From Mycolicibacterium fluoranthenivorans (GTDB lineage Bacteria; Actinomycetota; Actinomycetes; Mycobacteriales; Mycobacteriaceae), in contig NZ_JAANOW010000001.1 in assembly GCF_011758805.1 (NCBI RefSeq), positions 1,798,001 through 1,862,000 on the forward strand: a stretch of DNA of 64,000 nucleotides, read 5' to 3'. Of the stretch, positions 1-64,000 are shown in pieces. Each line of letters begins with the position of its first letter. The stretch's first letter is position 1. Under the pieces are notes generated by a model. The model was given only the letters and a program-made list of their open reading frames with translations. It made no database searches and was not told the DNA's origin. Made by a program: the position numbers and the translations under genes.

Positions 1-114
1 CACGTCGATCACGTCGGCACCGTGCAGTGGTCCCAGCGCTGCGACGATGCGCGCGGCGATCGGGGCGATGTGTTCGGCGACGGATTCATACCGTCCCGCG
101 GACCAGGTCGTCAC
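1..114 (-). CDS. Class I SAM-dependent methyltransferase, N-terminal part only
   Basis: The first 38 codons of a leftward gene that runs off the window. It starts at GTG 114 and reads VTTWSAGRYESVAEHIAPIA and onward to VIDV at the edge. The WSAGRYE...VAEHIAPIA opening followed by a hydrophobic strand ending in D-V is typical of small actinobacterial SAM methyltransferases just before the GxGxG SAM loop, but the SAM motifs lie outside the window. The gene is divergent from the DUF2071 gene, with 27 bases between the starts. The family call rests on the N-terminus alone. Confidence 0.55.
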   Translation of the reverse strand, partial: MTTWSAGRYESVAEHIAPIAARIVAALGPLHGADVIDV

Positions 115-141
115 CGGGTCACCCTATGTCAGGATGACTCG

Positions 142-861
142 GTGTCAGGCTTCTCCGTCACCGCGCCGCCGTTGCCGCGCCCGGTGTTCATCGGGCAGTT
201 CTGGGGGGACCTGACGTTCCTGCACTGGCCCGTCGAACCGGACTCCGTCGCGCACCTGTACCCCGCCGGTACCCGTCCGGATGTGTTCGAGGACGGGCTG
301 ACCTACGTGGGTCTGGTGCCGTTCGTCATGACGTGCAGCGCACTCGGCGACCGGTTGCCGCTGCCGTACTTCGGCGCGTTCGCCGAGACCAACGTCCGGC
401 TGTACTCGGTCGACGACGCCGGCCGGCACGGTGTCTTGTTCCGGTCGTTGGAGACCGAGCGGCTCGCGGTCGTCGGGCTCACCCGGGCCGTGCTCGGCGT
501 GCCCTACACCTGGGCCCAGATGCGAGTCACCCGGCACGACAACACGATTGCCTACGCCAGTGTCCGGCGCTGGCCGCGGCGGGGACTGCGCTCCCGGCTG
601 GAGGTGCTGGTCGGGGATCCGGTGCAACCGACCCCGCTGGAGATCTGGCTGACCGCCCGCTGGGGTGCGCACACCCGTAAGGCCGGGCACACCTGGTGGG
701 TGCCCAACGAACACCCGGCGTGGTCCCTGCACGCCGCCGAGGTCATCGGGCTCGACGACGATCTCGTGCCGGCGAGCGGTGTCACGGTGGCGGGGCCGCG
801 GCTGCGGGCGCTGTACTCGGCGGGGGTGCGTGCCCGTTTCGGCCGGCCCAGTCTGGTCTGA
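142..861 (+). CDS. DUF2071 (YqjF-like) protein
   Basis: A 239-residue protein from GTG 142, which has AGGA at 131-134 at a good distance. The N-terminus carries the family pattern of a Trp-rich segment (QFWGDLTFLHWPVEPDSV) followed by a GLVPF motif, an EtNVRLY segment and GVLFRSLE, all typical of DUF2071/YqjF. The biochemical role of the family is unknown to me. An in-frame extension to base 22 exists but overlaps the divergent methyltransferase start and lacks family residues, so it was not used. It is convergent with the chromate transporter gene; the 65-base gap holds one copy of the interspersed GAGCGAAGCGAC element. Confidence 0.8.
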   Translation: MSGFSVTAPPLPRPVFIGQFWGDLTFLHWPVEPDSVAHLYPAGTRPDVFEDGLTYVGLVPFVMTCSALGDRLPLPYFGAFAETNVRLYSVDDAGRHGVLFRSLETERLAVVGLTRAVLGVPYTWAQMRVTRHDNTIAYASVRRWPRRGLRSRLEVLVGDPVQPTPLEIWLTARWGAHTRKAGHTWWVPNEHPAWSLHAAEVIGLDDDLVPASGVTVAGPRLRALYSAGVRARFGRPSLV

Positions 862-926
862 CACCCGCCCGGTCAGATACCCACCCGGTCGCTTCGCTCC
901 CACCCGCCCGGTCTGACACCCACCGG
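862..926. repeat. Convergent junction with a GTCGCTTCGCTCC repeat copy
   Basis: This short junction between the DUF2071 gene and chrA contains GTCGCTTCGCTCC at 888-900, a reverse-strand copy of the interspersed element GGAGCGAAGCGAC. It also holds two near-identical direct repeats, ACCCGCCCGGTC, flanking that copy. No clear stem-loop terminator is visible. Confidence 0.6.
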
Positions 927-2078
927 TCAGCCGACCGGCCACCCGATCAGGTACGCGCCGACGCCGAGCAGGGCCGCGCCGACCAGTGTGCTGACCACCC
1001 CGCGGCGGGCGATCAGCAGGGCCACCGCGGCCGCCGCCAGAACGCCGAACTGCCAAGCATGTTCGGCGCCGAGTGCCAGCGGTACCGCGGACCCGGTGAT
1101 CGCCCCGATCACCGCGGGCCCGGCACCGGCCAGGAACGCCTGCACATACCGGTTCGCGCGCAGTGCGTCGAAATGCCGACCGCCCGCGATGACCATCACG
1201 AACGACGGTCCGAAGGCGAACAGCGCGGCCAGGAGTGCGCCGCCCAGCCCCGCCGCGGCGTAGCCGACCACCGCGACGGTGTGCAGCACCGGCCCCGGGG
1301 TGAGCTGGCCCAGCGCCACGGCATTGAGGAACTCGGCATCGGTCATCCAGCGGTGCTGGTGCACGGCGTCGTCCTGCATCAGCGGGATGATGACGAACCC
1401 GCCGCCGTAGGACAGCGCACCGACCTTGAACGCCGTCCACAGCAGGGCCGGGATCCCGGCCAGTGCCGGGGCGGCGGCCAGCAGTACCGGCCAGGCATGT
1501 GCGGCGGCGCGCGACGGTCTGACCCGGGCTGTGATCTCCAGCAGGCCGGCCGCGATCAACACCAGTACCAGCCACGGACCGGTCAATGCGGCGGCGAGCG
1601 CCCCGGCGGCGAAGTAGCCGATCCAGCGGGCCCGGTTCCAGCGGCTCACGCCTGCGCGCTGCCAGCTCGACGGGATCAATCCGAAGGCCGCATGTACCGC
1701 GACCGCCGCCACCGCGGCACCCGCGCCGGCGGCGGCGCCGCGTGCCCAGCCGGGTGCGCCGCCGGACAGAAAGAACGCCGCGAGCGCGAGGATCACGAAC
1801 AACCCGGGCAGGATGAACGCCAGACCGCCGACGATCGCCCCGCTGAACCCACGTAGCCGCCAGGCGGTGTAGATCGCCAGCTGTGTCGACGCGGGACCCG
1901 GCAGCAGGTTCATCGCGGCGATCGCGTCCTCGAACTCGTCTGCGTCCAGCCACCGGCGCCGCTGCACGCAGAGCTCCCTGAGCAGGGCGATATGGGCCGG
2001 TGGCCCACCGAAGCCCAGGCAACCGATTCGGCCCCACTGGCCGGCGATGGTCATCAGCGGCACCCGGGACTCGCCCAC
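927..2078 (-). CDS. chrA: Chromate transporter, two-domain CHR family
   Basis: A 383-residue polytopic membrane protein of the long CHR type, made of two homologous halves. The N-half has GRIGCLGFGGPPAHIALLRE and LLPGPASTQLAIY; the C-half repeats the pattern with FKVGALSYGGGFVIIPLMQ and GQLTPGPVLHTVAVVGY. Such proteins export chromate across the cytoplasmic membrane and can confer resistance; some members may carry other anions. The GTG start at 2078 has GAAGGG upstream. It is the last gene of a leftward run ybaK - SDR - GNAT - chrA. Function is assigned by family only. Confidence 0.88.
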   Translation of the reverse strand: MGESRVPLMTIAGQWGRIGCLGFGGPPAHIALLRELCVQRRRWLDADEFEDAIAAMNLLPGPASTQLAIYTAWRLRGFSGAIVGGLAFILPGLFVILALAAFFLSGGAPGWARGAAAGAGAAVAAVAVHAAFGLIPSSWQRAGVSRWNRARWIGYFAAGALAAALTGPWLVLVLIAAGLLEITARVRPSRAAAHAWPVLLAAAPALAGIPALLWTAFKVGALSYGGGFVIIPLMQDDAVHQHRWMTDAEFLNAVALGQLTPGPVLHTVAVVGYAAAGLGGALLAALFAFGPSFVMVIAGGRHFDALRANRYVQAFLAGAGPAVIGAITGSAVPLALGAEHAWQFGVLAAAAVALLIARRGVVSTLVGAALLGVGAYLIGWPVG

Positions 2079-2095
2079 GTGTCGTTCCCTTCAGG

Positions 2096-2422
2096 TCATC
2101 GAGCGCGGACCAGTTCCACCGCCGACTCGGTCACCGGATCCACCGATGCCGCGAAGGCTTCGTCTTCGGCGTGCTTGTCCAGGAAGCTTTTCACGAACGG
2201 GCACAGCGGCACGACCCGCAGTCCCGATTCGACGGTGGCGGTCAGGGCAGCGCGAATCAGCGTGCTGGCCAGACCTTTACCGCCGAATTCGGCGCCGATC
2301 TCGGTGTGGAAGAAGATCCGCTGATTCTCGTGGTCGAGGTACTCGGCGAAGCCGGCGAGGTCACTGCCGTAGTACACCTCGAACCGGGACAGTGGCGGGG
2401 CGTTGACGACCGTGGGTTGCAT
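2096..2422 (-). CDS. GNAT-like N-acetyltransferase, YidJ/COG2388 type
   Basis: A 108-residue protein with the compact one-domain GNAT fold of the COG2388 group. It has a small beta-sheet N-terminus (RFEVYYGSDLAGFAEYL), the acetyl-CoA-binding loop EFGGKGLASTLIRAAL at about residues 46-61, and the PLCPFVKSFLDKH motif near the C-terminus that is diagnostic for this family. The substrate is unknown. The ATG start lies 3 bases after the broken SDR gene, and chrA follows 17 bases further on, so the three are probably cotranscribed. Confidence 0.85.
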   Translation of the reverse strand: MQPTVVNAPPLSRFEVYYGSDLAGFAEYLDHENQRIFFHTEIGAEFGGKGLASTLIRAALTATVESGLRVVPLCPFVKSFLDKHAEDEAFAASVDPVTESAVELVRAR

Positions 2423-2425
2423 GGA

Positions 2426-3283
2426 TCAGGGCCCGACGTATCCCGGCGGATTCGGGGTGTCCACCCACAGGTCGACGCCGAGATCGGACCCGGGGATGCA
2501 GTCATAGACCGACAGGTCGGTGACCCCGGAATCCAGCAGCACGTCCTCGCACAGCAGGCTCTGGCCGGTGTATTCGCGGGCCGGTTTGGTGAAGATCGCG
2601 TAGGCCGCATCGGAATACACCTGCGGTGTGCGCGACCGGGCCATCGCCTCGTCGCCGCCCAGCAGGTTCTGCACCGCCGCGGTGGCCACCAACGTGCGCG
2701 GCCACAGCGTGTTGGACGCGATTCCCGCCTACCGTAGTTCCTCGGCGATTCCCAACGCGCACAGCGTCATACCGAACTTCGCCATCATGTACGCGGTCGG
2801 CTTGAGCCACTTCGATTCCAGCCGGATGGGCGGCGAAAGGGTGAGGATGTGCGGATTGGCGCGGCCTTTCATATGCGGGATACAGGCCTGGGACACCGCG
2901 TAGGTGCCGCGGATCTGGATTCCGTTCATCAGGTCGAAGCGCTTGAGCGGCACCTCTTCGATGGAGCCGAGGTTGATCGCCGAGGCGTTGTTCACGCACA
3001 GGTCGATACCGCCGAACTGTGCGACCGCTTGAGCTACCGCGGAGGCCACCGAGTCCCCGTCGCGGACATCGCCCACGATGGGCAGGGCCTGCCCGCCGGC
3101 CTGCTCGATCTCCTTGGCGGCCGTGTAGACGGTGCCCTCGAGTTTGGGATGCGGTTCGGCGGTCTTGGCGAGTAGGGCGATGTTGGCACCGTCGGCGGCG
3201 GCCCGTTTGGCGATCGCCAGCCCGATACCGCGGCTGGCGCCGGAGATGAACATGGTCTTCCCGGAGAGTGGCGCTTGCGTCAT
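2426..3283 (-). pseudogene. SDR family oxidoreductase interrupted by an in-frame amber codon
   Basis: The reading frame is continuous from ATG 3283 to the stop at 2426 except for one TAG at 2731-2729, which is codon 185. The N-part has the classical SDR elements: GASRGIGLA cofactor loop, NNAS, LTLSPP, and YMMAKFG with the catalytic Tyr and Lys. After the TAG the same frame resumes with AGIASNTLWPRTLVATAAV and runs to the natural end, so no frameshift is involved. Without the TAG it would be a normal ~285-residue protein resembling M. tuberculosis Rv3224. A CAG-to-TAG transition is the simplest origin. A sequencing error or tolerated readthrough cannot be excluded. As written, the product would lack the C-terminal third. 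Confidence 0.85.
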
Positions 3284-3302
3284 GGCTGAAACCTTATGCC
3301 GC

Positions 3303-3794
3303 CTATCCGGCGCTGATGTCGGCGATGACGGCCTTGGTCGCGGTGATCAGATCCTGAGGCGACAGCGCGACATCCCAGCCGCGCTTGCCCGCACTGCACA
3401 GCACCCGGTCCCAGCCGAGTGCGGAGGCATCGACGACGGTCGGCAGTGTCCGGCGCTGGCCCAGGGGAGAGATACCGCCCAGCACGTAGCCGGTGGAGCG
3501 TTCCGCCGCGGTTCGGTCCGCCATCGTGACCTTGGCGAGGCCGAGTGCGGCGGCCGCGGCCTTCAGCGACAGCTTCGAAGGCACGGGTAGCACCGCGACC
3601 GCCAGGTCACGACCCGACGCGACCACCAGAGTCTTGAAGATCTGCCCTGGTTGCAGACCATGCGCGGAGGCCAGTTGTGCGACAGCCTCCGCGCCGAACG
3701 ACTCGGCTCGTGGGTCGTGGTCGTAGCGCAGGATCTCGTGCGGGAGGCCGGCGGTGATCAGGGCCGCGATCGCGGGAGTCGCTGCGTGTGCCAC
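3303..3794 (-). CDS. ybaK: Cys-tRNA(Pro) deacylase-like protein, YbaK/EbsC family
   Basis: A 163-residue YbaK-type protein that hydrolyses mischarged Cys-tRNA(Pro), or related aminoacyl-tRNAs, in the cytoplasm. It shows the family hallmarks: IFKTLVV with the conserved Lys, AVLPVPSKLSLKAAAAALG, and GYVLGGISPLGQ...LPTVVD followed by GKRGWDVALSP. GTG 3794 is the start, and the length fits the family. It heads a leftward run with the SDR gene 19 bases downstream. The divergent gene is sigH, with 222 bases between them. M. tuberculosis carries ybaK remnants at the equivalent place (from memory). Confidence 0.9.
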   Translation of the reverse strand: MAHAATPAIAALITAGLPHEILRYDHDPRAESFGAEAVAQLASAHGLQPGQIFKTLVVASGRDLAVAVLPVPSKLSLKAAAAALGLAKVTMADRTAAERSTGYVLGGISPLGQRRTLPTVVDASALGWDRVLCSAGKRGWDVALSPQDLITATKAVIADISAG

Positions 3795-4016
3795 GGCGTC
3801 AGCCTAGGACCGAGTCCCAGCGCTGGGAATGACGGAGCCGGGTACCGGTGTTACTGCAGGTGCGACGGGGCGCAACGGCCACCGGCAGGAATTGTCGGCG
3901 GCAACCTTTAGGATCGTGGAAGGAGTTTTTCAGTGTCAACGGCATGCCTGGAACGCCCGGTGTACCTGCTGGAGCCGTTCGGTCGTGCCGCGACGGAAGG
4001 GATGGGTCCTGTCACG

Positions 4017-4649
4017 ATGACCGATATAGACGAGGCGCCCGCCCCGACCGAAGAGACCGACGCCGAACTCACCGCCCGTTTCGAACGCGACGCGATCCCG
4101 CTGCTGGATCAGCTCTACGGTGGCGCGTTGCGGATGACGCGCAACCCCGCCGACGCCGAGGACCTGGTGCAGGAAACCATGGTCAAGGCCTACGCAGGGT
4201 TCCGGTCGTTCCGCGAGGGCACGAACTTGAAGGCGTGGCTCTACCGCATCCTGACCAACACCTACATCAACAACTACCGCAAGAAGCAGCGTCAGCCGGC
4301 GGAGTATCCGACCGACGAGATCACCGATTGGCAGCTGGCGGCGAACGCCGAGCACAGTTCCACGGGCTTGCGGTCGGCGGAGGTGGAAGCGCTGGAGGCC
4401 CTGCCGGACAGCGAGATCAAGGATGCCCTGCAAGCATTACCGGAGGAATTCCGCATGGCGGTCTACTACGCCGATGTCGAGGGATTCCCGTACAAGGAGA
4501 TCGCGGAAATCATGGATACCCCGATCGGGACGGTGATGTCTCGACTGCACCGAGGCCGTAAACAGCTGCGCGACCTGCTGGCCGATGTGGCCCGCGAACG
4601 CGGATTCCTGCGTGGCGAGCGACTGGCCACCGAGGAGGTTTCGTCATGA
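4017..4649 (+). CDS. sigH: ECF sigma factor SigH (oxidative and heat stress)
   Basis: A 210-residue group 4 sigma factor that directs RNA polymerase to disulfide- and heat-stress genes. Region 2 is seen at [20 protein letters not shown]...TLKAWLY-type sequence ([20 protein letters not shown]), and region 4 at [21 protein letters not shown] with [18 protein letters not shown] 4017 (MTDIDEAP) was chosen because it matches the SigH N-terminus. An in-frame upstream extension to 3933 is possible but looks non-conserved. The stop overlaps the rshA start (ATGA), giving translational coupling to its anti-sigma factor. The 222-base upstream region was checked for a SigH-type autoregulatory promoter without a convincing hit. 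Confidence 0.95.
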
Positions 4650-4954
4650 GCGAGTACCCGCGGTCCGAGGAGCACACGTTCGTACCCCCGGTGGGTCCGG
4701 TCGATCCCGACCATCCCGAGTGTGCGGCGGTGATCGCCGAGGTGTGGACACTGCTCGACGGTGAATGCACCGCCGAGACGCGGGACAAGCTCCGTCATCA
4801 CCTGGACGAGTGCCCGACCTGCCTGCGCCACTACGGCGTGGAGGAGCGGGTGAAGAAGCTGCTGTCCACCAAGTGCGGTGGCGAAAAGGCCCCTGACGGT
4901 CTCCGTGCGCGCCTGCGGTTGGAGATCAGCCGTACCACCATCATCCGGGGCTGA
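4646..4954 (+). CDS. rshA: Anti-sigma factor RshA, ZAS family
   Basis: A 102-residue redox-sensitive anti-sigma factor that holds SigH inactive until oxidation or heat. The zinc-associated motif H-x3-C-x2-C is visible as H52-LDE-C56-PT-C59, followed by [11 protein letters not shown]. In the family these residues bind Zn or Fe-S and sense disulfide stress. The ATG overlaps the sigH stop by 4 bases, so the two are made together. A strong rho-independent stem-loop follows 15 bases after the stop. Confidence 0.94.
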
Positions 4955-4969
4955 ATTCGCCCCACAGAC

Positions 4970-5004
4970 GAAACCGCCCGGACTCAGCGAGTCCGGGCGG
5001 TTTC
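4970..5004. terminator. Bidirectional stem-loop between rshA and bL37
   Basis: A perfect 15-bp inverted repeat: the left arm GAAACCGCCCGGACT at 4970-4984 pairs with 4990-5004 across a 5-base loop. The arms end in TTTC on either strand, so it can terminate both the rightward sigH-rshA transcript and the leftward bL37 transcript. Confidence 0.88.
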
Positions 5005-5018
5005 GTTATGCGTGTGGG

Positions 5019-5111
5019 TCAGCGCACTGACTTCGAGCCTGCGTTCGGCCGCTTGCCGTGGTTGGCCTTGGTGTGCTTCCGATCGCGCTTCTTGCGGCCC
5101 CGCTTGGCCAT
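5019..5111 (-). CDS. Mycobacterium-specific 50S ribosomal protein bL37
   Basis: A 30-codon basic peptide starting MAKRGRKKRDRKHTKANHGK and continuing RPNAGSKSVR. The first 24 residues match the tiny extra large-subunit protein bL37 described in mycobacterial ribosome structures, which I recall as 24 residues ending at RPNA. Here the frame continues six codons (GSKSVR) before TGA at 5021-5019. GGAGG lies just upstream of ATG 5111. It is easily missed because of its size. It is convergent with rshA and divergent from the biotinyl protein gene. Confidence 0.88.
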   Translation of the reverse strand: MAKRGRKKRDRKHTKANHGKRPNAGSKSVR

Positions 5112-5237
5112 GTTTCTACCTCCGTGTTTGTTGACGCTTACGTCCAGTGTCTCACGGCGCAGGTGGTGCTCCGTCCATCGGACGGTGTGGTTCGATAGAG
5201 CCCTCTAGTAAGTGTTCGCCGAAAGAGTGGGGTGAAG

Positions 5238-5453
5238 ATGGCCGAGGACGTACGCGCCGAAATCGTGGCCAGTGTGCTCGAGGTCGTCGTGAAGAAGGGT
5301 GACCAGATCGGCGCCGGCGACACCGTGGTGCTGCTGGAGTCGATGAAGATGGAGATCCCGGTGCTCGCCGAGGTGGCGGGCACGGTCACCGAGGTCAGTG
5401 TCGCGGTCGGCGACGTCATCCAGGCCGGCGACCTCATCGCCGTGATCAGCTAG
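5238..5453 (+). CDS. Biotin/lipoyl attachment protein (TB7.3-like)
   Basis: A 71-residue stand-alone biotinyl/lipoyl domain. The attachment motif ESMKME places the modified lysine at residue 37. The N-terminus MAEDVRAEIVASVLEVVV and C-terminus GDVIQAGDLIAVIS match the M. tuberculosis TB7.3 protein (Rv3221c). Proteins of this type carry a biotin arm for an acyl-CoA carboxylase or act as free carriers; the partner enzyme is not encoded here. ATG 5238 was preferred over GTG 5232 by similarity. It sits 12 bases before pdtaS and is probably cotranscribed with it. Confidence 0.92.
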   Translation: MAEDVRAEIVASVLEVVVKKGDQIGAGDTVVLLESMKMEIPVLAEVAGTVTEVSVAVGDVIQAGDLIAVIS

Positions 5454-5465
5454 CACTGCCGGCCC

Positions 5466-6974
5466 ATGTCGACTCTCGGCGACCTGCTTGCCGAGCACAC
5501 CGTCCTGCCCGGCAACGCCGTCGACCACCTGCACGCGGTGGTCGGGGAGTGGCAGTTGCTCGCGGACCTGTCCTTCGCCGACTACTTGATGTGGGTACGC
5601 CGCGACGACGGAATGCTGGTGTGCGTGGCCCAGGTCCGGCCGAATACCGCTCCCACCGTGCTGCTGACCGATGCCGTCGGCACCACCCAGGACGGCCCGG
5701 CGATGCCGGTCGTCGTGGACGCCTTCAACTCCGGGACCATCGGCCGGGAAAGCGATGCCGGCGAAACGGACTCGCATGACGGCAATTGGCTGAACGTGGA
5801 AGCGGTCCCGGTCCGGCACCGCGATCAGGTCGTCGCCGTGCTCACGCATCAGACCGCGCTGGCCGATCGCCGTAAGGTCAGTCCGTTGGAGCGGGCTTAC
5901 CTGGACTGCGCGCGTGACCTGCTGCGCATGCTCAACGAGGGCACCTTTCCCAACGTCGGTGACGCCGCGATGTCGCGCTCCAGCCCCCGGGTGGGTGACG
6001 GGTTCATCCGGTTGGACGTGAACGGGGATGTCACGTTCGCCAGCCCGAACGCGCTGTCGGCCTATCACCGGATGGGGTTGAACGCCGAGCTCGAAGGGCA
6101 CAACCTGATCGCCATCACCCGCCCGCTCATGATGGACTCGTTCGAGGCCCAGGAACTCGCCAAGCACGTGCGGATCTCGGTGGCCGGCGGCGCCAGCACC
6201 CGGATGGAACTCGACGCCGGTGGCGCGGCGGTGCTGCTGCGCACCATCCCGCTGCTCACGGGCGGTGAGGCGGCCGGTGCGGCCGTGCTGATCCGCGACG
6301 TCACCGAGATCAAACGCCGGGACCGGGCGCTGCTGTCCAAGGACGCCACCATCCGCGAGATCCATCACCGGGTGAAGAACAACCTGCAGACGGTGGCCGC
6401 ACTGCTGCGCTTGCAGGCTCGTCGCACCAACAATGCCGAAGGCCGCGAGGCGCTCAACGAATCGGTGCGCCGGGTGTCTTCCATCGCCCTGGTGCACGAC
6501 GCGCTGTCGATGTCGGTGGACGAGGAGGTCAACCTCGACGAGGTGGTGGACCGCATCGTGCCGATCATGAACGATGTCGCGTCCGTCGACAGCCCCATCC
6601 GGATCACCCGGGAAGGCGACCTCGGCGTGCTGGACGCCGACCGGGCGACGGCCCTGATCATGGTGATCACCGAGCTCGTCCAGAACGCGCTGGAGCATGC
6701 GTTCGACGGTCAGGTGTATGGCGCGGTCACGATTCGCGCGGAGCGATCCGCGCGCTGGCTGGATGTCGTCGTGCACGACGACGGGCGGGGACTGCCGGAG
6801 GGCTTCAGCTTGGAGAAGTCAGATCGGCTGGGCCTGCAGATCGTTCGCACGTTGGTGTCGGCCGAACTGGACGGATCGCTGGGAATGCACGATGTCCCCA
6901 CCGGTGGCACGGATGTGGTGTTGCGGGTACCGATCGGACGTCGCAGCAGATTCACATTGGACAGTAAGCTGTGA
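5466..6974 (+). CDS. pdtaS: Sensor histidine kinase PdtaS
   Basis: A 502-residue cytosolic sensor kinase with no membrane segment. In order it has an N-terminal GAF-like domain (about 1-150), a PAS domain (about 175-290), a HisKA_2-type dimerisation/phosphoacceptor segment with IREIHHRVKNNLQTVAALL (acceptor histidine at 300/301), and an HATPase_c domain with ELVQNALEHAF, DDGRGLPEG and GLQIVRTLV. In mycobacteria PdtaS phosphorylates the RNA-binding antiterminator PdtaR, encoded elsewhere; metal and NO sensing have been reported. A strong terminator follows 17 bases after the stop. Confidence 0.95.
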   Translation: MSTLGDLLAEHTVLPGNAVDHLHAVVGEWQLLADLSFADYLMWVRRDDGMLVCVAQVRPNTAPTVLLTDAVGTTQDGPAMPVVVDAFNSGTIGRESDAGETDSHDGNWLNVEAVPVRHRDQVVAVLTHQTALADRRKVSPLERAYLDCARDLLRMLNEGTFPNVGDAAMSRSSPRVGDGFIRLDVNGDVTFASPNALSAYHRMGLNAELEGHNLIAITRPLMMDSFEAQELAKHVRISVAGGASTRMELDAGGAAVLLRTIPLLTGGEAAGAAVLIRDVTEIKRRDRALLSKDATIREIHHRVKNNLQTVAALLRLQARRTNNAEGREALNESVRRVSSIALVHDALSMSVDEEVNLDEVVDRIVPIMNDVASVDSPIRITREGDLGVLDADRATALIMVITELVQNALEHAFDGQVYGAVTIRAERSARWLDVVVHDDGRGLPEGFSLEKSDRLGLQIVRTLVSAELDGSLGMHDVPTGGTDVVLRVPIGRRSRFTLDSKL

Positions 6975-6991
6975 CACAGATCATTGCTCAA

Positions 6992-7033
6992 AAAAGGTGT
7001 GGCTCCGCCGATTTCGGCGGAGCCACACCTTTT
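6992..7033. terminator. Strong bidirectional terminator between pdtaS and whiB1
   Basis: A perfect 19-bp inverted repeat: AAAAGGTGTGGCTCCGCCG at 6992-7010, loop ATTT, mirrored at 7015-7033 and ending in TTTT. A-tract and T-tract flank the stem on both strands, so it serves both the rightward pdtaS and the leftward whiB1 transcripts. The sequence immediately to its right (7035-7046) is a copy of the interspersed GCGAGCGAAGCG element. Confidence 0.92.
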
Positions 7034-7046
7034 CGCGAGCGAAGCG

Positions 7047-7301
7047 TCAGACGCCGCTGCGGGCCTTGGTGCGAGCGTTGCGACGCTTGAGCGCGCGACG
7101 CTCGTCCTCGCTCATCCCGCCCCACACGCCGGCGTCCTGGCCCGACTCAAGTGCCCAGCTCAGGCACTCGGTGGTTACCGGACACCGGTTGCAGACGAGC
7201 TTCGCGTCGGCGATCTGAGCGATGGCCGGCCCACTGTTTCCCACGGGGAAGAACAGTTCCGGATCCTCGTCGCGACAGACCGCCTTGTGGCGCCAATCCA
7301 T
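7047..7301 (-). CDS. whiB1: Iron-sulfur transcription factor WhiB1
   Basis: An 84-residue Wbl protein. The [4Fe-4S] ligands C9, C37, C40 and C46 are all present, followed by the GVWGG turn and a basic C-terminus (RRALKRRNARTKARSGV) that contacts DNA. WhiB1 is essential in M. tuberculosis, reacts with nitric oxide and binds the primary sigma factor. It is leftward and monocistronic, with a 251-base upstream region that contains a CRP-like operator. The interspersed repeat lies directly 3' of the stop codon. Confidence 0.97.
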   Translation of the reverse strand: MDWRHKAVCRDEDPELFFPVGNSGPAIAQIADAKLVCNRCPVTTECLSWALESGQDAGVWGGMSEDERRALKRRNARTKARSGV

Positions 7302-7445
7302 GAGTCCAACTCCTTATCGTTTGCGCGCGGCAGCGCGCTAATTTTGTTTTTCGGCTGTTGTTAACGCGTGCACACGAAATGTTTCTGCACTGTTGCATCC
7401 GATGCTTTCACAGGCTGAACAGATGTCAATAGCGGCGCGTTAACT

Positions 7446-7461
7446 CGTGGGCAATGTCACT
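7446..7461 (-). promoter_or_regulatory. CRP/Cmr-type operator upstream of whiB1
   Basis: On the whiB1 strand the site reads AGTGACATTGCCCACG. It has the form AGTGA-N6-CCACG, identical in both half sites to the CRP site I recall for the M. tuberculosis whiB1 promoter (AGTGAGATAGCCCACG) and different only inside the spacer. It lies 145 bases upstream of the whiB1 start in an AT-richer stretch. cAMP-CRP control of whiB1 is established in M. tuberculosis; here it is inferred. Confidence 0.65.
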
Positions 7462-7552
7462 ACCCGACCGGGTTACCTGACCGCTTACCCGTTTGTACTA
7501 CACTCAACTCACTTGCGCTCAAAAATTTTTGAGGCGTTCCTAAATCCGCTGG

Positions 7553-8500
7553 TCAGGACTTTTTCGCCGCGGGTGCCACGACGGCCAGAGCGTCCGGGAC
7601 CGACGTGAACGTCATGGTTTCCCGCTTTCCGATGTAATCACCGTCAATTTGGCAGTCGACGGGTGTGGCGCTGGTCACCCGCAGCCAGGGCAGGTCGTCC
7701 TCGCGGATGAGATGGCGAGCCTTGATGTCCGGTTTGGCCGAGATCATCCGTCGCACCAGCCCGAGGTTGGCCCACACGTTCATGCTCGTGGTCGCGAAGA
7801 CGCCGAGCCCGGTATCGAAGGTCGTGGTGGGGTTCGTCCAGACCGGACGGGTGTTGGCGTAGGTCCACGGGCTGGAGTTGGACACGAAGACGAAATGGAC
7901 GCCCGGTACGGGATCGCGGTCCGGGAGCTCGAGGGTCAGGGTGGGTTCCTTGCGGGCGTTGGCGAGCACTTCCCGGATCGCCACGCGGATGTAGCGCCCT
8001 GCGGTGACCTTGCGGCCCTTCTCACGCTGCGCCTCCACCGCGGCGACGACGGCTCCGTCCACGCCCATCCCCGCGGTGAACACGCCCCACCGCTCGCCGC
8101 AGTGCATGAGGCCGATACGGCGCCATGCGGCACCGTTGCGGTGCGCGCTGAGCAGGTCCACGAGCTGGTTGGTCGCCTCGATCGGGTCCGGGCTGATACC
8201 CAATGAGCGGGCGAACACATTCGCCGAACCGCCGGGCACGATGCCGACCGCGGGCGTCTTGGGTGCCGGGTTCTCCAGGATGCCGTTGACCACCTCGTTC
8301 ACCGTGCCGTCACCACCGTGCACGATCACCACGTCGATGCCCGCCGCGGTGGCCTCCCGGCCGATCTCGATGGCGTGCCCGCGGTGGTTGGTGTGCACCA
8401 CGCTGAGCTCGGTGCGGCTCTCCAGGGCGTGTGCCAGCAGATCACGTCCCGCGGCGGTGGTCGACGTAGCGTTCGGGTTCACGATCAGCACGGCACGCAC
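7553..8500 (-). CDS. Diacylglycerol kinase-family lipid kinase
   Basis: A 315-residue DAGK/sphingosine-kinase-type protein. The N-terminal nucleotide-binding fold has LIVNPNATS and the signature HGGDGTVNEVVNG (about residues 61-73), then GIVPGGSANVFARSLG. The C-terminal beta-domain has FTAGMGVDGAVV and VDCQIDGDY. It probably phosphorylates a lipid alcohol at the membrane face; the substrate is unknown. It corresponds to Rv3218 in gene order after whiB1. GTG 8500 is the start. The catabolic island begins directly upstream. Confidence 0.88.
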   Translation of the reverse strand: MRAVLIVNPNATSTTAAGRDLLAHALESRTELSVVHTNHRGHAIEIGREATAAGIDVVIVHGGDGTVNEVVNGILENPAPKTPAVGIVPGGSANVFARSLGISPDPIEATNQLVDLLSAHRNGAAWRRIGLMHCGERWGVFTAGMGVDGAVVAAVEAQREKGRKVTAGRYIRVAIREVLANARKEPTLTLELPDRDPVPGVHFVFVSNSSPWTYANTRPVWTNPTTTFDTGLGVFATTSMNVWANLGLVRRMISAKPDIKARHLIREDDLPWLRVTSATPVDCQIDGDYIGKRETMTFTSVPDALAVVAPAAKKS

Positions 8501-8614
8501 GGGGTATCAGCCTAACCTGGAACGGCCGTACTCCGCCGCGGCCACGGCAACGCCAGGTAGCCGGCGCATGACCATCGGGTGTTGTGTTGGCGCACAGATG
8601 ATCTCGTGAGCCGG

Positions 8615-9502
8615 CTACAGGTCGGACTGCTCGTGGAGTACCCGTAACACATTCTCGATCAGCGGGGACCGGTCGCCGCCCAGGTGGGCGGCGACCAGAT
8701 CCACGCCCAGGCTCTCCGGTACCAGCGGGAGGTAGCGCACCCCGGCGATGTCGAGCGCCGCGGTCGGTGCGGGAACGATCGCCACGCCCAGTCCCGCGGC
8801 CACCAAGGTGACCAGAGTCGAGGTCTCCATCACCTCGTGCCGGACCCGAGGGACGAATCCGGCCTCGGCGCACACCGCGGACAGCACGCTGCTCATCACC
8901 GAGCGCCCCTGGCTCGCGTGGGCGATGAAATCCGCCTCGCGCAGGTCCTCGACGGCCAAGGTGTCGCGGACGGTCAGCGGGTGTTCGGCGGGCAATGCCA
9001 CCAGGAGTCGGTCCCGCCGGATCGTCTCGGTGACAATGCCGTCCTGCTGCACCGGAGGGCGCAGCAAGGCCAGGTCGATATCGCCGGCCGCCAGTGCCGC
9101 CAGTTGTGCGGGGGCGAGCATCTCGCCGCGCACGCTGACCTCCACGCCGGGCAGTGACTCGCCCAGCGCACGCACCAGCCTGGGCAGCAGAGAGTAGGTG
9201 GCCGAGCCGACGCAGCCGATGGCGAGCTGGCCCTCGGTCCCGCCGGAGATCCGGCGGGCCTGCGCGCCGGCGTCGTCCACGGCGTCGAGGATCCGGATGA
9301 CGCGGGCGTGGTAGGCCCGGCCGGCGGGAGTGAGCTCGACGCTGCGCGTGGTGCGGGTCAGCAGGGCGACGCCGAGCTCGGTCTCGAGCTGGCGAATCTG
9401 CTGGGACAGGGGTGGCTGCGCGATGTGCAGGCTTTCTGCGGCACGGCCGAAATGCAGGTGTTCGGCGACGGCGCGGAAGTAGCGCAGGTGACGAAGCTCC
9501 AC
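8615..9502 (-). CDS. LysR-type regulator, CatR/BenM-like, for the pcaF operon
   Basis: A 295-residue LTTR. The N-terminal winged helix (MELRHLRYFRAVAEHLHFGR...LHIAQPPLSQQIRQLE) is of the aromatic-degradation subgroup. The co-inducer domain follows from about residue 90. It is divergent from pcaF, with 77 bases between starts, the classical layout for an activator responding to a muconate or beta-ketoadipate pathway intermediate. The AT-rich spacer includes CTAT-N8-ATAG at 9513-9528, a possible binding dyad, though it does not fit the ATAC-N7-GTAT consensus exactly. GTG 9502 start. Confidence 0.9.
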   Translation of the reverse strand: MELRHLRYFRAVAEHLHFGRAAESLHIAQPPLSQQIRQLETELGVALLTRTTRSVELTPAGRAYHARVIRILDAVDDAGAQARRISGGTEGQLAIGCVGSATYSLLPRLVRALGESLPGVEVSVRGEMLAPAQLAALAAGDIDLALLRPPVQQDGIVTETIRRDRLLVALPAEHPLTVRDTLAVEDLREADFIAHASQGRSVMSSVLSAVCAEAGFVPRVRHEVMETSTLVTLVAAGLGVAIVPAPTAALDIAGVRYLPLVPESLGVDLVAAHLGGDRSPLIENVLRVLHEQSDL

Positions 9503-9579
9503 AATTGAGACTCTATACCTATCAATAGTGCTTATCTAAGTACTTCAGAATATGGCGCTGGGGTCCTAACGTCGGATGC

Positions 9580-10787
<1,208 letters not shown>

Positions 10788-10791
<4 letters not shown>

Positions 10792-11540
10792 GCGCCGTCG
10801 AGGTGTACGCCGTCGTGACCGGGTCCGGCCCGGCCGTAGTGTTGTCCAACTCCCTGGGTTCCGACCACCGGATGTGGGACGCCCAGGTGGCCGAGCTTGA
10901 GAAGCACTTCACCGTGGTGCGTTACGACACCCGTGGCCACGGCGCCTCCCCGGTGCCCACCGGCCCCTACTCGATCGACGATCTCACCGATGACCTGGTC
11001 GCCCTGCTGGACCGTCTCGACATCGAGCGAGCCCATGTGGTGGGCCTGTCACTCGGCGGGATGACCGCCATGCGACTGGCGGCCCGCAACCCCGAACGCG
11101 TCGACCGGATGGTCCTGCTGTGCACCGGGGCTCACCTGCCGCCCGCGCAGGGCTGGATCGACCGGGCCGCCACCGTCCGGGCCGGTGGCAGTGTCGCGGT
11201 CGCCGAGGCGGTGGTCGCGCGCTGGTTCAGTCCCGGTTACTCGGGCGACCGCACGTACTGGCAGCAGATGGTGGCCGCCACGGATGCCGAAGGGTACGCG
11301 GCATGCTGTGAGGCCATCGCGACACTCGATATACGCGAACAACTTCAGGGCATCGCCGCGCCGACGCTCGCCATCGCCGGCAGCGACGATCCCGCCACCC
11401 CGCCCGCCGTACTCGCCTCGATCGCCGACGCCGTACCGGGTGCCCGGCTGTTCGTCGTCGAGCAGGCCGCGCATCTGGCCAACGCCGAACAGCCCGCCAT
11501 CATCACCTCCGCCATCATCGATCACCTGGAGCAGTCATGA
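10788..11540 (+). CDS. pcaD: 3-oxoadipate enol-lactonase
   Basis: A 250-residue alpha/beta-hydrolase from GTG 10788, which overlaps the pcaF stop. Features in order: oxyanion region SNSLGSDHRMWD, RYDTRGHGASP, nucleophile elbow GLSLGGM, late Asp in AGSDDPATPP and catalytic His in QAAHLANAEQP. It hydrolyses 3-oxoadipate enol-lactone to 3-oxoadipate. In many actinobacteria pcaD is fused to pcaC (pcaL); here it is separate, and pcaC lies in a different, oppositely oriented operon. Stop overlaps the pcaI start. Confidence 0.9.
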
Positions 11541-12313
11541 CCCTCAACAAGGTCGTCGGTTCGGCCGCCGAGGCGGTCGCCGATATCCCGAACGGCGCGA
11601 GCCTGGCCGTCGGTGGATTCGGATTGGCCGGAATCCCTTGGTTTCTCATCAGTGCGTTGCTTGAGCAGGGTGCCGGCGATCTCACCATCGTCAGCAACAA
11701 CTGCGGTGTGGACGGGGCCGGCCTGGGCCTGCTGCTCGAGGCCCGCCGGATCAGCCGGGTGGTCGCGTCGTACGTCGGCGAGAACAAGGAATTCGCGCGG
11801 CAGTACCTGGCCGGTGAGCTGACGGTGGAACTCACCCCGCAGGGCACGCTGGCCGAGCGGCTGCGGGCCGGCGGCAGCGGAATCGGAGCGTTCTTCACCC
11901 CGACCGGTGTGGGCACGCTGGTGGCCGAAGGGGGTCTGCCGTGGCGCTATCGCAGCGACGGTTCGGTCGCGCTCGCGTCACCGGCCAAGGAGGTACGCAC
12001 CTTCGGCGACAAGGAGATGGTGCTGGAGGAGTCCATCGTCACCGACTATGCGTTGGTGCGAGCGGCAGTTGTCGACAAGGCGGGCAACTGCAAGTTCCAT
12101 GCCGCCGCCAGGAATTTCAACCCACCCGCGGCCATGGCGGGACGGATCACCGTGGTCGAGGCCGAGCAGGTCGTCGAGGTCGGGGCCTTGCATCCTGACG
12201 AGATCCACCTGCCGGGCATCTTCGTGAAGCGGATCGTCGAGTTGACCCCGGAGCAGGCCGCCCACAAGGACATCGAGAAGCGCACCATCCGAGCCCGAGG
12301 AGCCGACCAGTGA
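11537..12313 (+). CDS. pcaI: 3-oxoadipate CoA-transferase subunit A
   Basis: A 258-residue alpha subunit of a family I CoA transferase. It shows the glycine-rich opening [19 protein letters not shown], the FxPxxG-type segment [10 protein letters not shown], and the [15 protein letters not shown] block. With PcaJ it would transfer CoA from succinyl-CoA to 3-oxoadipate. It overlaps pcaD by ATGA and pcaJ by GTGA, so all four genes are translationally coupled. Succinyl-CoA:acetoacetate transferase is the alternative on sequence alone. Confidence 0.88.
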
Positions 12314-12984
12314 GCTGGACCCGCGATGAGATGGCAGCTCGTGCCGCTCGTGAACTGCGCGATGGTGACTACGTCAACCTCGGTATCGGGCTGCCCACGC
12401 TGATCCCCGACTACCTGCCGGCAGGCTCGGATGTCACGCTGCACGCCGAGAACGGCATCCTCGGTGTCGGGCCGTTCCCCTATGACGATGAGGTCGATCC
12501 CGACCTGATCAATGCGGGCAAGCAGACCGTGTCGGTGGTGCCGGGGGCGTCGTTCTTCGACTCCGCCACCAGTTTCGCGATGATCCGCGGGGGCCACGTC
12601 GACGTCGCCGTCCTGGGTGGCATGCAGGTCGCCGCAAACGGCGACCTGGCCAACTGGATGGTGCCCGGATCGATGGTCAAGGGGATGGGCGGTGCGATGG
12701 ATCTGGTCAGCGGGGCCGGCCGGGTCATCGTGCTGATGGACCACGTCGCCAAATCCGGTGCGGCCAAGTTGGTGTCAGCCTGCGACCTGCCGCTCACCGG
12801 CAAGGGTGTAGTCAGTCAGGTCATCACCGATCTCGGCGTGTTCGATGTGACCGGTGACGGATTCGCGGTCGTCGAGCTGGCCCCCGGTGTCACCCTCGAG
12901 GACGTTGTTGCCAAGACGGGTGCGCCCGTCCTTCACGCCGAGTGGCCACTTATGACGCGCAAACCTGCGGAAAGCGTGCACTAA
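12310..12984 (+). CDS. pcaJ: 3-oxoadipate CoA-transferase subunit B
   Basis: A 224-residue beta subunit. The catalytic glutamate lies in [11 protein letters not shown] at about residues 46-56, and the later motif [18 protein letters not shown] is typical. It is the last gene of pcaF-pcaD-pcaI-pcaJ. The stop is 23 bases from the end of the convergent peptidase gene, with no obvious strong terminator in that gap. Confidence 0.9.
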
Positions 12985-13007
12985 CTGGCCACTGGGCGCC
13001 CCCAACA

Positions 13008-13523
13008 TCAGCCCGCGGCGTCGGGCAGCAGCGCCGGGCAGTTCCCGTACGGGTCGGCGGTCAGTTCGAAATGCCACAGTTCGTTGGCGTACGTCCGGCA
13101 CAGCCCGAATCGGGCACCGTTGGTGATCAGCCATTGGTCGGCACCTGTCCCGCCGACGTCGACCGCGGCACCGAAGACGTGCTTGGAGTGCTCCGGGGTC
13201 TGCACGTACTGACGGGCCGCCGCCAGGCTGCCGTACGTGGCCACCGCGTCGTCGAGGAGGCGCTGCTGGAATTCGGGGGAGCGCCAGCCGGAGGTGATGG
13301 TCATGGTGACGCCGTCGGCTGCCGCCGCGGTCGTGGCATTCTGGATGGCGGTGAGCAGCGCCGGATCAAGCCGGCCGATCGCCGGATTCTGCACGTCGAA
13401 CGCGGTGAGCACCTGGTCATCGGTCAGCGAGCCGTCCGCGGTATCGGCCTGGGCCACGGGCGCCGCCAGCAAACCGATCACCAGGGCACCCACCGCCAGC
13501 CCGATCACCTTCGTCGTCCGCAT
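13008..13523 (-). CDS. Secreted D-alanyl-D-alanine carboxypeptidase, VanY/M15B family
   Basis: A 171-residue protein from ATG 13523 with an N-terminal signal peptide (MRTTKVIGLAVGALVIGLLA then APVAQADT, likely cleaved after VAQA). The mature part has the zinc-peptidase pattern: SGWRSPEFQQRLLDD, SKHVFGAAVDVGG (Zn His and Asp) and NELWHFEL (catalytic segment and Zn His). It would trim or recycle peptidoglycan stem peptides outside the membrane. A 39-residue upstream extension is in frame but precedes the signal peptide and was rejected. Confidence 0.87.
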   Translation of the reverse strand: MRTTKVIGLAVGALVIGLLAAPVAQADTADGSLTDDQVLTAFDVQNPAIGRLDPALLTAIQNATTAAAADGVTMTITSGWRSPEFQQRLLDDAVATYGSLAAARQYVQTPEHSKHVFGAAVDVGGTGADQWLITNGARFGLCRTYANELWHFELTADPYGNCPALLPDAAG

Positions 13524-13533
13524 GTCCGCCAGC

Positions 13534-13935
13534 CTACGTTCGCTCTCCTGGGAAGATGCCGTCGACATAGCGCCACGCGCCGTCACGACCACGACGGAAC
13601 CGGCTGCGCTCGTGCAGGATCTGCCGCCGACCGTGGGCAACGTACTGGGCGCGGAATTCGACGATTCCGGTCGCGTCAGCCGGCCCGCCGGCTTCGGTGT
13701 CCACGATCTGCAGCCGGCGCCAGGCCATGGTGTCGTCCAATTCCAGCCCAGCGGGCCGGGTGGCCGGATCCCAGCTGGCCAGCAGGTACTCGACCGCGCC
13801 GAGGGCGAAAGCGCTGAAACGCGAACGCATCAGCGCTTCGGCGGTGGCAGCGGACCGCTCGCCGCGATGCAACGCGCCACAGCACTCGTCGTAATCCGTA
13901 CCGGACCCGCAGGGGCAGGTGTCACGGCCGGGCAC
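13534..13935 (-). CDS. YchJ-like SEC-C motif protein, UPF0225
   Basis: A 133-residue protein with an N-terminal zinc-binding SEC-C-like motif CPCGSGTDYDECCG at residues 7-20, followed by the family segments LMRSRFSAFALGAVEYLLASW and a C-terminal beta-rich NTF2-like part (ILHERSRFRR...WRYVDG). The function of the family is not established. The GTG start at 13935 overlaps the end of the upstream LysR gene by 14 bases. Confidence 0.85.
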   Translation of the reverse strand: MPGRDTCPCGSGTDYDECCGALHRGERSAATAEALMRSRFSAFALGAVEYLLASWDPATRPAGLELDDTMAWRRLQIVDTEAGGPADATGIVEFRAQYVAHGRRQILHERSRFRRGRDGAWRYVDGIFPGERT

Positions 13936-14839
13936 GTGCCAGCTCCAGTTCGCCGGCGAGCTGATCCACCAGTGCCTCCGCGTCCGGCTGGGCTGTCACC
14001 CATGCGAGCGCGATCTGTGCTGGGGCCCACGTGCTTTCGTCGATGGGAATGAGTTTGAACTCCGGCGGTGAGAAGATCCGGCCGATGAAGGACGCCGGTG
14101 CGTAGGTGACCACCGCGACCAGCTGGCGGTTGAACACCTGGGTGGCCATCTCAAGCTCACCGCCGAGTTGGTTGGTGGTGCGCACGATTCTGGTGATGCC
14201 GCGGGCATTGAGGCTGCGGGTGAGGCCGGCCAGCACCACCGGGTTGGGCCGGGCGAAGTCGATCACCACGTCCCGGTCGCGCAGCGCCTCGATGGTGACC
14301 AGATCGTGGGCGGCCAGCGGATCGTCGTAGCGGACCGCGATGGCGCCCGGATACCGGGCCACCACGCGGTGCTGCAGGCGCTTGTCCGAGGACGGCAGAT
14401 GGATGAGTCCGATGTCCAGGTTCCCGGACACCAGCTTGGCGGTCACCTCGGCGGCCGAGCCTGGCAGGCTGAACTCTGCCGGGACGGGCAGGGCGGCAAC
14501 CGTGGTCTCCAGTAGCGCAAGGAAATCCGACGGTGCGTAGGCGGTGGCGCCGATCCGCACGGGCGCGGCGGCACCGGTGATCCGTGCCGCGGCCGCGCTC
14601 AGGTCGTCGACCCGGCGCAGGATGTCGCGCGCCGGCTCGAGCAGTTGCGTGCCCAGCGGGGTGAGTCGGACCTCGTGGTAGTTGCGTTCGAACAACGGCC
14701 CGCCGAGTTCGCGTTCCAGCAGCTTGATCTGCTTGCTGAGCGGGGGAGGGGTGATCATCAGCCGGTCGGCGGCACGTTTGAAGTGCAGTTCGTCGGCGAC
14801 TGCGACGAAGTATCGCAACCGGGTGATGTCGATACCCAT
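13922..14839 (-). CDS. LysR-type transcriptional regulator
   Basis: A 305-residue LTTR with the winged-helix opening ITRLRYFVAVADELHFKRAA followed by MITPPPLSKQIKLLERELG, then a type 2 periplasmic-binding-like effector domain from about residue 92. It follows the CoA-transferase gene by 21 bases on the same strand, so it is probably the regulator of the acyl-CoA dehydrogenase/CoA transferase module or of the pca genes. Its ligand is not deducible from the sequence. Confidence 0.85.
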   Translation of the reverse strand: MGIDITRLRYFVAVADELHFKRAADRLMITPPPLSKQIKLLERELGGPLFERNYHEVRLTPLGTQLLEPARDILRRVDDLSAAAARITGAAAPVRIGATAYAPSDFLALLETTVAALPVPAEFSLPGSAAEVTAKLVSGNLDIGLIHLPSSDKRLQHRVVARYPGAIAVRYDDPLAAHDLVTIEALRDRDVVIDFARPNPVVLAGLTRSLNARGITRIVRTTNQLGGELEMATQVFNRQLVAVVTYAPASFIGRIFSPPEFKLIPIDESTWAPAQIALAWVTAQPDAEALVDQLAGELELARARP

Positions 14840-14860
14840 GATCCCCGCATCGTACGAGGC

Positions 14861-17170
14861 TCAGGTGCCGGCGATCTCCAGCACGCCGCGCGCGAGGAGG
14901 TCGTCGATCTGCGGATCGGGTAGTCCCAACAGCTCGCGGGCGATCTCCCGGGTCTGTTCCCCCAGCAGCGGCGCCTGCCGCAGTGGCGGATCGGCGATCC
15001 GCTCGGAGTGGATCTGCACGTTCTCCAACACGAATGGCTCGGCCCCATGCGGGTGCAACTCCTCCCGGAAATCGCGGCGCGCGACGTAGTACTCCCAGTC
15101 CGGTACGTCAGCCGCGTGGAAAACCGCACCCGCGGGGACGCCCGCGGCCTGCAGCAGCTCCATGGCCTCGGCCGGAGTCCGCCGAGCCGTCCATTCGCGC
15201 AGGTCCTCGGTGCCGATCACGGTGCGCAGTGCCTCGCGGTCGGCGGCGTCGCGGACGGTCACCGCGACCCAGGCATCCGCACCGGACGCGGGGAACAGTC
15301 CCCACGGCGCGTCGGGTTCGGCACTGTCGGTGCGGGTGTGTCCACGGCGGGCCAGTACCTCGCCGGCGATCTCGGCGGCCAGATGGCTGAGCATCACCTC
15401 CGACTGCGCCACGCTGACCGCACCGCCGGTGCCGGTGCGTTCCCTGCGCAGCAGCAGGGTCAGCGCGCTCAGCGCCCCGATCCGGGCGGCGACGTGGTCG
15501 GGGTAGACGGTCACGGTGTCGCAGAATGTCTCCGGTTCACCCGGGTACACCCAGAGGTCGGTGAAGCCTGCCGCTGCCCGCACCAGCGGGCCGTAGCCCA
15601 TCCGCGTGGCCCACGGCCCGGTGGGCCCGAACGCCGAACTGTCCACCACCACGATGCCGGGATTGATCGCGCTCAAGGTGGCGTGGTCCATCCCGAGGCT
15701 CGCGGCCACCCCGGGTTTGAAATTGGTCAGCACCACATCGGAGATCTCGACGAGGCGGTGCGCCAATGCACGCCCCTCGGCGCCGCGCAGATCGAGGCCG
15801 ATCGACCGTTTGTTGCGGTGTCCGGCCGCATAGGTGTGGCTCACGGTGGTCAGGTTGCCGCGCAGCCCATCCGGGAACGCGGAGTTCTCGATCTTCACCA
15901 CGTCGGCGCCCAGATCGCCGAACAGCCGGCCGGTATCGCTGCCCACCACGATCACGCCGAGATCGAGTACCCGCACCCCCTCCAGCGGCAGGCCCTCGTG
16001 ACGACGGGGCCGGTCGGCCAGGATCGGCGCGCTGCGGGGTGCGCCGGCGGCGGTATCGGGGGCGTTGAGTGCGCTGGCCCGGTGACCGTCGATCTCGGCC
16101 ACACCGACCGGGACCGGTACGCGGAGCCCGGCCTCGAGTTCCACCTCGCGGAAGAAACCACGCTGTTCGACCTGCTCGGTACGCAGCGCCTCGGGCAGCG
16201 TGAGCACCGCGGCGGTGGGCACGCCGTGGCGCTGGCCCTCGACCTCCAACTCGGCGCGGGTCCGATCGGCGCAGAACCGGCCGATCGCCGCCAGCAGGGC
16301 CGGCGAGCTCAACCGCACGCGCAGGCCGTTGAACGACGGGTCGGCGAATTCGTCGGGCCGGCCCATCCATTCGAACATGCCCTGCCACTGCCGTTTGGCC
16401 AACAGGCAGATCCGGACGTGCCCGTCCTTGCAGGCGATGATGGGGTAACGCAGTTGTTCGGCATCCCAATTGCGGCGCTGCGCGTTCAGGGCGACACCGG
16501 CCGACGCCGTCCCCGCCGTGCCGAACGGCGGGTCGAGGGTCTGCATCGCGCCTTCGAGCACCGAGAAGTCGATGAGATCCCCTGCGCCGGTGCGTAATCG
16601 GTCCAGGAACACGCTGATCGTCATGACGGCGGCCTGTGCGGCGGCGACGTGATAGGGCAGCTGGTGCGCCGGCGGGACCAGGGGCTCGCGTCCCGGGATA
16701 CCCGAGCGGGACAGCTCGCTGCTCAGGGCGTGCAACACCGGGGTGGTGGCCTGCCAGCCGCTGAATCGGGTGTCCCGGCCGAAATCGCTGAGGGACAGGA
16801 TCACCAGGCCCGGGTGCCGGGTGCGGATCGTGGTGACGGACAGCGCCTGCTCGGCCGCGGAACCTGGGGCGGTGTTCTCGATGAGGATGTCCGCGTCGCC
16901 GAGCAGCCGGCTCCAGTCTGCGGCGTCGACCTCCAGCGGAGTCATTCCGTGCCGATTGATCGCCGTCGTCAACGGAACCGAATCGATATGCGGACCAACA
17001 GGTCTGTCCTCGGTGACGCCCGGCAGCAGTACCGGGGTGACCTCTGCGCCGAGGTCGGCGAGCAGCCGGCCGACGGCGGTCATCGGGCCGGAGGACAGGT
17101 CCAGGATCCGGACACCGGACAGCGGCGGGTCGTAAGTCACACTGGGGCGAGCGGAGCGACGGGGATTCAT
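14861..17170 (-). CDS. Double-domain family III (CaiB/BaiF) CoA transferase
   Basis: A 769-residue protein made of two CaiB/BaiF-type domains in tandem (about 15-375 and 390-769). Each half opens with VRxLDL...GRLxxDLGAxV. The C-half keeps the catalytic aspartate in VYPDHVAARIG (D558). The aligned N-half position is tyrosine, in QLPYHVAAAQ (Y173), so only one half looks catalytic. The enzyme would move CoA between carboxylic acids; the substrate is unknown but probably belongs with the two acyl-CoA dehydrogenases upstream. ATG 17170 lies 4 bases after the preceding stop. A copy of the interspersed element (GCGAGCGGAGCGAC, 17147-17160) is translated near the N-terminus. Confidence 0.85.
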   Translation of the reverse strand: MNPRRSARPSVTYDPPLSGVRILDLSSGPMTAVGRLLADLGAEVTPVLLPGVTEDRPVGPHIDSVPLTTAINRHGMTPLEVDAADWSRLLGDADILIENTAPGSAAEQALSVTTIRTRHPGLVILSLSDFGRDTRFSGWQATTPVLHALSSELSRSGIPGREPLVPPAHQLPYHVAAAQAAVMTISVFLDRLRTGAGDLIDFSVLEGAMQTLDPPFGTAGTASAGVALNAQRRNWDAEQLRYPIIACKDGHVRICLLAKRQWQGMFEWMGRPDEFADPSFNGLRVRLSSPALLAAIGRFCADRTRAELEVEGQRHGVPTAAVLTLPEALRTEQVEQRGFFREVELEAGLRVPVPVGVAEIDGHRASALNAPDTAAGAPRSAPILADRPRRHEGLPLEGVRVLDLGVIVVGSDTGRLFGDLGADVVKIENSAFPDGLRGNLTTVSHTYAAGHRNKRSIGLDLRGAEGRALAHRLVEISDVVLTNFKPGVAASLGMDHATLSAINPGIVVVDSSAFGPTGPWATRMGYGPLVRAAAGFTDLWVYPGEPETFCDTVTVYPDHVAARIGALSALTLLLRRERTGTGGAVSVAQSEVMLSHLAAEIAGEVLARRGHTRTDSAEPDAPWGLFPASGADAWVAVTVRDAADREALRTVIGTEDLREWTARRTPAEAMELLQAAGVPAGAVFHAADVPDWEYYVARRDFREELHPHGAEPFVLENVQIHSERIADPPLRQAPLLGEQTREIARELLGLPDPQIDDLLARGVLEIAGT
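17147..17160 (+). repeat. Interspersed element copy, N = G variant, inside a CDS start
   Basis: GCGAGCGGAGCGAC is the only copy with G at the variable position. On the coding strand it lies in the first codons of the CoA-transferase gene and contributes Arg-Arg-Ser-Ala-Arg-Pro, ahead of the conserved domain. Confidence 0.65.
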
Positions 17171-17174
17171 ACGC

Positions 17175-18410
17175 TCAGCTCCGCCGAGCCTCGCGGAACG
17201 GGATGTCGCGGTCCACTTCGGGCTCCTTGGGCAGTCCCAGCACCCGCTCACCGATGATGTTGCGCTGGATCTGGTCGGTGCCGCCGCCGATGGAGGTGAA
17301 GAAGGCGTTGAGCGCCAGGAAGTTGACGTCGTCGGCCTCGGCGTTGTCGGGTCCGGCCAAAAGCGCCTCGGCGCCGATGATCTCGGTCTTCAACGCGGCT
17401 TCGGAGTGCAGGATGCGCGACATCGCGAGTTTGCCCAGGGACATGATCGAGCTCGACGTACCCTGTGCGGTCGCGGCTTTGGCGCGGGCGTTGTTCAGCG
17501 CGTTCAGTTCGCGCAGCGCCAGGACCTCCGCCAGTTGCCCGCGGATCGCGGGATCGTCCAGGCGGTCGTGGTCGCGGGCCAGTTCGATCAGACTGTCGGC
17601 CCGGGACCGGTTGCGGGACGAGCGACCGGCGTCGCCCATGACCGACCGCTCATAGGCCAGCGCCGTCTGGAGCACCCGCCAGCCGTTGCCCTCGCCGCCG
17701 ATCAGGTTGGCGTCGGGCACCCGCGCATCGGTGATGAACACCTCGTTGAAATGGGATTCCCCGGTGATCTGGACCAGCGGCCGCACCTCGATCCCGGGCT
17801 GGCGCATCGGGATCACGAAGAAGCTGATGCCCTTGTGTTTGGGCACATCCCAGTCGGTGCGCGCGATCAGCAGTCCGTACTCCGCTGTCGCCGCGCCCGA
17901 GGTCCACACCTTCTGGCCGTTGATCACCCAGTCGTCGCCGTCGCGCACCGCCGTGGTGCGCACCGCGGCCAGGTCCGATCCGGCGCCGGGCTCGCTGTAG
18001 AGCAGGCAGGTGCGGGATCGTTCGGTGATGAAGCCGCGTAGCAGTTGGGCTTTCAGGTCATCGCTGCCGAACGTGAGCACGGTGTTGGCCGGGATGCTGT
18101 ATTTGTCCTGCCGGGCTCCCGGCGCTTTGACCGCACGGAACTCCTGCTCGATGATGACGGCCAACTCGTTGGGGTACGCGCGGCCGAACCACTGGGTGGG
18201 GTAGGTGGGCACGGCGTAGCCGGCGTCGAGCACCTTCTCCAGCCAGGCGATCTTCTCCGGTGAGCTGGACCACGGGTCAGTGGATTTGGGCAGGCCGGTC
18301 CAATGGTGGGCCAGCCATTCGCGGACCTCGGTCCGCAGGTCGTCCTGGGGCGAGCGCAGCGACGGGGAATGGTCCTGGGGCGAGCGAAGCGACGGGGAAT
18401 GGTCCGACAT
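17175..18410 (-). CDS. Acyl-CoA dehydrogenase with a repeat-derived N-terminus
   Basis: A 411-residue flavin-dependent acyl-CoA dehydrogenase. The FAD and substrate segments LLYSEPGAGSDLAAVRTTA, DWVINGQKVWTSGA and the C-terminal SIGGGTDQIQRNIIGERVLG are clear. ATG 18410 sits 1 base after the preceding stop and starts MSD followed by two copies of HSPSLRSPQD, the translation of two 30-bp units of the interspersed element, before the real domain begins at LRTEVREW. The neighbouring second dehydrogenase suggests a heteromeric enzyme, as seen for steroid and ring-acid degradation. Substrate unknown. Confidence 0.88.
   Translation of the reverse strand: MSDHSPSLRSPQDHSPSLRSPQDDLRTEVREWLAHHWTGLPKSTDPWSSSPEKIAWLEKVLDAGYAVPTYPTQWFGRAYPNELAVIIEQEFRAVKAPGARQDKYSIPANTVLTFGSDDLKAQLLRGFITERSRTCLLYSEPGAGSDLAAVRTTAVRDGDDWVINGQKVWTSGAATAEYGLLIARTDWDVPKHKGISFFVIPMRQPGIEVRPLVQITGESHFNEVFITDARVPDANLIGGEGNGWRVLQTALAYERSVMGDAGRSSRNRSRADSLIELARDHDRLDDPAIRGQLAEVLALRELNALNNARAKAATAQGTSSSIMSLGKLAMSRILHSEAALKTEIIGAEALLAGPDNAEADDVNFLALNAFFTSIGGGTDQIQRNIIGERVLGLPKEPEVDRDIPFREARRS
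18341..18400 (+). repeat. Two 30-bp tandem units of the interspersed element
   Basis: Two head-to-tail units of 30 bp (18341-18370 and 18371-18400) with cores GCGAGCGCAGCGAC and GCGAGCGAAGCGAC. They differ at only two positions, one of them the variable base of the core. Being a multiple of three, the unit stays in frame and is read as the decapeptide HSPSLRSPQD twice in the dehydrogenase. Confidence 0.85.
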
Positions 18411-18411
18411 G

Positions 18412-19464
18412 TCAGGCCCCCTTTGCGACCAGGTAGCGTTCTCGGAACTGCGCGGGACTGCCGAACAACGGCACGCCGGTGCGTGCCCGGCGCAGGAATC
18501 GGTGTGCCGGATGCTCCCAGGTGAAGCCGATTCCGCCGTGCATCTGGATGGCCTGCATGGCAGTGGTGTGATACACCTGCGCGCAGGTGAATGCGGCGAG
18601 TGCGATTGCCGCGTCGGCATTCTCGGTGCCGAACTGCGCGGCCGCATGCTGGGCGGCCGAGGTCGCGGATTCGACCTCCAGCAGCAGATCGGCCGCCATG
18701 TGCTTGAGCGCCTGGAAGCTGCCGATCGGCCGGCCGAACTGGATCCGGGTCTTCAGGTAGTCGACGGTGATCTCGAAGATCCGCCGCGCCCCGCCGGCCT
18801 GCTCACCGGCCAGCGCGATCACCGCCAAATCGAGGGCGCGCTGCACCGCGTCCCATCCGGCGGTGCCGAGCCTGCGAGCCGGGACCCCATCGAAGGCGAA
18901 GACGGACAGCGGCGTGGAGGGATCGAAAACCGTTGCCGCGGTGCGCTGCAGGCCCGGTGCTTCCGGCGCCACCTCGAACACGCCGAAGTCGTGGCCGATG
19001 CGCGCCACCACCAGCAGCACATCGGCGATCTGCCCATGCAACACGTAATGCGCGGTGCCGTGCAGGGTATCGCCGTCTGCCCGTACCGCCACGCCGCCGG
19101 GGGACCACGTGCCGGTCGCACCCGTGAGCGCGACGGTGCCGATCCGGCTGCCGTCGGCCAGGCCCGGCAACAGGCGGCGGCGGTCCTGCTCCGTGCCCGC
19201 CGCCTCGATGAGCGCGACCGTGAGCACGGCGCTGGCCAGGAACGGGGCGGGCAGCAAGGCCGCGCCGGTCTCCTCGGCCACCGCCTCCAACTCCTGGGCG
19301 CCCAGGCCGACCCCGCCGTATTCGGTGCCCACCAGCAGTCCGGCCACGCCCTGGGCGGCCAGTTTGTGCCACAGTGCCCGATCGAACTCACCCGGTGCCT
19401 GGCTGGAGAGCAGATCGCGCACCGCGGATCGCAGTTCGGCGCGTTCGGCCACGCTGATCGTCAT
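18412..19464 (-). CDS. Acyl-CoA dehydrogenase, second subunit type
   Basis: A 350-residue dehydrogenase of the shorter, more divergent type. The N-domain has LAAQGVAGLLVGTEYGGVGL. The C-domain has RIQFGRPIGSFQALKHMAAD and AMQAIQMHGGIGFTWEHPAH. It lacks the strong GAGSD-type middle segment of its neighbour, which is common in the partner subunit of heteromeric enzymes. ATG 19464 (MTISVAERAEL) was chosen over an upstream in-frame Met. Directly upstream lies a cluster of CGATACG repeats that looks like an operator. Confidence 0.82.
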   Translation of the reverse strand: MTISVAERAELRSAVRDLLSSQAPGEFDRALWHKLAAQGVAGLLVGTEYGGVGLGAQELEAVAEETGAALLPAPFLASAVLTVALIEAAGTEQDRRRLLPGLADGSRIGTVALTGATGTWSPGGVAVRADGDTLHGTAHYVLHGQIADVLLVVARIGHDFGVFEVAPEAPGLQRTAATVFDPSTPLSVFAFDGVPARRLGTAGWDAVQRALDLAVIALAGEQAGGARRIFEITVDYLKTRIQFGRPIGSFQALKHMAADLLLEVESATSAAQHAAAQFGTENADAAIALAAFTCAQVYHTTAMQAIQMHGGIGFTWEHPAHRFLRRARTGVPLFGSPAQFRERYLVAKGA

Positions 19465-19502
19465 CCGTCCATGCAACGCGACCGCGGGCATGGTGTACAT
19501 CA

Positions 19503-19538
19503 CGTATCGCGACACCGATACGTTTCCGATACGGAAAC
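19503..19538. promoter_or_regulatory. Candidate operator: three CGATACG half-sites
   Basis: CGATACG occurs three times in 31 bases: inverted at 19503-19509 and direct at 19516-19522 and 19527-19533, the last two exactly 11 bases apart. The second and third also sit in a perfect stem GTTTCCG-ATA-CGGAAAC (19522-19538). It lies between the pcaC stop and the start of the acyl-CoA dehydrogenase genes, so it fits a regulator site controlling that module. A terminator hairpin after pcaC is the alternative, but there is no T-tract. Confidence 0.5.
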
Positions 19539-19540
19539 GC

Positions 19541-19915
19541 TCAGAGATCGCCGTCGTCGGTCAGCACGCGCGCAGCGATCCGGAACGCGGTGTTGGCGTC
19601 GGGGACCCCACAGTAGATCGCGGTCTGCAACAACAGTTCCTTGATCTCGTCCACGGTCAGACCGTTGCGCCGTGCCGCGCGAACGTGCATCGCCAACTCC
19701 TCGTGATGGCCGCGGGCCACCAGAGCGGTCAGCGTGATCAGTGAGCGGCTGCGTCGGTCCAGGCCGGGCCGGGTCCAGATATCACCCCAGGCGTAGCGGG
19801 TGATCAGGTCCTGGAAGTCGGCGGTGAAATCGGTGGTGGTGTCGATGGCGCGGTCGACATGCGCGTCGCCGAGCACCGCCCGCCGCACCGCCATGCCGTC
19901 GTCGTAGCCGCTCAC
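19541..19915 (-). CDS. pcaC: 4-carboxymuconolactone decarboxylase
   Basis: A 124-residue AhpD-fold protein from GTG 19915, whose GTGA overlaps the pcaB stop. Motifs seen are VRRAVLGDAHVDRA, YAWGDIWTRPGLDRRSRSL, GHHEELAMHVRAARRNGLT and AIYCGVPDANTAFR, all typical of PcaC. It converts gamma-carboxymuconolactone to 3-oxoadipate enol-lactone. It is the last pca gene of the qsuD - transporter - pcaHGBC run. It is not fused to pcaD here. Confidence 0.93.
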   Translation of the reverse strand: MSGYDDGMAVRRAVLGDAHVDRAIDTTTDFTADFQDLITRYAWGDIWTRPGLDRRSRSLITLTALVARGHHEELAMHVRAARRNGLTVDEIKELLLQTAIYCGVPDANTAFRIAARVLTDDGDL

Positions 19916-21108
19916 TGTGCCTCCTTGAGATGGTTGCGGGCTCGCTGCAGCACCAGATCCACCAGCACGTCGGTGGCACCCAGATACTGCGCGGCCGGGG
20001 TCCGGCCGGTCAGGCCGGCCATGGTCTGCTGTTCGGCGTAGATACCCTGTGCTTCCCGCTGATGGGTGGTGGCCCGCGCGGTGTCGACGCGCAGCCCGGA
20101 CAACAGTTCGGTGGCCTGGGACGCGGCCACCAGGGTGCGTCGGACGAGGGTCCGCAGGGTCGCCCACTCGGCATGCCAGCCACCGTCGGCGCGTTCGTCG
20201 ACGCTGGCCGCGGACGCCGCGTGCAGGGTGGCGCCCAGGTGTGGGGCCGTCAGCGCTGTTCGGCGCAACAGCACGGTCAGCACCGGATTGCTCTTGTGCG
20301 GCATGGTCGATGACCCGCCGCCGGATCCTTCGGCGAGTTCGCCGGCGCGCACGCCCGCGGCGATGTCGTTGGCGATGTGCCCCCACGCATCGCAGCAGCC
20401 GACGAGCGCATCACCGGTGCGGGTGATCACCGCACGCGTGGTGTGCCACGGAAACGCCTGTGCCAGGCCCAATTTGTCTGCCCAGGCCGCCGCCAACGCG
20501 AGCGCCGCCTCCGCGGAGCCGGCCAGTTCGGTGGTCGCGGCCAGCGTTCCGGCCGCCCCGCCGGCCGAAACGGGCCGGGCGGGAAGTGCTTTGAGCGTGT
20601 CGATGGCGTCCAGAATGCCGGCCAGCCAGTTCGCGAACTTGCGCGCCGCCGTCCCGGGCAGTGCGGGCTGGGTGAGCGTACGGGTCAGCATCGGGGTGGC
20701 CCGGTGCCGTTCGGTCAGCCCGATCAGGGCGTGCACCTGCTGGTCGAGTGCACCGGCCAGCGCGGCGACGGCATCCCGCAGGCACAGCATCAGCGCGGTG
20801 TCCAGCACGTCCTGACTGGTGAGTCCGCGGTGCAGCCACCGCGCGGTAGCTGCACCGGCACGGTCCCGCAGCAGGCCGACCAGTCCCGTCACGGGGTTGC
20901 CGTCGGCTTCCGCGCCCGCCGCGATGTCGGCGATATCCGCATCGCCGGTCAGTGTGCCGAGATCGGCGGCGGCGGCCCGCGGTGCGATACCGGCGGCGAC
21001 GAGGGTTGCCAGCCAGGCATTTTCGGCTGTCACCAGAGCCGTGAACAAAGACTCCTCAGCCATCGCAGTCCCGGCGCGGTGGTCGCCGGGCCAGAACAGG
21101 TCGCTCAC
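19912..21108 (-). CDS. pcaB: 3-carboxy-cis,cis-muconate cycloisomerase
   Basis: A 398-residue member of the fumarase/aspartase superfamily. The signature GSSTMPHKSNPVLT is present, together with HRGLTSQDVLDTALML and the histidine-containing RTLTQPALPGT segment. It lactonises 3-carboxymuconate in the protocatechuate branch. GTG 21108 start overlaps the pcaG stop by 4 bases, and its stop overlaps pcaC, so all four pcaHGBC genes are translationally linked. Confidence 0.94.
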   Translation of the reverse strand: MSDLFWPGDHRAGTAMAEESLFTALVTAENAWLATLVAAGIAPRAAAADLGTLTGDADIADIAAGAEADGNPVTGLVGLLRDRAGAATARWLHRGLTSQDVLDTALMLCLRDAVAALAGALDQQVHALIGLTERHRATPMLTRTLTQPALPGTAARKFANWLAGILDAIDTLKALPARPVSAGGAAGTLAATTELAGSAEAALALAAAWADKLGLAQAFPWHTTRAVITRTGDALVGCCDAWGHIANDIAAGVRAGELAEGSGGGSSTMPHKSNPVLTVLLRRTALTAPHLGATLHAASAASVDERADGGWHAEWATLRTLVRRTLVAASQATELLSGLRVDTARATTHQREAQGIYAEQQTMAGLTGRTPAAQYLGATDVLVDLVLQRARNHLKEAQ

Positions 21109-21653
21109 TGGCCGGGGAAGCGCAGGAACACCGTCTCCGCCTCGCCCTGCAACCGGATATCGAAACGGAGTCCGTGCTGGTCACGCTGCGCGATCAGGGT
21201 GTCGCGGCGGCCGGCGGGCAGGCTGTCCAGCAACGCATCCGGGCCGGGATCGGGGAGGTAGGCGCGGGTGAACAGGCGGTTCAGCAGCCCGCGGCCGAAC
21301 ACCGTGACGGCGATGAACGGAGCCTTACCCGGATCGGTGGCGCCGGGTTCGACGGTGGTGAAGCTGAAATGCCCCTCGTCATCGGTGGATACCCGGCCCC
21401 AGCCGGTGAACGACCAGCCGTCCCGGTGCAGCGAGCCCGCGGTGTGCGGTACCTGGCCGGTCGCGTCGGCTTGCCAGATCTCCAGCATCACATCGGGTAC
21501 CGGCTTTCCCGCGCCGTCGGTGACGGTGCCGTGGAACCTGATGGAGCCCGGAACACCAGGTGGCACAAGCTCATTCCCGCGTTCGAAGGGCAGGGCGTAA
21601 CCGTAGAACGGTCCGATGGTCTGGCCCGGGGTCGGCGTCAGCAGCGTGCTCAT
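21105..21653 (-). CDS. pcaG: Protocatechuate 3,4-dioxygenase alpha subunit
   Basis: A 182-residue intradiol dioxygenase alpha chain from ATG 21653, overlapping the pcaH stop (ATGA). It has the opening TPGQTIGPFYGYALPF, the fold segments VMLEIWQADATG and FSFTTVEPGA, and ends ETVFLRFPGQ. As usual for the alpha chain it does not supply the iron ligands. With PcaH it cleaves the protocatechuate ring to 3-carboxymuconate. Confidence 0.93.
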   Translation of the reverse strand: MSTLLTPTPGQTIGPFYGYALPFERGNELVPPGVPGSIRFHGTVTDGAGKPVPDVMLEIWQADATGQVPHTAGSLHRDGWSFTGWGRVSTDDEGHFSFTTVEPGATDPGKAPFIAVTVFGRGLLNRLFTRAYLPDPGPDALLDSLPAGRRDTLIAQRDQHGLRFDIRLQGEAETVFLRFPGQ

Positions 21654-22435
21654 CGGTGGTCCTCCTCGAAATGCGTGCGGTGCGAACCGGTCAGCACGAT
21701 GTCCCAGCGGTAGCCGGTGGCCCATTCGTGGCTGGTGACGTCGTGATCGTAGGTGGCGACGAGTCGGTCACGCGCCTTTTGATCGGTGATGGACTGGTAG
21801 ATCGGGTCCAACCGGAACAGCGGGTCGCCGGGAAAGTACATCTGGGTGATCATCCGCTGGGTGAAATCGGTGCCGAACAAGGAGAAGTGGATGTGGGCCG
21901 GCCGCCAGGCGTTGTGGTGGTTCTTCCACGGGTACGGGCCGGGTTTGATGGTGGTGAAGTGGTAGGTCCCGTCGTCGTCGGTGAGGCAGCGACCGACGCC
22001 GGTGAAGTTCGGATCCAGTGGCGCATGGTGCTGGTCGCGTTTGTGGATGTAGCGTCCCGCGGAGTTGGCCTGCCAGATCTCCACCAGCTGGCGGGGCACC
22101 GGACGTCCGTCGCCGTCGACGATGCGGCCCGTCACGACGATGCGCTCACCGATCGGATCACCGTTGTGCTGGATGGTCAGATCTGATTCCAGGCGGTGCA
22201 CATCGCGCTCCCCGAAAACGGGTGACCACATCTCGAGCGTCTCGGGATCGGCGTGGTGCAGATCCTTGGTGGGATGGCGCAGCAGGCTGCTGCGGTAGGG
22301 CGCGTAGTCCAGTCTCGGTTGGAATTCTTCGATACCCGTTTGCAGGTAGGCGGTTTCGATGGCGGACATCTCGGCGTTGACCTCAGCCTGGCTCGCCGAT
22401 GCGCTGTCGGGGTTGGTGTCGATGCGGGCGGTCAT
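21650..22435 (-). CDS. pcaH: Protocatechuate 3,4-dioxygenase beta subunit
   Basis: A 261-residue catalytic beta chain. The non-haem Fe(III) ligands are visible as Tyr in SAGRYIHKRD, Tyr in GPYPWKNH and the two His of WRPAHIHFSLFG. VEIWQANSAGRY is the intradiol dioxygenase signature. GGAG lies upstream of ATG 22435. It follows the MHS transporter gene by 15 bases on the same strand, so uptake and ring cleavage are probably cotranscribed. Confidence 0.95.
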   Translation of the reverse strand: MTARIDTNPDSASASQAEVNAEMSAIETAYLQTGIEEFQPRLDYAPYRSSLLRHPTKDLHHADPETLEMWSPVFGERDVHRLESDLTIQHNGDPIGERIVVTGRIVDGDGRPVPRQLVEIWQANSAGRYIHKRDQHHAPLDPNFTGVGRCLTDDDGTYHFTTIKPGPYPWKNHHNAWRPAHIHFSLFGTDFTQRMITQMYFPGDPLFRLDPIYQSITDQKARDRLVATYDHDVTSHEWATGYRWDIVLTGSHRTHFEEDHR

Positions 22436-22450
22436 ATCGTCTCCTGTGAT

Positions 22451-23785
22451 TCAGTGCCGGACGAGGTGGTCGGCGGGCGCCTTCTGGCCCAGCAGATCGG
22501 TGGGCACATCGCGCGTCTCGCGGGCGGTGAGTGCCGCGGCCGCGGCGATCACACAGACCACGGCGGTGAAGATGCTGATGACCGCCCAGCCGCCCTCGCG
22601 CACGCCACCCAGTGCGGTGACGATGGTGGGGGCGAAACCGGCCACCAGGAAACCCAATTGGGTACCGATCGCGACACCGGAGAACCGCACGGGGGTGGCG
22701 AACATCTCCCCGTAGAAGGACGGCCAGACCGCGTTGGCCGCGGCGTAGCCGAACGAGAAGGTGGCCACCGCGAGGACGAAGGTCAGCAGCTGATTGCCCT
22801 CACTCATCGAGAGCATGTAGAAGGGCATCAGCACCGCCGAGGACAGCGCGCCGTAGATGAACACCGGCTTGCGCCCGATCCGGTCGGCCAGCTTGCCGAA
22901 CAGCGGCTGGGTGACGAGTGCGAACACGTTGGCCACCACGACCAGCCAGAGCGTGACATCGGCGGGCAGGCCCACCTTCTTGCCGTAGGCGATGGCCAGG
23001 TTGCCGAACACGGTGGACACGGCGGCGATGAAGGCGCAGAAGATGACCCGCAGCACGTCGGCCCAGTGGTTGCGCAGCAGGGGGATGAGCGGCATCCGGG
23101 CGATGGTGCCCGCGGCCTTGGCCTCGGTGAACTGCGGCGTCTCGTGCAGTTGGCGGCGGATGAAGTAGGCCACCACGACCACCACGGCGCTCAGCCAGAA
23201 CGGCACCCGCCAGCCCCAGCTGTACTTGGCCTCGTCGGGCAGCGACACGAACGGGATGAGCACGAGCGAGGCCAGGATCAGGCCGCCCTGAGTCCCGGTC
23301 AGCGTCCACGAGGTGTAGTAGGCGCGCTGGTGGTCGGGGGAGTGCTCCAGGGTGAGCGAGCTGGCACCGGCCTGCTCGCCGGCGGCCGAGAAGCCCTGCA
23401 TCAGACGGCAGATCACCAGCAGGGCGGGGGCGGCCCAGCCGATGGTCTCGAAGGTGGGCAGGCAGCCGATGAGGAAGGTGGACAGCCCCATCAGCACGAG
23501 GGTGAACATCAGGACCTTCTGGCGGCCGATCCGGTCGCCGAAGTGGCCGAGGATGAAGGCGCCCACCGGTCGGGCCACATAGGCGAAGCCGAAGGTGGCG
23601 AAGGACATCACCAGCGCGGCTTCGTCACCCGAGGGGAAGAACACGTGCGGGAAGATCAGCGCGGCGGCCGACCCGAACAGGAAGAAGTCGTAATACTCGA
23701 CGGCACTTCCCATGAAGCTGGCCAGGGCGGCGCGCCGTGGGGTTCGGCCGGATGCGGTCTCGGGAGGATGCGCTGTGGTGGTCAT
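22451..23785 (-). CDS. MHS-family (MFS) transporter, probably for shikimate/quinate or protocatechuate
   Basis: A 444-residue, 12-helix major facilitator of the metabolite:H+ symporter type. It starts with AVEYYDFFLFGSAAALIF, has the loop motif GHFGDRIGRQKVL (helices 2-3) and its repeat GKLADRIGRKPVF between helices 8 and 9, plus RLMQGFSAAGEQAGA. MHS members import small acids such as shikimate, proline or alpha-ketoglutarate. Its position between qsuD and pcaH makes a hydroaromatic or aromatic acid the likely substrate (QsuA role), by context only. A good GGAG ribosome site precedes ATG 23785. Confidence 0.85.
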   Translation of the reverse strand: MTTTAHPPETASGRTPRRAALASFMGSAVEYYDFFLFGSAAALIFPHVFFPSGDEAALVMSFATFGFAYVARPVGAFILGHFGDRIGRQKVLMFTLVLMGLSTFLIGCLPTFETIGWAAPALLVICRLMQGFSAAGEQAGASSLTLEHSPDHQRAYYTSWTLTGTQGGLILASLVLIPFVSLPDEAKYSWGWRVPFWLSAVVVVVAYFIRRQLHETPQFTEAKAAGTIARMPLIPLLRNHWADVLRVIFCAFIAAVSTVFGNLAIAYGKKVGLPADVTLWLVVVANVFALVTQPLFGKLADRIGRKPVFIYGALSSAVLMPFYMLSMSEGNQLLTFVLAVATFSFGYAAANAVWPSFYGEMFATPVRFSGVAIGTQLGFLVAGFAPTIVTALGGVREGGWAVISIFTAVVCVIAAAAALTARETRDVPTDLLGQKAPADHLVRH

Positions 23786-23824
23786 CGGTTCTCCTATGAA
23801 CGAATTATCTTGGGCTGAGCTGTC

Positions 23825-24685
23825 TTACGCGACGAGATTGCGAAAATGGGCGGACATTCTGGCGGCGTCCGGTGCGAGACCGGTGATCAGGGCGAAGGCG
23901 TCGACGGCCTGGTGCACGGCCATATGGCCGCCGTCGAGGGTCCGGCAGCCGGTGGCGCGGGCTGTCTGGAGAAGGGCGGTGTCCAGCGGGCGGTAGACGA
24001 TATCGGCCACCCATAGACCCGGGTGCAGCAGCGCGGTGTCGAAGGCGATACCCGGGTGTTCGGCCATCCCGGTGGGGGTGGCGTGTACGACGCCGTCGGC
24101 CTCGGGCAGCAGCACCGAAAGCTTGTCGAACGAGGATGCGTCGACATGGGCCTGCGGATGGCGGGCGGCCAGGTCGCCCGCGAGTGCGGTGGCCCGGTCG
24201 ACGTCGAGGTCCACGACGGTCAGGTGGTCGGTGCCCAGGCCCAGCAGGGCTGCGGCGACCGCGGTTCCGGCGCCGCCGGCGCCCACCAGGATCACGTGCG
24301 AGGTGGACGCGCCGGGAAGGCCTTCGGTGAAACCGTGTGCGAAGCCGGTGATGTCGGTGTTGTATCCGTGCGCGCGCCCGCCGCGGAACACGACGGTGTT
24401 GACGGCGCCCAGGGCGCGCGCGGTGTCGTCGATGTCGTCGAGGTGCTCGACGACGAGTTGCTTGCACGGGTGGGTGATGTTGAGGGCGTCGTAGCCCAGG
24501 GTCCGGGCCCAGCTCAGTACGTCGCCGACGCGATCGGGGGACAGGCCGAGCACGTTGAGGTCCAGGGTGCGGTACACGTAGTCCAGGCCTTGGGCGTGGC
24601 CTTCGGTCATGTGCAGGGCCGGCGTGAGCGAAGGGCCGACGCCGGTGCCGACCAGCCCCACGAGGTAGGGGTGCGGTGTGGTCAT
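23825..24685 (-). CDS. qsuD: Quinate/shikimate dehydrogenase, QsuD-like
   Basis: A 286-residue AroE-superfamily dehydrogenase. The substrate-binding opening is GTGVGPSLTPALHMTEGHAQG, with Thr where biosynthetic AroE has Ser, as in QsuD of Corynebacterium glutamicum. The catalytic Lys is in NITHPCKQ, the Asp in GYNTDITGF, the nucleotide loop is VGAGGAGTAV, and the C-terminus has GGHMAVHQAVDAF. It would oxidise quinate or shikimate to the dehydro acids with NAD. A biosynthetic role is less likely because it heads the catabolic operon. Operator palindrome 19 bases upstream. Confidence 0.9.
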   Translation of the reverse strand: MTTPHPYLVGLVGTGVGPSLTPALHMTEGHAQGLDYVYRTLDLNVLGLSPDRVGDVLSWARTLGYDALNITHPCKQLVVEHLDDIDDTARALGAVNTVVFRGGRAHGYNTDITGFAHGFTEGLPGASTSHVILVGAGGAGTAVAAALLGLGTDHLTVVDLDVDRATALAGDLAARHPQAHVDASSFDKLSVLLPEADGVVHATPTGMAEHPGIAFDTALLHPGLWVADIVYRPLDTALLQTARATGCRTLDGGHMAVHQAVDAFALITGLAPDAARMSAHFRNLVA

Positions 24686-24703
24686 CTGCGCTCACTCCTT
24701 AAT

Positions 24704-24721
24704 GTACGAACTAGTACGTAC
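24704..24721. promoter_or_regulatory. TetR-type operator upstream of qsuD
   Basis: An 18-bp imperfect palindrome GTACGAACT/AGTACGTAC, with 8 of 9 positions symmetric, lies 19 bases upstream of the qsuD start in a spacer much richer in A+T than its surroundings. A related sequence (ATGTAC-x-AA-x-TAGT on one strand) recurs in front of qsuB. The adjacent TetR gene is the obvious candidate to bind it. Confidence 0.6.
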
Positions 24722-24784
24722 GCAAAGTAGAGCACTGTGGTGCGCGTCGCGTCAAGAAGGAATTGTGAGGCGGGTCTCGTGACG

Positions 24785-25429
24785 TCAGGGTTGACTGGTC
24801 AGCCAGCCGACGACCACATCGCCGATCATCCGGCGCAGATGGGCGCGCTGGGAGACATCGGAGAAGTCGATCCCGAACAGGTACCCGAAGGTGTACCGGT
24901 TGGCCACCTGGAACACGCAGTAGGAGCTGATCACCAGGTGTACGTCCAGGGCGTCGACGTCATCGCGGAAGACGCCCGCGGCGCGGCCGTCGCGCAGGAT
25001 CTCGTCCAGCAGGGACGTCGCCGGCCGGGACAGTTCGGGCAGTTCACGCAGCTGGGTGATGAATTCACCACGGTGGATGTTCTCGATGGCGACCAGTCGG
25101 ATGAACGCATCGTGTGCGATGTGGTGGTCGAAGGTGACCTCGGCCAGCATCCTGATGGCCTCCACCGGGCTCTTGTGATCCACCCGCAGTTTCTGCTCGG
25201 CATCGCGGATGCCACGGTAAGCGCTCTCCAGAACGGCCAGGTAGAGCTGCTCTTTGCCGCCGAAGTAGTAGTAGATCATCCGTTTGGTGGTGCGGGTGCG
25301 CTCGGCGATCTCGTCCACCCGGGCGCCGGAGTAGCCGGATTCGGCGAACACCTCGGTCGCCACCGCCAGCAGCTCCGCGCGGGTGCGTTCGGCATCACGC
25401 TGCAGATCGGCTTTCGGCTTGGCGGCCAT
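24785..25429 (-). CDS. TetR-family regulator of the hydroaromatic genes
   Basis: A 214-residue TetR protein from ATG 25429. The helix-turn-helix is RTRAELLAVATEVFAESGYS...TTKRMIYYYFGGKEQLYLAVL. The C-terminal ligand domain is of the common TetR_C type with FDHHIAHDAFIRLVAIENIHRGEF. It lies between qsuD and divergent qsuB, with related palindromic sites on both sides, so it probably represses both operons and itself, with shikimate, quinate or a dehydro acid as inducer (inference). The corynebacterial qsu genes use a LysR activator instead. Confidence 0.87.
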   Translation of the reverse strand: MAAKPKADLQRDAERTRAELLAVATEVFAESGYSGARVDEIAERTRTTKRMIYYYFGGKEQLYLAVLESAYRGIRDAEQKLRVDHKSPVEAIRMLAEVTFDHHIAHDAFIRLVAIENIHRGEFITQLRELPELSRPATSLLDEILRDGRAAGVFRDDVDALDVHLVISSYCVFQVANRYTFGYLFGIDFSDVSQRAHLRRMIGDVVVGWLTSQP

Positions 25430-25486
25430 GACGGCAGAGCTTACTGGTGACCGGCTTCGGCCGGTGCACCGCTTCCGGCTCAATTA

Positions 25487-25500
25487 ACTATTTGGTACAT
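25487..25500 (-). promoter_or_regulatory. Second, degenerate copy of the TetR-type site upstream of qsuB
   Basis: On the minus strand the sequence reads ATGTACCAAATAGT, matching the qsuD-side site ATGTACGAACTAGT at 12 of 14 positions. It lies about 35 bases upstream of the qsuB start and 57 bases upstream of the TetR start, so it could serve both divergent promoters. Confidence 0.5.
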
Positions 25501-25535
25501 TGATGTCAAGAGTGGCCCCCGTCACAGGAGGAATG

Positions 25536-27308
25536 ATGAAGACATCGATCGCCACGGTCTCGCTCTCCGGCTCGCTCGTCGAGAAGCTGCACGCCTGCGC
25601 GGCGGCGGGATTCGACGGCGTCGAGATCTTCGAACCCGACCTGATCGCCGGTGATCACTCACCGGAGGAGATCCGCCAGCTGGCCCGCCGACTGGGGCTG
25701 TCGCTGGACCTCTACCAACCCCTGCGCGACCTGGAGGGTGTCGACGACGCCGTCTTCGCCGACAATCTGCGCCGAGCCGGGGCCACCTTCGCCACCGCCC
25801 GCCGTCTCGGTATCGACACCGTGCTGGTGTGCAGCAACGTGGCCACGGCGACCATCGACTCCGACGAGGTGTCGGCGCAACAGTTGCGCCGCGTGGGGGA
25901 GCTCGCCGCCGAGTACGGTGTGCGGATCGCCTTCGAGGCGCTGGCCTGGGGCCGCTTCATCGACGACTACCGCCGCGCCTGGCGGGTGGTGGAACTGGCC
26001 GCACACCCGAATGTCGGTGTGTGCCTTGACAGTTTCCATGTGCTCTCGCGCGGGCACGATCCTTCGGGAATCGCGGACATCCCCGGCGACAAGATCTTCT
26101 ACCTGCAACTGGCGGACGCGCCCGCACTGTCCATGGACGTGTTGTCGTGGAGCCGCCATCATCGCCTGTTCCCCGGCGAGGGCTCATTCGACCTCGCCGG
26201 ATTCGTCCGCCACACGCTGGCCGCCGGCTACACCGGCCCGCTGTCGCTGGAGGTCTTCAACGACACCTTCCGCCAGACCGATCCCGGTCACACCGCCGTG
26301 CACGCCCTTCGGTCGCTGGTGTGGCTGGACGATCAGGTGGCCCACACCCTCACCGAGGCCACACCGCCGACCGGCTTCGACTTCGTGGAGATCAAGGCCG
26401 AGGACACCAGCGAGGTGGAAGTCCTGCTCACCCAGCTCGGCTTCACCCCGCGCGGACGCCACCGCACCAAACCGGTCTCGCTGTGGTCGGCCGGTGCGGC
26501 CCGGGTGGTGCTCAACGAACAGCAGGCTCGCGATCAGGTGCCGCACGTCGCGGCCATCGGCCTGCAGGTGCCCGATGCCGAGGCCACCTCGCGGCGCGCG
26601 GCCGAACTGATGGCGCCGGTGGCCTACCGGCGCACGTACGCCGCCGAGCAGCCGTTCGGTGCCGCCGTCGCCCCCGACGGGACCGAGATGTTCTGGAGCA
26701 GCGAGCCCGCCTGGGTCGCCGAGTTCGAACGCGGTGTACCTCAGGGCCCGAGCCCGGTGGCCGCGATCGACCACGTCAACCTCACCCAGCCCTGGCAGAC
26801 CGCCGAGGATGCCGTGCTCTTCCTCACCAGTGTGTTCGGCCTGAGCGCGGGGGAGCCGGCCGAGGTGCCCGGGCCCACCGGGTTGGTGCGCAGCCAGGTC
26901 ATGCACAACGCCGACAAGTCCGTGCGGTTGCCGCTGAACGTCGCGCCGCACATCCTGGACGGCGCGGGCCTGCCCCAGCACGTCGCGTTCTCCTGCACCG
27001 ATGTCCTCGCGCTGGCCCGCGCCGCACAGGCCGCGGGGCTGCAGTTCCTGGCCATACCGGACAACTACTACGACTACCTGTCCGGCCGGTTCGGCTTGGC
27101 CGAGGACACCGTGGCCGAACTGCGCGAGCTCAACCTGCTCTACGACCGGTCACCGCACGGTCACTTCATCCACTTCTACACCCGCACGGTCGGCACCGTG
27201 TTCCTGGAATTCGTGCAGCGGTTCGGCGCCTACGACGGTTACGGGACCGACAATGCACCGGTGCGCCTTGCCGCTCAGCGGGGCCGCCTCGGTACCGTAC
27301 GGACGTGA
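25536..27308 (+). CDS. qsuB: 3-dehydroshikimate dehydratase with C-terminal HPPD-like domain, QsuB type
   Basis: A 590-residue two-domain protein. The N-half (about 1-275) is a TIM-barrel sugar isomerase/AP-endonuclease-like domain ([48 protein letters not shown]) that converts 3-dehydroshikimate to protocatechuate. The C-half is two VOC modules resembling 4-hydroxyphenylpyruvate dioxygenase ([30 protein letters not shown]). AGGAGG at 25526-25531 favours ATG 25536; an adjacent ATG at 25533 is too close. The GTGA overlap couples it to the dehydroquinase. Confidence 0.92.
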
Positions 27309-27745
27309 CCGAACGCCTACTGCTGCTCGTCAACGGGCCCAACCTGAACCTGCTGGGTACCCGGCAGCCCGAGGTGTACGGCGCCACCACGCTGCCGGAG
27401 ATCGAGGCCGCGGTGACCACCCTCGCCGCCGAGCTCGGATTCGGGGTGCGGGCGGTGCAGAGCAACCACGAGGGTGCGTTGATCGACGCGATCCATGCCG
27501 CCCGCGGCGAATGCGCCGGCATCATCATCAACCCGGGCGCCTACAGCCACACCTCGATCGCGATCCGCGATGCGCTGTCCTCGGTCGACCTGCCGGTCGT
27601 GGAGGTACACCTGAGCAATATCCACGCCCGCGAGGAATTCCGGCACCACTCCTATGTCTCGGCGGTGGCCGACGCCGTCATCGCCGGTGCCGGGCCCGCC
27701 GGCTACGACTACGCGGTGCGGTATCTCGCCGCCAAGCTGACATGA
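27305..27745 (+). CDS. aroQ: Type II 3-dehydroquinate dehydratase
   Basis: A 146-residue dodecameric-type dehydroquinase. It has [20 protein letters not shown] with the flexible lid Arg and catalytic Tyr, [20 protein letters not shown] (catalytic His) and [17 protein letters not shown]. It converts 3-dehydroquinate to 3-dehydroshikimate. In this operon it probably serves quinate catabolism (QsuC role) rather than aromatic biosynthesis. GTG 27305 overlaps the qsuB stop; its stop overlaps the next gene by ATGA, tying the island to the backbone gene. Confidence 0.94.
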
Positions 27746-28128
27746 GCCTGCAGCCCCCGATCGTGCGCTACGCGGGTTATCTGGTGGCCGCGGAGGCGGT
27801 CACCGCCCTCGCCGTGGCCGTCGTACTCGCGGTGCTGGCCAGTGGCGGCACCGACAAACATGCGCAGGGATTCAACGCTTACGGCACCGCGGGCTGGTTC
27901 GCGATCATGGGCGCCGGCCTGCTGGCCGGCGGCTGGGCGCTGATCACCGGCCGACGCTGGGGGCGCGGGATCGGTGTGTTCGCCAACCTGCTGCTGCTCG
28001 GCGTGGCGTGGTACCTGTTCACCTCGCACCAGGTGGCCTACGGGTTCGCCGTCGCGGCGCTCGCCGTACTGACGCTGGGCATGCTGTTCAGCCCGTCGGC
28101 CGTGCACTGGACCACCGGTGAAGACTAG
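27742..28128 (+). CDS. Conserved four-helix membrane protein (Rv3217c-like)
   Basis: A 128-residue integral membrane protein with four hydrophobic segments at about 9-32, 47-68, 75-92 and 96-114. It contains the motif [23 protein letters not shown] and ends with a short polar tail. Function unknown. It matches what I remember of mycobacterial Rv3217c, which in M. tuberculosis lies next to the lipid kinase gene; here the 19-kb catabolic island separates them. Its stop codon overlaps the stop of the convergent channel gene. Confidence 0.75.
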
Positions 28129-29534
28129 CCCTCGGTGCGGGTGCTGAGCACCCGCCGGGCGCTGGCTCGCCGGTCCTCGATGGCGCGGCCGAATTCCTGC
28201 AGCAGCAGGGGGTTCCGCTGGACCACCAACTCGATGTGCTCACGGTCCACATGCACCACCGTGACCTCGCTGAGGGCATGCGCGTAGCCGATGACGGGCT
28301 GCCGGGTCAGGGTGCTCTGGCCGAGGAACCCGCCCTCTTCGAGCGTGCCGATCGTCAGCCGCGGTTCATCTCCGGTTCCCGTGGTCAGTGCGACACGACC
28401 GGCCAGGATGAACGTCATACGATCCGGCACCTCACCGGCGCGCTGGATCACCTCGTCGGCGCCGTAGCGATCCAGCGTGGCGGAGGGAATCAGCTCCTGT
28501 TGCTGTTCGGCGTTCAGTCGCAACGTCGGTGCCACCACTTCGGCCACCGCTGCGGCGATCCGCTCGGGTGTCGTGAAATCGTCTGCGGCCTCGTCGAGAT
28601 GCAGACCCGCGCGCCGCGACGCGTACCAGATCCATTGCAGGAAGGTGGTCTTGGCGGGCCCGTCATCGGCGGGCGAGGTCAGCGGGATCGTCGTGCGGTA
28701 CTCCAGCCCGCCGACAGGTGTCGACGACACGGTGCCGCCGGGGCGCAACTGCGGTAGTTCGGCGGCCACCCTGGTCAGCAGAGCGCACACCTGATTGGGG
28801 GGATCGGCCAGCGAGAAGATCGTGGTCACGGTGATCTTGTGGGTGTCGCCGGGCCGGCTGAGGTTCGTGAACGAGGCGCCGGCCAGTACCGAGTTCGGCG
28901 TGATCTGCAATCCGGTGCTGGTTTCCAGGTGGACTGCGCGCCAATTGACTTCGACGACCCGGCCGCGGGCGGCCGCGGTGTCCAGCCAGTCGCCCAGCTG
29001 AAACGGCTGCTCGAACAGCATCAGCAGGCCGGAGATGATCTGGCCGACCGAGTTCTGCAAGGTCAGACCGATGACGATCGAGGTGATGCCGAGCGCGGTG
29101 AACAGGCCGCGGACGTTCGCGCCCCAGATGTAGGAGAAGATCAGCGCCAAGCCGACGGCGATCAGCACGAAGCGCCCGACATCGACGAAGATCGTCGGAA
29201 CCCGCTTGCGCCAGGTGCCCGCGGGAGCGCCCTGGAAGAGGGTGGCATTCACCCCGGACAGCAGCAGCACCAGCACGACGAAGGCGAAGAGGGTGGCGAC
29301 CGTGCGGACCGAGGTGGCTTCGGCCGGAACCTGTCTGGCTTCGGTCAGCAGCAGCAACAGCGCACCGAGCGGCAACAGGTAGTTGCGCATCACCGTCACC
29401 GGTCGCGCCAGCGCGCTCTGTTTCCGCCGCAGCGCATGCTGCCACTCGGTGAGCAGCACCAGCCCGATCGGCAGTCCGATCGCGATGCCGACGGCCCAGT
29501 AGAACCAGGACGAGGTGAAGACGTCGGCCGTCAT
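28125..29534 (-). CDS. MscS-type mechanosensitive channel with C-terminal cyclic-nucleotide-binding fold
   Basis: A 469-residue protein. Four or five N-terminal membrane helices (to about residue 140) lead into the MscS core (GLFTALGITSIVIGLTLQNSVGQIISG, FEQPFQLGDWLD, ITPNSVLAGASFTN) and a beta/alpha MscS_C part. A cNMP-binding domain follows at about 330-450. The phosphate-binding cassette looks degenerate: GGFLGQSTLTRQPVIGYAHA where FGE...R(T/S)A is usual, so cAMP binding is uncertain. ATG 29534 overlaps the cyclase stop. The pair resembles M. tuberculosis Rv2434c-Rv2435c, which lies elsewhere in that genome. Confidence 0.85.
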   Translation of the reverse strand: MTADVFTSSWFYWAVGIAIGLPIGLVLLTEWQHALRRKQSALARPVTVMRNYLLPLGALLLLLTEARQVPAEATSVRTVATLFAFVVLVLLLSGVNATLFQGAPAGTWRKRVPTIFVDVGRFVLIAVGLALIFSYIWGANVRGLFTALGITSIVIGLTLQNSVGQIISGLLMLFEQPFQLGDWLDTAAARGRVVEVNWRAVHLETSTGLQITPNSVLAGASFTNLSRPGDTHKITVTTIFSLADPPNQVCALLTRVAAELPQLRPGGTVSSTPVGGLEYRTTIPLTSPADDGPAKTTFLQWIWYASRRAGLHLDEAADDFTTPERIAAAVAEVVAPTLRLNAEQQQELIPSATLDRYGADEVIQRAGEVPDRMTFILAGRVALTTGTGDEPRLTIGTLEEGGFLGQSTLTRQPVIGYAHALSEVTVVHVDREHIELVVQRNPLLLQEFGRAIEDRRASARRVLSTRTEG

Positions 29535-31750
29535 CGTGGCTCCACCAATCGCCAGATGGGTTCGTCGTGCCCGTCCACGTTCACCGTGCCGACGGAGGTG
29601 AAGGTCATCGTCTCGCGCAGCGCTTGGTACACCCGGTCGGTGACGTCGATCCCGAGTTGTGACGAGCCGCTCTTGATCTGGTAGGCGACGTTCACCGCCG
29701 CTCCCCACATGTCGAACACGACGGAATGGCGGCCGCCGAGACCACTGCTCACCGTGCCGGTGTCGATACCGGCACGCAGGCCCAGATTGTTGTTGGTCTC
29801 GCTGTTGAACCGGTCGATGATGCGCTGGCATTCCACCGCGAAATCGACCGTCCGGCGCACGTTGTCCAGCCGCGGCACGTTCAAGCCGCAACTGCCCAGA
29901 TAGCCGTTGCGCACCGCCCGGCCGCGCTCGATGCCGAGACTGTCTGCAGCGGCGTCGAATTGGCGCTCGATCTCGTTGACCAGGGCCAGCGAGCGATCCG
30001 AGGTCAGCTCGGCCTGGAGGCGGTCGAGCCCGACGATATCGGCGAAGATCACCGTGACGTCCTGATGCTCCTCGGCGGCGATCTCCTCACCCTGCCGGTA
30101 GCGCTCGGCGATCGGCTCGGGCATCAGCAGTGCCAACAGTCGGGCATTCTCCTTACGCTGCTCGACGAGGAGTTCCTCCTTGACCGTCAGGCTTCTGCTC
30201 ATCTCGTTGAATGCCTCGGTCAGATCACCGATCTCGTCCCGCGTCTCGATCGGTATCGCGACGTCGTAGTCACCGGCGCTGATCCGTTGCGCGCCGGCTT
30301 CCAGTCGTCGAATCGGCCGGACGAACAGCTGGGCGAGGAACACCGAGGCCACGCAGACGGCGAAGATGATCCCGACCGTCGACATCACCATGGTCCTGGT
30401 GAACGTCGACTCCCTGGCGAAGGCCTCCTCGGTGTTGACCGTCGCGACGATGGACCAGTGCAGTTCCGAATCGGGGATCACCACCGGGGCGTAGGCCTGC
30501 AGCGATCTGTTGCCGAGGTAGTCGGTCGCGATCTGGGTCCCCGACTCACCGCGCGCGGCCGCGCGCGTGGTCTCCGGTGGGATGGGCTGGACGAGCGTGG
30601 TGCCGCCCAACTGGATGGCCCGGTCGGCGATATCGCGCGGGGTGCCGGCCTCGACGACATCGTGTCGGTAGACCTGCGGATCCTGCAGGAAAACCCGGGA
30701 ATCGGAGCGCATCAGATTGTCGGGACCGACCAGGAAGACTTCGCCGGTGTCACCGAGGCCGAACTCCGTCCAGCGCTTGTCGAAGGTCATCAGCCTGTTG
30801 ATCTTCGACGCCGGGAACTGCATCGCGAGTACACCCACCGCGTGACCGTCCGCCACGACCGGAGTGACCATCCACGCCGTCGGCTCGTTCTCGGCGGGTT
30901 GGTAGAGCTCGAAATCGGTGAATCCCACATAGTCGATTGCGTTGGAGGACAGGGCTTTCTGGTATGCGGCACGCAGCTTGGATCCGCTGTACGGTCCGGT
31001 CAGGATGTTGGTGCCCAGATCGACGTCTTTGTACGCGGTGTAGACCATGTTGCCGCGGGTGTCCAGGAGCATCGCGTCCTCGAACTCGAAGCGGGTGACG
31101 ATCTCGCGGAAGAAATCCTGGTATCGGGCGTTGGCGGCCGACCACGGGCTGCCGTCGTGGGCGTCGTCCATCTTGACGGCAGTGTCGTCGTTCTGCCGAA
31201 GTGCGGTGTAGTTGGCCTGGAGGTAGCGCTGCGCGGTGTCCTGCGGGATCAACTGGTCGGCGTCGAGCTTGACCCCGCTGGCCTGCTGAACCTGTGTGAG
31301 ATAGGTGTTGGTGTAGTAGTCGGTGAGTGACTGCGCCTGCGCCGGACTGAGGGGTTTGTTCTCCAGTGCGTCGAATCCGGCGGTGAAGTCCGCCAGGGCG
31401 CTCCGGGTGGTGGCACCCCGGGCGTAGATGATCATCGAGTTCTTCAGGTCGTTCAGTTGTTCCTGGAGCGCGCGCGACTGTGACTGCCGCACTTCCGTCA
31501 GGCGGGTGAAGGCGGAGTCGCGCAGTGAGGTCCGGCCCGCCTGGAAAGCGATGATGCCGACGACGGTGGCCGCCACGATGGTGCACAGCACCAACATCAC
31601 CACGAGCTTGGACTGGATGCTGACATTGGCGAGCAGCCGACGACGCTGGAAGCGGTCGATTCGCCGAGACAGCGCCGAGGGTTTGGTACCTGATCCGGGC
31701 GCGTTGTCACCCCGATCCGCGGCAGCGTGTTGCTCCGATACCTCTGCCAT
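29531..31750 (-). CDS. Membrane receptor with class III cyclase domain, catalytic residues altered
   Basis: A 739-residue protein. TM1 is at about 46-68, then an extracellular sensor of dCACHE type to about 445, TM2 (VMSTVGIIFAVCVASVFLA), a HAMP domain (RPIRRLEAGAQRISAGDYDV), and a class III cyclase domain from about 560. The first metal Asp is kept (D571 in FADIVG). The second metal position is Asn (N615 in RAVRNGYLG), and the transition-state Arg is Gln (Q691 in NVAYQIKS). That argues for a weak or inactive cyclase. ATG 31750 has AAGGG 6 bases upstream. It is translationally coupled to the channel gene. Confidence 0.88.
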   Translation of the reverse strand: MAEVSEQHAAADRGDNAPGSGTKPSALSRRIDRFQRRRLLANVSIQSKLVVMLVLCTIVAATVVGIIAFQAGRTSLRDSAFTRLTEVRQSQSRALQEQLNDLKNSMIIYARGATTRSALADFTAGFDALENKPLSPAQAQSLTDYYTNTYLTQVQQASGVKLDADQLIPQDTAQRYLQANYTALRQNDDTAVKMDDAHDGSPWSAANARYQDFFREIVTRFEFEDAMLLDTRGNMVYTAYKDVDLGTNILTGPYSGSKLRAAYQKALSSNAIDYVGFTDFELYQPAENEPTAWMVTPVVADGHAVGVLAMQFPASKINRLMTFDKRWTEFGLGDTGEVFLVGPDNLMRSDSRVFLQDPQVYRHDVVEAGTPRDIADRAIQLGGTTLVQPIPPETTRAAARGESGTQIATDYLGNRSLQAYAPVVIPDSELHWSIVATVNTEEAFARESTFTRTMVMSTVGIIFAVCVASVFLAQLFVRPIRRLEAGAQRISAGDYDVAIPIETRDEIGDLTEAFNEMSRSLTVKEELLVEQRKENARLLALLMPEPIAERYRQGEEIAAEEHQDVTVIFADIVGLDRLQAELTSDRSLALVNEIERQFDAAADSLGIERGRAVRNGYLGSCGLNVPRLDNVRRTVDFAVECQRIIDRFNSETNNNLGLRAGIDTGTVSSGLGGRHSVVFDMWGAAVNVAYQIKSGSSQLGIDVTDRVYQALRETMTFTSVGTVNVDGHDEPIWRLVEPR

Positions 31751-31907
31751 CGGCATCCCTTCGCCGCTCCGACCTCACCGGTCCGGCCGCAGATTAACAC
31801 CGAAGTGACAGATGGGGACCAAGTGCCTGATGGGATTTGTCAAGAATTTACGCAACCGCAGGCCGGCCGAGACCGAAACCGCCGCGGATCCTGTCGGTCG
31901 CGTGTGG

Positions 31908-32393
31908 TCAGGCGCTCTCTTGCGCCAGTGCGGTCAGTTCGGGTCCGGACACCCGATAGGTGGTCCACTCGGTCTGCGGCTTGCCGCCGACACTGTCGTA
32001 CAGGGCGATCGCGTTGACATTCCAGTTGAGCACCGCCCACGACAGCCGGGTGCCGCCGCGCCGCACACATTCGGCGGCCAAGGTGGCCAACAACTTCCGG
32101 GCCAGACCGCGCCGCCGAAATGCCGGGCGCACGAACAGGTCTTCGAGGTAGATCCCGGTCACCCCGTCCCAGGTGGAGAAGTTCAGGAACCACACCGCGG
32201 TGGCCGCGGCCTGTCCGTCGACCTCGACCACATGCGCGTACGCCACCGGCTCCGGGCCGAAAAGGGCGGTGTGCAAGTGCCCTTCGGTGACGGTGCATTC
32301 GTCGGAAGCGTTCTCGAACTCGGCGAGCTCCCGGATCATCCCGATGATCTCGGGCTCGTCACCGGGTCGGGCCCAGCGGATCAACTCACTCAT
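31908..32393 (-). CDS. GNAT N-acetyltransferase
   Basis: A 161-residue single-domain GNAT, close to the spermidine/spermine acetyltransferase-like group. It starts with IRWARPGDEPEIIGMIREL. The acetyl-CoA loop is VRPAFRRRGLARKLLATLA (about 88-106), followed by the LSWAVLNWNVNAIALYDSVG C-terminal signature. The substrate is not predictable. Its ATG lies inside the last codons of entC (8-base overlap), so the two are cotranscribed. The equivalent in M. tuberculosis (Rv3216) is next to entC. Confidence 0.87.
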   Translation of the reverse strand: MSELIRWARPGDEPEIIGMIRELAEFENASDECTVTEGHLHTALFGPEPVAYAHVVEVDGQAAATAVWFLNFSTWDGVTGIYLEDLFVRPAFRRRGLARKLLATLAAECVRRGGTRLSWAVLNWNVNAIALYDSVGGKPQTEWTTYRVSGPELTALAQESA

Positions 32394-33456
32394 TCGCTAC
32401 TCCTAGTCCTGTCAGGATCGTCCGGAACTTGGTGGTGGTTTCGTCGACCTCGTCGTCGGGATCCGATTCGGCGACGATCCCGCCACCGGCATGCGCCAGC
32501 GCGGTGCGGCGGTCGGCCGAGAGCACCGCACAGCGGATCGACACCACCCACCGGCCGTCGCCGCGGGCGTCACACCAGCCCACCGCGCCCGCGTAGAAGC
32601 CGCGGTCACCCTCGAGTTCGGCGATGAGGGCGGCCGCTGCGTCGGTGGGTACCCCGCCGACGGCCGGAGTGGGGTGCAGGGCCAGCGCGAGATCCAATGC
32701 GGTGGTGCTGCTTTCGCGCAAGCGGCCGCGAATCGGGGTGCTCAGGTGCCACAGCGCGTCGGTGCCGTGCAACTCGGGTTCGGGTGCAATCTGCAGCTCC
32801 ACGCACAGCGGGTCGAGCGCCTTACGCATCACATCGACGACGAATGCGTGTTCGCGGCGGTTCTTTTCGGAGGCCGCGAGCCCCGCGGCGTGGGCGGCGT
32901 CGACGGCCGGGTCCGCCGATCGTGGAGCCGATCCGGCGAACGGCTGACAGATCACCGTCTCGCCCTCGCGTGCCACCAACAGCTCGGGGCTGGCGCCGAC
33001 CAGCGTGCCCGCCGATCCCAGCTCCGCCAGATAGACGGTGGCGGCCGGGTCGGCGCTCGCCAGCCGGCGCAGCACCGAGCGGGGATCCCAGCCGTCGTCG
33101 GCGGTCAGTTTCAGCGCGCGGGCCAGCACCACCTTGTCCAGGGCCGACCCGCGCAGCCGGCGCACCGCTTCGGCGACCCGGGCCCGGTGCACCTCGCCGG
33201 CGGGCAGGGTCGTGCGTGCGCGCACCGTCGGGGCCGCCGTGACGGGCCAGTCCGGCAGGGCGTCGGTGAACTCCACCCGCTCCGGGGTGAACAACGCGGC
33301 GGGCTTGCTCAGGTCAAAAGGCAACGCGCCCAACACAATAGTGGCGGCTCCGGTCCGCAGCGCCTCTTGGGCGTCGGGTATCCGGGGATAGTGCCGGAGG
33401 GCTCCGTCGGCGAGCATGGTGCCCGACGGCCCGGAGAGCACGAACGACGGTGTCAC
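32386..33456 (-). CDS. entC: Isochorismate synthase
   Basis: A 356-residue chorismate-utilising enzyme of the MST family, needed for salicylate/mycobactin or menaquinone precursor supply. Conserved blocks are ALDKVVLARAL, the CQPFAGSAPR segment, ALWHLSTPIRGRL, LHPTPAVGGVPTDAA and GDRGFYAGAVGW. GTG 33456 overlaps the stop of the upstream phosphatase gene by GTGA, and a 46-codon upstream extension in another gene's territory was rejected. The neighbour order phosphatase - entC - GNAT matches the mycobacterial backbone. Menaquinone-type MenF is the alternative. Confidence 0.88.
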   Translation of the reverse strand: MTPSFVLSGPSGTMLADGALRHYPRIPDAQEALRTGAATIVLGALPFDLSKPAALFTPERVEFTDALPDWPVTAAPTVRARTTLPAGEVHRARVAEAVRRLRGSALDKVVLARALKLTADDGWDPRSVLRRLASADPAATVYLAELGSAGTLVGASPELLVAREGETVICQPFAGSAPRSADPAVDAAHAAGLAASEKNRREHAFVVDVMRKALDPLCVELQIAPEPELHGTDALWHLSTPIRGRLRESSTTALDLALALHPTPAVGGVPTDAAAALIAELEGDRGFYAGAVGWCDARGDGRWVVSIRCAVLSADRRTALAHAGGGIVAESDPDDEVDETTTKFRTILTGLGVANE

Positions 33457-34064
33457 GCCGGCAGGCACGGGTTCACATGGCCGGTCAGGCCCAGCGCGGT
33501 GATCTGGCGTACGCCGTGCTCGAAACCGCATACGGCGATCGAGGCCGCGGCCATCGACAACCGGATGCCCTCGGACACCGGCAACTCGATCCATCGGGTC
33601 AGCATCGAGCGGGAGAAGTGGCCGTGCCCGACGAACACCACATCACGGTCGACCATCTGGCCCAGCGCCAACTCCAGCGCCGCGTCGGCCCGTGCGGTGA
33701 CATCGGCCATGCTCTCGCCGCCCGGGCACGGATGCGTCCACACCGTCCAACCCGGCACGGACTGCCTGATCTGCGGTGTGGTGAGCCCTTCGTAGTCGCC
33801 GTAATCCCACTCGGCCAGCAGGGGCGTGACCTCGTCGACGGTCAGCCCGGCCAGCTCGGCGGTCACCAGGGCGCGCCGGCGCGGACTGCTCACCACCAGC
33901 GGGTTGCGCAGCTGCAGATCACCCAGCGCCTCCGCGGCGAGTTCGGCCTGCCTCCTGCCGACATCGGTGAGTTCGAGATCGGTGCGGCCGGTGTGCTTGC
34001 CGATCTTCGACCATTCGGTCTCACCGTGTCGAAGCAGGAACAGTCGGTGTTGCTGGACGCTCAT
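33453..34064 (-). CDS. gpm2: Histidine phosphatase (phosphoglycerate mutase-like, acid phosphatase)
   Basis: A 203-residue histidine phosphatase from ATG 34064. The catalytic RHG motif is in LFLLRHGETEWS (residues 8-19). The second core His is in VVFVGHGHFSRSM, with E in LLAEWDYGDYEG. The M. tuberculosis homologue (Rv3214, named gpm2) was shown to be an acid phosphatase rather than a mutase. A 49-codon upstream extension would translate the interspersed repeats and was rejected. Divergent from parA, with the two-unit repeat array between them. Confidence 0.9.
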   Translation of the reverse strand: MSVQQHRLFLLRHGETEWSKIGKHTGRTDLELTDVGRRQAELAAEALGDLQLRNPLVVSSPRRRALVTAELAGLTVDEVTPLLAEWDYGDYEGLTTPQIRQSVPGWTVWTHPCPGGESMADVTARADAALELALGQMVDRDVVFVGHGHFSRSMLTRWIELPVSEGIRLSMAAASIAVCGFEHGVRQITALGLTGHVNPCLPA

Positions 34065-34070
34065 CTCGGG

Positions 34071-34113
34071 GCGAGCGCAGCGACGGGGAAACTTGTCGGG
34101 CGAGCGAAGCGAT
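34071..34113 (+). repeat. Two-copy array of the interspersed element, gpm2-parA divergent promoter region
   Basis: Cores GCGAGCGCAGCGAC (34071-34084) and GCGAGCGAAGCGAT (34100-34113) are spaced 29 bases apart with related flanks (CGGGGAA / GGGGGAG). The array begins 7 bases upstream of the gpm2 start codon, inside what must be its 5' leader, and 72 bases upstream of parA. Confidence 0.8.
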
Positions 34114-34185
34114 GGGGGAGATCCACCGGGCCGATTCTGCCCCACGCCCGGCCGCAGTGGATGCTCGCGTGCTTGGATGGTCGGT

Positions 34186-34980
34186 GTGACGCGAGTACTA
34201 GCGGTCGCCAATCAAAAGGGTGGGGTCGCCAAGACCACGACGGTGGCGTCGCTGGGTGCTGCCTTCGTCGAGCTGAAGCAGCGGGTGCTGCTGATCGACC
34301 TGGACCCGCAGGGCTGTCTGACGTTCTCGCTGGGCCAGGATCCGGACGACCTGGCGGTGTCGGTGCACGAGGTGCTGCTCGGTGACGTGGAGCCCAGTGC
34401 GGCGCTGGTGACCACCGCCGAGGGCATGACGGTGCTGCCGGCCAATATCGACCTGGCCGGTGCCGAGGCGATGCTGTTGATGCGGGCCGGCCGTGAATAC
34501 GCGCTCAAGCGCGCCCTGGCCAAGGTGTCCGATCAGTTCGACGTCATCATCATCGACTGTCCACCGTCGCTCGGGGTGCTCACGCTCAACGGTCTGACGG
34601 CTGCCGATGAGGTGATCGTGCCGCTGCAGTGCGAGACGCTGGCGCACCGCGGCGTCGGCCAGTTCCTGCGCACCGTCAGCGATGTCCAGCAGATCACCAA
34701 CCCGGATCTCAAGCTGCTCGGTGCGCTGCCCACGCTCTACGACTCGCGCACCACCCACAGCCGTGACGTGCTTTTCGACGTCGTCGACCGGTACAACCTG
34801 CCGGTGCTCGCTCCACCGATTCCCCGCACGGTGCGGTTCGCGGAGGCCACAGCCTCCGGCGCCTCGGTCCTGACGGGCCGGAAGAACAAGGGCGCCAACG
34901 CTTATCGCGATCTGGCCGGCGCGCTGCTGCGACACTGGAAGACCGGCAAGGCGCTGGCGACGTTCACCCCGGAGCTCTGA
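34186..34980 (+). CDS. Orphan ParA/Soj-type ATPase
   Basis: A 264-residue P-loop ATPase of the ParA/MinD family. The deviant Walker A is NQKGGVAKTTT, Walker A' IDLDPQGCLTF, Walker B VIIIDCPPSLG. No parB gene or parS-like site is nearby, so it is an orphan Soj-like protein equivalent to Rv3213c, not the chromosomal parA. It may position a cellular cargo or regulate by DNA binding; the function is unproven. GTG 34186 gives the usual length. Convergent with the PQQ-like gene, with only 19 bases between stops. Confidence 0.9.
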   Translation: MTRVLAVANQKGGVAKTTTVASLGAAFVELKQRVLLIDLDPQGCLTFSLGQDPDDLAVSVHEVLLGDVEPSAALVTTAEGMTVLPANIDLAGAEAMLLMRAGREYALKRALAKVSDQFDVIIIDCPPSLGVLTLNGLTAADEVIVPLQCETLAHRGVGQFLRTVSDVQQITNPDLKLLGALPTLYDSRTTHSRDVLFDVVDRYNLPVLAPPIPRTVRFAEATASGASVLTGRKNKGANAYRDLAGALLRHWKTGKALATFTPEL

Positions 34981-34999
34981 GCCCCAGCGCCGGAGGGGA

Positions 35000-36220
35000 T
35001 CACCCCAGCGCCACCACGGTGCCCCCGCGCTGCTCCAGCAGCGTCGACCCGGCCACCGCGGGGATCACCGGGTCCTGCGACGGCGGCCGCTTGAGGTCGA
35101 TATGGCGCACCCCGGCACCGGTTTCGGGATTGAACACGTCGTAGCCCGAGGTGACCGGCACCAGCAACTCGCCGGCCATCAACGTCGCGGGCCCGACCGG
35201 AGCGTTGGATCCCGACGGTGCCACCGTGTACTTGTAGCGCAGCTGATTCGCGTCGAACACCAGCACCGAATCGCCGGTCCACCAGGTGATCAGGTCACCG
35301 GGATGGGATACCGCGGCGTGGGGGGACACCTGCTGGTTCAGCAGGGTGCTCGCCGTGACGGTGCCGGTGTCGTCCACGACGTTCACGGTCGGTTTCGGGG
35401 TCGGGATGTACAGCGCGGTGGTGGTGTCGGACACCGCGATCACCCGCGCGTCGGAGTCGACCGAGACACCGGGCTGCTGCTGGAATTTCGTCTTGGGAGT
35501 GTCCTCCTCGTCCGACGGCGTCAGCATCGTCAGGCGCATATCGGCCTGATTGGGGCAGCCCTCCAGTACCGATACCTGCGAGGAGCTGGCCGCGGCGGAC
35601 ACCAGTCGGCACAGCGGGTCCTGCGGCACATCGGGTTTGATCCGGGCGTCCAGGGCGCCCCAACTGAGCATGCGCACCATGTCCGAGCGCCACAGTTCCA
35701 GTCGGCTGTCACCGGCCGAGAGCACGGTCGTGCCGTCCGAAGACAGCGTCACCTCGGCGTCCGCGTAGGCCGTCCGGGTGGGGCCACGGCGCCCGGTCTG
35801 GGCGTCGATGGTGCTCACCTGTCCGCAGCCCCGGTTGTCCGGGTACACCGCCACCGCGTACTGGTAGACCCAGGTCACCCCGCACAGGTCGAGATCACGT
35901 GCATAGGACCACAGCCGCGCACCACTGGCCGGGTCGTGCCCGATGACCTCGCGCCCGTCGCCGGTGACGACGGCACCGGCGACCACCAGGGGCTGGGTCG
36001 TCTTGGCGCTCGGGGTCGACCACAGCTCGTGCAGAGCGTCGGGAACTTTCGCGGCGAGTTTCAGGCTCGGCACCGGTGCGGCGGCCGGCGTGCTGATCGT
36101 GGCCCGCGCATCACTGGTCCACCAGATCAGCGCGGCGACCACCGCCACCACGACAGCGATGGCTGCGGCTGCCACCAGGTCACCGCGGGTGCGGCGTTCC
36201 GGTCGGGGGAGTGCGGGCAT
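35000..36220 (-). CDS. Membrane-anchored beta-propeller-like protein (Rv3212-like)
   Basis: A 406-residue protein with one N-terminal membrane anchor (VAAAAIAVVVAVVAALIWW, about 16-34) and a large extracytoplasmic part made of repeated beta-strand units (IGHDPASGARLWSYARDL, STIDAQTGRRGPT, YDVFNPETGAGVRHIDL) resembling PQQ-type propeller blades. It corresponds to the alanine/valine-rich Rv3212 between parA and rhlE. No enzymatic residues were recognised. The start codon abuts the rhlE stop without a gap, so it is cotranscribed with rhlE. Confidence 0.8.
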   Translation of the reverse strand: MPALPRPERRTRGDLVAAAAIAVVVAVVAALIWWTSDARATISTPAAAPVPSLKLAAKVPDALHELWSTPSAKTTQPLVVAGAVVTGDGREVIGHDPASGARLWSYARDLDLCGVTWVYQYAVAVYPDNRGCGQVSTIDAQTGRRGPTRTAYADAEVTLSSDGTTVLSAGDSRLELWRSDMVRMLSWGALDARIKPDVPQDPLCRLVSAAASSSQVSVLEGCPNQADMRLTMLTPSDEEDTPKTKFQQQPGVSVDSDARVIAVSDTTTALYIPTPKPTVNVVDDTGTVTASTLLNQQVSPHAAVSHPGDLITWWTGDSVLVFDANQLRYKYTVAPSGSNAPVGPATLMAGELLVPVTSGYDVFNPETGAGVRHIDLKRPPSQDPVIPAVAGSTLLEQRGGTVVALG

Positions 36221-37738
36221 TTAGCCGGCGGCGGGGGTCGCGGCCTTACGCGGACGGCGGCGACGCCGGCGCTTGGGCGCACCACCGGCTTCGTCGGTGC
36301 CCTCCTCGGAGGTCTCACCGGTGCCACTGAGCTCGGTCACGGCGACCTCGTTGAGAGCTGCGCCGTCCACCTGCTCGGGATGGCCGGTCGCCCCCTGACC
36401 ACCACGGGTGCGCCGCCGACTGCGGGTGCGTGCCGGGCGCTCGGCCCTTTCGGTCCGCTCGCCGCCCTCGTCGGCGGTGCGCGTCTTGGGCTTGCGTGGG
36501 GCCGCGATCGATCCCTTGGCCTCGGTGGGGATATTCAGTTCGGTGTACAGATGGGGCGAGTTCGAGTAGGTCTCGGCGGGATCTGGGGTGTTCAGCCCGA
36601 GCGCCTTGTCGATCATCGTCCACCGGGGCAGTTCGTCCCAATCGACCAAGGTGACGGCGATACCGGTCTTGCCGGCGCGGCCGGTGCGACCGATGCGGTG
36701 CACGTAGGCCTGCTCGTCCTCGGGGATCTGGAAGTTGATCACGTGGGTGATGTCATCGATGTCGATACCGCGGGCGGCCACGTCGGTGGCCACCAGGACG
36801 TCGACGTCACCGTTGCGGAAGCCTTTGAGGGCCTTCTCACGGGCGATCTGACCCAGATCGCCGTGCACGGCGCCGACCTTGAAACCGCGCTCGCCCAGTT
36901 CGTCGGCCACCTTCTGCGCGGTGCGCTTGGTGCGGGTGAAGATCATCGTCGCGCCGCGGCCCTCGGCCTGCAGGATGCGCGCGACCATCTCGACCTTGTC
37001 CAGGGCGTGGGCGCGGTAGGCGAACTGCTCGGTGGTGTCGTGGGTCTGTGAGGACTGCGGTGCTTCGGCACGGATATGCGTCGGCTGGTTCATGAACGTC
37101 CGGGCCAGCGTGATGATCGGATCCGGCATGGTCGCCGAGAACAACATCGCCTGGCGGGTGTCCGGGGTGAGCCGCAGGATGCGCTCGATATCGGGCAGGA
37201 AGCCCAGGTCGAGCATCTCGTCGGCCTCGTCGAGCACCAGCACCGACAGCCCGCCGAGCTGCAGATGGCCCTGCTGGGCCAGATCCAGCAGCCGGCCCGG
37301 GGTGCCGACGACGACGTCGACGCCCTTCTGAAGCGCCTCGATCTGCGGTTCGTAGGGGCGGCCGCCGTAGATGGCGGTGACCTTCAACTTGCGGCCGTCC
37401 GGGCCCGGCACGTACTTCGCCGCGGTGGTCAGGTCGTCGAAGACCTGCAGACACAGCTCGCGGGTCGGGACGACGATCAGGGCGCGCGGGGCGCCGGTCA
37501 GCGGGCGGTTCTGGTCGGTGGACACCCGGTGCAGTAGCGGGACGCCGAACGCGAGGGTCTTACCCATCCCGGTGCGGGCCTGGCCGATCAGGTCTTCACC
37601 GGCCAGCGCGAGCGGCAGGGTGAGTTCCTGGATGGCGAACGGGTGCTCCTTGCCACTCTCGAGGAGTGCACGGACGATCTCGTCGCGCACGCCGAGGTCG
37701 GCGAAGGTGATATTCGATTTGCTGGTCAGAGCGGTCAT
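36221..37738 (-). CDS. rhlE: DEAD-box RNA helicase RhlE
   Basis: A 505-residue helicase. Motifs in order: Q motif (FAIQEL), Walker A ARTGMGKT, PTREL, GTPGR, VLDEADEM, SAT, TRTKRTAQKVAD, ATDVAARGIDI and HRIGRTGR. The C-terminal 100 residues are low-complexity and basic (RTRSRRRTRGG, KRRRRRRPRKAA), probably for RNA binding. Such helicases act in mRNA decay, ribosome assembly and cold adaptation. ATG 37738 is the domain-matching start; a much longer in-frame extension runs through the upstream non-coding region and was rejected. Confidence 0.93.
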   Translation of the reverse strand: MTALTSKSNITFADLGVRDEIVRALLESGKEHPFAIQELTLPLALAGEDLIGQARTGMGKTLAFGVPLLHRVSTDQNRPLTGAPRALIVVPTRELCLQVFDDLTTAAKYVPGPDGRKLKVTAIYGGRPYEPQIEALQKGVDVVVGTPGRLLDLAQQGHLQLGGLSVLVLDEADEMLDLGFLPDIERILRLTPDTRQAMLFSATMPDPIITLARTFMNQPTHIRAEAPQSSQTHDTTEQFAYRAHALDKVEMVARILQAEGRGATMIFTRTKRTAQKVADELGERGFKVGAVHGDLGQIAREKALKGFRNGDVDVLVATDVAARGIDIDDITHVINFQIPEDEQAYVHRIGRTGRAGKTGIAVTLVDWDELPRWTMIDKALGLNTPDPAETYSNSPHLYTELNIPTEAKGSIAAPRKPKTRTADEGGERTERAERPARTRSRRRTRGGQGATGHPEQVDGAALNEVAVTELSGTGETSEEGTDEAGGAPKRRRRRRPRKAATPAAG

Positions 37739-38029
37739 ATGGTGGTCGGCATAGCTTTCGCTGCCTTGCTGCCTTTCGGTGTCATTCCTCGTCGCGTCTG
37801 TTGTCACGCGCGCACGAAGATGACGAGAAAGCGGTCGCTTCTCCCCGGATGGGGTGATGTCAGCCCGCTGGGCCCTGCCCTGTCGATCGGGCCGGCCGAA
37901 CCACGTGCACGCACATTGCCGTAGGCGACGGCGCCTCAGCGAAGCCGTAAACAAGCCGCTGCCTGTCCCTATGATAGCTGGCTTGTCCGCGGCTCGGTCG
38001 CAACGGCACCTGGCGTCTAGAGTTGGCCC
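37739..38029. promoter_or_regulatory. Long divergent region between rhlE and the ferritin-like gene
   Basis: This 291-base region, the longest non-coding stretch here, must hold both promoters and an unusually long rhlE leader. TATGAT at 37972 is a possible -10 for the rightward gene. GTCGCTTCTCC (37834) and CAGCGAAGCC (37937) look like decayed copies of the interspersed element. No riboswitch or RNA gene was recognised. Confidence 0.45.
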
Positions 38030-38722
38030 ATGTCTCAGACGTCCCCGGCGCAGCCGGGTGCAGAGCCGCAGCCGGCCGTCTCGGCCGACCATCCCGGCGT
38101 CACCGAACTGTTCGCACTGCTGGCCTACGGCGAGGTCGCGGCCTTCTACCGGCTCACCGAGGAGGCGCGGATGGCGCCGAATCTGGCCGGCCGGATCAGC
38201 ATGGCCAGCATGGCCGCCGCCGAGATGCGGCACTACGAACTGCTGCGTGACGCGTTGGCCGAGCGCCACGTCGACGTCGTCCCGGCAATGACGAAATATG
38301 CTTCGGCACTTGAGAATTACCATCGACTGACGACGCCGAGCACATGGCTGGAGGCGTTGGTCAAGACGTATGTCGGCGATGCGCTGGCCGCGGATTTCTA
38401 CCTCGAGATCGCCCACGTACTACCCGATGATGCGGCCGGCGTGGTGCGGTCGGTGCTCTCCGAGACGGGCCACTCCCAGTTCGTGGTCGCCGAGGTGCGC
38501 GCCGCCGTCACCGCCAGCGACCGGCAGCGTCATCGGCTGGCGTTGTGGTCGCGGCGGCTGCTCGGTGAGGCCATCACCCAGGCCCAGTACGTGATGGCCG
38601 ATCACGACGAACTCGTCGATCTGGTCATCTCCAGCGGTGACGGGCTGCTGCAGATGTCGGAGTTCTTCGACCGGTTGCAGCGCACCCACGCCAGCCGGAT
38701 GCAGGAACTCGGCCTGGCTTGA
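38030..38722 (+). CDS. Ferritin-like fold protein (Rv3210c-like)
   Basis: A 230-residue, mainly helical protein. Helices with ELFALLAYGEVAAFYRL, MAAAEMRHYELLRDAL, WLEALVKTYVGDALAADFY and SETGHSQFVVAEV carry E...ExxH-type pairs at the places expected for a di-iron ferritin-like bundle, as in the tRNA-(ms2io6A)-hydroxylase-like family. Whether iron is bound and what the substrate might be is unknown. It lies between rhlE and the MmpS-like gene as in M. tuberculosis. It is convergent with the latter. Confidence 0.8.
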   Translation: MSQTSPAQPGAEPQPAVSADHPGVTELFALLAYGEVAAFYRLTEEARMAPNLAGRISMASMAAAEMRHYELLRDALAERHVDVVPAMTKYASALENYHRLTTPSTWLEALVKTYVGDALAADFYLEIAHVLPDDAAGVVRSVLSETGHSQFVVAEVRAAVTASDRQRHRLALWSRRLLGEAITQAQYVMADHDELVDLVISSGDGLLQMSEFFDRLQRTHASRMQELGLA

Positions 38723-38737
38723 CGCCGGGCCGGCCCG

Positions 38738-39559
38738 CTACTTGGTGCAGGTCGCGATGATCGTGTTGTTGGTCTGAGCGACCAGCGGCGTACCCGCCGC
38801 GTCGGTGATCGCGCAGTTGAGCTGAGCCCCGATGCTGGTTGCGGTGACCGAGCTGAGCTGCACCCCCGGGTCGAGAGTGATCGTCTTGGTCCACGGCAGC
38901 GCCGCGTTGACATCGGTCTGCAGGGCACCCTGCTGGTCGGTGTAGATGATCGTCACCAGGTCCAGCATCTGCCGATTGCCGGTGACCGTGTAGGTGATCG
39001 TGCGGGCGGCGGCGGGGTCGACCGCGGGAGCGGCGGCCGGCGCCACCGGGGTCTCTGCCGTGGTCGGCGCCGCGGTGGCCGTCGGCGTGGGGGTCACGGT
39101 GGTGACCGTTTCCGCCGGGAGGGCCGGGGTCTGCTGCTGAGCGGGCAGCGGGGCCGGGGCCGGGGCCGAGGTGGTGGCGGGGGCGCTGGTGGTCGCCTGC
39201 GCCGCGGAGGTCGACGCCTGGGTGGCTGATACCGAACCGCTGTCGCCGCCGCCGAGGATCACGCCGGTGCAGATGACGGCCACCATCAGGATGACGCCCG
39301 CAACGCCCGCGACCCAGATCCACCGGCGGTCCAACTGGTCGTGGTAGTCGGCGGGGAACGCATACTCGTATTCCGCGCCGTCGTATTCCGTGCTGCCGTA
39401 CTTCGTGCTGCCGTACTTCGTGCTGCCGTACTTCGCGCTCCCGTACTCCGCGTACTCCGCGCCCGTGTCGGCATCGTCGTACTCGTAGGAGTCATCGGAA
39501 TAACGCGACCGGTAGCCGGCGTCGCGCGTCGCGGAATTTCTTGAATAAGGCCTGCTCAT
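38738..39559 (-). CDS. MmpS-like membrane protein with Tyr-rich repeat tail
   Basis: A 273-residue protein from ATG 39559. The cytoplasmic N-terminus (1-75) is rich in Tyr, Asp and Glu and contains tandem KYGST pentapeptides encoded by a 15-bp repeat. One membrane segment (WIWVAGVAGVILMVAVICTGVIL) follows at about 84-106, then a Thr/Pro/Ala-rich linker (about 110-185) and a C-terminal MmpS-type domain (ITYTVTGNRQMLDLVTIIYTD to IATCTK). MmpS proteins assist MmpL lipid exporters, but no mmpL gene is near. It is equivalent to the Thr/Pro-rich Rv3209. Confidence 0.78.
   Translation of the reverse strand: MSRPYSRNSATRDAGYRSRYSDDSYEYDDADTGAEYAEYGSAKYGSTKYGSTKYGSTEYDGAEYEYAFPADYHDQLDRRWIWVAGVAGVILMVAVICTGVILGGGDSGSVSATQASTSAAQATTSAPATTSAPAPAPLPAQQQTPALPAETVTTVTPTPTATAAPTTAETPVAPAAAPAVDPAAARTITYTVTGNRQMLDLVTIIYTDQQGALQTDVNAALPWTKTITLDPGVQLSSVTATSIGAQLNCAITDAAGTPLVAQTNNTIIATCTK
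39382..39441 (-). repeat. 15-bp tandem repeat, four units, coding
   Basis: Four consecutive 15-bp units of the form CGTACTTCGTGCTGC on the plus strand (39382, 39397, 39412, 39427), read on the minus strand as repeated KYGST/EYGS pentapeptides in the MmpS-like protein. The two central units are identical, a configuration prone to slippage. Confidence 0.85.
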
Positions 39560-39700
39560 AGCGTTTCCCAAGTGGTCGCGGTGCATACCTGGCCGATGCT
39601 AATGGGACTGCTGTGGCGGGTGAGGCCGACGCGGCGAGGCCGCCGGTCACGGTCAGGACTCGTTCTCGTAGCCGTCGTGTCGCGGCCCGTGTGACACCCC

Positions 39701-39709
39701 GCTTCGCTC
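39701..39709 (-). repeat. Partial copy of the interspersed element
   Basis: GCTTCGCTC, the reverse complement of GAGCGAAGC, lies within the divergent spacer between the MmpS-like gene and the TB9.4-like gene. The outer bases have diverged (CCCC instead of GTC), so this is a partial match and could be chance. Confidence 0.35.
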
Positions 39710-39795
39710 TCGGCGTACCGACCTTGGCGTCGTGGTCCGGGCCGCGTCCACTAGCCTGATTGCACGCAAGGCACACCAACCGAAAGGGTCGCAGC

Positions 39796-40717
<922 letters not shown>

Positions 40718-40867
40718 TCATACGCGCACTCAGGCGCTAGCGGGCATGTGCCCATGTGTTGATCGTCACGACATTACTACCGCACCGTGAGGTGGGCCCC
40801 GCTGCAGGTCCCTGTGTCGGTGGCGCGCCGGACCTGCGCACGTCACGGTCTGTGTAATCCTGGTGCG

Positions 40868-41932
40868 GTGACCTACGACCCGGGGCGTCGCGCAAGCGAC
40901 CGTGCGCCCCTCGGGGAGGAGCGAAGCGACCGGGGGAATGTTCCCGTGCTGCGCAGTGACCGGCGTGAGCCGCTGCGCGCCCAGCGCGACCCGCTGGCCG
41001 ACGACCAGGGCCGGCCCCGCTCCAACCGCGAGGAACGTCGGAATCTGCGCAAACAGACGTGGCTGGGCCGGTTCGTGTCCACCTACGGATGGCGGGCCTA
41101 CGCACTGCCGGTGCTGGCCGTACTCACCGTCGTGGTGCTGTACCAGACCGTCACCGGAACGAGCGCCCCCACGCCGGCCAATGCCGACGGCCCGATCCAG
41201 GGTCCGCCCACCATCAACTCTCCCGGCACCGCGATCGTCGGGGCGCCGCCCAAAGGCCTCACCCAGTTCGACGCGAACCTGCCGACAGGCATCCTGCCCG
41301 CCGGCGGCCCGTTCACCGAGTCGGGCGCCAAGACCTGGCATGTGGTTCCCGGCACCACCCCCAAGGTGGGTGCGGGGAACACCAAGACTTTCCGCTACAC
41401 CGTCGAGGTCGAGGACGGCGTGGACACCACATCATTCGGCGGCGACGACGGCTTCGCCCGCATGGTCAGCGAGACCCTGGCCAACCCGAAGAGTTGGACG
41501 CACAACCCCCAGTTCGCCTTCGAACGCGTCGACGGCGACGCCCAGCCGGATTTCCGGGTGTCGCTGACCTCACCGATGACGGTGCGGGAGGGCTGTGGGT
41601 ACGACATCCAGCTGGAGGCGTCCTGCTACAACCCGGCGTATTCGGAGAATCAGCCGCGGGTGTTCGTCAACGAGGCCCGTTGGGTGCGCGGTGCGGTGCC
41701 GTTCCAGGGCGATATCGGCTCCTACCGGCAGTACCTGATCAACCATGAGGTGGGTCACGCGATCGGTTACCCGAAGCACGAACCGTGCCCGGAGAACGGC
41801 GCGCTGGCCCCGGTGATGATGCAGCAGACGTTCTCCACCGACAACGACGATGCCGCCAAATTCGACCCCGAGTCGGTGAAGCCCAACGGACTCACCTGCA
41901 AGTTCAACTCCTGGCCGTATCCGATCGCCTGA
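40868..41932 (+). CDS. DUF3152 membrane-anchored protein with a metalloprotease-like HExxH motif
   Basis: A 354-residue protein from GTG 40868. Its first 50 residues are low complexity and include GEERSDRG, a translated copy of the interspersed element. A basic patch and one membrane anchor (AYALPVLAVLTVVVLYQTV, about 78-96) precede the extracytoplasmic DUF3152 domain. Near the C-terminus is H293-EVGHAIGYPK-H304, i.e. HExxH followed by Gly and a third His, one residue longer than the metzincin pattern HExxHxxGxxH. A zinc peptidase activity is plausible but unproven. Corresponds to Rv3207c. Confidence 0.82.
   Translation: MTYDPGRRASDRAPLGEERSDRGNVPVLRSDRREPLRAQRDPLADDQGRPRSNREERRNLRKQTWLGRFVSTYGWRAYALPVLAVLTVVVLYQTVTGTSAPTPANADGPIQGPPTINSPGTAIVGAPPKGLTQFDANLPTGILPAGGPFTESGAKTWHVVPGTTPKVGAGNTKTFRYTVEVEDGVDTTSFGGDDGFARMVSETLANPKSWTHNPQFAFERVDGDAQPDFRVSLTSPMTVREGCGYDIQLEASCYNPAYSENQPRVFVNEARWVRGAVPFQGDIGSYRQYLINHEVGHAIGYPKHEPCPENGALAPVMMQQTFSTDNDDAAKFDPESVKPNGLTCKFNSWPYPIA
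40918..40930 (+). repeat. Interspersed element copy inside the DUF3152 coding start
   Basis: GGAGCGAAGCGAC, preceded at 40890-40900 by a related GCGCAAGCGAC, is read in frame as GEERSDRG in the N-terminal non-conserved part of the protein. Confidence 0.7.
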
Positions 41933-42029
41933 CGGGGAGGCAGGGGAAGGTTTACCCCTGGATTACCGTTGAAGCTGTGGGCCTGGTGAGATTGACGCCA
42001 GCATTGCGATCGAGTCAAGGAGAGCCACG

Positions 42030-43205
<1,176 letters not shown>

Positions 43206-43242
43206 GCGCTCTGTGACGCAGGCACCGCTTAGGCTGACGTGC

Positions 43243-44097
43243 GTGACTGACGAACTGCCACCGGATCATGTGTTGGCGGCGTTCGGATTGGCGGGGTTGA
43301 CCCCCGTCCCGCTCGGCTCCAGTTGGGAGGGCGGCTGGCGCTGCGGCGAAGTCGTGCTGTCGATGGTCGCCGACCACGCGCGCGCCGCGTGGTCGGCGAA
43401 GATCCGTGAGACGTTGTTCGCCGATGGGATCCGGCTCGCCCGGCCTGTCCGGTCCACCGACGGCCGCTATGTCGTGGCCGGGTGGCGTGCCGACACCTTC
43501 GTCGCAGGCACTCCGGAACCACGGCACGACGAGGTGGTCTCGGCGGCCGTGCGTCTGCACGAAGCGACGGCCAAGCTCGAGCGGCCGCGATTCCTCACCC
43601 AGCCGCCGGTGGCGCCGTGGTCCGATGTCGACGTGTTCATCGCCGCCGACCGTGCCGCGTGGGAAGACCGGCCGCTGCACGCCCTGCCGCCGGGAGCGCG
43701 GGTCTCACCGGGTTCGGCGGACGGGCAGAAATCGATCGAGCTGATCAATCAGCTGGCCTCGCTGCGCAAGCCGACCCGAAGCCCCAGCCAGCTGGTGCAC
43801 GGCGATCTGTACGGCACCGTGCTGTTCGCCGGTGCCGCCGCGCCCGGTATCACCGATATCACCCCGTACTGGCGGCCCTCGGTGTGGGCGGCCGGCGTCG
43901 TCGTCGTCGATGCGCTGGCGTGGGGTGACGCCGACGACGGTCTGGTCGAGCGCTGGAGTCCGCTGCCGGAGTGGCCGCAGATGCTGCTGCGCGCACTGAT
44001 GTTCCGGCTCGCCGTGCACGCGCTGCACCCACGGGCGACTGCGGCGGCATTCCCGGGGCTCGCCCGCACCGCGGCGCTGGTCCGCCTGGCGCTCTAA
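43243..44097 (+). CDS. TIGR02569-type protein (kinase-like fold)
   Basis: A 284-residue actinobacterial protein found next to moeZ. It starts near DHVLAAFGLAGLTPVPLGSSWEGGWRCGE. The segment QLVHGDLYGTVLF resembles the HGDLxxxN catalytic loop of aminoglycoside phosphotransferase/choline-kinase folds, with Asn replaced, so it may not be a kinase. The GTG 43243 start is chosen because the conserved part begins there; GTG 43213 is an alternative adding ten residues. Function unknown. Confidence 0.75.
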   Translation: MTDELPPDHVLAAFGLAGLTPVPLGSSWEGGWRCGEVVLSMVADHARAAWSAKIRETLFADGIRLARPVRSTDGRYVVAGWRADTFVAGTPEPRHDEVVSAAVRLHEATAKLERPRFLTQPPVAPWSDVDVFIAADRAAWEDRPLHALPPGARVSPGSADGQKSIELINQLASLRKPTRSPSQLVHGDLYGTVLFAGAAAPGITDITPYWRPSVWAAGVVVVDALAWGDADDGLVERWSPLPEWPQMLLRALMFRLAVHALHPRATAAAFPGLARTAALVRLAL

Positions 44098-44231
44098 CTG
44101 TCAACCGCGCCCAATTGAACAAACGGGCGCGAAAGTGCCAGGAACACTCCACCATTTTGTCGATCTCGGCGTCGGTGTGTTACGCCACCATTGCGGCGGT
44201 GAGGTGCGCGCAATGCAGATGTATTCCATCC

Positions 44232-44247
44232 CTAACCAGTCGGTAAT
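44232..44247 (+). promoter_or_regulatory. GlnR-like box upstream of the nitrilase cluster
   Basis: CTAAC-CAGTCG-GTAAT fits the actinobacterial GlnR pattern gTnAC-N6-GnAAC at 8 of its 9 defined or near-defined positions on the left arm and core, with the last C replaced by T and the first G by C. It lies 55 bases before the first gene, in a region noticeably richer in A+T than its surroundings. Families in this cluster are named for nitrogen-starvation response, which makes GlnR control plausible. Confidence 0.45.
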
Positions 44248-44301
44248 GGCAGGCGCCTGTAATTGGAAGCACCCCAACAACACCCAAACTTGGAGTCCTT
44301 C

Positions 44302-44823
44302 ATGGCATTTGACGCATCCATCGCCGAGAACATCGCCACCTCGCTGGCCGAGATCCCGCACCCGTCGCTACCCAAAGGGTCGAACATCTACGGCGGCACC
44401 AAGATCTTCCCCGACTACCAGGCCGAGGAGGGCGAGAGCTACTTCACCCTCGTGCACGGTATCGCCCACGAATCCTCCGTCTCCTTCGTGGCCGTGCTGC
44501 AGGCCACCCGGGCGCTGCGCAAGGGCTTCGAGTCGGCGATCTACTTCTACGGCCCCGGCGCCATCAATTGCCTTGCCACCCGCGGCTTTCCGAAGACCGG
44601 CGACTCCGGCTTCCCCGGTGAGCAGAACATCAACGACGCCCTGGCGACCTTCATCAAGGAGGGCGGCACCGTGTTCGCCTGCCGGTTCGGGCTCGCCCTG
44701 CACGGCGGGCGCGAAGAGGACCTCATCGAAGGCGTGATCCCGGCGCATCCACTCGACGTCCAGGACGCGCTCATCTACTACGCCCGCAAGGGCGCCATCA
44801 TCAACTCGACCTACATGGTCTAG
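44302..44823 (+). CDS. MSMEG_0572/sll0783-family nitrogen starvation response protein
   Basis: A 173-residue protein from ATG 44302 with GGAG at a good distance. It has SNIYGGTKIFPDYQAEEGESYFTLVHG and RKGFESAIYFYGPGAINC, matching the small cytosolic family that leads this conserved cluster in mycobacteria and cyanobacteria. It has a DsrE-like alternation of strands and helices, but no known catalytic residues. The next gene, the nitrilase, starts 12 bases downstream. Role unknown. Confidence 0.8.
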   Translation: MAFDASIAENIATSLAEIPHPSLPKGSNIYGGTKIFPDYQAEEGESYFTLVHGIAHESSVSFVAVLQATRALRKGFESAIYFYGPGAINCLATRGFPKTGDSGFPGEQNINDALATFIKEGGTVFACRFGLALHGGREEDLIEGVIPAHPLDVQDALIYYARKGAIINSTYMV

Positions 44824-44835
44824 GGGCGCGCCGTC

Positions 44836-45735
44836 ATGACCACACTTGCCGCCGTCTCGGCCAACTTCACCCGGGACCTGGAACAGAACTACGCGCTGAT
44901 CGCGGCGCTCACCGAGGAGGCCCGCACCAAGGGCGTCGACTTCCTGGTGTTCCCGGAGGCCGCCATCGGCGGCTACCTGTCCTCGCTGGGGAACCACGGC
45001 GACACCGTCAAGAACACCAAACGCTCACTGCCACCGGCCATTCGGCTGGACGGGCCGGAGATCGCCAGGGTTCAGCAGATCATCGGTGACCTGGTGATCG
45101 CGATCGGCTTCTGCGAACTGGACGACGACGGCGAGACACGCTACAACGCCGCTGCGGTGCTGGACGGCAGCACCGTATACGGCACCTACCGTAAGGTGCA
45201 CCAGCCACTCGGTGAGGGCATGTCCTACTCCGCGGGATCCGGGTACGGGGTGTTCGACACCCCGGTCGGCCGTGTCGGCCTGCAGATCTGTTACGACAAG
45301 GCCTTTCCCGAAGCCGCCCGGATCATGGCGCTGGGCGGCGCGCAGATCATCGCCAGCCTGTCGGCTTGGCCCGCGGCGCGCACCGCCACGGCGGAGAACC
45401 TGCAGGACGACCGGTGGACCTACCGGTTCAACCTCTTCGACACCGCTCGGGCGCTGGACAACCAGGTGTTCTGGATCGCCTCCAACCAGAGCGGAACCTT
45501 CGGCTCGCTGCGCTACGTCGGCAATGCCAAGGTCGTGGATCCCGGCGGAAACATCTTGGCCACCACACTTCTCGGTAGCGGGATGGCCGTGGCCGAGGTC
45601 GACATCGACGACACCTTCCGCACCATGCGCGCCGGGATGTTCCATCTGCGCGACCGCAGGCCCGACGTGTACGGCCCGCTCACCGATACCGACGCCATGC
45701 GCGAGGCGAAGTGGCGGGAGCTGGCCCATGCCTGA
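44836..45735 (+). CDS. Nitrilase (Nit1/sll0784 type), catalytically intact
   Basis: A 299-residue carbon-nitrogen hydrolase. The catalytic triad is complete: E41 (FPEAAIGGY), K120 (TYRKVHQ) and C152 (LQICYDKAFPE). Members of this cluster type hydrolyse aliphatic or aromatic nitriles. In some bacteria the cluster (Nit1C) has been linked to growth on cyanide as nitrogen source (recalled). It overlaps the next gene by 8 bases. A near paralogue lacking Cys and Glu lies four genes downstream. Confidence 0.92.
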   Translation: MTTLAAVSANFTRDLEQNYALIAALTEEARTKGVDFLVFPEAAIGGYLSSLGNHGDTVKNTKRSLPPAIRLDGPEIARVQQIIGDLVIAIGFCELDDDGETRYNAAAVLDGSTVYGTYRKVHQPLGEGMSYSAGSGYGVFDTPVGRVGLQICYDKAFPEAARIMALGGAQIIASLSAWPAARTATAENLQDDRWTYRFNLFDTARALDNQVFWIASNQSGTFGSLRYVGNAKVVDPGGNILATTLLGSGMAVAEVDIDDTFRTMRAGMFHLRDRRPDVYGPLTDTDAMREAKWRELAHA

Positions 45736-46024
45736 GATGACCTTCGAGGTGCGCTGGCCCGACGGCAGCACCCAGCGGTGCTACTCGCCGAGCCTGGTCA
45801 TGCACGACTATCTGTGCACCGGAACGCATTACACCGTCGGTGAGTTCGTCGACCGGTCCACCCGGGGACTCGCCGAGGCCAGTGAGCGGGTGCGGGCCAA
45901 GTTCGGGTTCGCCTGCACCTCGGCCGCCGACACCACCGAGCGGATCGCCGGCGCCGCGGCCCGATTCCCGCAACAGGCGCTCATCCAGATCACCGGCATG
46001 CATCCCGCACTGGAGCAGTCATGA
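45728..46024 (+). CDS. MSMEG_0570-family nitrogen starvation response protein
   Basis: A 98-residue protein starting MPEMTFEVRWPDGSTQRCYS, a family hallmark, and containing YTVGEFVDRSTRGLAEASERV. It is hidden in another frame of a longer open frame. ATG 45728 overlaps the nitrilase end, and its stop overlaps the flavoprotein start. Biochemical role unknown. Confidence 0.85.
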   Translation: MPEMTFEVRWPDGSTQRCYSPSLVMHDYLCTGTHYTVGEFVDRSTRGLAEASERVRAKFGFACTSAADTTERIAGAAARFPQQALIQITGMHPALEQS

Positions 46025-47292
46025 CCACCACGCACATTCCGGTTGCGATCATCGGCGGCGGGCAGGCCGGGCTGTCGGTCAGCTGGTACCTGGGCCGCAT
46101 GGGCGTCGAACACATCGTGCTGGAGGCGCAAACCCCGGTGCATGCCTGGGCAGACACCCGTTGGGACAACTTCACTCTGGTCACGCCCAACTGGCACTGC
46201 CGGCTACCCGGGTACGCCTATGCCGGACCAGATCCGGACGGCTTCATGACCCGCGACGAGGTAGTGGACTGGCTGGCGGGCTGGTTGGACACGTTCGAGC
46301 CGCCGCTGCGCACGCATACCCGCGTCACCCGGCTGGCCAACCGCGCCGAGGGCGGATTCGAGCTCACCCTCAACGGGCCGGAGACACTGACCTGCGACCA
46401 GGCCGTCATCGCCACCGGTGGCTATCCACTTCCCGTGATACCCCCGTACGCAAGCACATTGGACGCCGGTATCACCCAGATCCATTCTGAGTTGTACCGC
46501 AATGCCGCCCAGTTGCCCGACGGTGCGGTCCTGGTGGTCGGTACCGGACAGTCCGGCGCCCAGATCGCCGAGGATCTCCATCTGGCAGGCCGCCAGGTGC
46601 ATCTGGCCGTCGGCAGCGCGCCACGCGTCGCCCGGTTCTACCGGGGCCGGGACTGCATGACCTGGCTGGCGGATATGGGGCTCTACGACAAGCCTGCCCA
46701 GCAGTACCCGGGTGGTAAGGCCGCCATCGAGAAGACCAACCACTACGTCACCGGCCGCGACGGCGGCCGCGATGTCGACCTGCGCCAGTTCGCTGCCGAG
46801 GGGATGAAGCTCTACGGCACGCTGGCCGACGGCAAGGACTCGTGGTTGCGGTTCGAGCCCACCCTCACCGAGGCGCTGGACCACGCGGATGCGGTGTACA
46901 ACTCGATCTGCTCCGATATCGACCGCTACATCGACGGAGCGGGAATCGACGCGCCACCGCCGTCCCGTTACCAGCCGGTGTGGTCACCCGAAACCGAACC
47001 CACCGCACTGGATCTGGCCGAAGCCGGCGTCACCAGCATCGTGTGGGCCATCGGCTATCGGCCCGACTACCGCTGGATCGAGGCCAGCGCCTTCGACGGT
47101 GGCGGTCGGCCCATGCAGACCCGCGGGATCACCAACGTCGACGGGCTGAGTTTCATCGGGCTACCGTGGATGCACACCTGGGGATCCGGCCGTTTTCTGG
47201 GCATCGACCGCGACGCCAAGCACGTCGCCGACACCATCATCAGCAGCAAGGTTCGCCGCCGCACCTTCCATACCGACGCCGTCGCGATCTAG
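46021..47292 (+). CDS. MSMEG_0569-family flavin-dependent oxidoreductase
   Basis: A 423-residue FAD/NAD(P)H two-dinucleotide-fold enzyme related to flavin monooxygenases. The FAD loop is VAIIGGGQAGLSVSWYLG, the NADPH loop VLVVGTGQSGAQIAEDL, and the FAD-side closing motif WAIGYRPDYRWIE. It would oxygenate or oxidise a small, probably nitrogen-containing, metabolite; the substrate is unknown. The ATG overlaps the preceding stop. Confidence 0.88.
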   Translation: MTTTHIPVAIIGGGQAGLSVSWYLGRMGVEHIVLEAQTPVHAWADTRWDNFTLVTPNWHCRLPGYAYAGPDPDGFMTRDEVVDWLAGWLDTFEPPLRTHTRVTRLANRAEGGFELTLNGPETLTCDQAVIATGGYPLPVIPPYASTLDAGITQIHSELYRNAAQLPDGAVLVVGTGQSGAQIAEDLHLAGRQVHLAVGSAPRVARFYRGRDCMTWLADMGLYDKPAQQYPGGKAAIEKTNHYVTGRDGGRDVDLRQFAAEGMKLYGTLADGKDSWLRFEPTLTEALDHADAVYNSICSDIDRYIDGAGIDAPPPSRYQPVWSPETEPTALDLAEAGVTSIVWAIGYRPDYRWIEASAFDGGGRPMQTRGITNVDGLSFIGLPWMHTWGSGRFLGIDRDAKHVADTIISSKVRRRTFHTDAVAI

Positions 47293-47301
47293 GGAGTTGT
47301 T

Positions 47302-48357
47302 GTGTCTGTATCCACGCGAGTCGACCTGGCCCTGCTGGGCTTCCGCGGCCGGCCACCGGTCAGCCGCACCGCGGGCGCCGGCCCGAGCGCCGACGGCCAC
47401 CTCGTCATCGACGGCCTCAACGCGGCCATTCCGCGGAATCCGCAGAGTCCGTTCGTGTTCGACGGCGCCCGGGTGCTGCTCGACGGTGAGGACACCGGGT
47501 TGGACGTCGAGGTCGTCGACCGACCCAGGTTCTACGACCTGAGCACCTCCGACGGGGTGCCCTACGAGAAACTGGCTCGGCTGCACGGTCGTAACGTGCT
47601 GGCCACCACCGTGGTGCAGACCTGCATCCGCTACGGGGAGGACCAGCGGTGCCGGTTCTGCACCATCGAGGAGTCGCTGCGCAGCGGCGCCACCACGGCG
47701 GTCAAACGTCCCGCCGAACTCGCCGAAGTGGCCGAGGCCGCCGTCCGGCTCGACGGCGTCACCCAGATGGTGATGACCACCGGCACCTCGGCCGGAACCG
47801 ACCGCGGTGCACGACATCTGGCGCGCTGCGTACGGGCCGTCAAGGCCGCAGTGCCGAACCTGCCCATCCAGGTGCAGTGCGAGCCACCCGCCGACCTGGC
47901 GGTACTCACCGAACTGCGGGAGGCGGGTGCAGACGCCATCGGCATCCATGTCGAATCGCTCGACGAGGAGGTGCGACGGCGCTGGATGCCCGGCAAGGCC
48001 ACGGTGCCGATGGACAGCTATCGGGCCGCGTGGCGTGAGGCGGTGCGGGTGTTCGGCCGCAACCAGGTCTCCACGTACCTGCTGGTCGGACTGGGCGAGA
48101 ATCCGGACGAACTCGTCGCCGGGGCAACCGAACTGATCGAGATGGGTGTCTACCCGTTCGTGGTGCCCTACCGGCCGCAGCCCGGCTCGTTGGCCGTCGA
48201 CGTCGATGCTGCCGCCGCCCCGGACTCGGCCCTGGTGGAGAAGGTCTCCCGCGAGGTCGCCGCGGCGCTGGCCATGGCGGGGATGGCCGGGACCGACCAG
48301 CGGGCCGGGTGCGCGGCCTGCGGAGCCTGCTCGGTATTGCAAAGCCTGGGGGCCTGA
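47302..48357 (+). CDS. MSMEG_0568-family radical SAM protein
   Basis: A 351-residue radical SAM enzyme with an unusual cluster motif: C108-x8-C117-x2-C120 (CIRYGEDQRCRFC) instead of CX3CX2C. The TIM-barrel motifs TTGTSAG and IQVQCEPPADL follow. The C-terminus has GCAACGAC, which could bind a second Fe-S cluster. Related families include biotin/lipoyl synthase-like proteins. The reaction is unknown. GTG 47302 start; the TGATG junction couples it to the next gene. Confidence 0.88.
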   Translation: MSVSTRVDLALLGFRGRPPVSRTAGAGPSADGHLVIDGLNAAIPRNPQSPFVFDGARVLLDGEDTGLDVEVVDRPRFYDLSTSDGVPYEKLARLHGRNVLATTVVQTCIRYGEDQRCRFCTIEESLRSGATTAVKRPAELAEVAEAAVRLDGVTQMVMTTGTSAGTDRGARHLARCVRAVKAAVPNLPIQVQCEPPADLAVLTELREAGADAIGIHVESLDEEVRRRWMPGKATVPMDSYRAAWREAVRVFGRNQVSTYLLVGLGENPDELVAGATELIEMGVYPFVVPYRPQPGSLAVDVDAAAAPDSALVEKVSREVAAALAMAGMAGTDQRAGCAACGACSVLQSLGA

Positions 48358-49763
48358 TGATCAGATTCGATGCCAGCCCGGTGCCCTCGGAGCTGTCCAT
48401 TCTCGCCGGAACACGCCCGCCTGCACCGTTTCTCATCCACCCGGCCGAGGGTGTCGAGCTCGACGGGTACCACCGGCTGCGGCGGGACGCCTTCGTCCTC
48501 GAGCAGGGTCTTTTCGCCCACAGCGACCGTGACGATATCGATGACGATCCCCGCACCGTGGTGTTGGTCGCCACCGGGCCCGACGGGCGAGTTCTCGGGG
48601 GAGTCCGGTTGGCACCCGTGGGTGCGGTGGACCTGGGCTGGTGGACCGGCAGCCGGCTGGTCGCCGAACGCGGCGGGCCCCGTGGTGTCGGGCCGGCGCT
48701 GATCCAGGCCGCCTGCGCACACGCCGAGTCGGCGGGCGTCCTGCGCTTCGAAGCCACCGTGCAACAGCGTTATCTGCCTCTGTTCGACGCACTGGGCTGG
48801 CAGACTCTGGGCGACACCGAGGTCGCCGGCCGGCCGCACGCGGCGGTCCGCTGGCCGCTCAACCCGTTCCGGGCCCTGGCCGCGGCGACCAAGACGTTCC
48901 TCGGGCCGGCGCTGGCTCCGCTGCGGGCTGCGGACGGCGCGCTCGGCCCGGTCGGGTTCGTCGGCGACGACGGGGCGCCGGTCGCGGGCACCGATCTCGT
49001 GGCCGCGTGCGACGCCATCATTGCGTCCATGGTCGAACGCGACCCTGAGTGGGCGGGCTGGTGCTCGGTGTTGGTGAATGTCAACGATTTGGCCGCGATG
49101 GGGGCCGCACCGGTGGGGCTGCTGGATGCGGTCGGTGCCCCCACCCGGGCCCTGCTGGATCGGATCATCGGCGGTATCGCCGCGGCGTCGCACGCCTGGG
49201 ACGTGCCGGTGCTGGGCGGGCACACCCAGCTCGGCGTGCCCGCTGCGCTGGCCGTCACCGCACTGGGCCGCACCCGCACACCCGTGCCCGGCGGCGGCGG
49301 GTGCGCCGGTGACGCGATCGCGCTCACCGCCGATCTCACCGGTGGCTGGCGGCCCGGATATACCGGCCGGCAATGGGATTCGACAAGCGGACGGGATGGT
49401 ACCGACCTGCGCGCGATGACCGGACTGGTCGCCGCGATGCGCCCCGCCGCGGCCAAGGATGTCAGCATGGCCGGCGTCGTCGGCACCTTGGGCATGCTGG
49501 CCGAAGCGGGCGGCACCGGAGCGGAGCTGGACGTCGCCGCGGTGCCGCGTCCCGCCGGCGCCGCGATGGGCTCATGGCTGACCTGTTTTCCCGGTTACGC
49601 GATGCTCACCGCGGGTGCCCACGAGTCCGTGCCGACGCCACCGGGGGTGGTCACTGCCGCCTGCGGGTCGCTCACCAGAGCGCCGGGAGTGCGCCTACGC
49701 TGGCCTGACGGGGTGACGACGACGGCACTGACGTCGTCGGTCACCGGTCTCGGAGCGGCTTGA
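48357..49763 (+). CDS. MSMEG_0567-family fusion: GNAT acetyltransferase plus AIR-synthase-like domain
   Basis: A 468-residue fusion. The N-part (1 to about 170) has a GNAT-like fold with LRRDAFVLEQGLF, VLGGVRLAP and GPALIQAACAHAESAG. The C-part (about 185-468) is PurM/AIR-synthase-related (LVNVNDLAAMGAAPVGLLDAV, VLGGHTQLGVP, KDVSMAGVVGTLGMLAEAGG), which binds ATP in relatives. In cyanobacteria these are two separate genes (sll0786, sll0787), so the fusion implies joint action. It would acylate and ATP-activate an unknown intermediate. Confidence 0.85.
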   Translation: MIRFDASPVPSELSILAGTRPPAPFLIHPAEGVELDGYHRLRRDAFVLEQGLFAHSDRDDIDDDPRTVVLVATGPDGRVLGGVRLAPVGAVDLGWWTGSRLVAERGGPRGVGPALIQAACAHAESAGVLRFEATVQQRYLPLFDALGWQTLGDTEVAGRPHAAVRWPLNPFRALAAATKTFLGPALAPLRAADGALGPVGFVGDDGAPVAGTDLVAACDAIIASMVERDPEWAGWCSVLVNVNDLAAMGAAPVGLLDAVGAPTRALLDRIIGGIAAASHAWDVPVLGGHTQLGVPAALAVTALGRTRTPVPGGGGCAGDAIALTADLTGGWRPGYTGRQWDSTSGRDGTDLRAMTGLVAAMRPAAAKDVSMAGVVGTLGMLAEAGGTGAELDVAAVPRPAGAAMGSWLTCFPGYAMLTAGAHESVPTPPGVVTAACGSLTRAPGVRLRWPDGVTTTALTSSVTGLGAA

Positions 49764-49771
49764 GGGGAGCC

Positions 49772-50617
49772 ATGGCGACAGTCACGCTGGGAGCCGTAGC
49801 CGCTCATTTCGGCCGCGATGTGGATCGCGGCGTGTCCAAGGTCGTCGGCATCGTCGAATCGGCGGCCCGCGACGGGGTCGACCTCTTGGTGCTTCCGGAT
49901 GCCTGCCTCGGGGGCTATATCGGTGATTTCGCCGCACCCGACCCCGACGACCCGCCGCCGGCCCTGGATCCCGACGGCCCCGAGATCGCCGCCGTGATCG
50001 CTGCGGCGGGCCCGATGACCGTGTGCGTCGGCTACGCCGAGGCCGCACCGGGCGGGGGCCGGTACAACGCCTCGATCTGCGTGTCCGGCGACGGTGTGCT
50101 CGGCGCGTACCGCAAGGTGCACCAGCCCGCCGGTGAGGCCCTGACCTATCTGGCCGGTGACGCGTTCGCGGCGTTCGACACACCCGTCGGGCGGGTCGGC
50201 ATGCTCATCGACTACGACAAGACCTTCCCCGAGGCTGCCCGGGCGCTGGCGCTCGACGGTGCGCACATCATCGCTGCCTTGTCGGCCTGGCCCGCGAGCA
50301 TCACCGACCGCGCGTCCCGGCTGCCCGCCGATCGGCAGTCACGGCTGTTCGACCTCTACGACTGCGCCCGGGCGGCGGAGAACCAGGTGGTCCTGGTGTC
50401 GTCCAATCAGACCGGTGTGATGGGCAACCTGCGCTTCCTCGGGCAGGCCAAGGTGGTCGGACCGGGTGGGGACATCTTGGCCACCACGCGGTCCAAGGGT
50501 GGGATGGCCAAGGTCGAGATCGATGTCGAAGCCGAGATCTCACGCGCCAGAAGGGTGTTGAACCATCTTGCCGAACGGCGCCCGGAGACGTATCGGGCCA
50601 AGTCGGTGCGGGGCTGA
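49772..50617 (+). CDS. Nitrilase-fold paralogue lacking catalytic Cys and Glu
   Basis: A 281-residue nitrilase-superfamily protein closely related to the intact nitrilase of the same cluster, but with Asp in place of both catalytic Glu (D43 in LPDACLGGY) and catalytic Cys (D147 in MLIDYDKTFPE). The Lys is kept (K115 in YRKVHQP). The rest of the fold is well conserved (YNASICVSGDG, SNQTGVMGNLRF). It is therefore probably a pseudoenzyme that assembles with or regulates the active nitrilase, or has another chemistry. ATG 49772 follows GGGGAG closely. Confidence 0.88.
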   Translation: MATVTLGAVAAHFGRDVDRGVSKVVGIVESAARDGVDLLVLPDACLGGYIGDFAAPDPDDPPPALDPDGPEIAAVIAAAGPMTVCVGYAEAAPGGGRYNASICVSGDGVLGAYRKVHQPAGEALTYLAGDAFAAFDTPVGRVGMLIDYDKTFPEAARALALDGAHIIAALSAWPASITDRASRLPADRQSRLFDLYDCARAAENQVVLVSSNQTGVMGNLRFLGQAKVVGPGGDILATTRSKGGMAKVEIDVEAEISRARRVLNHLAERRPETYRAKSVRG

Positions 50618-50618
50618 G

Positions 50619-51689
50619 ATGCGGATCGCCCTGCTGACGTACTCCACCAAACCCCGTGGGGGAGTGGTGCATACGCTCTATCTGGCCGAGGCGCTGGCGC
50701 GGCTGGGCGCCGAGGTGACGGTGTGGTCGCTGGCCCGTGCTGGGGACCGGGGCTTCTTCCGCGACGTCGACCCGGCCGTGACGGTCCGGCTGGTGGAGTT
50801 CACCGACCATGCGGGAGACACCGTCACCGATCGCATCGTCCGGTCGATCGAGGTACTCGGGCGCGCGTTCACCCCGGGTGACTATGACATCGTGCATGCG
50901 CAGGATTGCATCAGCGCCAACGCCGTCGGCGTCTGCATCCGCACCATCCACCACCTCGACCAGTTCACCACCCCGGTGCTCGCGGAATGCCACGAGAAGG
51001 CGATCGTCGAGCCGTACGCTCGGATCTGCGTGTCCGCCGCCGTGGCGGCCGAGGTACGTGCCGGCTGGGGTTTCGACCCGGTGGTGATACCCAATGGTGT
51101 TGACGCACAACGATTCATCGATGCAGCGGCGGATATCGACGGCCAATCCCGCTGGCGGGACGAGCTGGGCGGCTACCTCCTGACCGTCGGTGGTATCGAA
51201 CCGCGCAAGGGCACCTTGGATCTGGTGGGCGCCTATCACCTTCTGCGACAACAGCACCCCGAACTGGCCCTGGTGATCGCCGGCGGTGAGACGCTGTTCG
51301 ACTACCGTGACTACCGGGCCGCATTCGACAAGGCCTGTGCCGAGCTCGAAGTCGCCCCGGTCATCCTCGGTGCCATCGCCGACGATGATCTGCCGGCACT
51401 GGTCGCCGGGTGTGACGTGTTCGCCTTCCCGTCCACCAAGGAGGGGTTCGGATTGGCGGCGATGGAGGCGCTGGCGGCCGGGCGGCCGGTGGTGACCCGT
51501 GATCTGCCGGTGCTGCGGGAAGTGTTCGGCGACACGGTGCGCTTTGCCGCCGATATGGCCGGATTCGCCGCCGAAATGGTTGCGGCCCTTGACGAAGACG
51601 CCGACCCCACGCCCGGCCAGGAACTGGCGGCGTCGATGACCTGGGAGGCGGCCGCCCGGGCGCACCTGGACTTCTACGCGAACGCGTGA
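50619..51689 (+). CDS. MSMEG_0565-family glycosyltransferase (GT4 type)
   Basis: A 356-residue GT-B retaining glycosyltransferase. It begins MRIALLTYSTKPRGGVVHTLYLAEAL, has NGVD, LTVGGIEPRKGTLDLV and the GT4 nucleotide-sugar motif FAFPSTKEGFGLAAMEALAAG. It may glycosylate the product made by this cluster. It is the last gene; its 3' end overlaps the convergent alkyltransferase-like gene by 16 bases. Confidence 0.88.
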   Translation: MRIALLTYSTKPRGGVVHTLYLAEALARLGAEVTVWSLARAGDRGFFRDVDPAVTVRLVEFTDHAGDTVTDRIVRSIEVLGRAFTPGDYDIVHAQDCISANAVGVCIRTIHHLDQFTTPVLAECHEKAIVEPYARICVSAAVAAEVRAGWGFDPVVIPNGVDAQRFIDAAADIDGQSRWRDELGGYLLTVGGIEPRKGTLDLVGAYHLLRQQHPELALVIAGGETLFDYRDYRAAFDKACAELEVAPVILGAIADDDLPALVAGCDVFAFPSTKEGFGLAAMEALAAGRPVVTRDLPVLREVFGDTVRFAADMAGFAAEMVAALDEDADPTPGQELAASMTWEAAARAHLDFYANA

Positions 51690-51973
51690 CGGTACTCGCG
51701 TAGCGGCACCCGCCCATCGGCGGCAAGCACCCCTTCGGCCCGAAGTCGTTCGAGTTGCCGGGCCGCCAGATGCGGGGCAGGCTGCCCGGACGCCGGAATC
51801 ACCCTGTGCCACGGAAGGTCTGAGGAATCGGTGCGCATCACCCAGCCGACGATCCGCGGGCTGGACAGACCGGCCTCCGCGGCGATATCACCGTAGGTGC
51901 TCACCCGGCCGGCCGGTATCGCGGCCACCAGCGCGCGCACCGCCTCCACCTGCTCGTCGGTGACGCGCGCCAT
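51674..51973 (-). CDS. Alkyltransferase-like protein (ATL), Trp in place of the acceptor Cys
   Basis: A 99-residue protein of the MGMT C-domain family. The alkyl-acceptor PCHR has become LPWHRVI (W55), the mark of ATL proteins that bind O6-alkylguanine without removing it and hand the lesion to nucleotide excision repair. The winged-helix part GRVSTYGDIAAEAGLSSPRIVGWVM is intact. It corresponds to Rv3204 and abuts lipV (1-base gap). Confidence 0.9.
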   Translation of the reverse strand: MARVTDEQVEAVRALVAAIPAGRVSTYGDIAAEAGLSSPRIVGWVMRTDSSDLPWHRVIPASGQPAPHLAARQLERLRAEGVLAADGRVPLREYRHAFA

Positions 51974-51974
51974 C

Positions 51975-52757
51975 TCAGCCCAGCTGACCGCGGATGATGG
52001 CGGCGGTCTCGGCCGGGAGGGCCTGGCTCACCATGTGATCGCAATCCAGATCGGTCAGGACGAACCGGTCGCCCAGCGCCGCCTGCAGAGCGCCGATCAG
52101 GTCGGCGCTCACATACGGCGGCGAAGTCCGGGTGGCGCGAATCAAGGTGACCGGAATGACGTTGGCGGGCAGTGCGATCGGGCGGGTCAGCTCACTCCAG
52201 TACGACATGGCGGCCGGAACGCTGATCCGCCAGCCCAGCCGGCCGTTGGGCAGCGTGATCAGATGCTCGTCGAGTTCACGCTCGAGTTCGGCGGGGTCGG
52301 CGGCGGCCACCTCGCCCCATGAGCCGGACAGCTTGTCCGCGCGCGCCTCGTCTCGATCCGGGTAGTCGGGGGAGGACAGCATCGCGTCGGCGATATCGCG
52401 CATCCAGCCGCCGTCCAGCGCGACCGCCGGATCCAGCAGTACCAGCCCGGCCACCAGATCGGGGCGGGTCGCGGCCAGTGTCAGCGCCACCGCCCCGCCG
52501 AACGAGTGGCCGGCCACCAGCACCGGTCCGGAAGCCTCGGCGTCCAGCAGGTCGGCCAGCGCCGCCACGTTGGCCTCGATGGTCCACGGCGCCGCCCAGC
52601 TCGACCGGCCGTGCCCGATCAGGTCGGGGGCCAGGATCGACACCTCGGGCAGATGCGCAGTGGCCAGTTTCTCCCACCGCCTGCCGTGTCCGGTCAGTCC
52701 GTGGATGGCCAGGACCTGGACGGGCTTGTCGGGACCGTAGCGATAGGTGTGCAGCAC
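51975..52757 (-). CDS. lipV: Alpha/beta-hydrolase, lipase LipV
   Basis: A 260-residue hydrolase. HG oxyanion motif LAIHGLTGHGRRW, APDLIGHGRSSWAAPWTIEAN, nucleophile elbow AGHSFGGAV, LVLLDPAVALDGGW and final catalytic His in DCDHMVSQALP. The M. tuberculosis LipV is an esterase/lipase, shorter at the N-terminus. GTG 52757 (VLHTYRYGP) was taken because codons further upstream are not start codons until well into the divergent adnA promoter. Confidence 0.87.
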   Translation of the reverse strand: MLHTYRYGPDKPVQVLAIHGLTGHGRRWEKLATAHLPEVSILAPDLIGHGRSSWAAPWTIEANVAALADLLDAEASGPVLVAGHSFGGAVALTLAATRPDLVAGLVLLDPAVALDGGWMRDIADAMLSSPDYPDRDEARADKLSGSWGEVAAADPAELERELDEHLITLPNGRLGWRISVPAAMSYWSELTRPIALPANVIPVTLIRATRTSPPYVSADLIGALQAALGDRFVLTDLDCDHMVSQALPAETAAIIRGQLG

Positions 52758-52816
52758 GTGGGTGACGCTACATTCGCTCGCCCGGACTTGTCGTACCCCC
52801 GTGATGACATGTCGCC

Positions 52817-55800
52817 ATGACCGCATCGAGTATCGCGCTGAGTCCCGGCGCGTTGGCCGACTCCGGTCTGCGCGGCACCGTGCGGGTGCTCGGCGGTCCC
52901 GGCACCGGCAAGACCCGGCTGCTCACCGACGCGGCCGCCGCGCACATCGCCGCCGGCGCCCCGACCGAATCGGTGCTGCTGCTCACCGGCTCGGCGCGAC
53001 TGGGTGCCGCCGCCAGGGCCGAGATCACCGCCACCCTGCTGCGCAGCGGAGCCGGCGTGGTCCGGGAACCGCTGGTGCGTACCGTGCATTCCTACTCCTT
53101 CGCGGTGCTGCGGCTGGCCGCCCAACGCAACGGCGACCCGCCCCCGCGCCTGATCACCGGCGCCGAACAGGACGGCATCATCCGTGAGCTGCTCGCCGGT
53201 GATCTCGAAGACGGCGCCGGCATGTGGCCGTCGGCGCTGCATCCCGCACTGAGCACCGCGGGCTTCGCCTCCGAACTGCGTGATCTGATGGCGCGCTGCG
53301 CCGAACGCGGGGTCGACCCGGTGGCGCTCCAACGCCTGGGCAGGATGTCGGGCCGCGCGGAATGGCTGGCGGCAGGTCGCTTCGCGCAGGTCTACGAGCA
53401 GGTCATGTTGCTGCGCGCCGCGGTCGGGATGGCGGCCCCGCAGGCCACCGTGCCGGCCCTGGGCGCCGCCGAACTCGTCGGGGCGGCCCTGGACGCGCTG
53501 GCCACCGATCCCGACCTACTGGCGGCCGAACGCGCCCGCGTCCAACTGCTGCTGGTCGACGATGCCCAGCACTTCGACCCGCAGGCCGCGCTGCTGGTGC
53601 GGGTGCTCTCGGCCGGTGCCGGGCTCACGGTCATCGCCGGTGACCCCAACCAGGCGGTCTTCGGGTATCGCGGTGCCGATCCCGCGTTGTTGCGCACCGA
53701 CACCCCCGCGGTCACGCTGACCGCCTCGCATCGGTGCTCGGCAGCCGTGGCCACCGCGATCTCCGGCATCGCCCGCAGGCTGCCAGCTGCCGAGGGGTTC
53801 GGCGAATTCACCAGTGCCACCGAGGACCCCGGGTCGGTCTCGGTGCGTATCGCGGCCTCGGCACACGCCGAAGCCACCCTGGTCGCCGACGCGCTGCGGC
53901 GTGCCCACCTGGTCGACGGGGTGCCGTGGTCGCAGATGGCGGTGATCGTGCGGTCGGTGCCACGGGCCGGCGCCGCGCTCGGGCGGGCCCTGGCCGCCGC
54001 CGGTGTCCCGGTGGACCTGCCCGCCGCCGAACCGATCCTGGCCCGCCAGCCCGCCGTGCATGCCCTGCTCACCGTGCTCGGTGCCGCCGCAGGCGATATG
54101 CCTGGTGACGCGGTGCTCGACCTGGTCACCGGTCCGATCGGCCGGATCGACCCGGTCTCCCTGCGCCAGCTGCGTCGGACACTGCGCCGCCTCGACAACC
54201 ATCAGCGCGAATTCCCCGAACTCCTCGCCGAAGCCGTATGGCACGTGCCCGACGGACTGGCCCCCGAACACGGCCGCAGCCTGCAGCGGGTCGGCACCGT
54301 GCTGCGCGCCGCGCAGCGCAGCCACCGCGCGGGGGAAGATCCCCGCGCCACGCTGTGGCAGGCCTGGCACCGCAGCGGACTGCAGCGCCGCTGGGTGACG
54401 GCCGCCGAGCGCGGCGGCGCCGCGGGAGCGGCCGCCGAACGTGATCTGGACGCCGTCACCACCCTGTTCGAGGTGGCCGAGCAGTACGTCACCCGGACCA
54501 CCGGCGCGACGCTGACGGGTCTGCTCGACCATGTCGACGGCTTGAGCCTGCCGGTGACCGCCGATCGCACCCCCCGCGGCGAGGCGGTTGCGGTGTGCAG
54601 CGCGCACGCGGTACTGGACCGGGACTGGGACTTCGTGGTCATCGCCGGTGTACAGGAAGGATTGTGGCCCAATACCGTTCCGCGCGGCGGCGTGCTGGCC
54701 ACCCAGCACCTGGTCGATATTCTGGATGGGGTGACCGAGCCCGGCCAGCCGGTGTCGGTCCGGGCGCCGCTGGTGGCCGAGGAACGACGTCTGCTCATCG
54801 CCGCGATGGGGCGGGCCCGAACCCGGCTGCTGGTGACGGCCGTCGACAGCGACACCGGCGACGCCGCGATGCTGCCGTCACCGTTCTGCGCCGAACTGGC
54901 CGATCTGGCCACCGACGCGCAGGTGTGCGATCCCGCTCCCGTCGTCGCCCCGCGGATACTGACCCCCGCAGCGCTGGTGGGCCGACTGCGGGCCGTGGTG
55001 TGCGCCCCGGAGGGAGAGCTCGGCGACGAGGTGCGTGCCTGTGCGGCAGCACAATTGGCCCGGCTCTCCGAAGCCGGGGTGGCCGGCGCGGATCCGGCAT
55101 CCTGGTACGGCAGGACGGCGCCGTCCACCAGCGAGCCGCTGTGGTCGGGCGACGAGCACGTGGTGACCGTGTCGCCGTCGACCGTGCAGACCCTGTCCGA
55201 ATGCCCACTGCGCTGGCTGCTGGAACGCCACGGCGCAAGCGACAGCCGCGATGTCCGCTCGGCGGTCGGATCCCTGATACACGCCCTGGTCGCCGACTCG
55301 ACCAAGACGGAGAACCAACTGCTGGCCGAGCTGGAGAGCATCTGGGGGGCACTGCCGTTCGAATCCCAGTGGTACGCCGACAACGAACTGGCCCGCCACG
55401 GCGCCATGCTCACCGCGTTCGCGCAATGGCGCGAACTCACCCGTCACCAGTTGACCGAGGTGGGCACCGAGGTCGCGGTCGACGGCATGGTCGCCCCCGG
55501 GGTCCGGGTGCGGGGCCGCATCGACCGTCTGGAGCGGGACAACGCCGACCGGCTGGTGATCGTCGACGTCAAGACCGGGAAGAGCCCGGTCACCAAGGAC
55601 GACGCCCAGCGCCACGCCCAGCTGGCCCTCTACCAACTCGCCGTCGCCGAGGGCGTGCTGCCGCATGGCGACGAACCCGGTGGCGGTGTGCTGGTGTACC
55701 CCGGCAAGCCCAGTGCGGGCGGGGCGACCGAACGCCACCAGGATGCGCTGACCCCGGATGCCGTGGCCCGGTGGCGTGAGCAGGTCGCCGCCGCCGCCGC

Positions 55801-55903
55801 GGCCACCCAGGGGCCCGCATTCGTCGCCCGGGTGAACGACAATTGCGGGCACTGTCCGGTGCGCGCGATGTGTCCGGCGCACCAGCGTGGGGAGGATCAG
55901 TGA
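52817..55903 (+). CDS. adnA: ATP-dependent helicase-nuclease subunit AdnA
   Basis: A 1028-residue UvrD-like motor fused to a RecB-family nuclease, half of the mycobacterial double-strand-break end-resection machine. Walker A is GGPGTGKTR (26-34). Walker B is degenerate, LLVDDAQHF instead of DExQ. SF1 motifs VIAGDPNQAVFGYRGAD and CSAHAVLDRDWDFVVIAG follow. The nuclease domain has VIVDVKTGKS and LALYQLAV. Four Cys (SECPLRWLLER near residue 795, and CGHCPVRAMC at the C-terminus) match an AddB-like Fe-S cluster. Divergent from lipV by 59 bases; GTGA overlap with adnB. Confidence 0.94.
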   Translation: MTASSIALSPGALADSGLRGTVRVLGGPGTGKTRLLTDAAAAHIAAGAPTESVLLLTGSARLGAAARAEITATLLRSGAGVVREPLVRTVHSYSFAVLRLAAQRNGDPPPRLITGAEQDGIIRELLAGDLEDGAGMWPSALHPALSTAGFASELRDLMARCAERGVDPVALQRLGRMSGRAEWLAAGRFAQVYEQVMLLRAAVGMAAPQATVPALGAAELVGAALDALATDPDLLAAERARVQLLLVDDAQHFDPQAALLVRVLSAGAGLTVIAGDPNQAVFGYRGADPALLRTDTPAVTLTASHRCSAAVATAISGIARRLPAAEGFGEFTSATEDPGSVSVRIAASAHAEATLVADALRRAHLVDGVPWSQMAVIVRSVPRAGAALGRALAAAGVPVDLPAAEPILARQPAVHALLTVLGAAAGDMPGDAVLDLVTGPIGRIDPVSLRQLRRTLRRLDNHQREFPELLAEAVWHVPDGLAPEHGRSLQRVGTVLRAAQRSHRAGEDPRATLWQAWHRSGLQRRWVTAAERGGAAGAAAERDLDAVTTLFEVAEQYVTRTTGATLTGLLDHVDGLSLPVTADRTPRGEAVAVCSAHAVLDRDWDFVVIAGVQEGLWPNTVPRGGVLATQHLVDILDGVTEPGQPVSVRAPLVAEERRLLIAAMGRARTRLLVTAVDSDTGDAAMLPSPFCAELADLATDAQVCDPAPVVAPRILTPAALVGRLRAVVCAPEGELGDEVRACAAAQLARLSEAGVAGADPASWYGRTAPSTSEPLWSGDEHVVTVSPSTVQTLSECPLRWLLERHGASDSRDVRSAVGSLIHALVADSTKTENQLLAELESIWGALPFESQWYADNELARHGAMLTAFAQWRELTRHQLTEVGTEVAVDGMVAPGVRVRGRIDRLERDNADRLVIVDVKTGKSPVTKDDAQRHAQLALYQLAVAEGVLPHGDEPGGGVLVYPGKPSAGGATERHQDALTPDAVARWREQVAAAAAATQGPAFVARVNDNCGHCPVRAMCPAHQRGEDQ

Positions 55904-58900
55904 TCAGCACCAGGTACAGCCCGGCCGAACTCGCCGATGCGCTGGGTCTTTTCGCACCGACCGACGAGCAGGCGGCCGTCATCGCCGCGCCCCCGGGGCC
56001 GGTGGTCGTGATCGCCGGCGCGGGTGCGGGCAAGACCGAGACGATGGCGGCGCGGGTGGTGTGGCTGGTCGCCAATGGTTACGCCGCGCCGGGCGAGGTG
56101 CTCGGACTGACCTTCACCCGCAAGGCCGCCGGTCAGCTGCTACGCCGGGTCCGCGCCAGGCTGGCCAGACTCGCCGGCTCCGGGCTGTGCCCGGAACTCC
56201 GGGCCGACGGGCCCCCGACCATCAGCACCTACCACGCGTTCGCCGGTTTCCTGCTGCGCGAACACGGCCTGTTGCTGCCGGTGGAACCCGACACCCGGCT
56301 GATCGGGGCGACCGAGCTGTGGCAGCTGGCCTTTCGGGTGGTGTGTGAGCATCCCAGGACACTGGACACCGACAAGTCCCCGGCCGCGGTCACCGGTCAG
56401 GTGCTGCGGCTGGCCGGTGCACTCGCCGAGCATCTGGTGGACACCGCTGCGCTGACCGACACCCATATCGAGTTGGAGCGGCTCATCCTGAATCTGCCCG
56501 CGGGCGCCAACCAGCGCGACCGCGGCCCCAGCCAGTGGCTGCTGAAGTTGTTGGACACCCAGACCGAACGCACCCAGTTGGTGCCGCTCGTCGACGAACT
56601 GCACCGCCGCATGCGCGCGGCGAAAGTGATGGACTTCGGCGCGCAGATGTCGGCGGCGGCCCGCTTGGCCGTGGCAGCGCCACAGGTGGGAGAGCAACTG
56701 CGGCAACGCTATCGGGTGGTGTTGCTCGACGAATACCAGGACACCGGTCACGCGCAGCGGATCGCCCTGTCGTCGTTGTTCGGCGGCGGCATCGACGACG
56801 GGCTGGCGCTCACAGCGGTGGGAGATCCCATTCAGTCCATCTACGGCTGGCGCGGTGCCTCAGCCACCAATCTGCCCCGGTTCGCCACCGATTTCCCGCT
56901 CTCGGACGGGACGCCGGCACCCACCCTGGAGCTGCGGACCAGCTGGCGAAATCCGCCGCAGGCACTGCATCTGGCCAACGCGGTGTCCGCGGAGGCCCGG
57001 CGCCGCTCGGTCAGCGTGCGCGAGCTGCTGCCGCGTCCCGATGCCGAGCGCGGCGATATCCGCTGCGCACTGCTCACCGATGTGATGTCCGAACGGAACT
57101 GGATGGCCGACGAGATCGCGCGGCGCTACCTGGCCGGCCCCACCCCGCCCAGCACGGCAGTGCTGGTGCGCCGCAATGCCGATGCCGCCCCGATGGCCGA
57201 CGCGCTGACCGCGCGCGGCGTTCCCGTCGAGGTCGTCGGTGTGGCCGGGTTGCTGGCCATCCCCGAGGTCGCCGACGTGGTCGCCATGCTGCGGTTGATC
57301 GCCGACCCGACGGCCGGGGCGGCCGCGATGCGGGTGCTGACCGGACCGCGCTGGCGTCTGGGCGCCCGCGATATCGCGGCCCTGTGGCAGCGGGCGGTGG
57401 AGTTGGACGGACCGGCCGCGGTGGCGAGCACCACGCAGATCGTCGCCGCCGCCGCGCCGGATGCCGACGCGGCCTGCCTCGCCGACGCGATCTGCGACCC
57501 GGGAGCGCAGGGCCGTTACTCGGCGCAGGGCTACGCGCGCATCGTCGCGCTCGGCCGCGAATTGACGGTCCTGCGTGCTCATCTGGCACATCCGCTGCCC
57601 GACCTGATCGCCGAGATCCGCCGGGTGCTCGGAGTCGACGCCGAGGCCAGGGCCGCCCGGCCGGTGGCTGCCGGCTGGGGCGGCACCGAACATCTCGACG
57701 CATTCGGTGATGTCGTCGCCGATTTCGCCGAGCGCGCCGAGGCCTCCCCGGACGGGCTACTGGCCTATCTGGAGGTGGCTGCCGATATCGAGAACGGTTT
57801 GGCGCCCGCCGAAGTCACCGTCGCGGCCGACCGGGTCCAGATTCTCACCGTGCACGCGGCCAAGGGTCTGGAATGGCAGGTGGTCGCCGTGCCTCATCTG
57901 AGTGCCCGGGTGTTCCCGTCCACCGCGATGGCGCGAACCTGGCTCACCGATGCCGGTGACCTACCGCCGCTGCTGCGCGGCGATCGGGCCACCGAGTCGC
58001 AGCACGGTGTGCCGGTACTGGACACCACCGACGTCTTCGATCGTAAAGCCTTGTCCGAGAGGATCGCTGCGCACAAAGACCATCTGGCGCAACGGCGGGT
58101 GGATGAGGAGCGCCGGCTGCTGTACGTGGCGCTCACCCGCTGTGAACACACGCTGCTGGTGTCCGGCCACCATTGGGGGCCCACCGAGTCGAAGCCGCGC
58201 GGGCCATCGGAATTCCTTCTGGAACTGCGGGGCATCATCGACGCTTCGGCGGCCTCCGGTGATCCCTGCGGAGTCATCGACCACTGGGCCCCGGATCCGG
58301 CCGAAGGGGACCCGAACCCGTTGCGTGACGCGGTCGTCGAGGCGGTATGGCCGGCTGAGCCGGCGCGGCGTGAGGTGCTCGACCGTGGCGCCGAACTCGT
58401 GCGCCGAGCCGATTCTTCGGCGGATGTCAGCGCCGCCGACGTGGAGAACTGGGCTGCCGACGTCGATGCGTTGTTGGCCGAACGGGCCAGGGCCGGTGAG
58501 CCGGAGGCGGTGACACTGCCCGCGCAACTGTCGGTCAGCATGCTGGTCGAACTGGGTAAGGACAGGGCGGCCGCCGCGCAACTGTTGCGGCGCAGGCTGC
58601 CGGTCCGGCCCGACCCGCATGCCTTGCTGGGCACCGCATTCCATGACTGGGTGCAGCGCTTCTTCCACGCCGAGCGGCTGTTCGACCTGGACGATCTGCC
58701 CGGTGCTGTCGATGGGGACACCGGGCGGGCGCACGCCGAGGAACTGGCCGGGTTGCAGGCCGCGTTCGCGTCATCGGCGTGGGCGGCGCGCACCCCCGTC
58801 GACGTCGAGGTGCCGTTCGACATGATGATCGGCACGACGGTGGTGCGCGGACGTGTCGATGCCGTGTTCGACGACGGGGACGGCGCGCAGATCGTGGTCG

Positions 58901-59124
58901 ACTGGAAGACCGGTGACCCGCCGGGCACGCCCGAAGCTCAGCGGGCGGCCGCGGTCCAGCTCGCGGTGTACCGGCTGGCGTGGGCGGGGATGTCCGGTCG
59001 TCCGCTGGACTCGGTGCGGGCGGCGTTCCACTACGTGCGTAGCGGGGTCACCGTGCGGCCCGACGAACTCCCCGGACCCGATGAACTGGCCGCGCTGCTG
59101 GCGCAGGAAGAGCTGACCCTGTGA
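55900..59124 (+). CDS. adnB: ATP-dependent helicase-nuclease subunit AdnB
   Basis: A 1074-residue second subunit from GTG 55900, overlapping the adnA stop. Walker A GAGAGKTETM, motif Ia GLTFTRKAAGQL, a full Walker B LLDEYQDTGHAQ, VGDPIQSIYGWRGA, the late motif [14 protein letters not shown] and LYVALTRCE. The C-terminal nuclease has IVVDWKTGDPPG with AVQLAVYRLAW. AdnB has an intact DEYQ where AdnA does not, in line with AdnB being the leading motor of the AdnAB dimer. Confidence 0.94.
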   Translation: MISTRYSPAELADALGLFAPTDEQAAVIAAPPGPVVVIAGAGAGKTETMAARVVWLVANGYAAPGEVLGLTFTRKAAGQLLRRVRARLARLAGSGLCPELRADGPPTISTYHAFAGFLLREHGLLLPVEPDTRLIGATELWQLAFRVVCEHPRTLDTDKSPAAVTGQVLRLAGALAEHLVDTAALTDTHIELERLILNLPAGANQRDRGPSQWLLKLLDTQTERTQLVPLVDELHRRMRAAKVMDFGAQMSAAARLAVAAPQVGEQLRQRYRVVLLDEYQDTGHAQRIALSSLFGGGIDDGLALTAVGDPIQSIYGWRGASATNLPRFATDFPLSDGTPAPTLELRTSWRNPPQALHLANAVSAEARRRSVSVRELLPRPDAERGDIRCALLTDVMSERNWMADEIARRYLAGPTPPSTAVLVRRNADAAPMADALTARGVPVEVVGVAGLLAIPEVADVVAMLRLIADPTAGAAAMRVLTGPRWRLGARDIAALWQRAVELDGPAAVASTTQIVAAAAPDADAACLADAICDPGAQGRYSAQGYARIVALGRELTVLRAHLAHPLPDLIAEIRRVLGVDAEARAARPVAAGWGGTEHLDAFGDVVADFAERAEASPDGLLAYLEVAADIENGLAPAEVTVAADRVQILTVHAAKGLEWQVVAVPHLSARVFPSTAMARTWLTDAGDLPPLLRGDRATESQHGVPVLDTTDVFDRKALSERIAAHKDHLAQRRVDEERRLLYVALTRCEHTLLVSGHHWGPTESKPRGPSEFLLELRGIIDASAASGDPCGVIDHWAPDPAEGDPNPLRDAVVEAVWPAEPARREVLDRGAELVRRADSSADVSAADVENWAADVDALLAERARAGEPEAVTLPAQLSVSMLVELGKDRAAAAQLLRRRLPVRPDPHALLGTAFHDWVQRFFHAERLFDLDDLPGAVDGDTGRAHAEELAGLQAAFASSAWAARTPVDVEVPFDMMIGTTVVRGRVDAVFDDGDGAQIVVDWKTGDPPGTPEAQRAAAVQLAVYRLAWAGMSGRPLDSVRAAFHYVRSGVTVRPDELPGPDELAALLAQEELTL

Positions 59125-59127
59125 CGG

Positions 59128-59523
59128 TCACGAATGGCGGTAGATCTTCCACGCCTGCGTGATCATCGGGACCTGCAACGGCAGCCGGGCCACCGCGCCG
59201 ATGCGCATCGGCAGCGGCTTGTCCTTCCACAGCCGGACCATGTTCACGTTGGCCGGAAACACCCCGACGAACAACGCGATCGAGGCGAGCGCGCCGAGCT
59301 TACGGGTGCGCGGTGCGAGCAGAAGCGCGCCTGCCCCGGCCTCCGCAACACCGGAGGCATAGGTGTAAAACCGCGCGCTACCAGGAAGTTCCTCCGGGAC
59401 GATCGTGTCGAAGGGCTTGGGCGCGGCGAAGTGCAGGATGCCCATGCCCACCAGCCAGCCGCCCATGAAACGAGCACGGGACTGGTTGGATGACTGTCGA
59501 ACGGCCGAGGAAATGGAAGTCAT
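59128..59523 (-). CDS. DoxX-like small membrane protein
   Basis: A 131-residue protein with about three to four hydrophobic segments (FMGGWLVGMGILHFAAP, ASGVAEAGAGALLLAP, LGALASIALFVGVFPANVNMV) and the HF...P / GxxE pattern of the DoxX-like group. Function unclear; some family members act with thiol or redox systems. From memory it is absent between adnB and the K+ channel gene in M. tuberculosis. It is convergent with adnB (3 bases apart) and divergent from the channel gene. Confidence 0.7.
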   Translation of the reverse strand: MTSISSAVRQSSNQSRARFMGGWLVGMGILHFAAPKPFDTIVPEELPGSARFYTYASGVAEAGAGALLLAPRTRKLGALASIALFVGVFPANVNMVRLWKDKPLPMRIGAVARLPLQVPMITQAWKIYRHS

Positions 59524-59565
59524 GGTTACATTGTGGCGTGCCCAGCTCACGCCAATCGGTGAACC

Positions 59566-60651
59566 GTGGCCAAAGGTAGGTTGCGTCGGCGGCTGGAGGC
59601 GGTCGACCAGAACCTGACCTCCCGCCCGGACGCCGACCTCGTCGAAATCCTCAACATCCCGGAGAAGTTCGTCAGTCCGGGTCGCCGAATCTTCATGCGG
59701 GTCATCTGGGCGCTGTCCGCTCTGGTCGCGGCCGTGTTCATCGTCTACATCGACCGGCACGGCTACCGCGATGTCGCGGCCACCCCGGAGGAGAGCGACC
59801 CGCTGTCCCTGCTGGACTGCATCTACTACGCCACCGTGTCGCTGTCCACCACGGGCTACGGCGACATCACGCCCTATACCGAATCCGCGCGCCTGGTCAA
59901 CGTTCTGGTGATCACGCCGCTGCGCGTGGCGTTCCTGATCGTGCTCATCGGGACCACCGTCGAGACCTTGACCACCCAGTCGCGCCAGGCACTGAAGATC
60001 CAGCGATGGAGGAGATCCGTGCGCAACCACACCATCGTCGTCGGCTACGGAACGAAGGGCCGGACTGCGGTTTCCGCGATGATCGGCGATGACGTGGCGC
60101 CCGGGGACATCGTCGTGGTCGACGACGACCCGGCCGCGCTGGAGCGGGCCAGGAGCGCGGGGCTGGTCACCGTGCGCGGTAGCGCCACCGACTCGGAGGT
60201 GTTGCGGCTGGCAAGCGCCCAGCACGCCAAGTCGATCATCGTCGCCGCCAACCGGGATGACACCGCGGTGCTCGTCACGCTCACGGCACGCGAACTCGCC
60301 CCCAACGCGAAGATCATCGCCGCGGTGCGGGAGGCCGAGAACCAGCATCTGCTGCGCCAGTCCGGCGCCGACACGACCGTCGTCACCTCCGAGACCGCGG
60401 GTCGACTGCTGGGAATCGCCACGCAGACGCCGAGTGTGGTGGAGATGATGGAGGACCTGCTCACTCCCGATGCCGGGTTCGCGGTTGCCGAACGGCCCGT
60501 CGAGCCCAAGGAGGAGGGCGGTTCACCGCGCCATCTCACCGACATCGTGCTGGGTGTGGTGCGCGACGGGCAGCTGCTGCGTGTGGACGACGAACGTGTC
60601 GACGCCCTCGAGCCGACCGACCGCCTGCTCTACATCCGGTCGAAGGAGTAA
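59566..60651 (+). CDS. Two-helix potassium channel with RCK (TrkA-N/TrkA-C) domain
   Basis: A 361-residue channel. TM1 (VIWALSALVAAVFIVYI, about 46-62), pore helix and filter YYATVSLSTTGYGDITP, TM2 (VLVITPLRVAFLIVLIG), then an RCK domain with the Rossmann loop HTIVVGYGTKGRTAVSAM (about 158-175) and acidic strand VVDDDP. A TrkA-C-like end follows. It should form a tetrameric ligand-gated K+ channel; equivalent to Rv3200c. GTG 59566; nudC begins 3 bases after its stop. Confidence 0.92.
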   Translation: MAKGRLRRRLEAVDQNLTSRPDADLVEILNIPEKFVSPGRRIFMRVIWALSALVAAVFIVYIDRHGYRDVAATPEESDPLSLLDCIYYATVSLSTTGYGDITPYTESARLVNVLVITPLRVAFLIVLIGTTVETLTTQSRQALKIQRWRRSVRNHTIVVGYGTKGRTAVSAMIGDDVAPGDIVVVDDDPAALERARSAGLVTVRGSATDSEVLRLASAQHAKSIIVAANRDDTAVLVTLTARELAPNAKIIAAVREAENQHLLRQSGADTTVVTSETAGRLLGIATQTPSVVEMMEDLLTPDAGFAVAERPVEPKEEGGSPRHLTDIVLGVVRDGQLLRVDDERVDALEPTDRLLYIRSKE

Positions 60652-60654
60652 CCG

Positions 60655-61581
60655 ATGAGCGCGTTCACGCTGCGCAACGTCCCGCTGCTGTCGCGCATCG
60701 GCGCCGACCGTGACGACCAGGTCCGCACCGATATCGATGCCGCGATCGCCGGCTGGCCCGACGCCGCCGTATTGCATGTCGACCGGCGCAACCAGGTCTT
60801 GATCTCCGGCAGCAGTGTGGTGCTGAGCAAGACGACCGCCCTCGGTGACACCCCGCCGGACCACGCGGTGTTCCTGGGCACGCTGGCCGACGGACGGCAT
60901 GTCTGGGCGATCCGTGGCGCCCTGGAAGCCCCGGAGGACGACTCCGTCGAAACCGAGGTGCTTGATCTGCGCCGCGCCGGCCCGATCTTCGACGATGCCA
61001 GCGCACAGCTGGTGGCCACGGCCACGGCACTGCTGAACTGGCATGACGCCGCCCGGTTCAGCCCGGTGGACGGCTCACCGACCAAGACGATCAAGGCCGG
61101 ATGGGCCCGCATCAACCCGGTCAACGGGCATGAAGAGTTTCCTCGTATCGATCCGGCGATCATCTGCCTGGTGCACGACGGCCACGACCGGGCGGTGCTT
61201 GCCCGTCAGACCGTCTGGCCGGAACGGTTGTTCTCACTGCTGGCCGGCTTCGTGGAGGCGGGGGAGTCGTTCGAGTCATGCGTGGAGCGCGAGATCGCCG
61301 AGGAGATCGGGCTCGCTGTGCGCGATATCCACTACCTCGGCAGCCAGCCGTGGCCGTTCCCGCGCTCCCTGATGGTGGGTTTTCATGCCATCGGCGACCC
61401 CGACCAGCCGTTCTCGTTCAACGACGGCGAGATCGCCGAGGCTGAGTGGTTCACCCGGGCGCAGGTGCGCGAAGCACTGGAGCACGGCGACTGGAACAGC
61501 GACTCACCGTCGCGGCTGTTGCTGCCCGGATCCATCTCGATCGCCCGGGAGATCATCGAGTCGTGGGCCGCGGCCGGCTGA
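60655..61581 (+). CDS. nudC: NADH pyrophosphatase NudC, without zinc-ribbon cysteines
   Basis: A 308-residue Nudix hydrolase. The Nudix box is GFVEAGESFESCVEREIAEE plus IGL, and the NudC-specific SQPWPFPRS motif follows. In the canonical enzyme a four-Cys zinc ribbon precedes PRxDPAVI; here the matching stretch (NWHDAARFSPVDGSPTKTI and GWARINPVNGHEEFPR) has no cysteine at all. NudC hydrolyses NAD(H) and can remove NAD caps from RNA. In mycobacteria it is also connected with isoniazid adduct hydrolysis. Confidence 0.92.
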   Translation: MSAFTLRNVPLLSRIGADRDDQVRTDIDAAIAGWPDAAVLHVDRRNQVLISGSSVVLSKTTALGDTPPDHAVFLGTLADGRHVWAIRGALEAPEDDSVETEVLDLRRAGPIFDDASAQLVATATALLNWHDAARFSPVDGSPTKTIKAGWARINPVNGHEEFPRIDPAIICLVHDGHDRAVLARQTVWPERLFSLLAGFVEAGESFESCVEREIAEEIGLAVRDIHYLGSQPWPFPRSLMVGFHAIGDPDQPFSFNDGEIAEAEWFTRAQVREALEHGDWNSDSPSRLLLPGSISIAREIIESWAAAG

Positions 61582-61763
61582 CCCGCCCGACCGCGTACCC
61601 GCAGCTCGTACTCGCGCGCGATATCGCGGGCGCGGTCACACAGCGTCATCAGGTGCCACGCATCGCGCAGCCTGGACGGTTCGGATGACAGTGCGTCGAT
61701 CTCGGCGTTGACCGCGTCGAACTCGGCCCGAAGTGCATCGATCGTGTCGAGGTTGCCGTTCAT
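61383..61763 (-). CDS. Small unrecognised protein under a LexA box
   Basis: A frame of 126 codons from ATG 61763. The first 60 residues (MNGNLDTIDALRAEFDAVNA, then EIDALSSEPSRLRDAWHLM and DRARDIAREYELR) look like a real, charged, helical protein. The last 66 are antisense to the end of nudC, so the true gene may be shorter through an undetected frame change. No family recognised. The ATG follows a perfect SOS box with no room for a ribosome binding site, and TAGTGT at -13 to -8 could be the -10 of a leaderless transcript. DNA-damage induction is inferred. Confidence 0.5.
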   Translation of the reverse strand: MNGNLDTIDALRAEFDAVNAEIDALSSEPSRLRDAWHLMTLCDRARDIAREYELRVRGRAGQPAAAHDSMISRAIEMDPGSNSRDGESLFQSPCSSASRTCARVNHSASAISPSLNENGWSGSPMA

Positions 61764-61766
61764 GTA

Positions 61767-61782
61767 TCGAACACTAGTTCGA
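61767..61782. promoter_or_regulatory. Perfect LexA/SOS box
   Basis: TCGAACACTAGTTCGA fits the mycobacterial SOS box TCGAAC-N4-GTTCGA at all 12 defined positions. The symmetry extends to GTATCGAAC/GTTCGATAC (61764-61785). It ends 3 bases before the ATG of the small leftward gene and contains that gene's candidate -10 element, so LexA binding would block its transcription. Confidence 0.88.
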
Positions 61783-61801
61783 TACACCGACAAGCGCGCG
61801 A

Positions 61802-62044
61802 TCAGCCCAGCTTTGCCTTGACCTGCTTGATATTCGGGTTGGTCAGGGTCGACCCGTCGGCGAACTTGAGCGTCGGCACCACGTGGTTGCCGCCGTTGAC
61901 CGAGCCGACGAACTCCGCTGCGGCGGGATCGCCCTCGATATCGATCTCGGTCCAGGAGATGCCTTCGGCCTTGAGGGCGGTCTTCAGGCGAGAGCAATAG
62001 CCACACCATGAGGTGGTGTACATGGTCAACGCAGCGGTAGTCAT
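61802..62044 (-). CDS. mrx1: Mycoredoxin-1
   Basis: An 80-residue glutaredoxin-fold protein with the redox motif WCGYC (residues 13-17), the cis-Pro in VVPTLKF and the C-terminal GSTLTNPNIKQVKAKLG. Mycoredoxin-1 reduces mycothiol mixed disulfides, with C14 as the attacking residue in the homologue. It corresponds to Rv3198A, beside uvrD2. A 111-codon upstream extension would translate the tandem repeats of the uvrD2 spacer and was rejected. Confidence 0.93.
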   Translation of the reverse strand: MTTAALTMYTTSWCGYCSRLKTALKAEGISWTEIDIEGDPAAAEFVGSVNGGNHVVPTLKFADGSTLTNPNIKQVKAKLG

Positions 62045-62092
62045 AGTGCCTACAACGTAGCGGACCTCATGTGCATGCCCGGCAGCGAAGCG

Positions 62093-62191
62093 ACGTCGTG
62101 GGGCGAGCGAAGCGACGGGGAAGAGGCGTCGTGGGGCGAGCGAAGCGACGGGGGAGAGGCGTCGTGGGGCGAGCGAAGCGACGGGGAAGTC
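62093..62191 (+). repeat. Three 33-bp tandem units of the interspersed element
   Basis: Units at 62093-62125, 62126-62158 and 62159-62191 each contain GTCGTGGGGCGAGCGAAGCG followed by ACGGGGAAGAG or a close variant. A shorter extra core, GCAGCGAAGCGAC, lies just before the array (62082-62094). The array fills half of the 202-base divergent spacer between mrx1 and uvrD2. Confidence 0.92.
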
Positions 62192-62246
62192 AGGTGGGAG
62201 AGGCGGGGGAGCGAGGATGTCACCGCGTCCTGCGATGATGGACGCC

Positions 62247-64000
62247 ATGCCGTCCGTCGACAGCCTCCTCGTCGACCTCGACGACGAACAACGCGAGGCC
62301 GTGCTCGCCCCCCGGGGACCGGTGTGTGTGCTCGCCGGCGCCGGTACCGGCAAGACCCGCACCATCACCCGGCGCATCGCGCATCTGGTGGCCGCCGGTC
62401 ATGTCGCACCCGGACAGGTGCTCGCGGTGACGTTCACCGCGCGCGCGGCCGGGGAGATGCGGGCCAGGCTCCGAACCCTCGGCGACGAGTCGGGGGTGGG
62501 CACCGCGGCGGTGCAGGCGGTCACCTTCCACGCGGCGGCGCGCCGGCAGCTGCAGTACTTCTGGCCCCGCGTGGTCGGCAACACCGATTGGCAGCTGCTC
62601 GACAGTAAGTTCGCCGTGGTGGCTCAGGCCGCCAATCGCGCTGCGCTGCAAGCCAGTACCGACGATGTGCGCGACCTCGCCGGTGAGATCGAATGGGCCA
62701 AGGCGTCCTTGATCACACCGGAGGGATATGCGACCGCGGTCGCCAAGGCCGGACGTGACATTCCGATGGACGCCGCCACCGTGGCCAAGGTGTACGACGG
62801 CTACGAGCACCTCAAGGCCCACCGCGACGGCACCGCGCTGCTCGACTTCGACGACCTGCTGCTGCACACCGCGGCGGCGATCGAGAACGACGCCGCCGTC
62901 GCGAGTGAATTCCGGGACCGCTACCGATGTTTCGTCGTCGACGAATACCAGGACGTCACGCCACTGCAGCAGCGGGTGCTCAACGCGTGGTTGGGAGACC
63001 GCGACGATCTGACCGTCGTCGGCGACGCCAACCAGACCATCTACTCGTTCACCGGTGCCACGCCGCGATTCCTGCTCGACTTCTCCCGGCGCTTTCCGGA
63101 GGCCACCGTGGTCCGCCTGGAGCGGGACTACCGCTCCACACCTCAGGTGGTGTCACTGGCCAATCAGGTCATCGCGGCGGCCCGCGGCCGGATGGCCGGC
63201 AGCAAGCTGCACCTGGTCGGCCAGCGTGACCCGGGGCCCAAGCCCTCCTTCACCGAGTACTCCGATGAGGCAGCCGAGGCGGCCGCCGTGGCCAAACGAG
63301 TAGCCAAGCTCGTCCAATCCGGTACGCCGGCATCCGAAATCGCGGTGCTGTACCGGATCAATGCGCAGTCTGAGGTCTACGAGGAGGCGCTGACCGAGGC
63401 CGGCATCCCGTTCCAGGTGCGAGGTGGCGAAGGGTTCTTCAGCCGCCAGGAGGTCCGCCAGGCGCTGCTGGCCATCCAGCGCGCCGCGGGGGCCGAACAC
63501 GACGGTGAGCTGCCGCAGGTCGTGCGCGCGTTGTTGGAGCCGCTCGGGCTGACGGCCGAGCCGCCCACCGGCACCAAGGCGCGGGAGCGCTGGGAGGCGC
63601 TGGCCGCGCTCGCCGAACTGGTGGATGACGAAGTGGCGCAACGGCCTTCGTTGGATCTGCGCACCCTGCTGGTCGAACTGCGGCAACGTGCCGAATCGCG
63701 GCACCCGCCGGTCGTGCAGGGCGTCACGCTGGCATCGCTGCACGCGGCCAAGGGGCTGGAGTGGGACGCGGTGTTCCTGGTCGGTTTGACCGACGGCACG
63801 CTGCCCATCTCGCATGCCTTGGCCAAAGGCGCCGACAGCGAACCGGTCGAGGAGGAGCGTCGTCTGCTCTATGTCGGAATCACCAGGGCGCGGGTGCATC
63901 TCATGCTCAGCTGGGCACTGGCCCGGGCCGCGGGCGGACGACAGGGCCGGCGCCCCTCGCGATTCCTCAACGGCGTGGCTCCGCAGTCCCCGGTCGACGC
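62247..64000 (+). CDS. uvrD2: DNA helicase UvrD2, C-terminus beyond the window
   Basis: The first 584 residues of an SF1A helicase. Walker [11 protein letters not shown], motif Ia [10 protein letters not shown], Walker [14 protein letters not shown], motif [18 protein letters not shown], motif [16 protein letters not shown] and motif [12 protein letters not shown] are present. The visible end ([12 protein letters not shown]) marks the end of the motor core. In mycobacteria an HRDC domain and a tetracysteine module follow, which lie outside the window. ATG 62247 ([20 protein letters not shown]) is preferred by similarity; two in-frame ATGs lie 9 and 12 bases upstream. Confidence 0.93.

Follow-up and report, generated by a model that had tools for sequence, protein, structure and literature searches.

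The window, a 64,000-nt stretch of the Mycolicibacterium fluoranthenivorans genome, carries scattered copies of a short repeat, all of which lie in gene spacers or within the first codons of genes (Table 1). The neighbouring genes include a histidine-phosphatase-like and a ParA-like gene, which flank the pair of units at 34066, and a glutaredoxin-like and a UvrD-like helicase gene, which flank the array at 62093. Eleven of the 13 copies listed in the first-pass annotation belong to the family, the one at 62082 as a partial copy; the matches at 7035 and 39701 do not.

Table 1. Members of the repeat family and rejected matches in the window; G525 and G578 are relatives used for comparison
Feature	Position	Strand	Remarks
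Type B-like copy with G-rich flanks	888..901	-	In a 65-bp spacer of a convergent gene pair; no alignable orthologous spacer
35-bp insertion, one type A copy	17140..17174	+	Core 17147-17160; absent in G525 and G578
63-bp insertion, two type A units, 30-bp period	18346..18408	+	Cores 18350-18363 (N=C) and 18380-18393 (N=A); absent in G525 and G578
Insertion of 58-62 bp (alignment-dependent), two type A units	34066..34123	+	Cores 34071-34084 and 34100-34113, 29 bp apart; core at 34100 ends in T
Type B copy	40917..40930	+	Core at 40918; ~15 bp before the start called for a DUF3152 gene; common to G525 and G578, N=A here and C in both relatives; one additional 36-bp unit in G578
Partial copy, left edge of array	62082..62094	+	
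~120 bp absent from G578, three type A units, 33-bp period	62093..62212	+	Cores at 62103, 62136 and 62169; different neighbour gene in G525
Not a member	7035..7048	+	No GGGG flanks; aligns to non-core sequence with small gaps only in two relatives
Not a member	39700..39709	-	Partial match without G flanks; aligns to non-core sequence in two relatives; 11-base gap at 39701 in one relative, not an inserted copy

The genome contains 234 exact copies of the core, GAGCGNAGCGAC, versus 13 of the reversed control, and nine of the exact copies fall in the window. Allowing at most two mismatches to GCGAGCGNAGCGAC, the window holds 21 matches, compared with a mean of 9.4 and a maximum of 17 in 100 shuffles. 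The excess anticipated by the first-pass annotation is thus present at both scales, and the shuffles, the reversed core and the reversed 19-mer together rule out chance from base composition. The reversed 10-mer AGCGANGCGA is identical to the core when N is A and is therefore not a valid control; longer reversed patterns are unaffected.

The core is bounded by G runs in two fixed arrangements. Type A copies have the form GGGGC-core-GGGGAA, giving an element of about 22 nt in a unit of ~30 bp, and type B copies the form CGGCGGGCAG-core-CCGGGGA, giving about 29 nt in a unit of ~36 bp. Among 96 flank-supported copies, a tally that admits up to two mismatches outside N, leaves more decayed copies out and is inflated because array units are not independent, the middle base is A in 54, C in 25, G in 11 and T in 6, whereas each of the other core positions is conserved in 93 copies or more. 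This bears out the earlier statement that the middle base is the only strongly variable one, but its list of A, C and G was incomplete. In the part of this genome that was sampled (0.90 of 6.41 Mb) there are 68 exact clusters, 50 of them single exact copies, and removal of the 10 without clear type A or B flanks leaves 58 type A/B clusters. Arrays are in direct orientation with locus-specific spacers. In the site list, no opposite-strand pairs of the sort that an inverted REP/REPIN doublet would form were conspicuous. Inspection of the flank tally by eye showed no inverted ends such as the terminal repeats of a MITE. Further reverse-strand copies lie at 2114493, 2257545 and 2664570.

In comparison with G525, a collinear relative that is ~85% identical, this genome has 19-78 bp of extra DNA with copies of the element at 22 of 27 comparable loci, the remaining five loci being shared. 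These 27 (three with weak flanks) derive from 36 clusters, of which eight lacked an ortholog pair and one, at 1860105, faced a rearranged neighbour. Extra DNA is clearest at 18346 in the window and at 2515665, 2630700 and 2847014 of contig C1. At 2318641, 2327692 and 2662971, inspection by eye suggests that G525 retains a decayed unit, so these may be gains of units and not new sites. There are 46 insertions of 14-250 bp relative to G525, nine of which (at eight loci) hold the core, and no second recurrent insertion family was apparent by eye among the others. Single-copy inserts start at 19 bp; because the length differences vary, and are net values over an anchored stretch, they do not define sharp ends for the mobile unit. 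Single type A copies showed no constant target-site duplication of the kind that marks a MITE (p 0.42). Some flank similarity was detected for type A arrays (p 0.018) and for single type B copies (0 of 500 shuffles) and was absent from type B arrays (p 0.21). That the family consists of dispersed insertions is well supported, and in this sense the extra DNA relative to collinear relatives supports the short mobile element first suggested.

Beyond the window, the restriction to spacers and first codons no longer holds, as 21 of the 58 type A/B clusters in the sampled sequence lie >75 bp inside genes. Gene interiors are nevertheless depleted, since 73.5% of positions are gene-interior (p ~3e-9; genes called with our own simple codon-usage caller). 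Sampled stretches beyond 2.26 Mb are biased to the forward strand; in the strand-unbiased part, 13 of 42 clusters are gene-interior (p ~1e-8). All nine gene-interior length differences relative to G525 are multiples of three, compared with seven of 13 at other loci, and affect ftsK-, ribF-, aroE- and dapF-like genes, among others. Inserts on the same strand as the gene translate as GASEATG- or GERSDG-like peptides in the FtsK-like protein, RibF, AroE and other proteins.

Copy number is patchy within the genus, ranging from background up to 234 across 148 genomes. The type A 19-mer was found in 17 of the 31 sampled genera of the family and in 129 of 401 family genomes, the reversed 19-mer being 0 in every row of family genomes, and in only one of 271 genomes outside it. 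A phage origin was considered and rejected: the type A pattern had no matches in viral contigs, and a loose type B pattern matched in 10, none with a downstream GGGG by eye.

According to PMC4686876, DNA mini-hairpins are unusually stable and resist nucleases when a GNA loop, with any N, is closed by two or more G-C pairs. The 96-copy tally conforms to GC-GNA-GC with any N, suggesting that what is conserved is the ability of the single strand to form a GNA mini-hairpin. The first-pass annotation had made the same proposal, which agrees with the variation pattern and with published DNA chemistry but not with nearest-neighbour folding, in which eight consensus oligonucleotides were no more stable than shuffles (z 0.3 to 1.5). 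The parameters of this method are not known to credit sheared G.A pairs. The family resembles d(GCGNAGC) mini-hairpins and AGCGA-quadruplexes in its GC-GNA-GC core, its AGCGN/AGCGA tracts and its nearby G runs; these are in vitro oligonucleotides, and the available parts of that literature describe no bacterial insertion family.

We consider it fairly probable that the repeats are very small non-autonomous insertion elements, belonging to one bacterial family (that of Mycobacterium), that spread by means of the hairpin. The moving form would be a DNA single strand whose 5'-GA-GC-GNA-GC-GA-3' stretch folds into a mini-hairpin with two G-C pairs, two sheared G.A pairs and a GNA loop from which N is extruded. 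This fold may be recognised by a host or mobile enzyme, or may keep the strand intact long enough for replication or repair to incorporate it into DNA. Local tandem duplication would then enlarge the arrays, and the G runs on either side possibly aid folding or array growth.

An alternative is a REP/REPIN-type element that owed its movement to a Y1 (RAYT) transposase recently lost from the lineage. Such an element would also be short, hairpin-cored, present in many copies mostly at gene junctions and arranged in tandem arrays, and the Y1 domain does occur in 26 of 148 genus genomes. However, a search for the Y1 domain (PF01797), a model whose reach stops short of a diverged HUH enzyme, gave no candidates in this genome, and Y1 matches are found in five of the 18 genomes holding 60 or more copies versus 21 of the 130 others (p 0.32). 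The core is also no long palindrome, and the gene-interior clusters do not fit, making this origin distinctly unlikely. The reverse transcriptase domain RVT_1 (PF00078), which spread as a retro-element would call for, was likewise not found in this genome, and is found in seven of the 18 high-copy genomes. The absence of both domains suits an origin with no enzyme of its own, in which degradation of DNA leaves nuclease-resistant hairpin oligonucleotides that end joining or lagging-strand synthesis then takes up as filler; so do the variable insert lengths, the lack of a general target-site duplication and the published nuclease resistance of the motif. Two fixed flank types and a range of one family are not readily explained by filler capture, which we regard as unlikely. 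In a related and doubtful idea, the element would be a selfish oligonucleotide of ~20-30 nt that spreads without a transposase of its own, because its GNA mini-hairpin resists nucleases and host replication or repair captures it time and again.

KOPS and Chi are examples of polar functional sites, and a selected, replication-oriented site of this kind, or a nucleoid-protein site, would account for a lean in fork direction. With the terminus assumed opposite dnaA, 29 clusters run with the fork and 17 against (p 0.10) from dnaA to the last site fully listed on both strands; in the 464 kb for which both strands were read, type A/B clusters divide 10 to 4 (p 0.18) and loci with extra copies 7 to 2. 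Neither of the cluster leans is significant, and no orientation bias exists in G034 (25:28), in G608 (23:25 where both strands were listed) or in G489 (46:36, among 100 of 164 sites), so the replication link raised at the outset is not established. Background numbers in many genus genomes, together with only five of 27 loci common to G525, make a polar site very improbable, and patchy copy number and gene-interior insertion speak against a conserved binding site. As for an ordinary minisatellite, the arrays with locus-specific spacers are what local tandem duplication without dispersal would produce, but the predominance of single-copy clusters, and copies where relatives have nothing, leave it scarcely credible. 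Tandem duplication is refuted as the sole cause and is likely for array growth. A mini insertion element that is REP-like in behaviour is the best reading of these data; no Y1 or RVT_1 mobiliser was found in this genome.

The proposed insertion element shares with REP/REPIN sequences and their RAYTs a short unit with a hairpin, here a putative one, many copies, a mainly intergenic location and clustering. It differs in the lack of a detected Y1 domain, in arrays that are direct and not inverted, in a putative hairpin of two G-C pairs in place of a palindrome, and in gene-interior copies that are by definition not extragenic. The Rickettsia palindromic elements likewise enter unrelated genes without breaking the reading frame, so that they would appear in the protein; they measure ~150 bp versus units of ~30 or 36 bp here, and the peptide here depends on the frame. 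The literature consulted also included PMC10969869, PMC3116915 and PMC5442326. No published description of the family was found in the literature searched, in keeping with the earlier failure to match a named family; the 11-base core appears inside one PCR primer, primer 3 for an M. intracellulare rep-PCR repeat, which holds GAGCGAAGCGA (PMC10117815). This is a typing primer with flanks that differ from those of the family.

As a bacterial insertion element the family would be extremely short. It fails the tests for REP sequences on enzyme and location, and it adds new peptide linkers to core enzymes. If the selfish oligonucleotide were true, it would be among the smallest units of DNA-level selection. 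The element would link a physical property of oligonucleotides measured for decades to natural evolutionary success, and its recent insertions, empty sites in relatives and patchy expansions across several genera make it a tractable system in which to search for the agent.

In the window, 21 matches to GCGAGCGNAGCGAC with up to two mismatches were found, compared with a mean of 9.4 and a maximum of 17 in 100 dinucleotide shuffles, and the genome (6.41 Mb) contains 234 exact matches (146+88) to the 12-mer GAGCGNAGCGAC as against 13 to its reversed control. Copies exceed background in both, by the kind of count that the first-pass annotation had proposed. Eleven of the 13 copies listed there are members. 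The other two, at 7035 and 39701, were rejected: both lack G-rich flanking sequence and line up with ordinary sequence in two relatives, with no family-sized insertion. A 0.90-Mb sample of the genome contains 97 exact cores (the GCGNAGC-centred motif) grouped into 68 clusters. Single copies make up 50 of these clusters, and 58 clusters carry one of two flank types. Type A (GGGGC-core-GGGGAA; 32 clusters) has a commonest unit distance of 30 bp and type B (CGGCGGGCAG-core-CCGGGGA; 26 clusters) of 35-36 bp; the spacer between neighbouring units is ~7 bases long and locus-specific. At ~1940668 and ~2898443 of contig C1, array units seem by eye to be missing the hairpin core only, with flank pieces kept. 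Another genome, G886, has a regular 27-bp array of at least eight type A copies (C1, 4374518-4374725).

Comparison with relatives indicates that at most comparable loci the copies are extra DNA. Ranking 396 genomes of the genus by the uvrD region placed G525 (120 copies), G578 (151) and G668 (171) nearest; the first two match the window collinearly, with ~85% identity.

Window copies compared at orthologous positions in two relatives
Feature	Window position	G525	G578	Core base N
Copy	17140-17174	missing	missing	
Copies	18346-18408	missing	missing	
Copies	34066-34123	missing	missing	
Array	62093-62212	neighbour gene differs	missing	
Copy	40917	present	present	A here; C in G525 and G578

The copy at 40917, where G578 has one additional 36-bp unit, is on sequence comparison older than the other window copies compared. 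Upstream of 62235, a glutaredoxin-like gene adjoins the UvrD-like helicase gene here and in G578; another gene does so in G525. Of 36 clusters compared with a 1.2-Mb portion of G525, 8 lacked an ortholog pair and 1 lay at a rearranged neighbour, leaving 27. This presence/absence test, also suggested earlier, found our genome longer by 19-78 bp at 22 of them (a decayed unit is possibly retained in G525 at 3 of these, by eye). The remaining 5 are common to both genomes, one being decayed in G525.

The conserved bases spell 5'-GA-GC-GNA-GC-GA-3'. Among 96 copies with up to two mismatches and strong flanks, a tally in which units of one array are non-independent and heavily decayed copies are left out, N was A in 54, C in 25, G in 11 and T in 6, and every other core position was kept in at least 93. 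N is thus the most variable position in types A and B alike, as first described, and A, C and G all occur there, but so does T. According to PMC4686876, unusually stable, nuclease-resistant mini-hairpins arise when a GNA or GNNA loop, whatever its N, is closed by two or more G-C pairs, and the melting temperature of GCGAAGC is 78 C. Other G.A-rich folds are described for AGCGA tracts accompanied by G runs. Because a GNA loop would accept any N, freedom of N only, even at the orthologous 40917 site, is what such a hairpin would leave. The proposal that the mini-hairpin is the conserved property agrees with the variation, but folding with standard parameters showed no special stability of the element.

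The element behaves like REP sequences and, within genes, like the Rickettsia palindromic elements, yet falls short of some defining features of each. No candidate was found in our genome for a Y1 transposase, which is the REP-element enzyme, and its presence in 5/18 high-copy and 21/130 other genomes shows no significant association with copy number (p 0.32). Our genome gave no match to a reverse transcriptase domain, and neither did 10 of the 17 other high-copy genomes tested. Single type A copies (p 0.42) and type B arrays (p 0.21) showed no flank similarity of the target-site-duplication kind. Type A arrays showed it weakly (p 0.018) and single type B copies clearly (0/500 shuffles); in the single type B copies the element's own flank may account for part of it. 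We favor, on sequence grounds and with some confidence, a mini insertion element whose moving form would be single-stranded and hairpin-dependent, served by a putative agent, with local tandem duplication enlarging arrays after insertion. The boldest form of this reading, in which hairpin durability by itself would drive capture by repair with no dedicated enzyme, seems to us improbable.

On the replication link suggested earlier, the counts show a non-significant lean. With dnaA at 0.168 Mb of C1, fork-directed and opposed clusters numbered 29:17 (p 0.10) where both strands were fully covered and 10:4 (p 0.18) in 464 kb read on both strands. Relatives gave 25:28 (G034) and, among the matches listed, 23:25 (G608) and 46:36 (G489); from these counts a link is not established.

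Counts of the 12-mer over 148 genomes of the genus range from background to 234, high and low values being intermixed, by eye, along the ranking of similarity to ours. The 19-mer GGGCGAGCGNAGCGACGGG occurs in 129/401 genomes and 17/31 genera of the bacterial family (reversed control 0 in each row), and a class-wide draw found it in 13/25 genomes of that family versus 1/271 outside (reversed control in 2 genomes); viral contigs gave no match to it. Some distantly related members of the phylum have more matches to GAGCGNAGCGA than to its reversed control (G398, 42 vs 1; G306, 275 vs 97; G406, 134 vs 33; G257, 150 vs 58), possibly reflecting independent relatives of the element family. A literature search found no description of the family, in line with the initial failure to name one. 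The 11-base core GAGCGAAGCGA lies within M. intracellulare typing primer 3, with different flanks (PMC10117815); by its sequence, this is perhaps a variant family in slow growers and a lead to a wider family.

The copies first listed in the window were described as lying in spacers or first codons, none in mid-domain. In the sampled part of the genome, gene interiors are depleted (21/58 clusters vs 73.5% of positions, p ~3e-9; 13/42 in the strand-unbiased part, p ~1e-8), five other motifs of like make-up being interior in 29/37 cases, but those 21 clusters do lie within genes. Interior copies are mostly on the gene's strand (17/21; 11/13 in the strand-unbiased part), and 16 of the 17 use frame 0 or 2. 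An antisense two-unit array lies within a called 22.5-kb gene at ~2114463 of C1. Thirteen called genes with interior copies, stop-free by construction as called open frames, were translated; in the cases scanned they match their own families to the left and right of the insert. Among the families are FtsK-like, RibF, AroE, DapF (antisense insert), a chelatase-like protein and riboflavin synthase, whose locus is common to both genomes and 42 bp longer in G525. Same-strand inserts (11) read GASEATG- or GERSDG-like, and antisense inserts (2) read PESLRS. Length differences within genes are multiples of three in 9/9 cases (chance 5e-5), versus 7/13 elsewhere (Fisher p 0.046). Since interior differences are multiples of three and family matches flank the inserts, host proteins tolerate the inserts as linkers, and it is after insertion that selection for reading frame operates.
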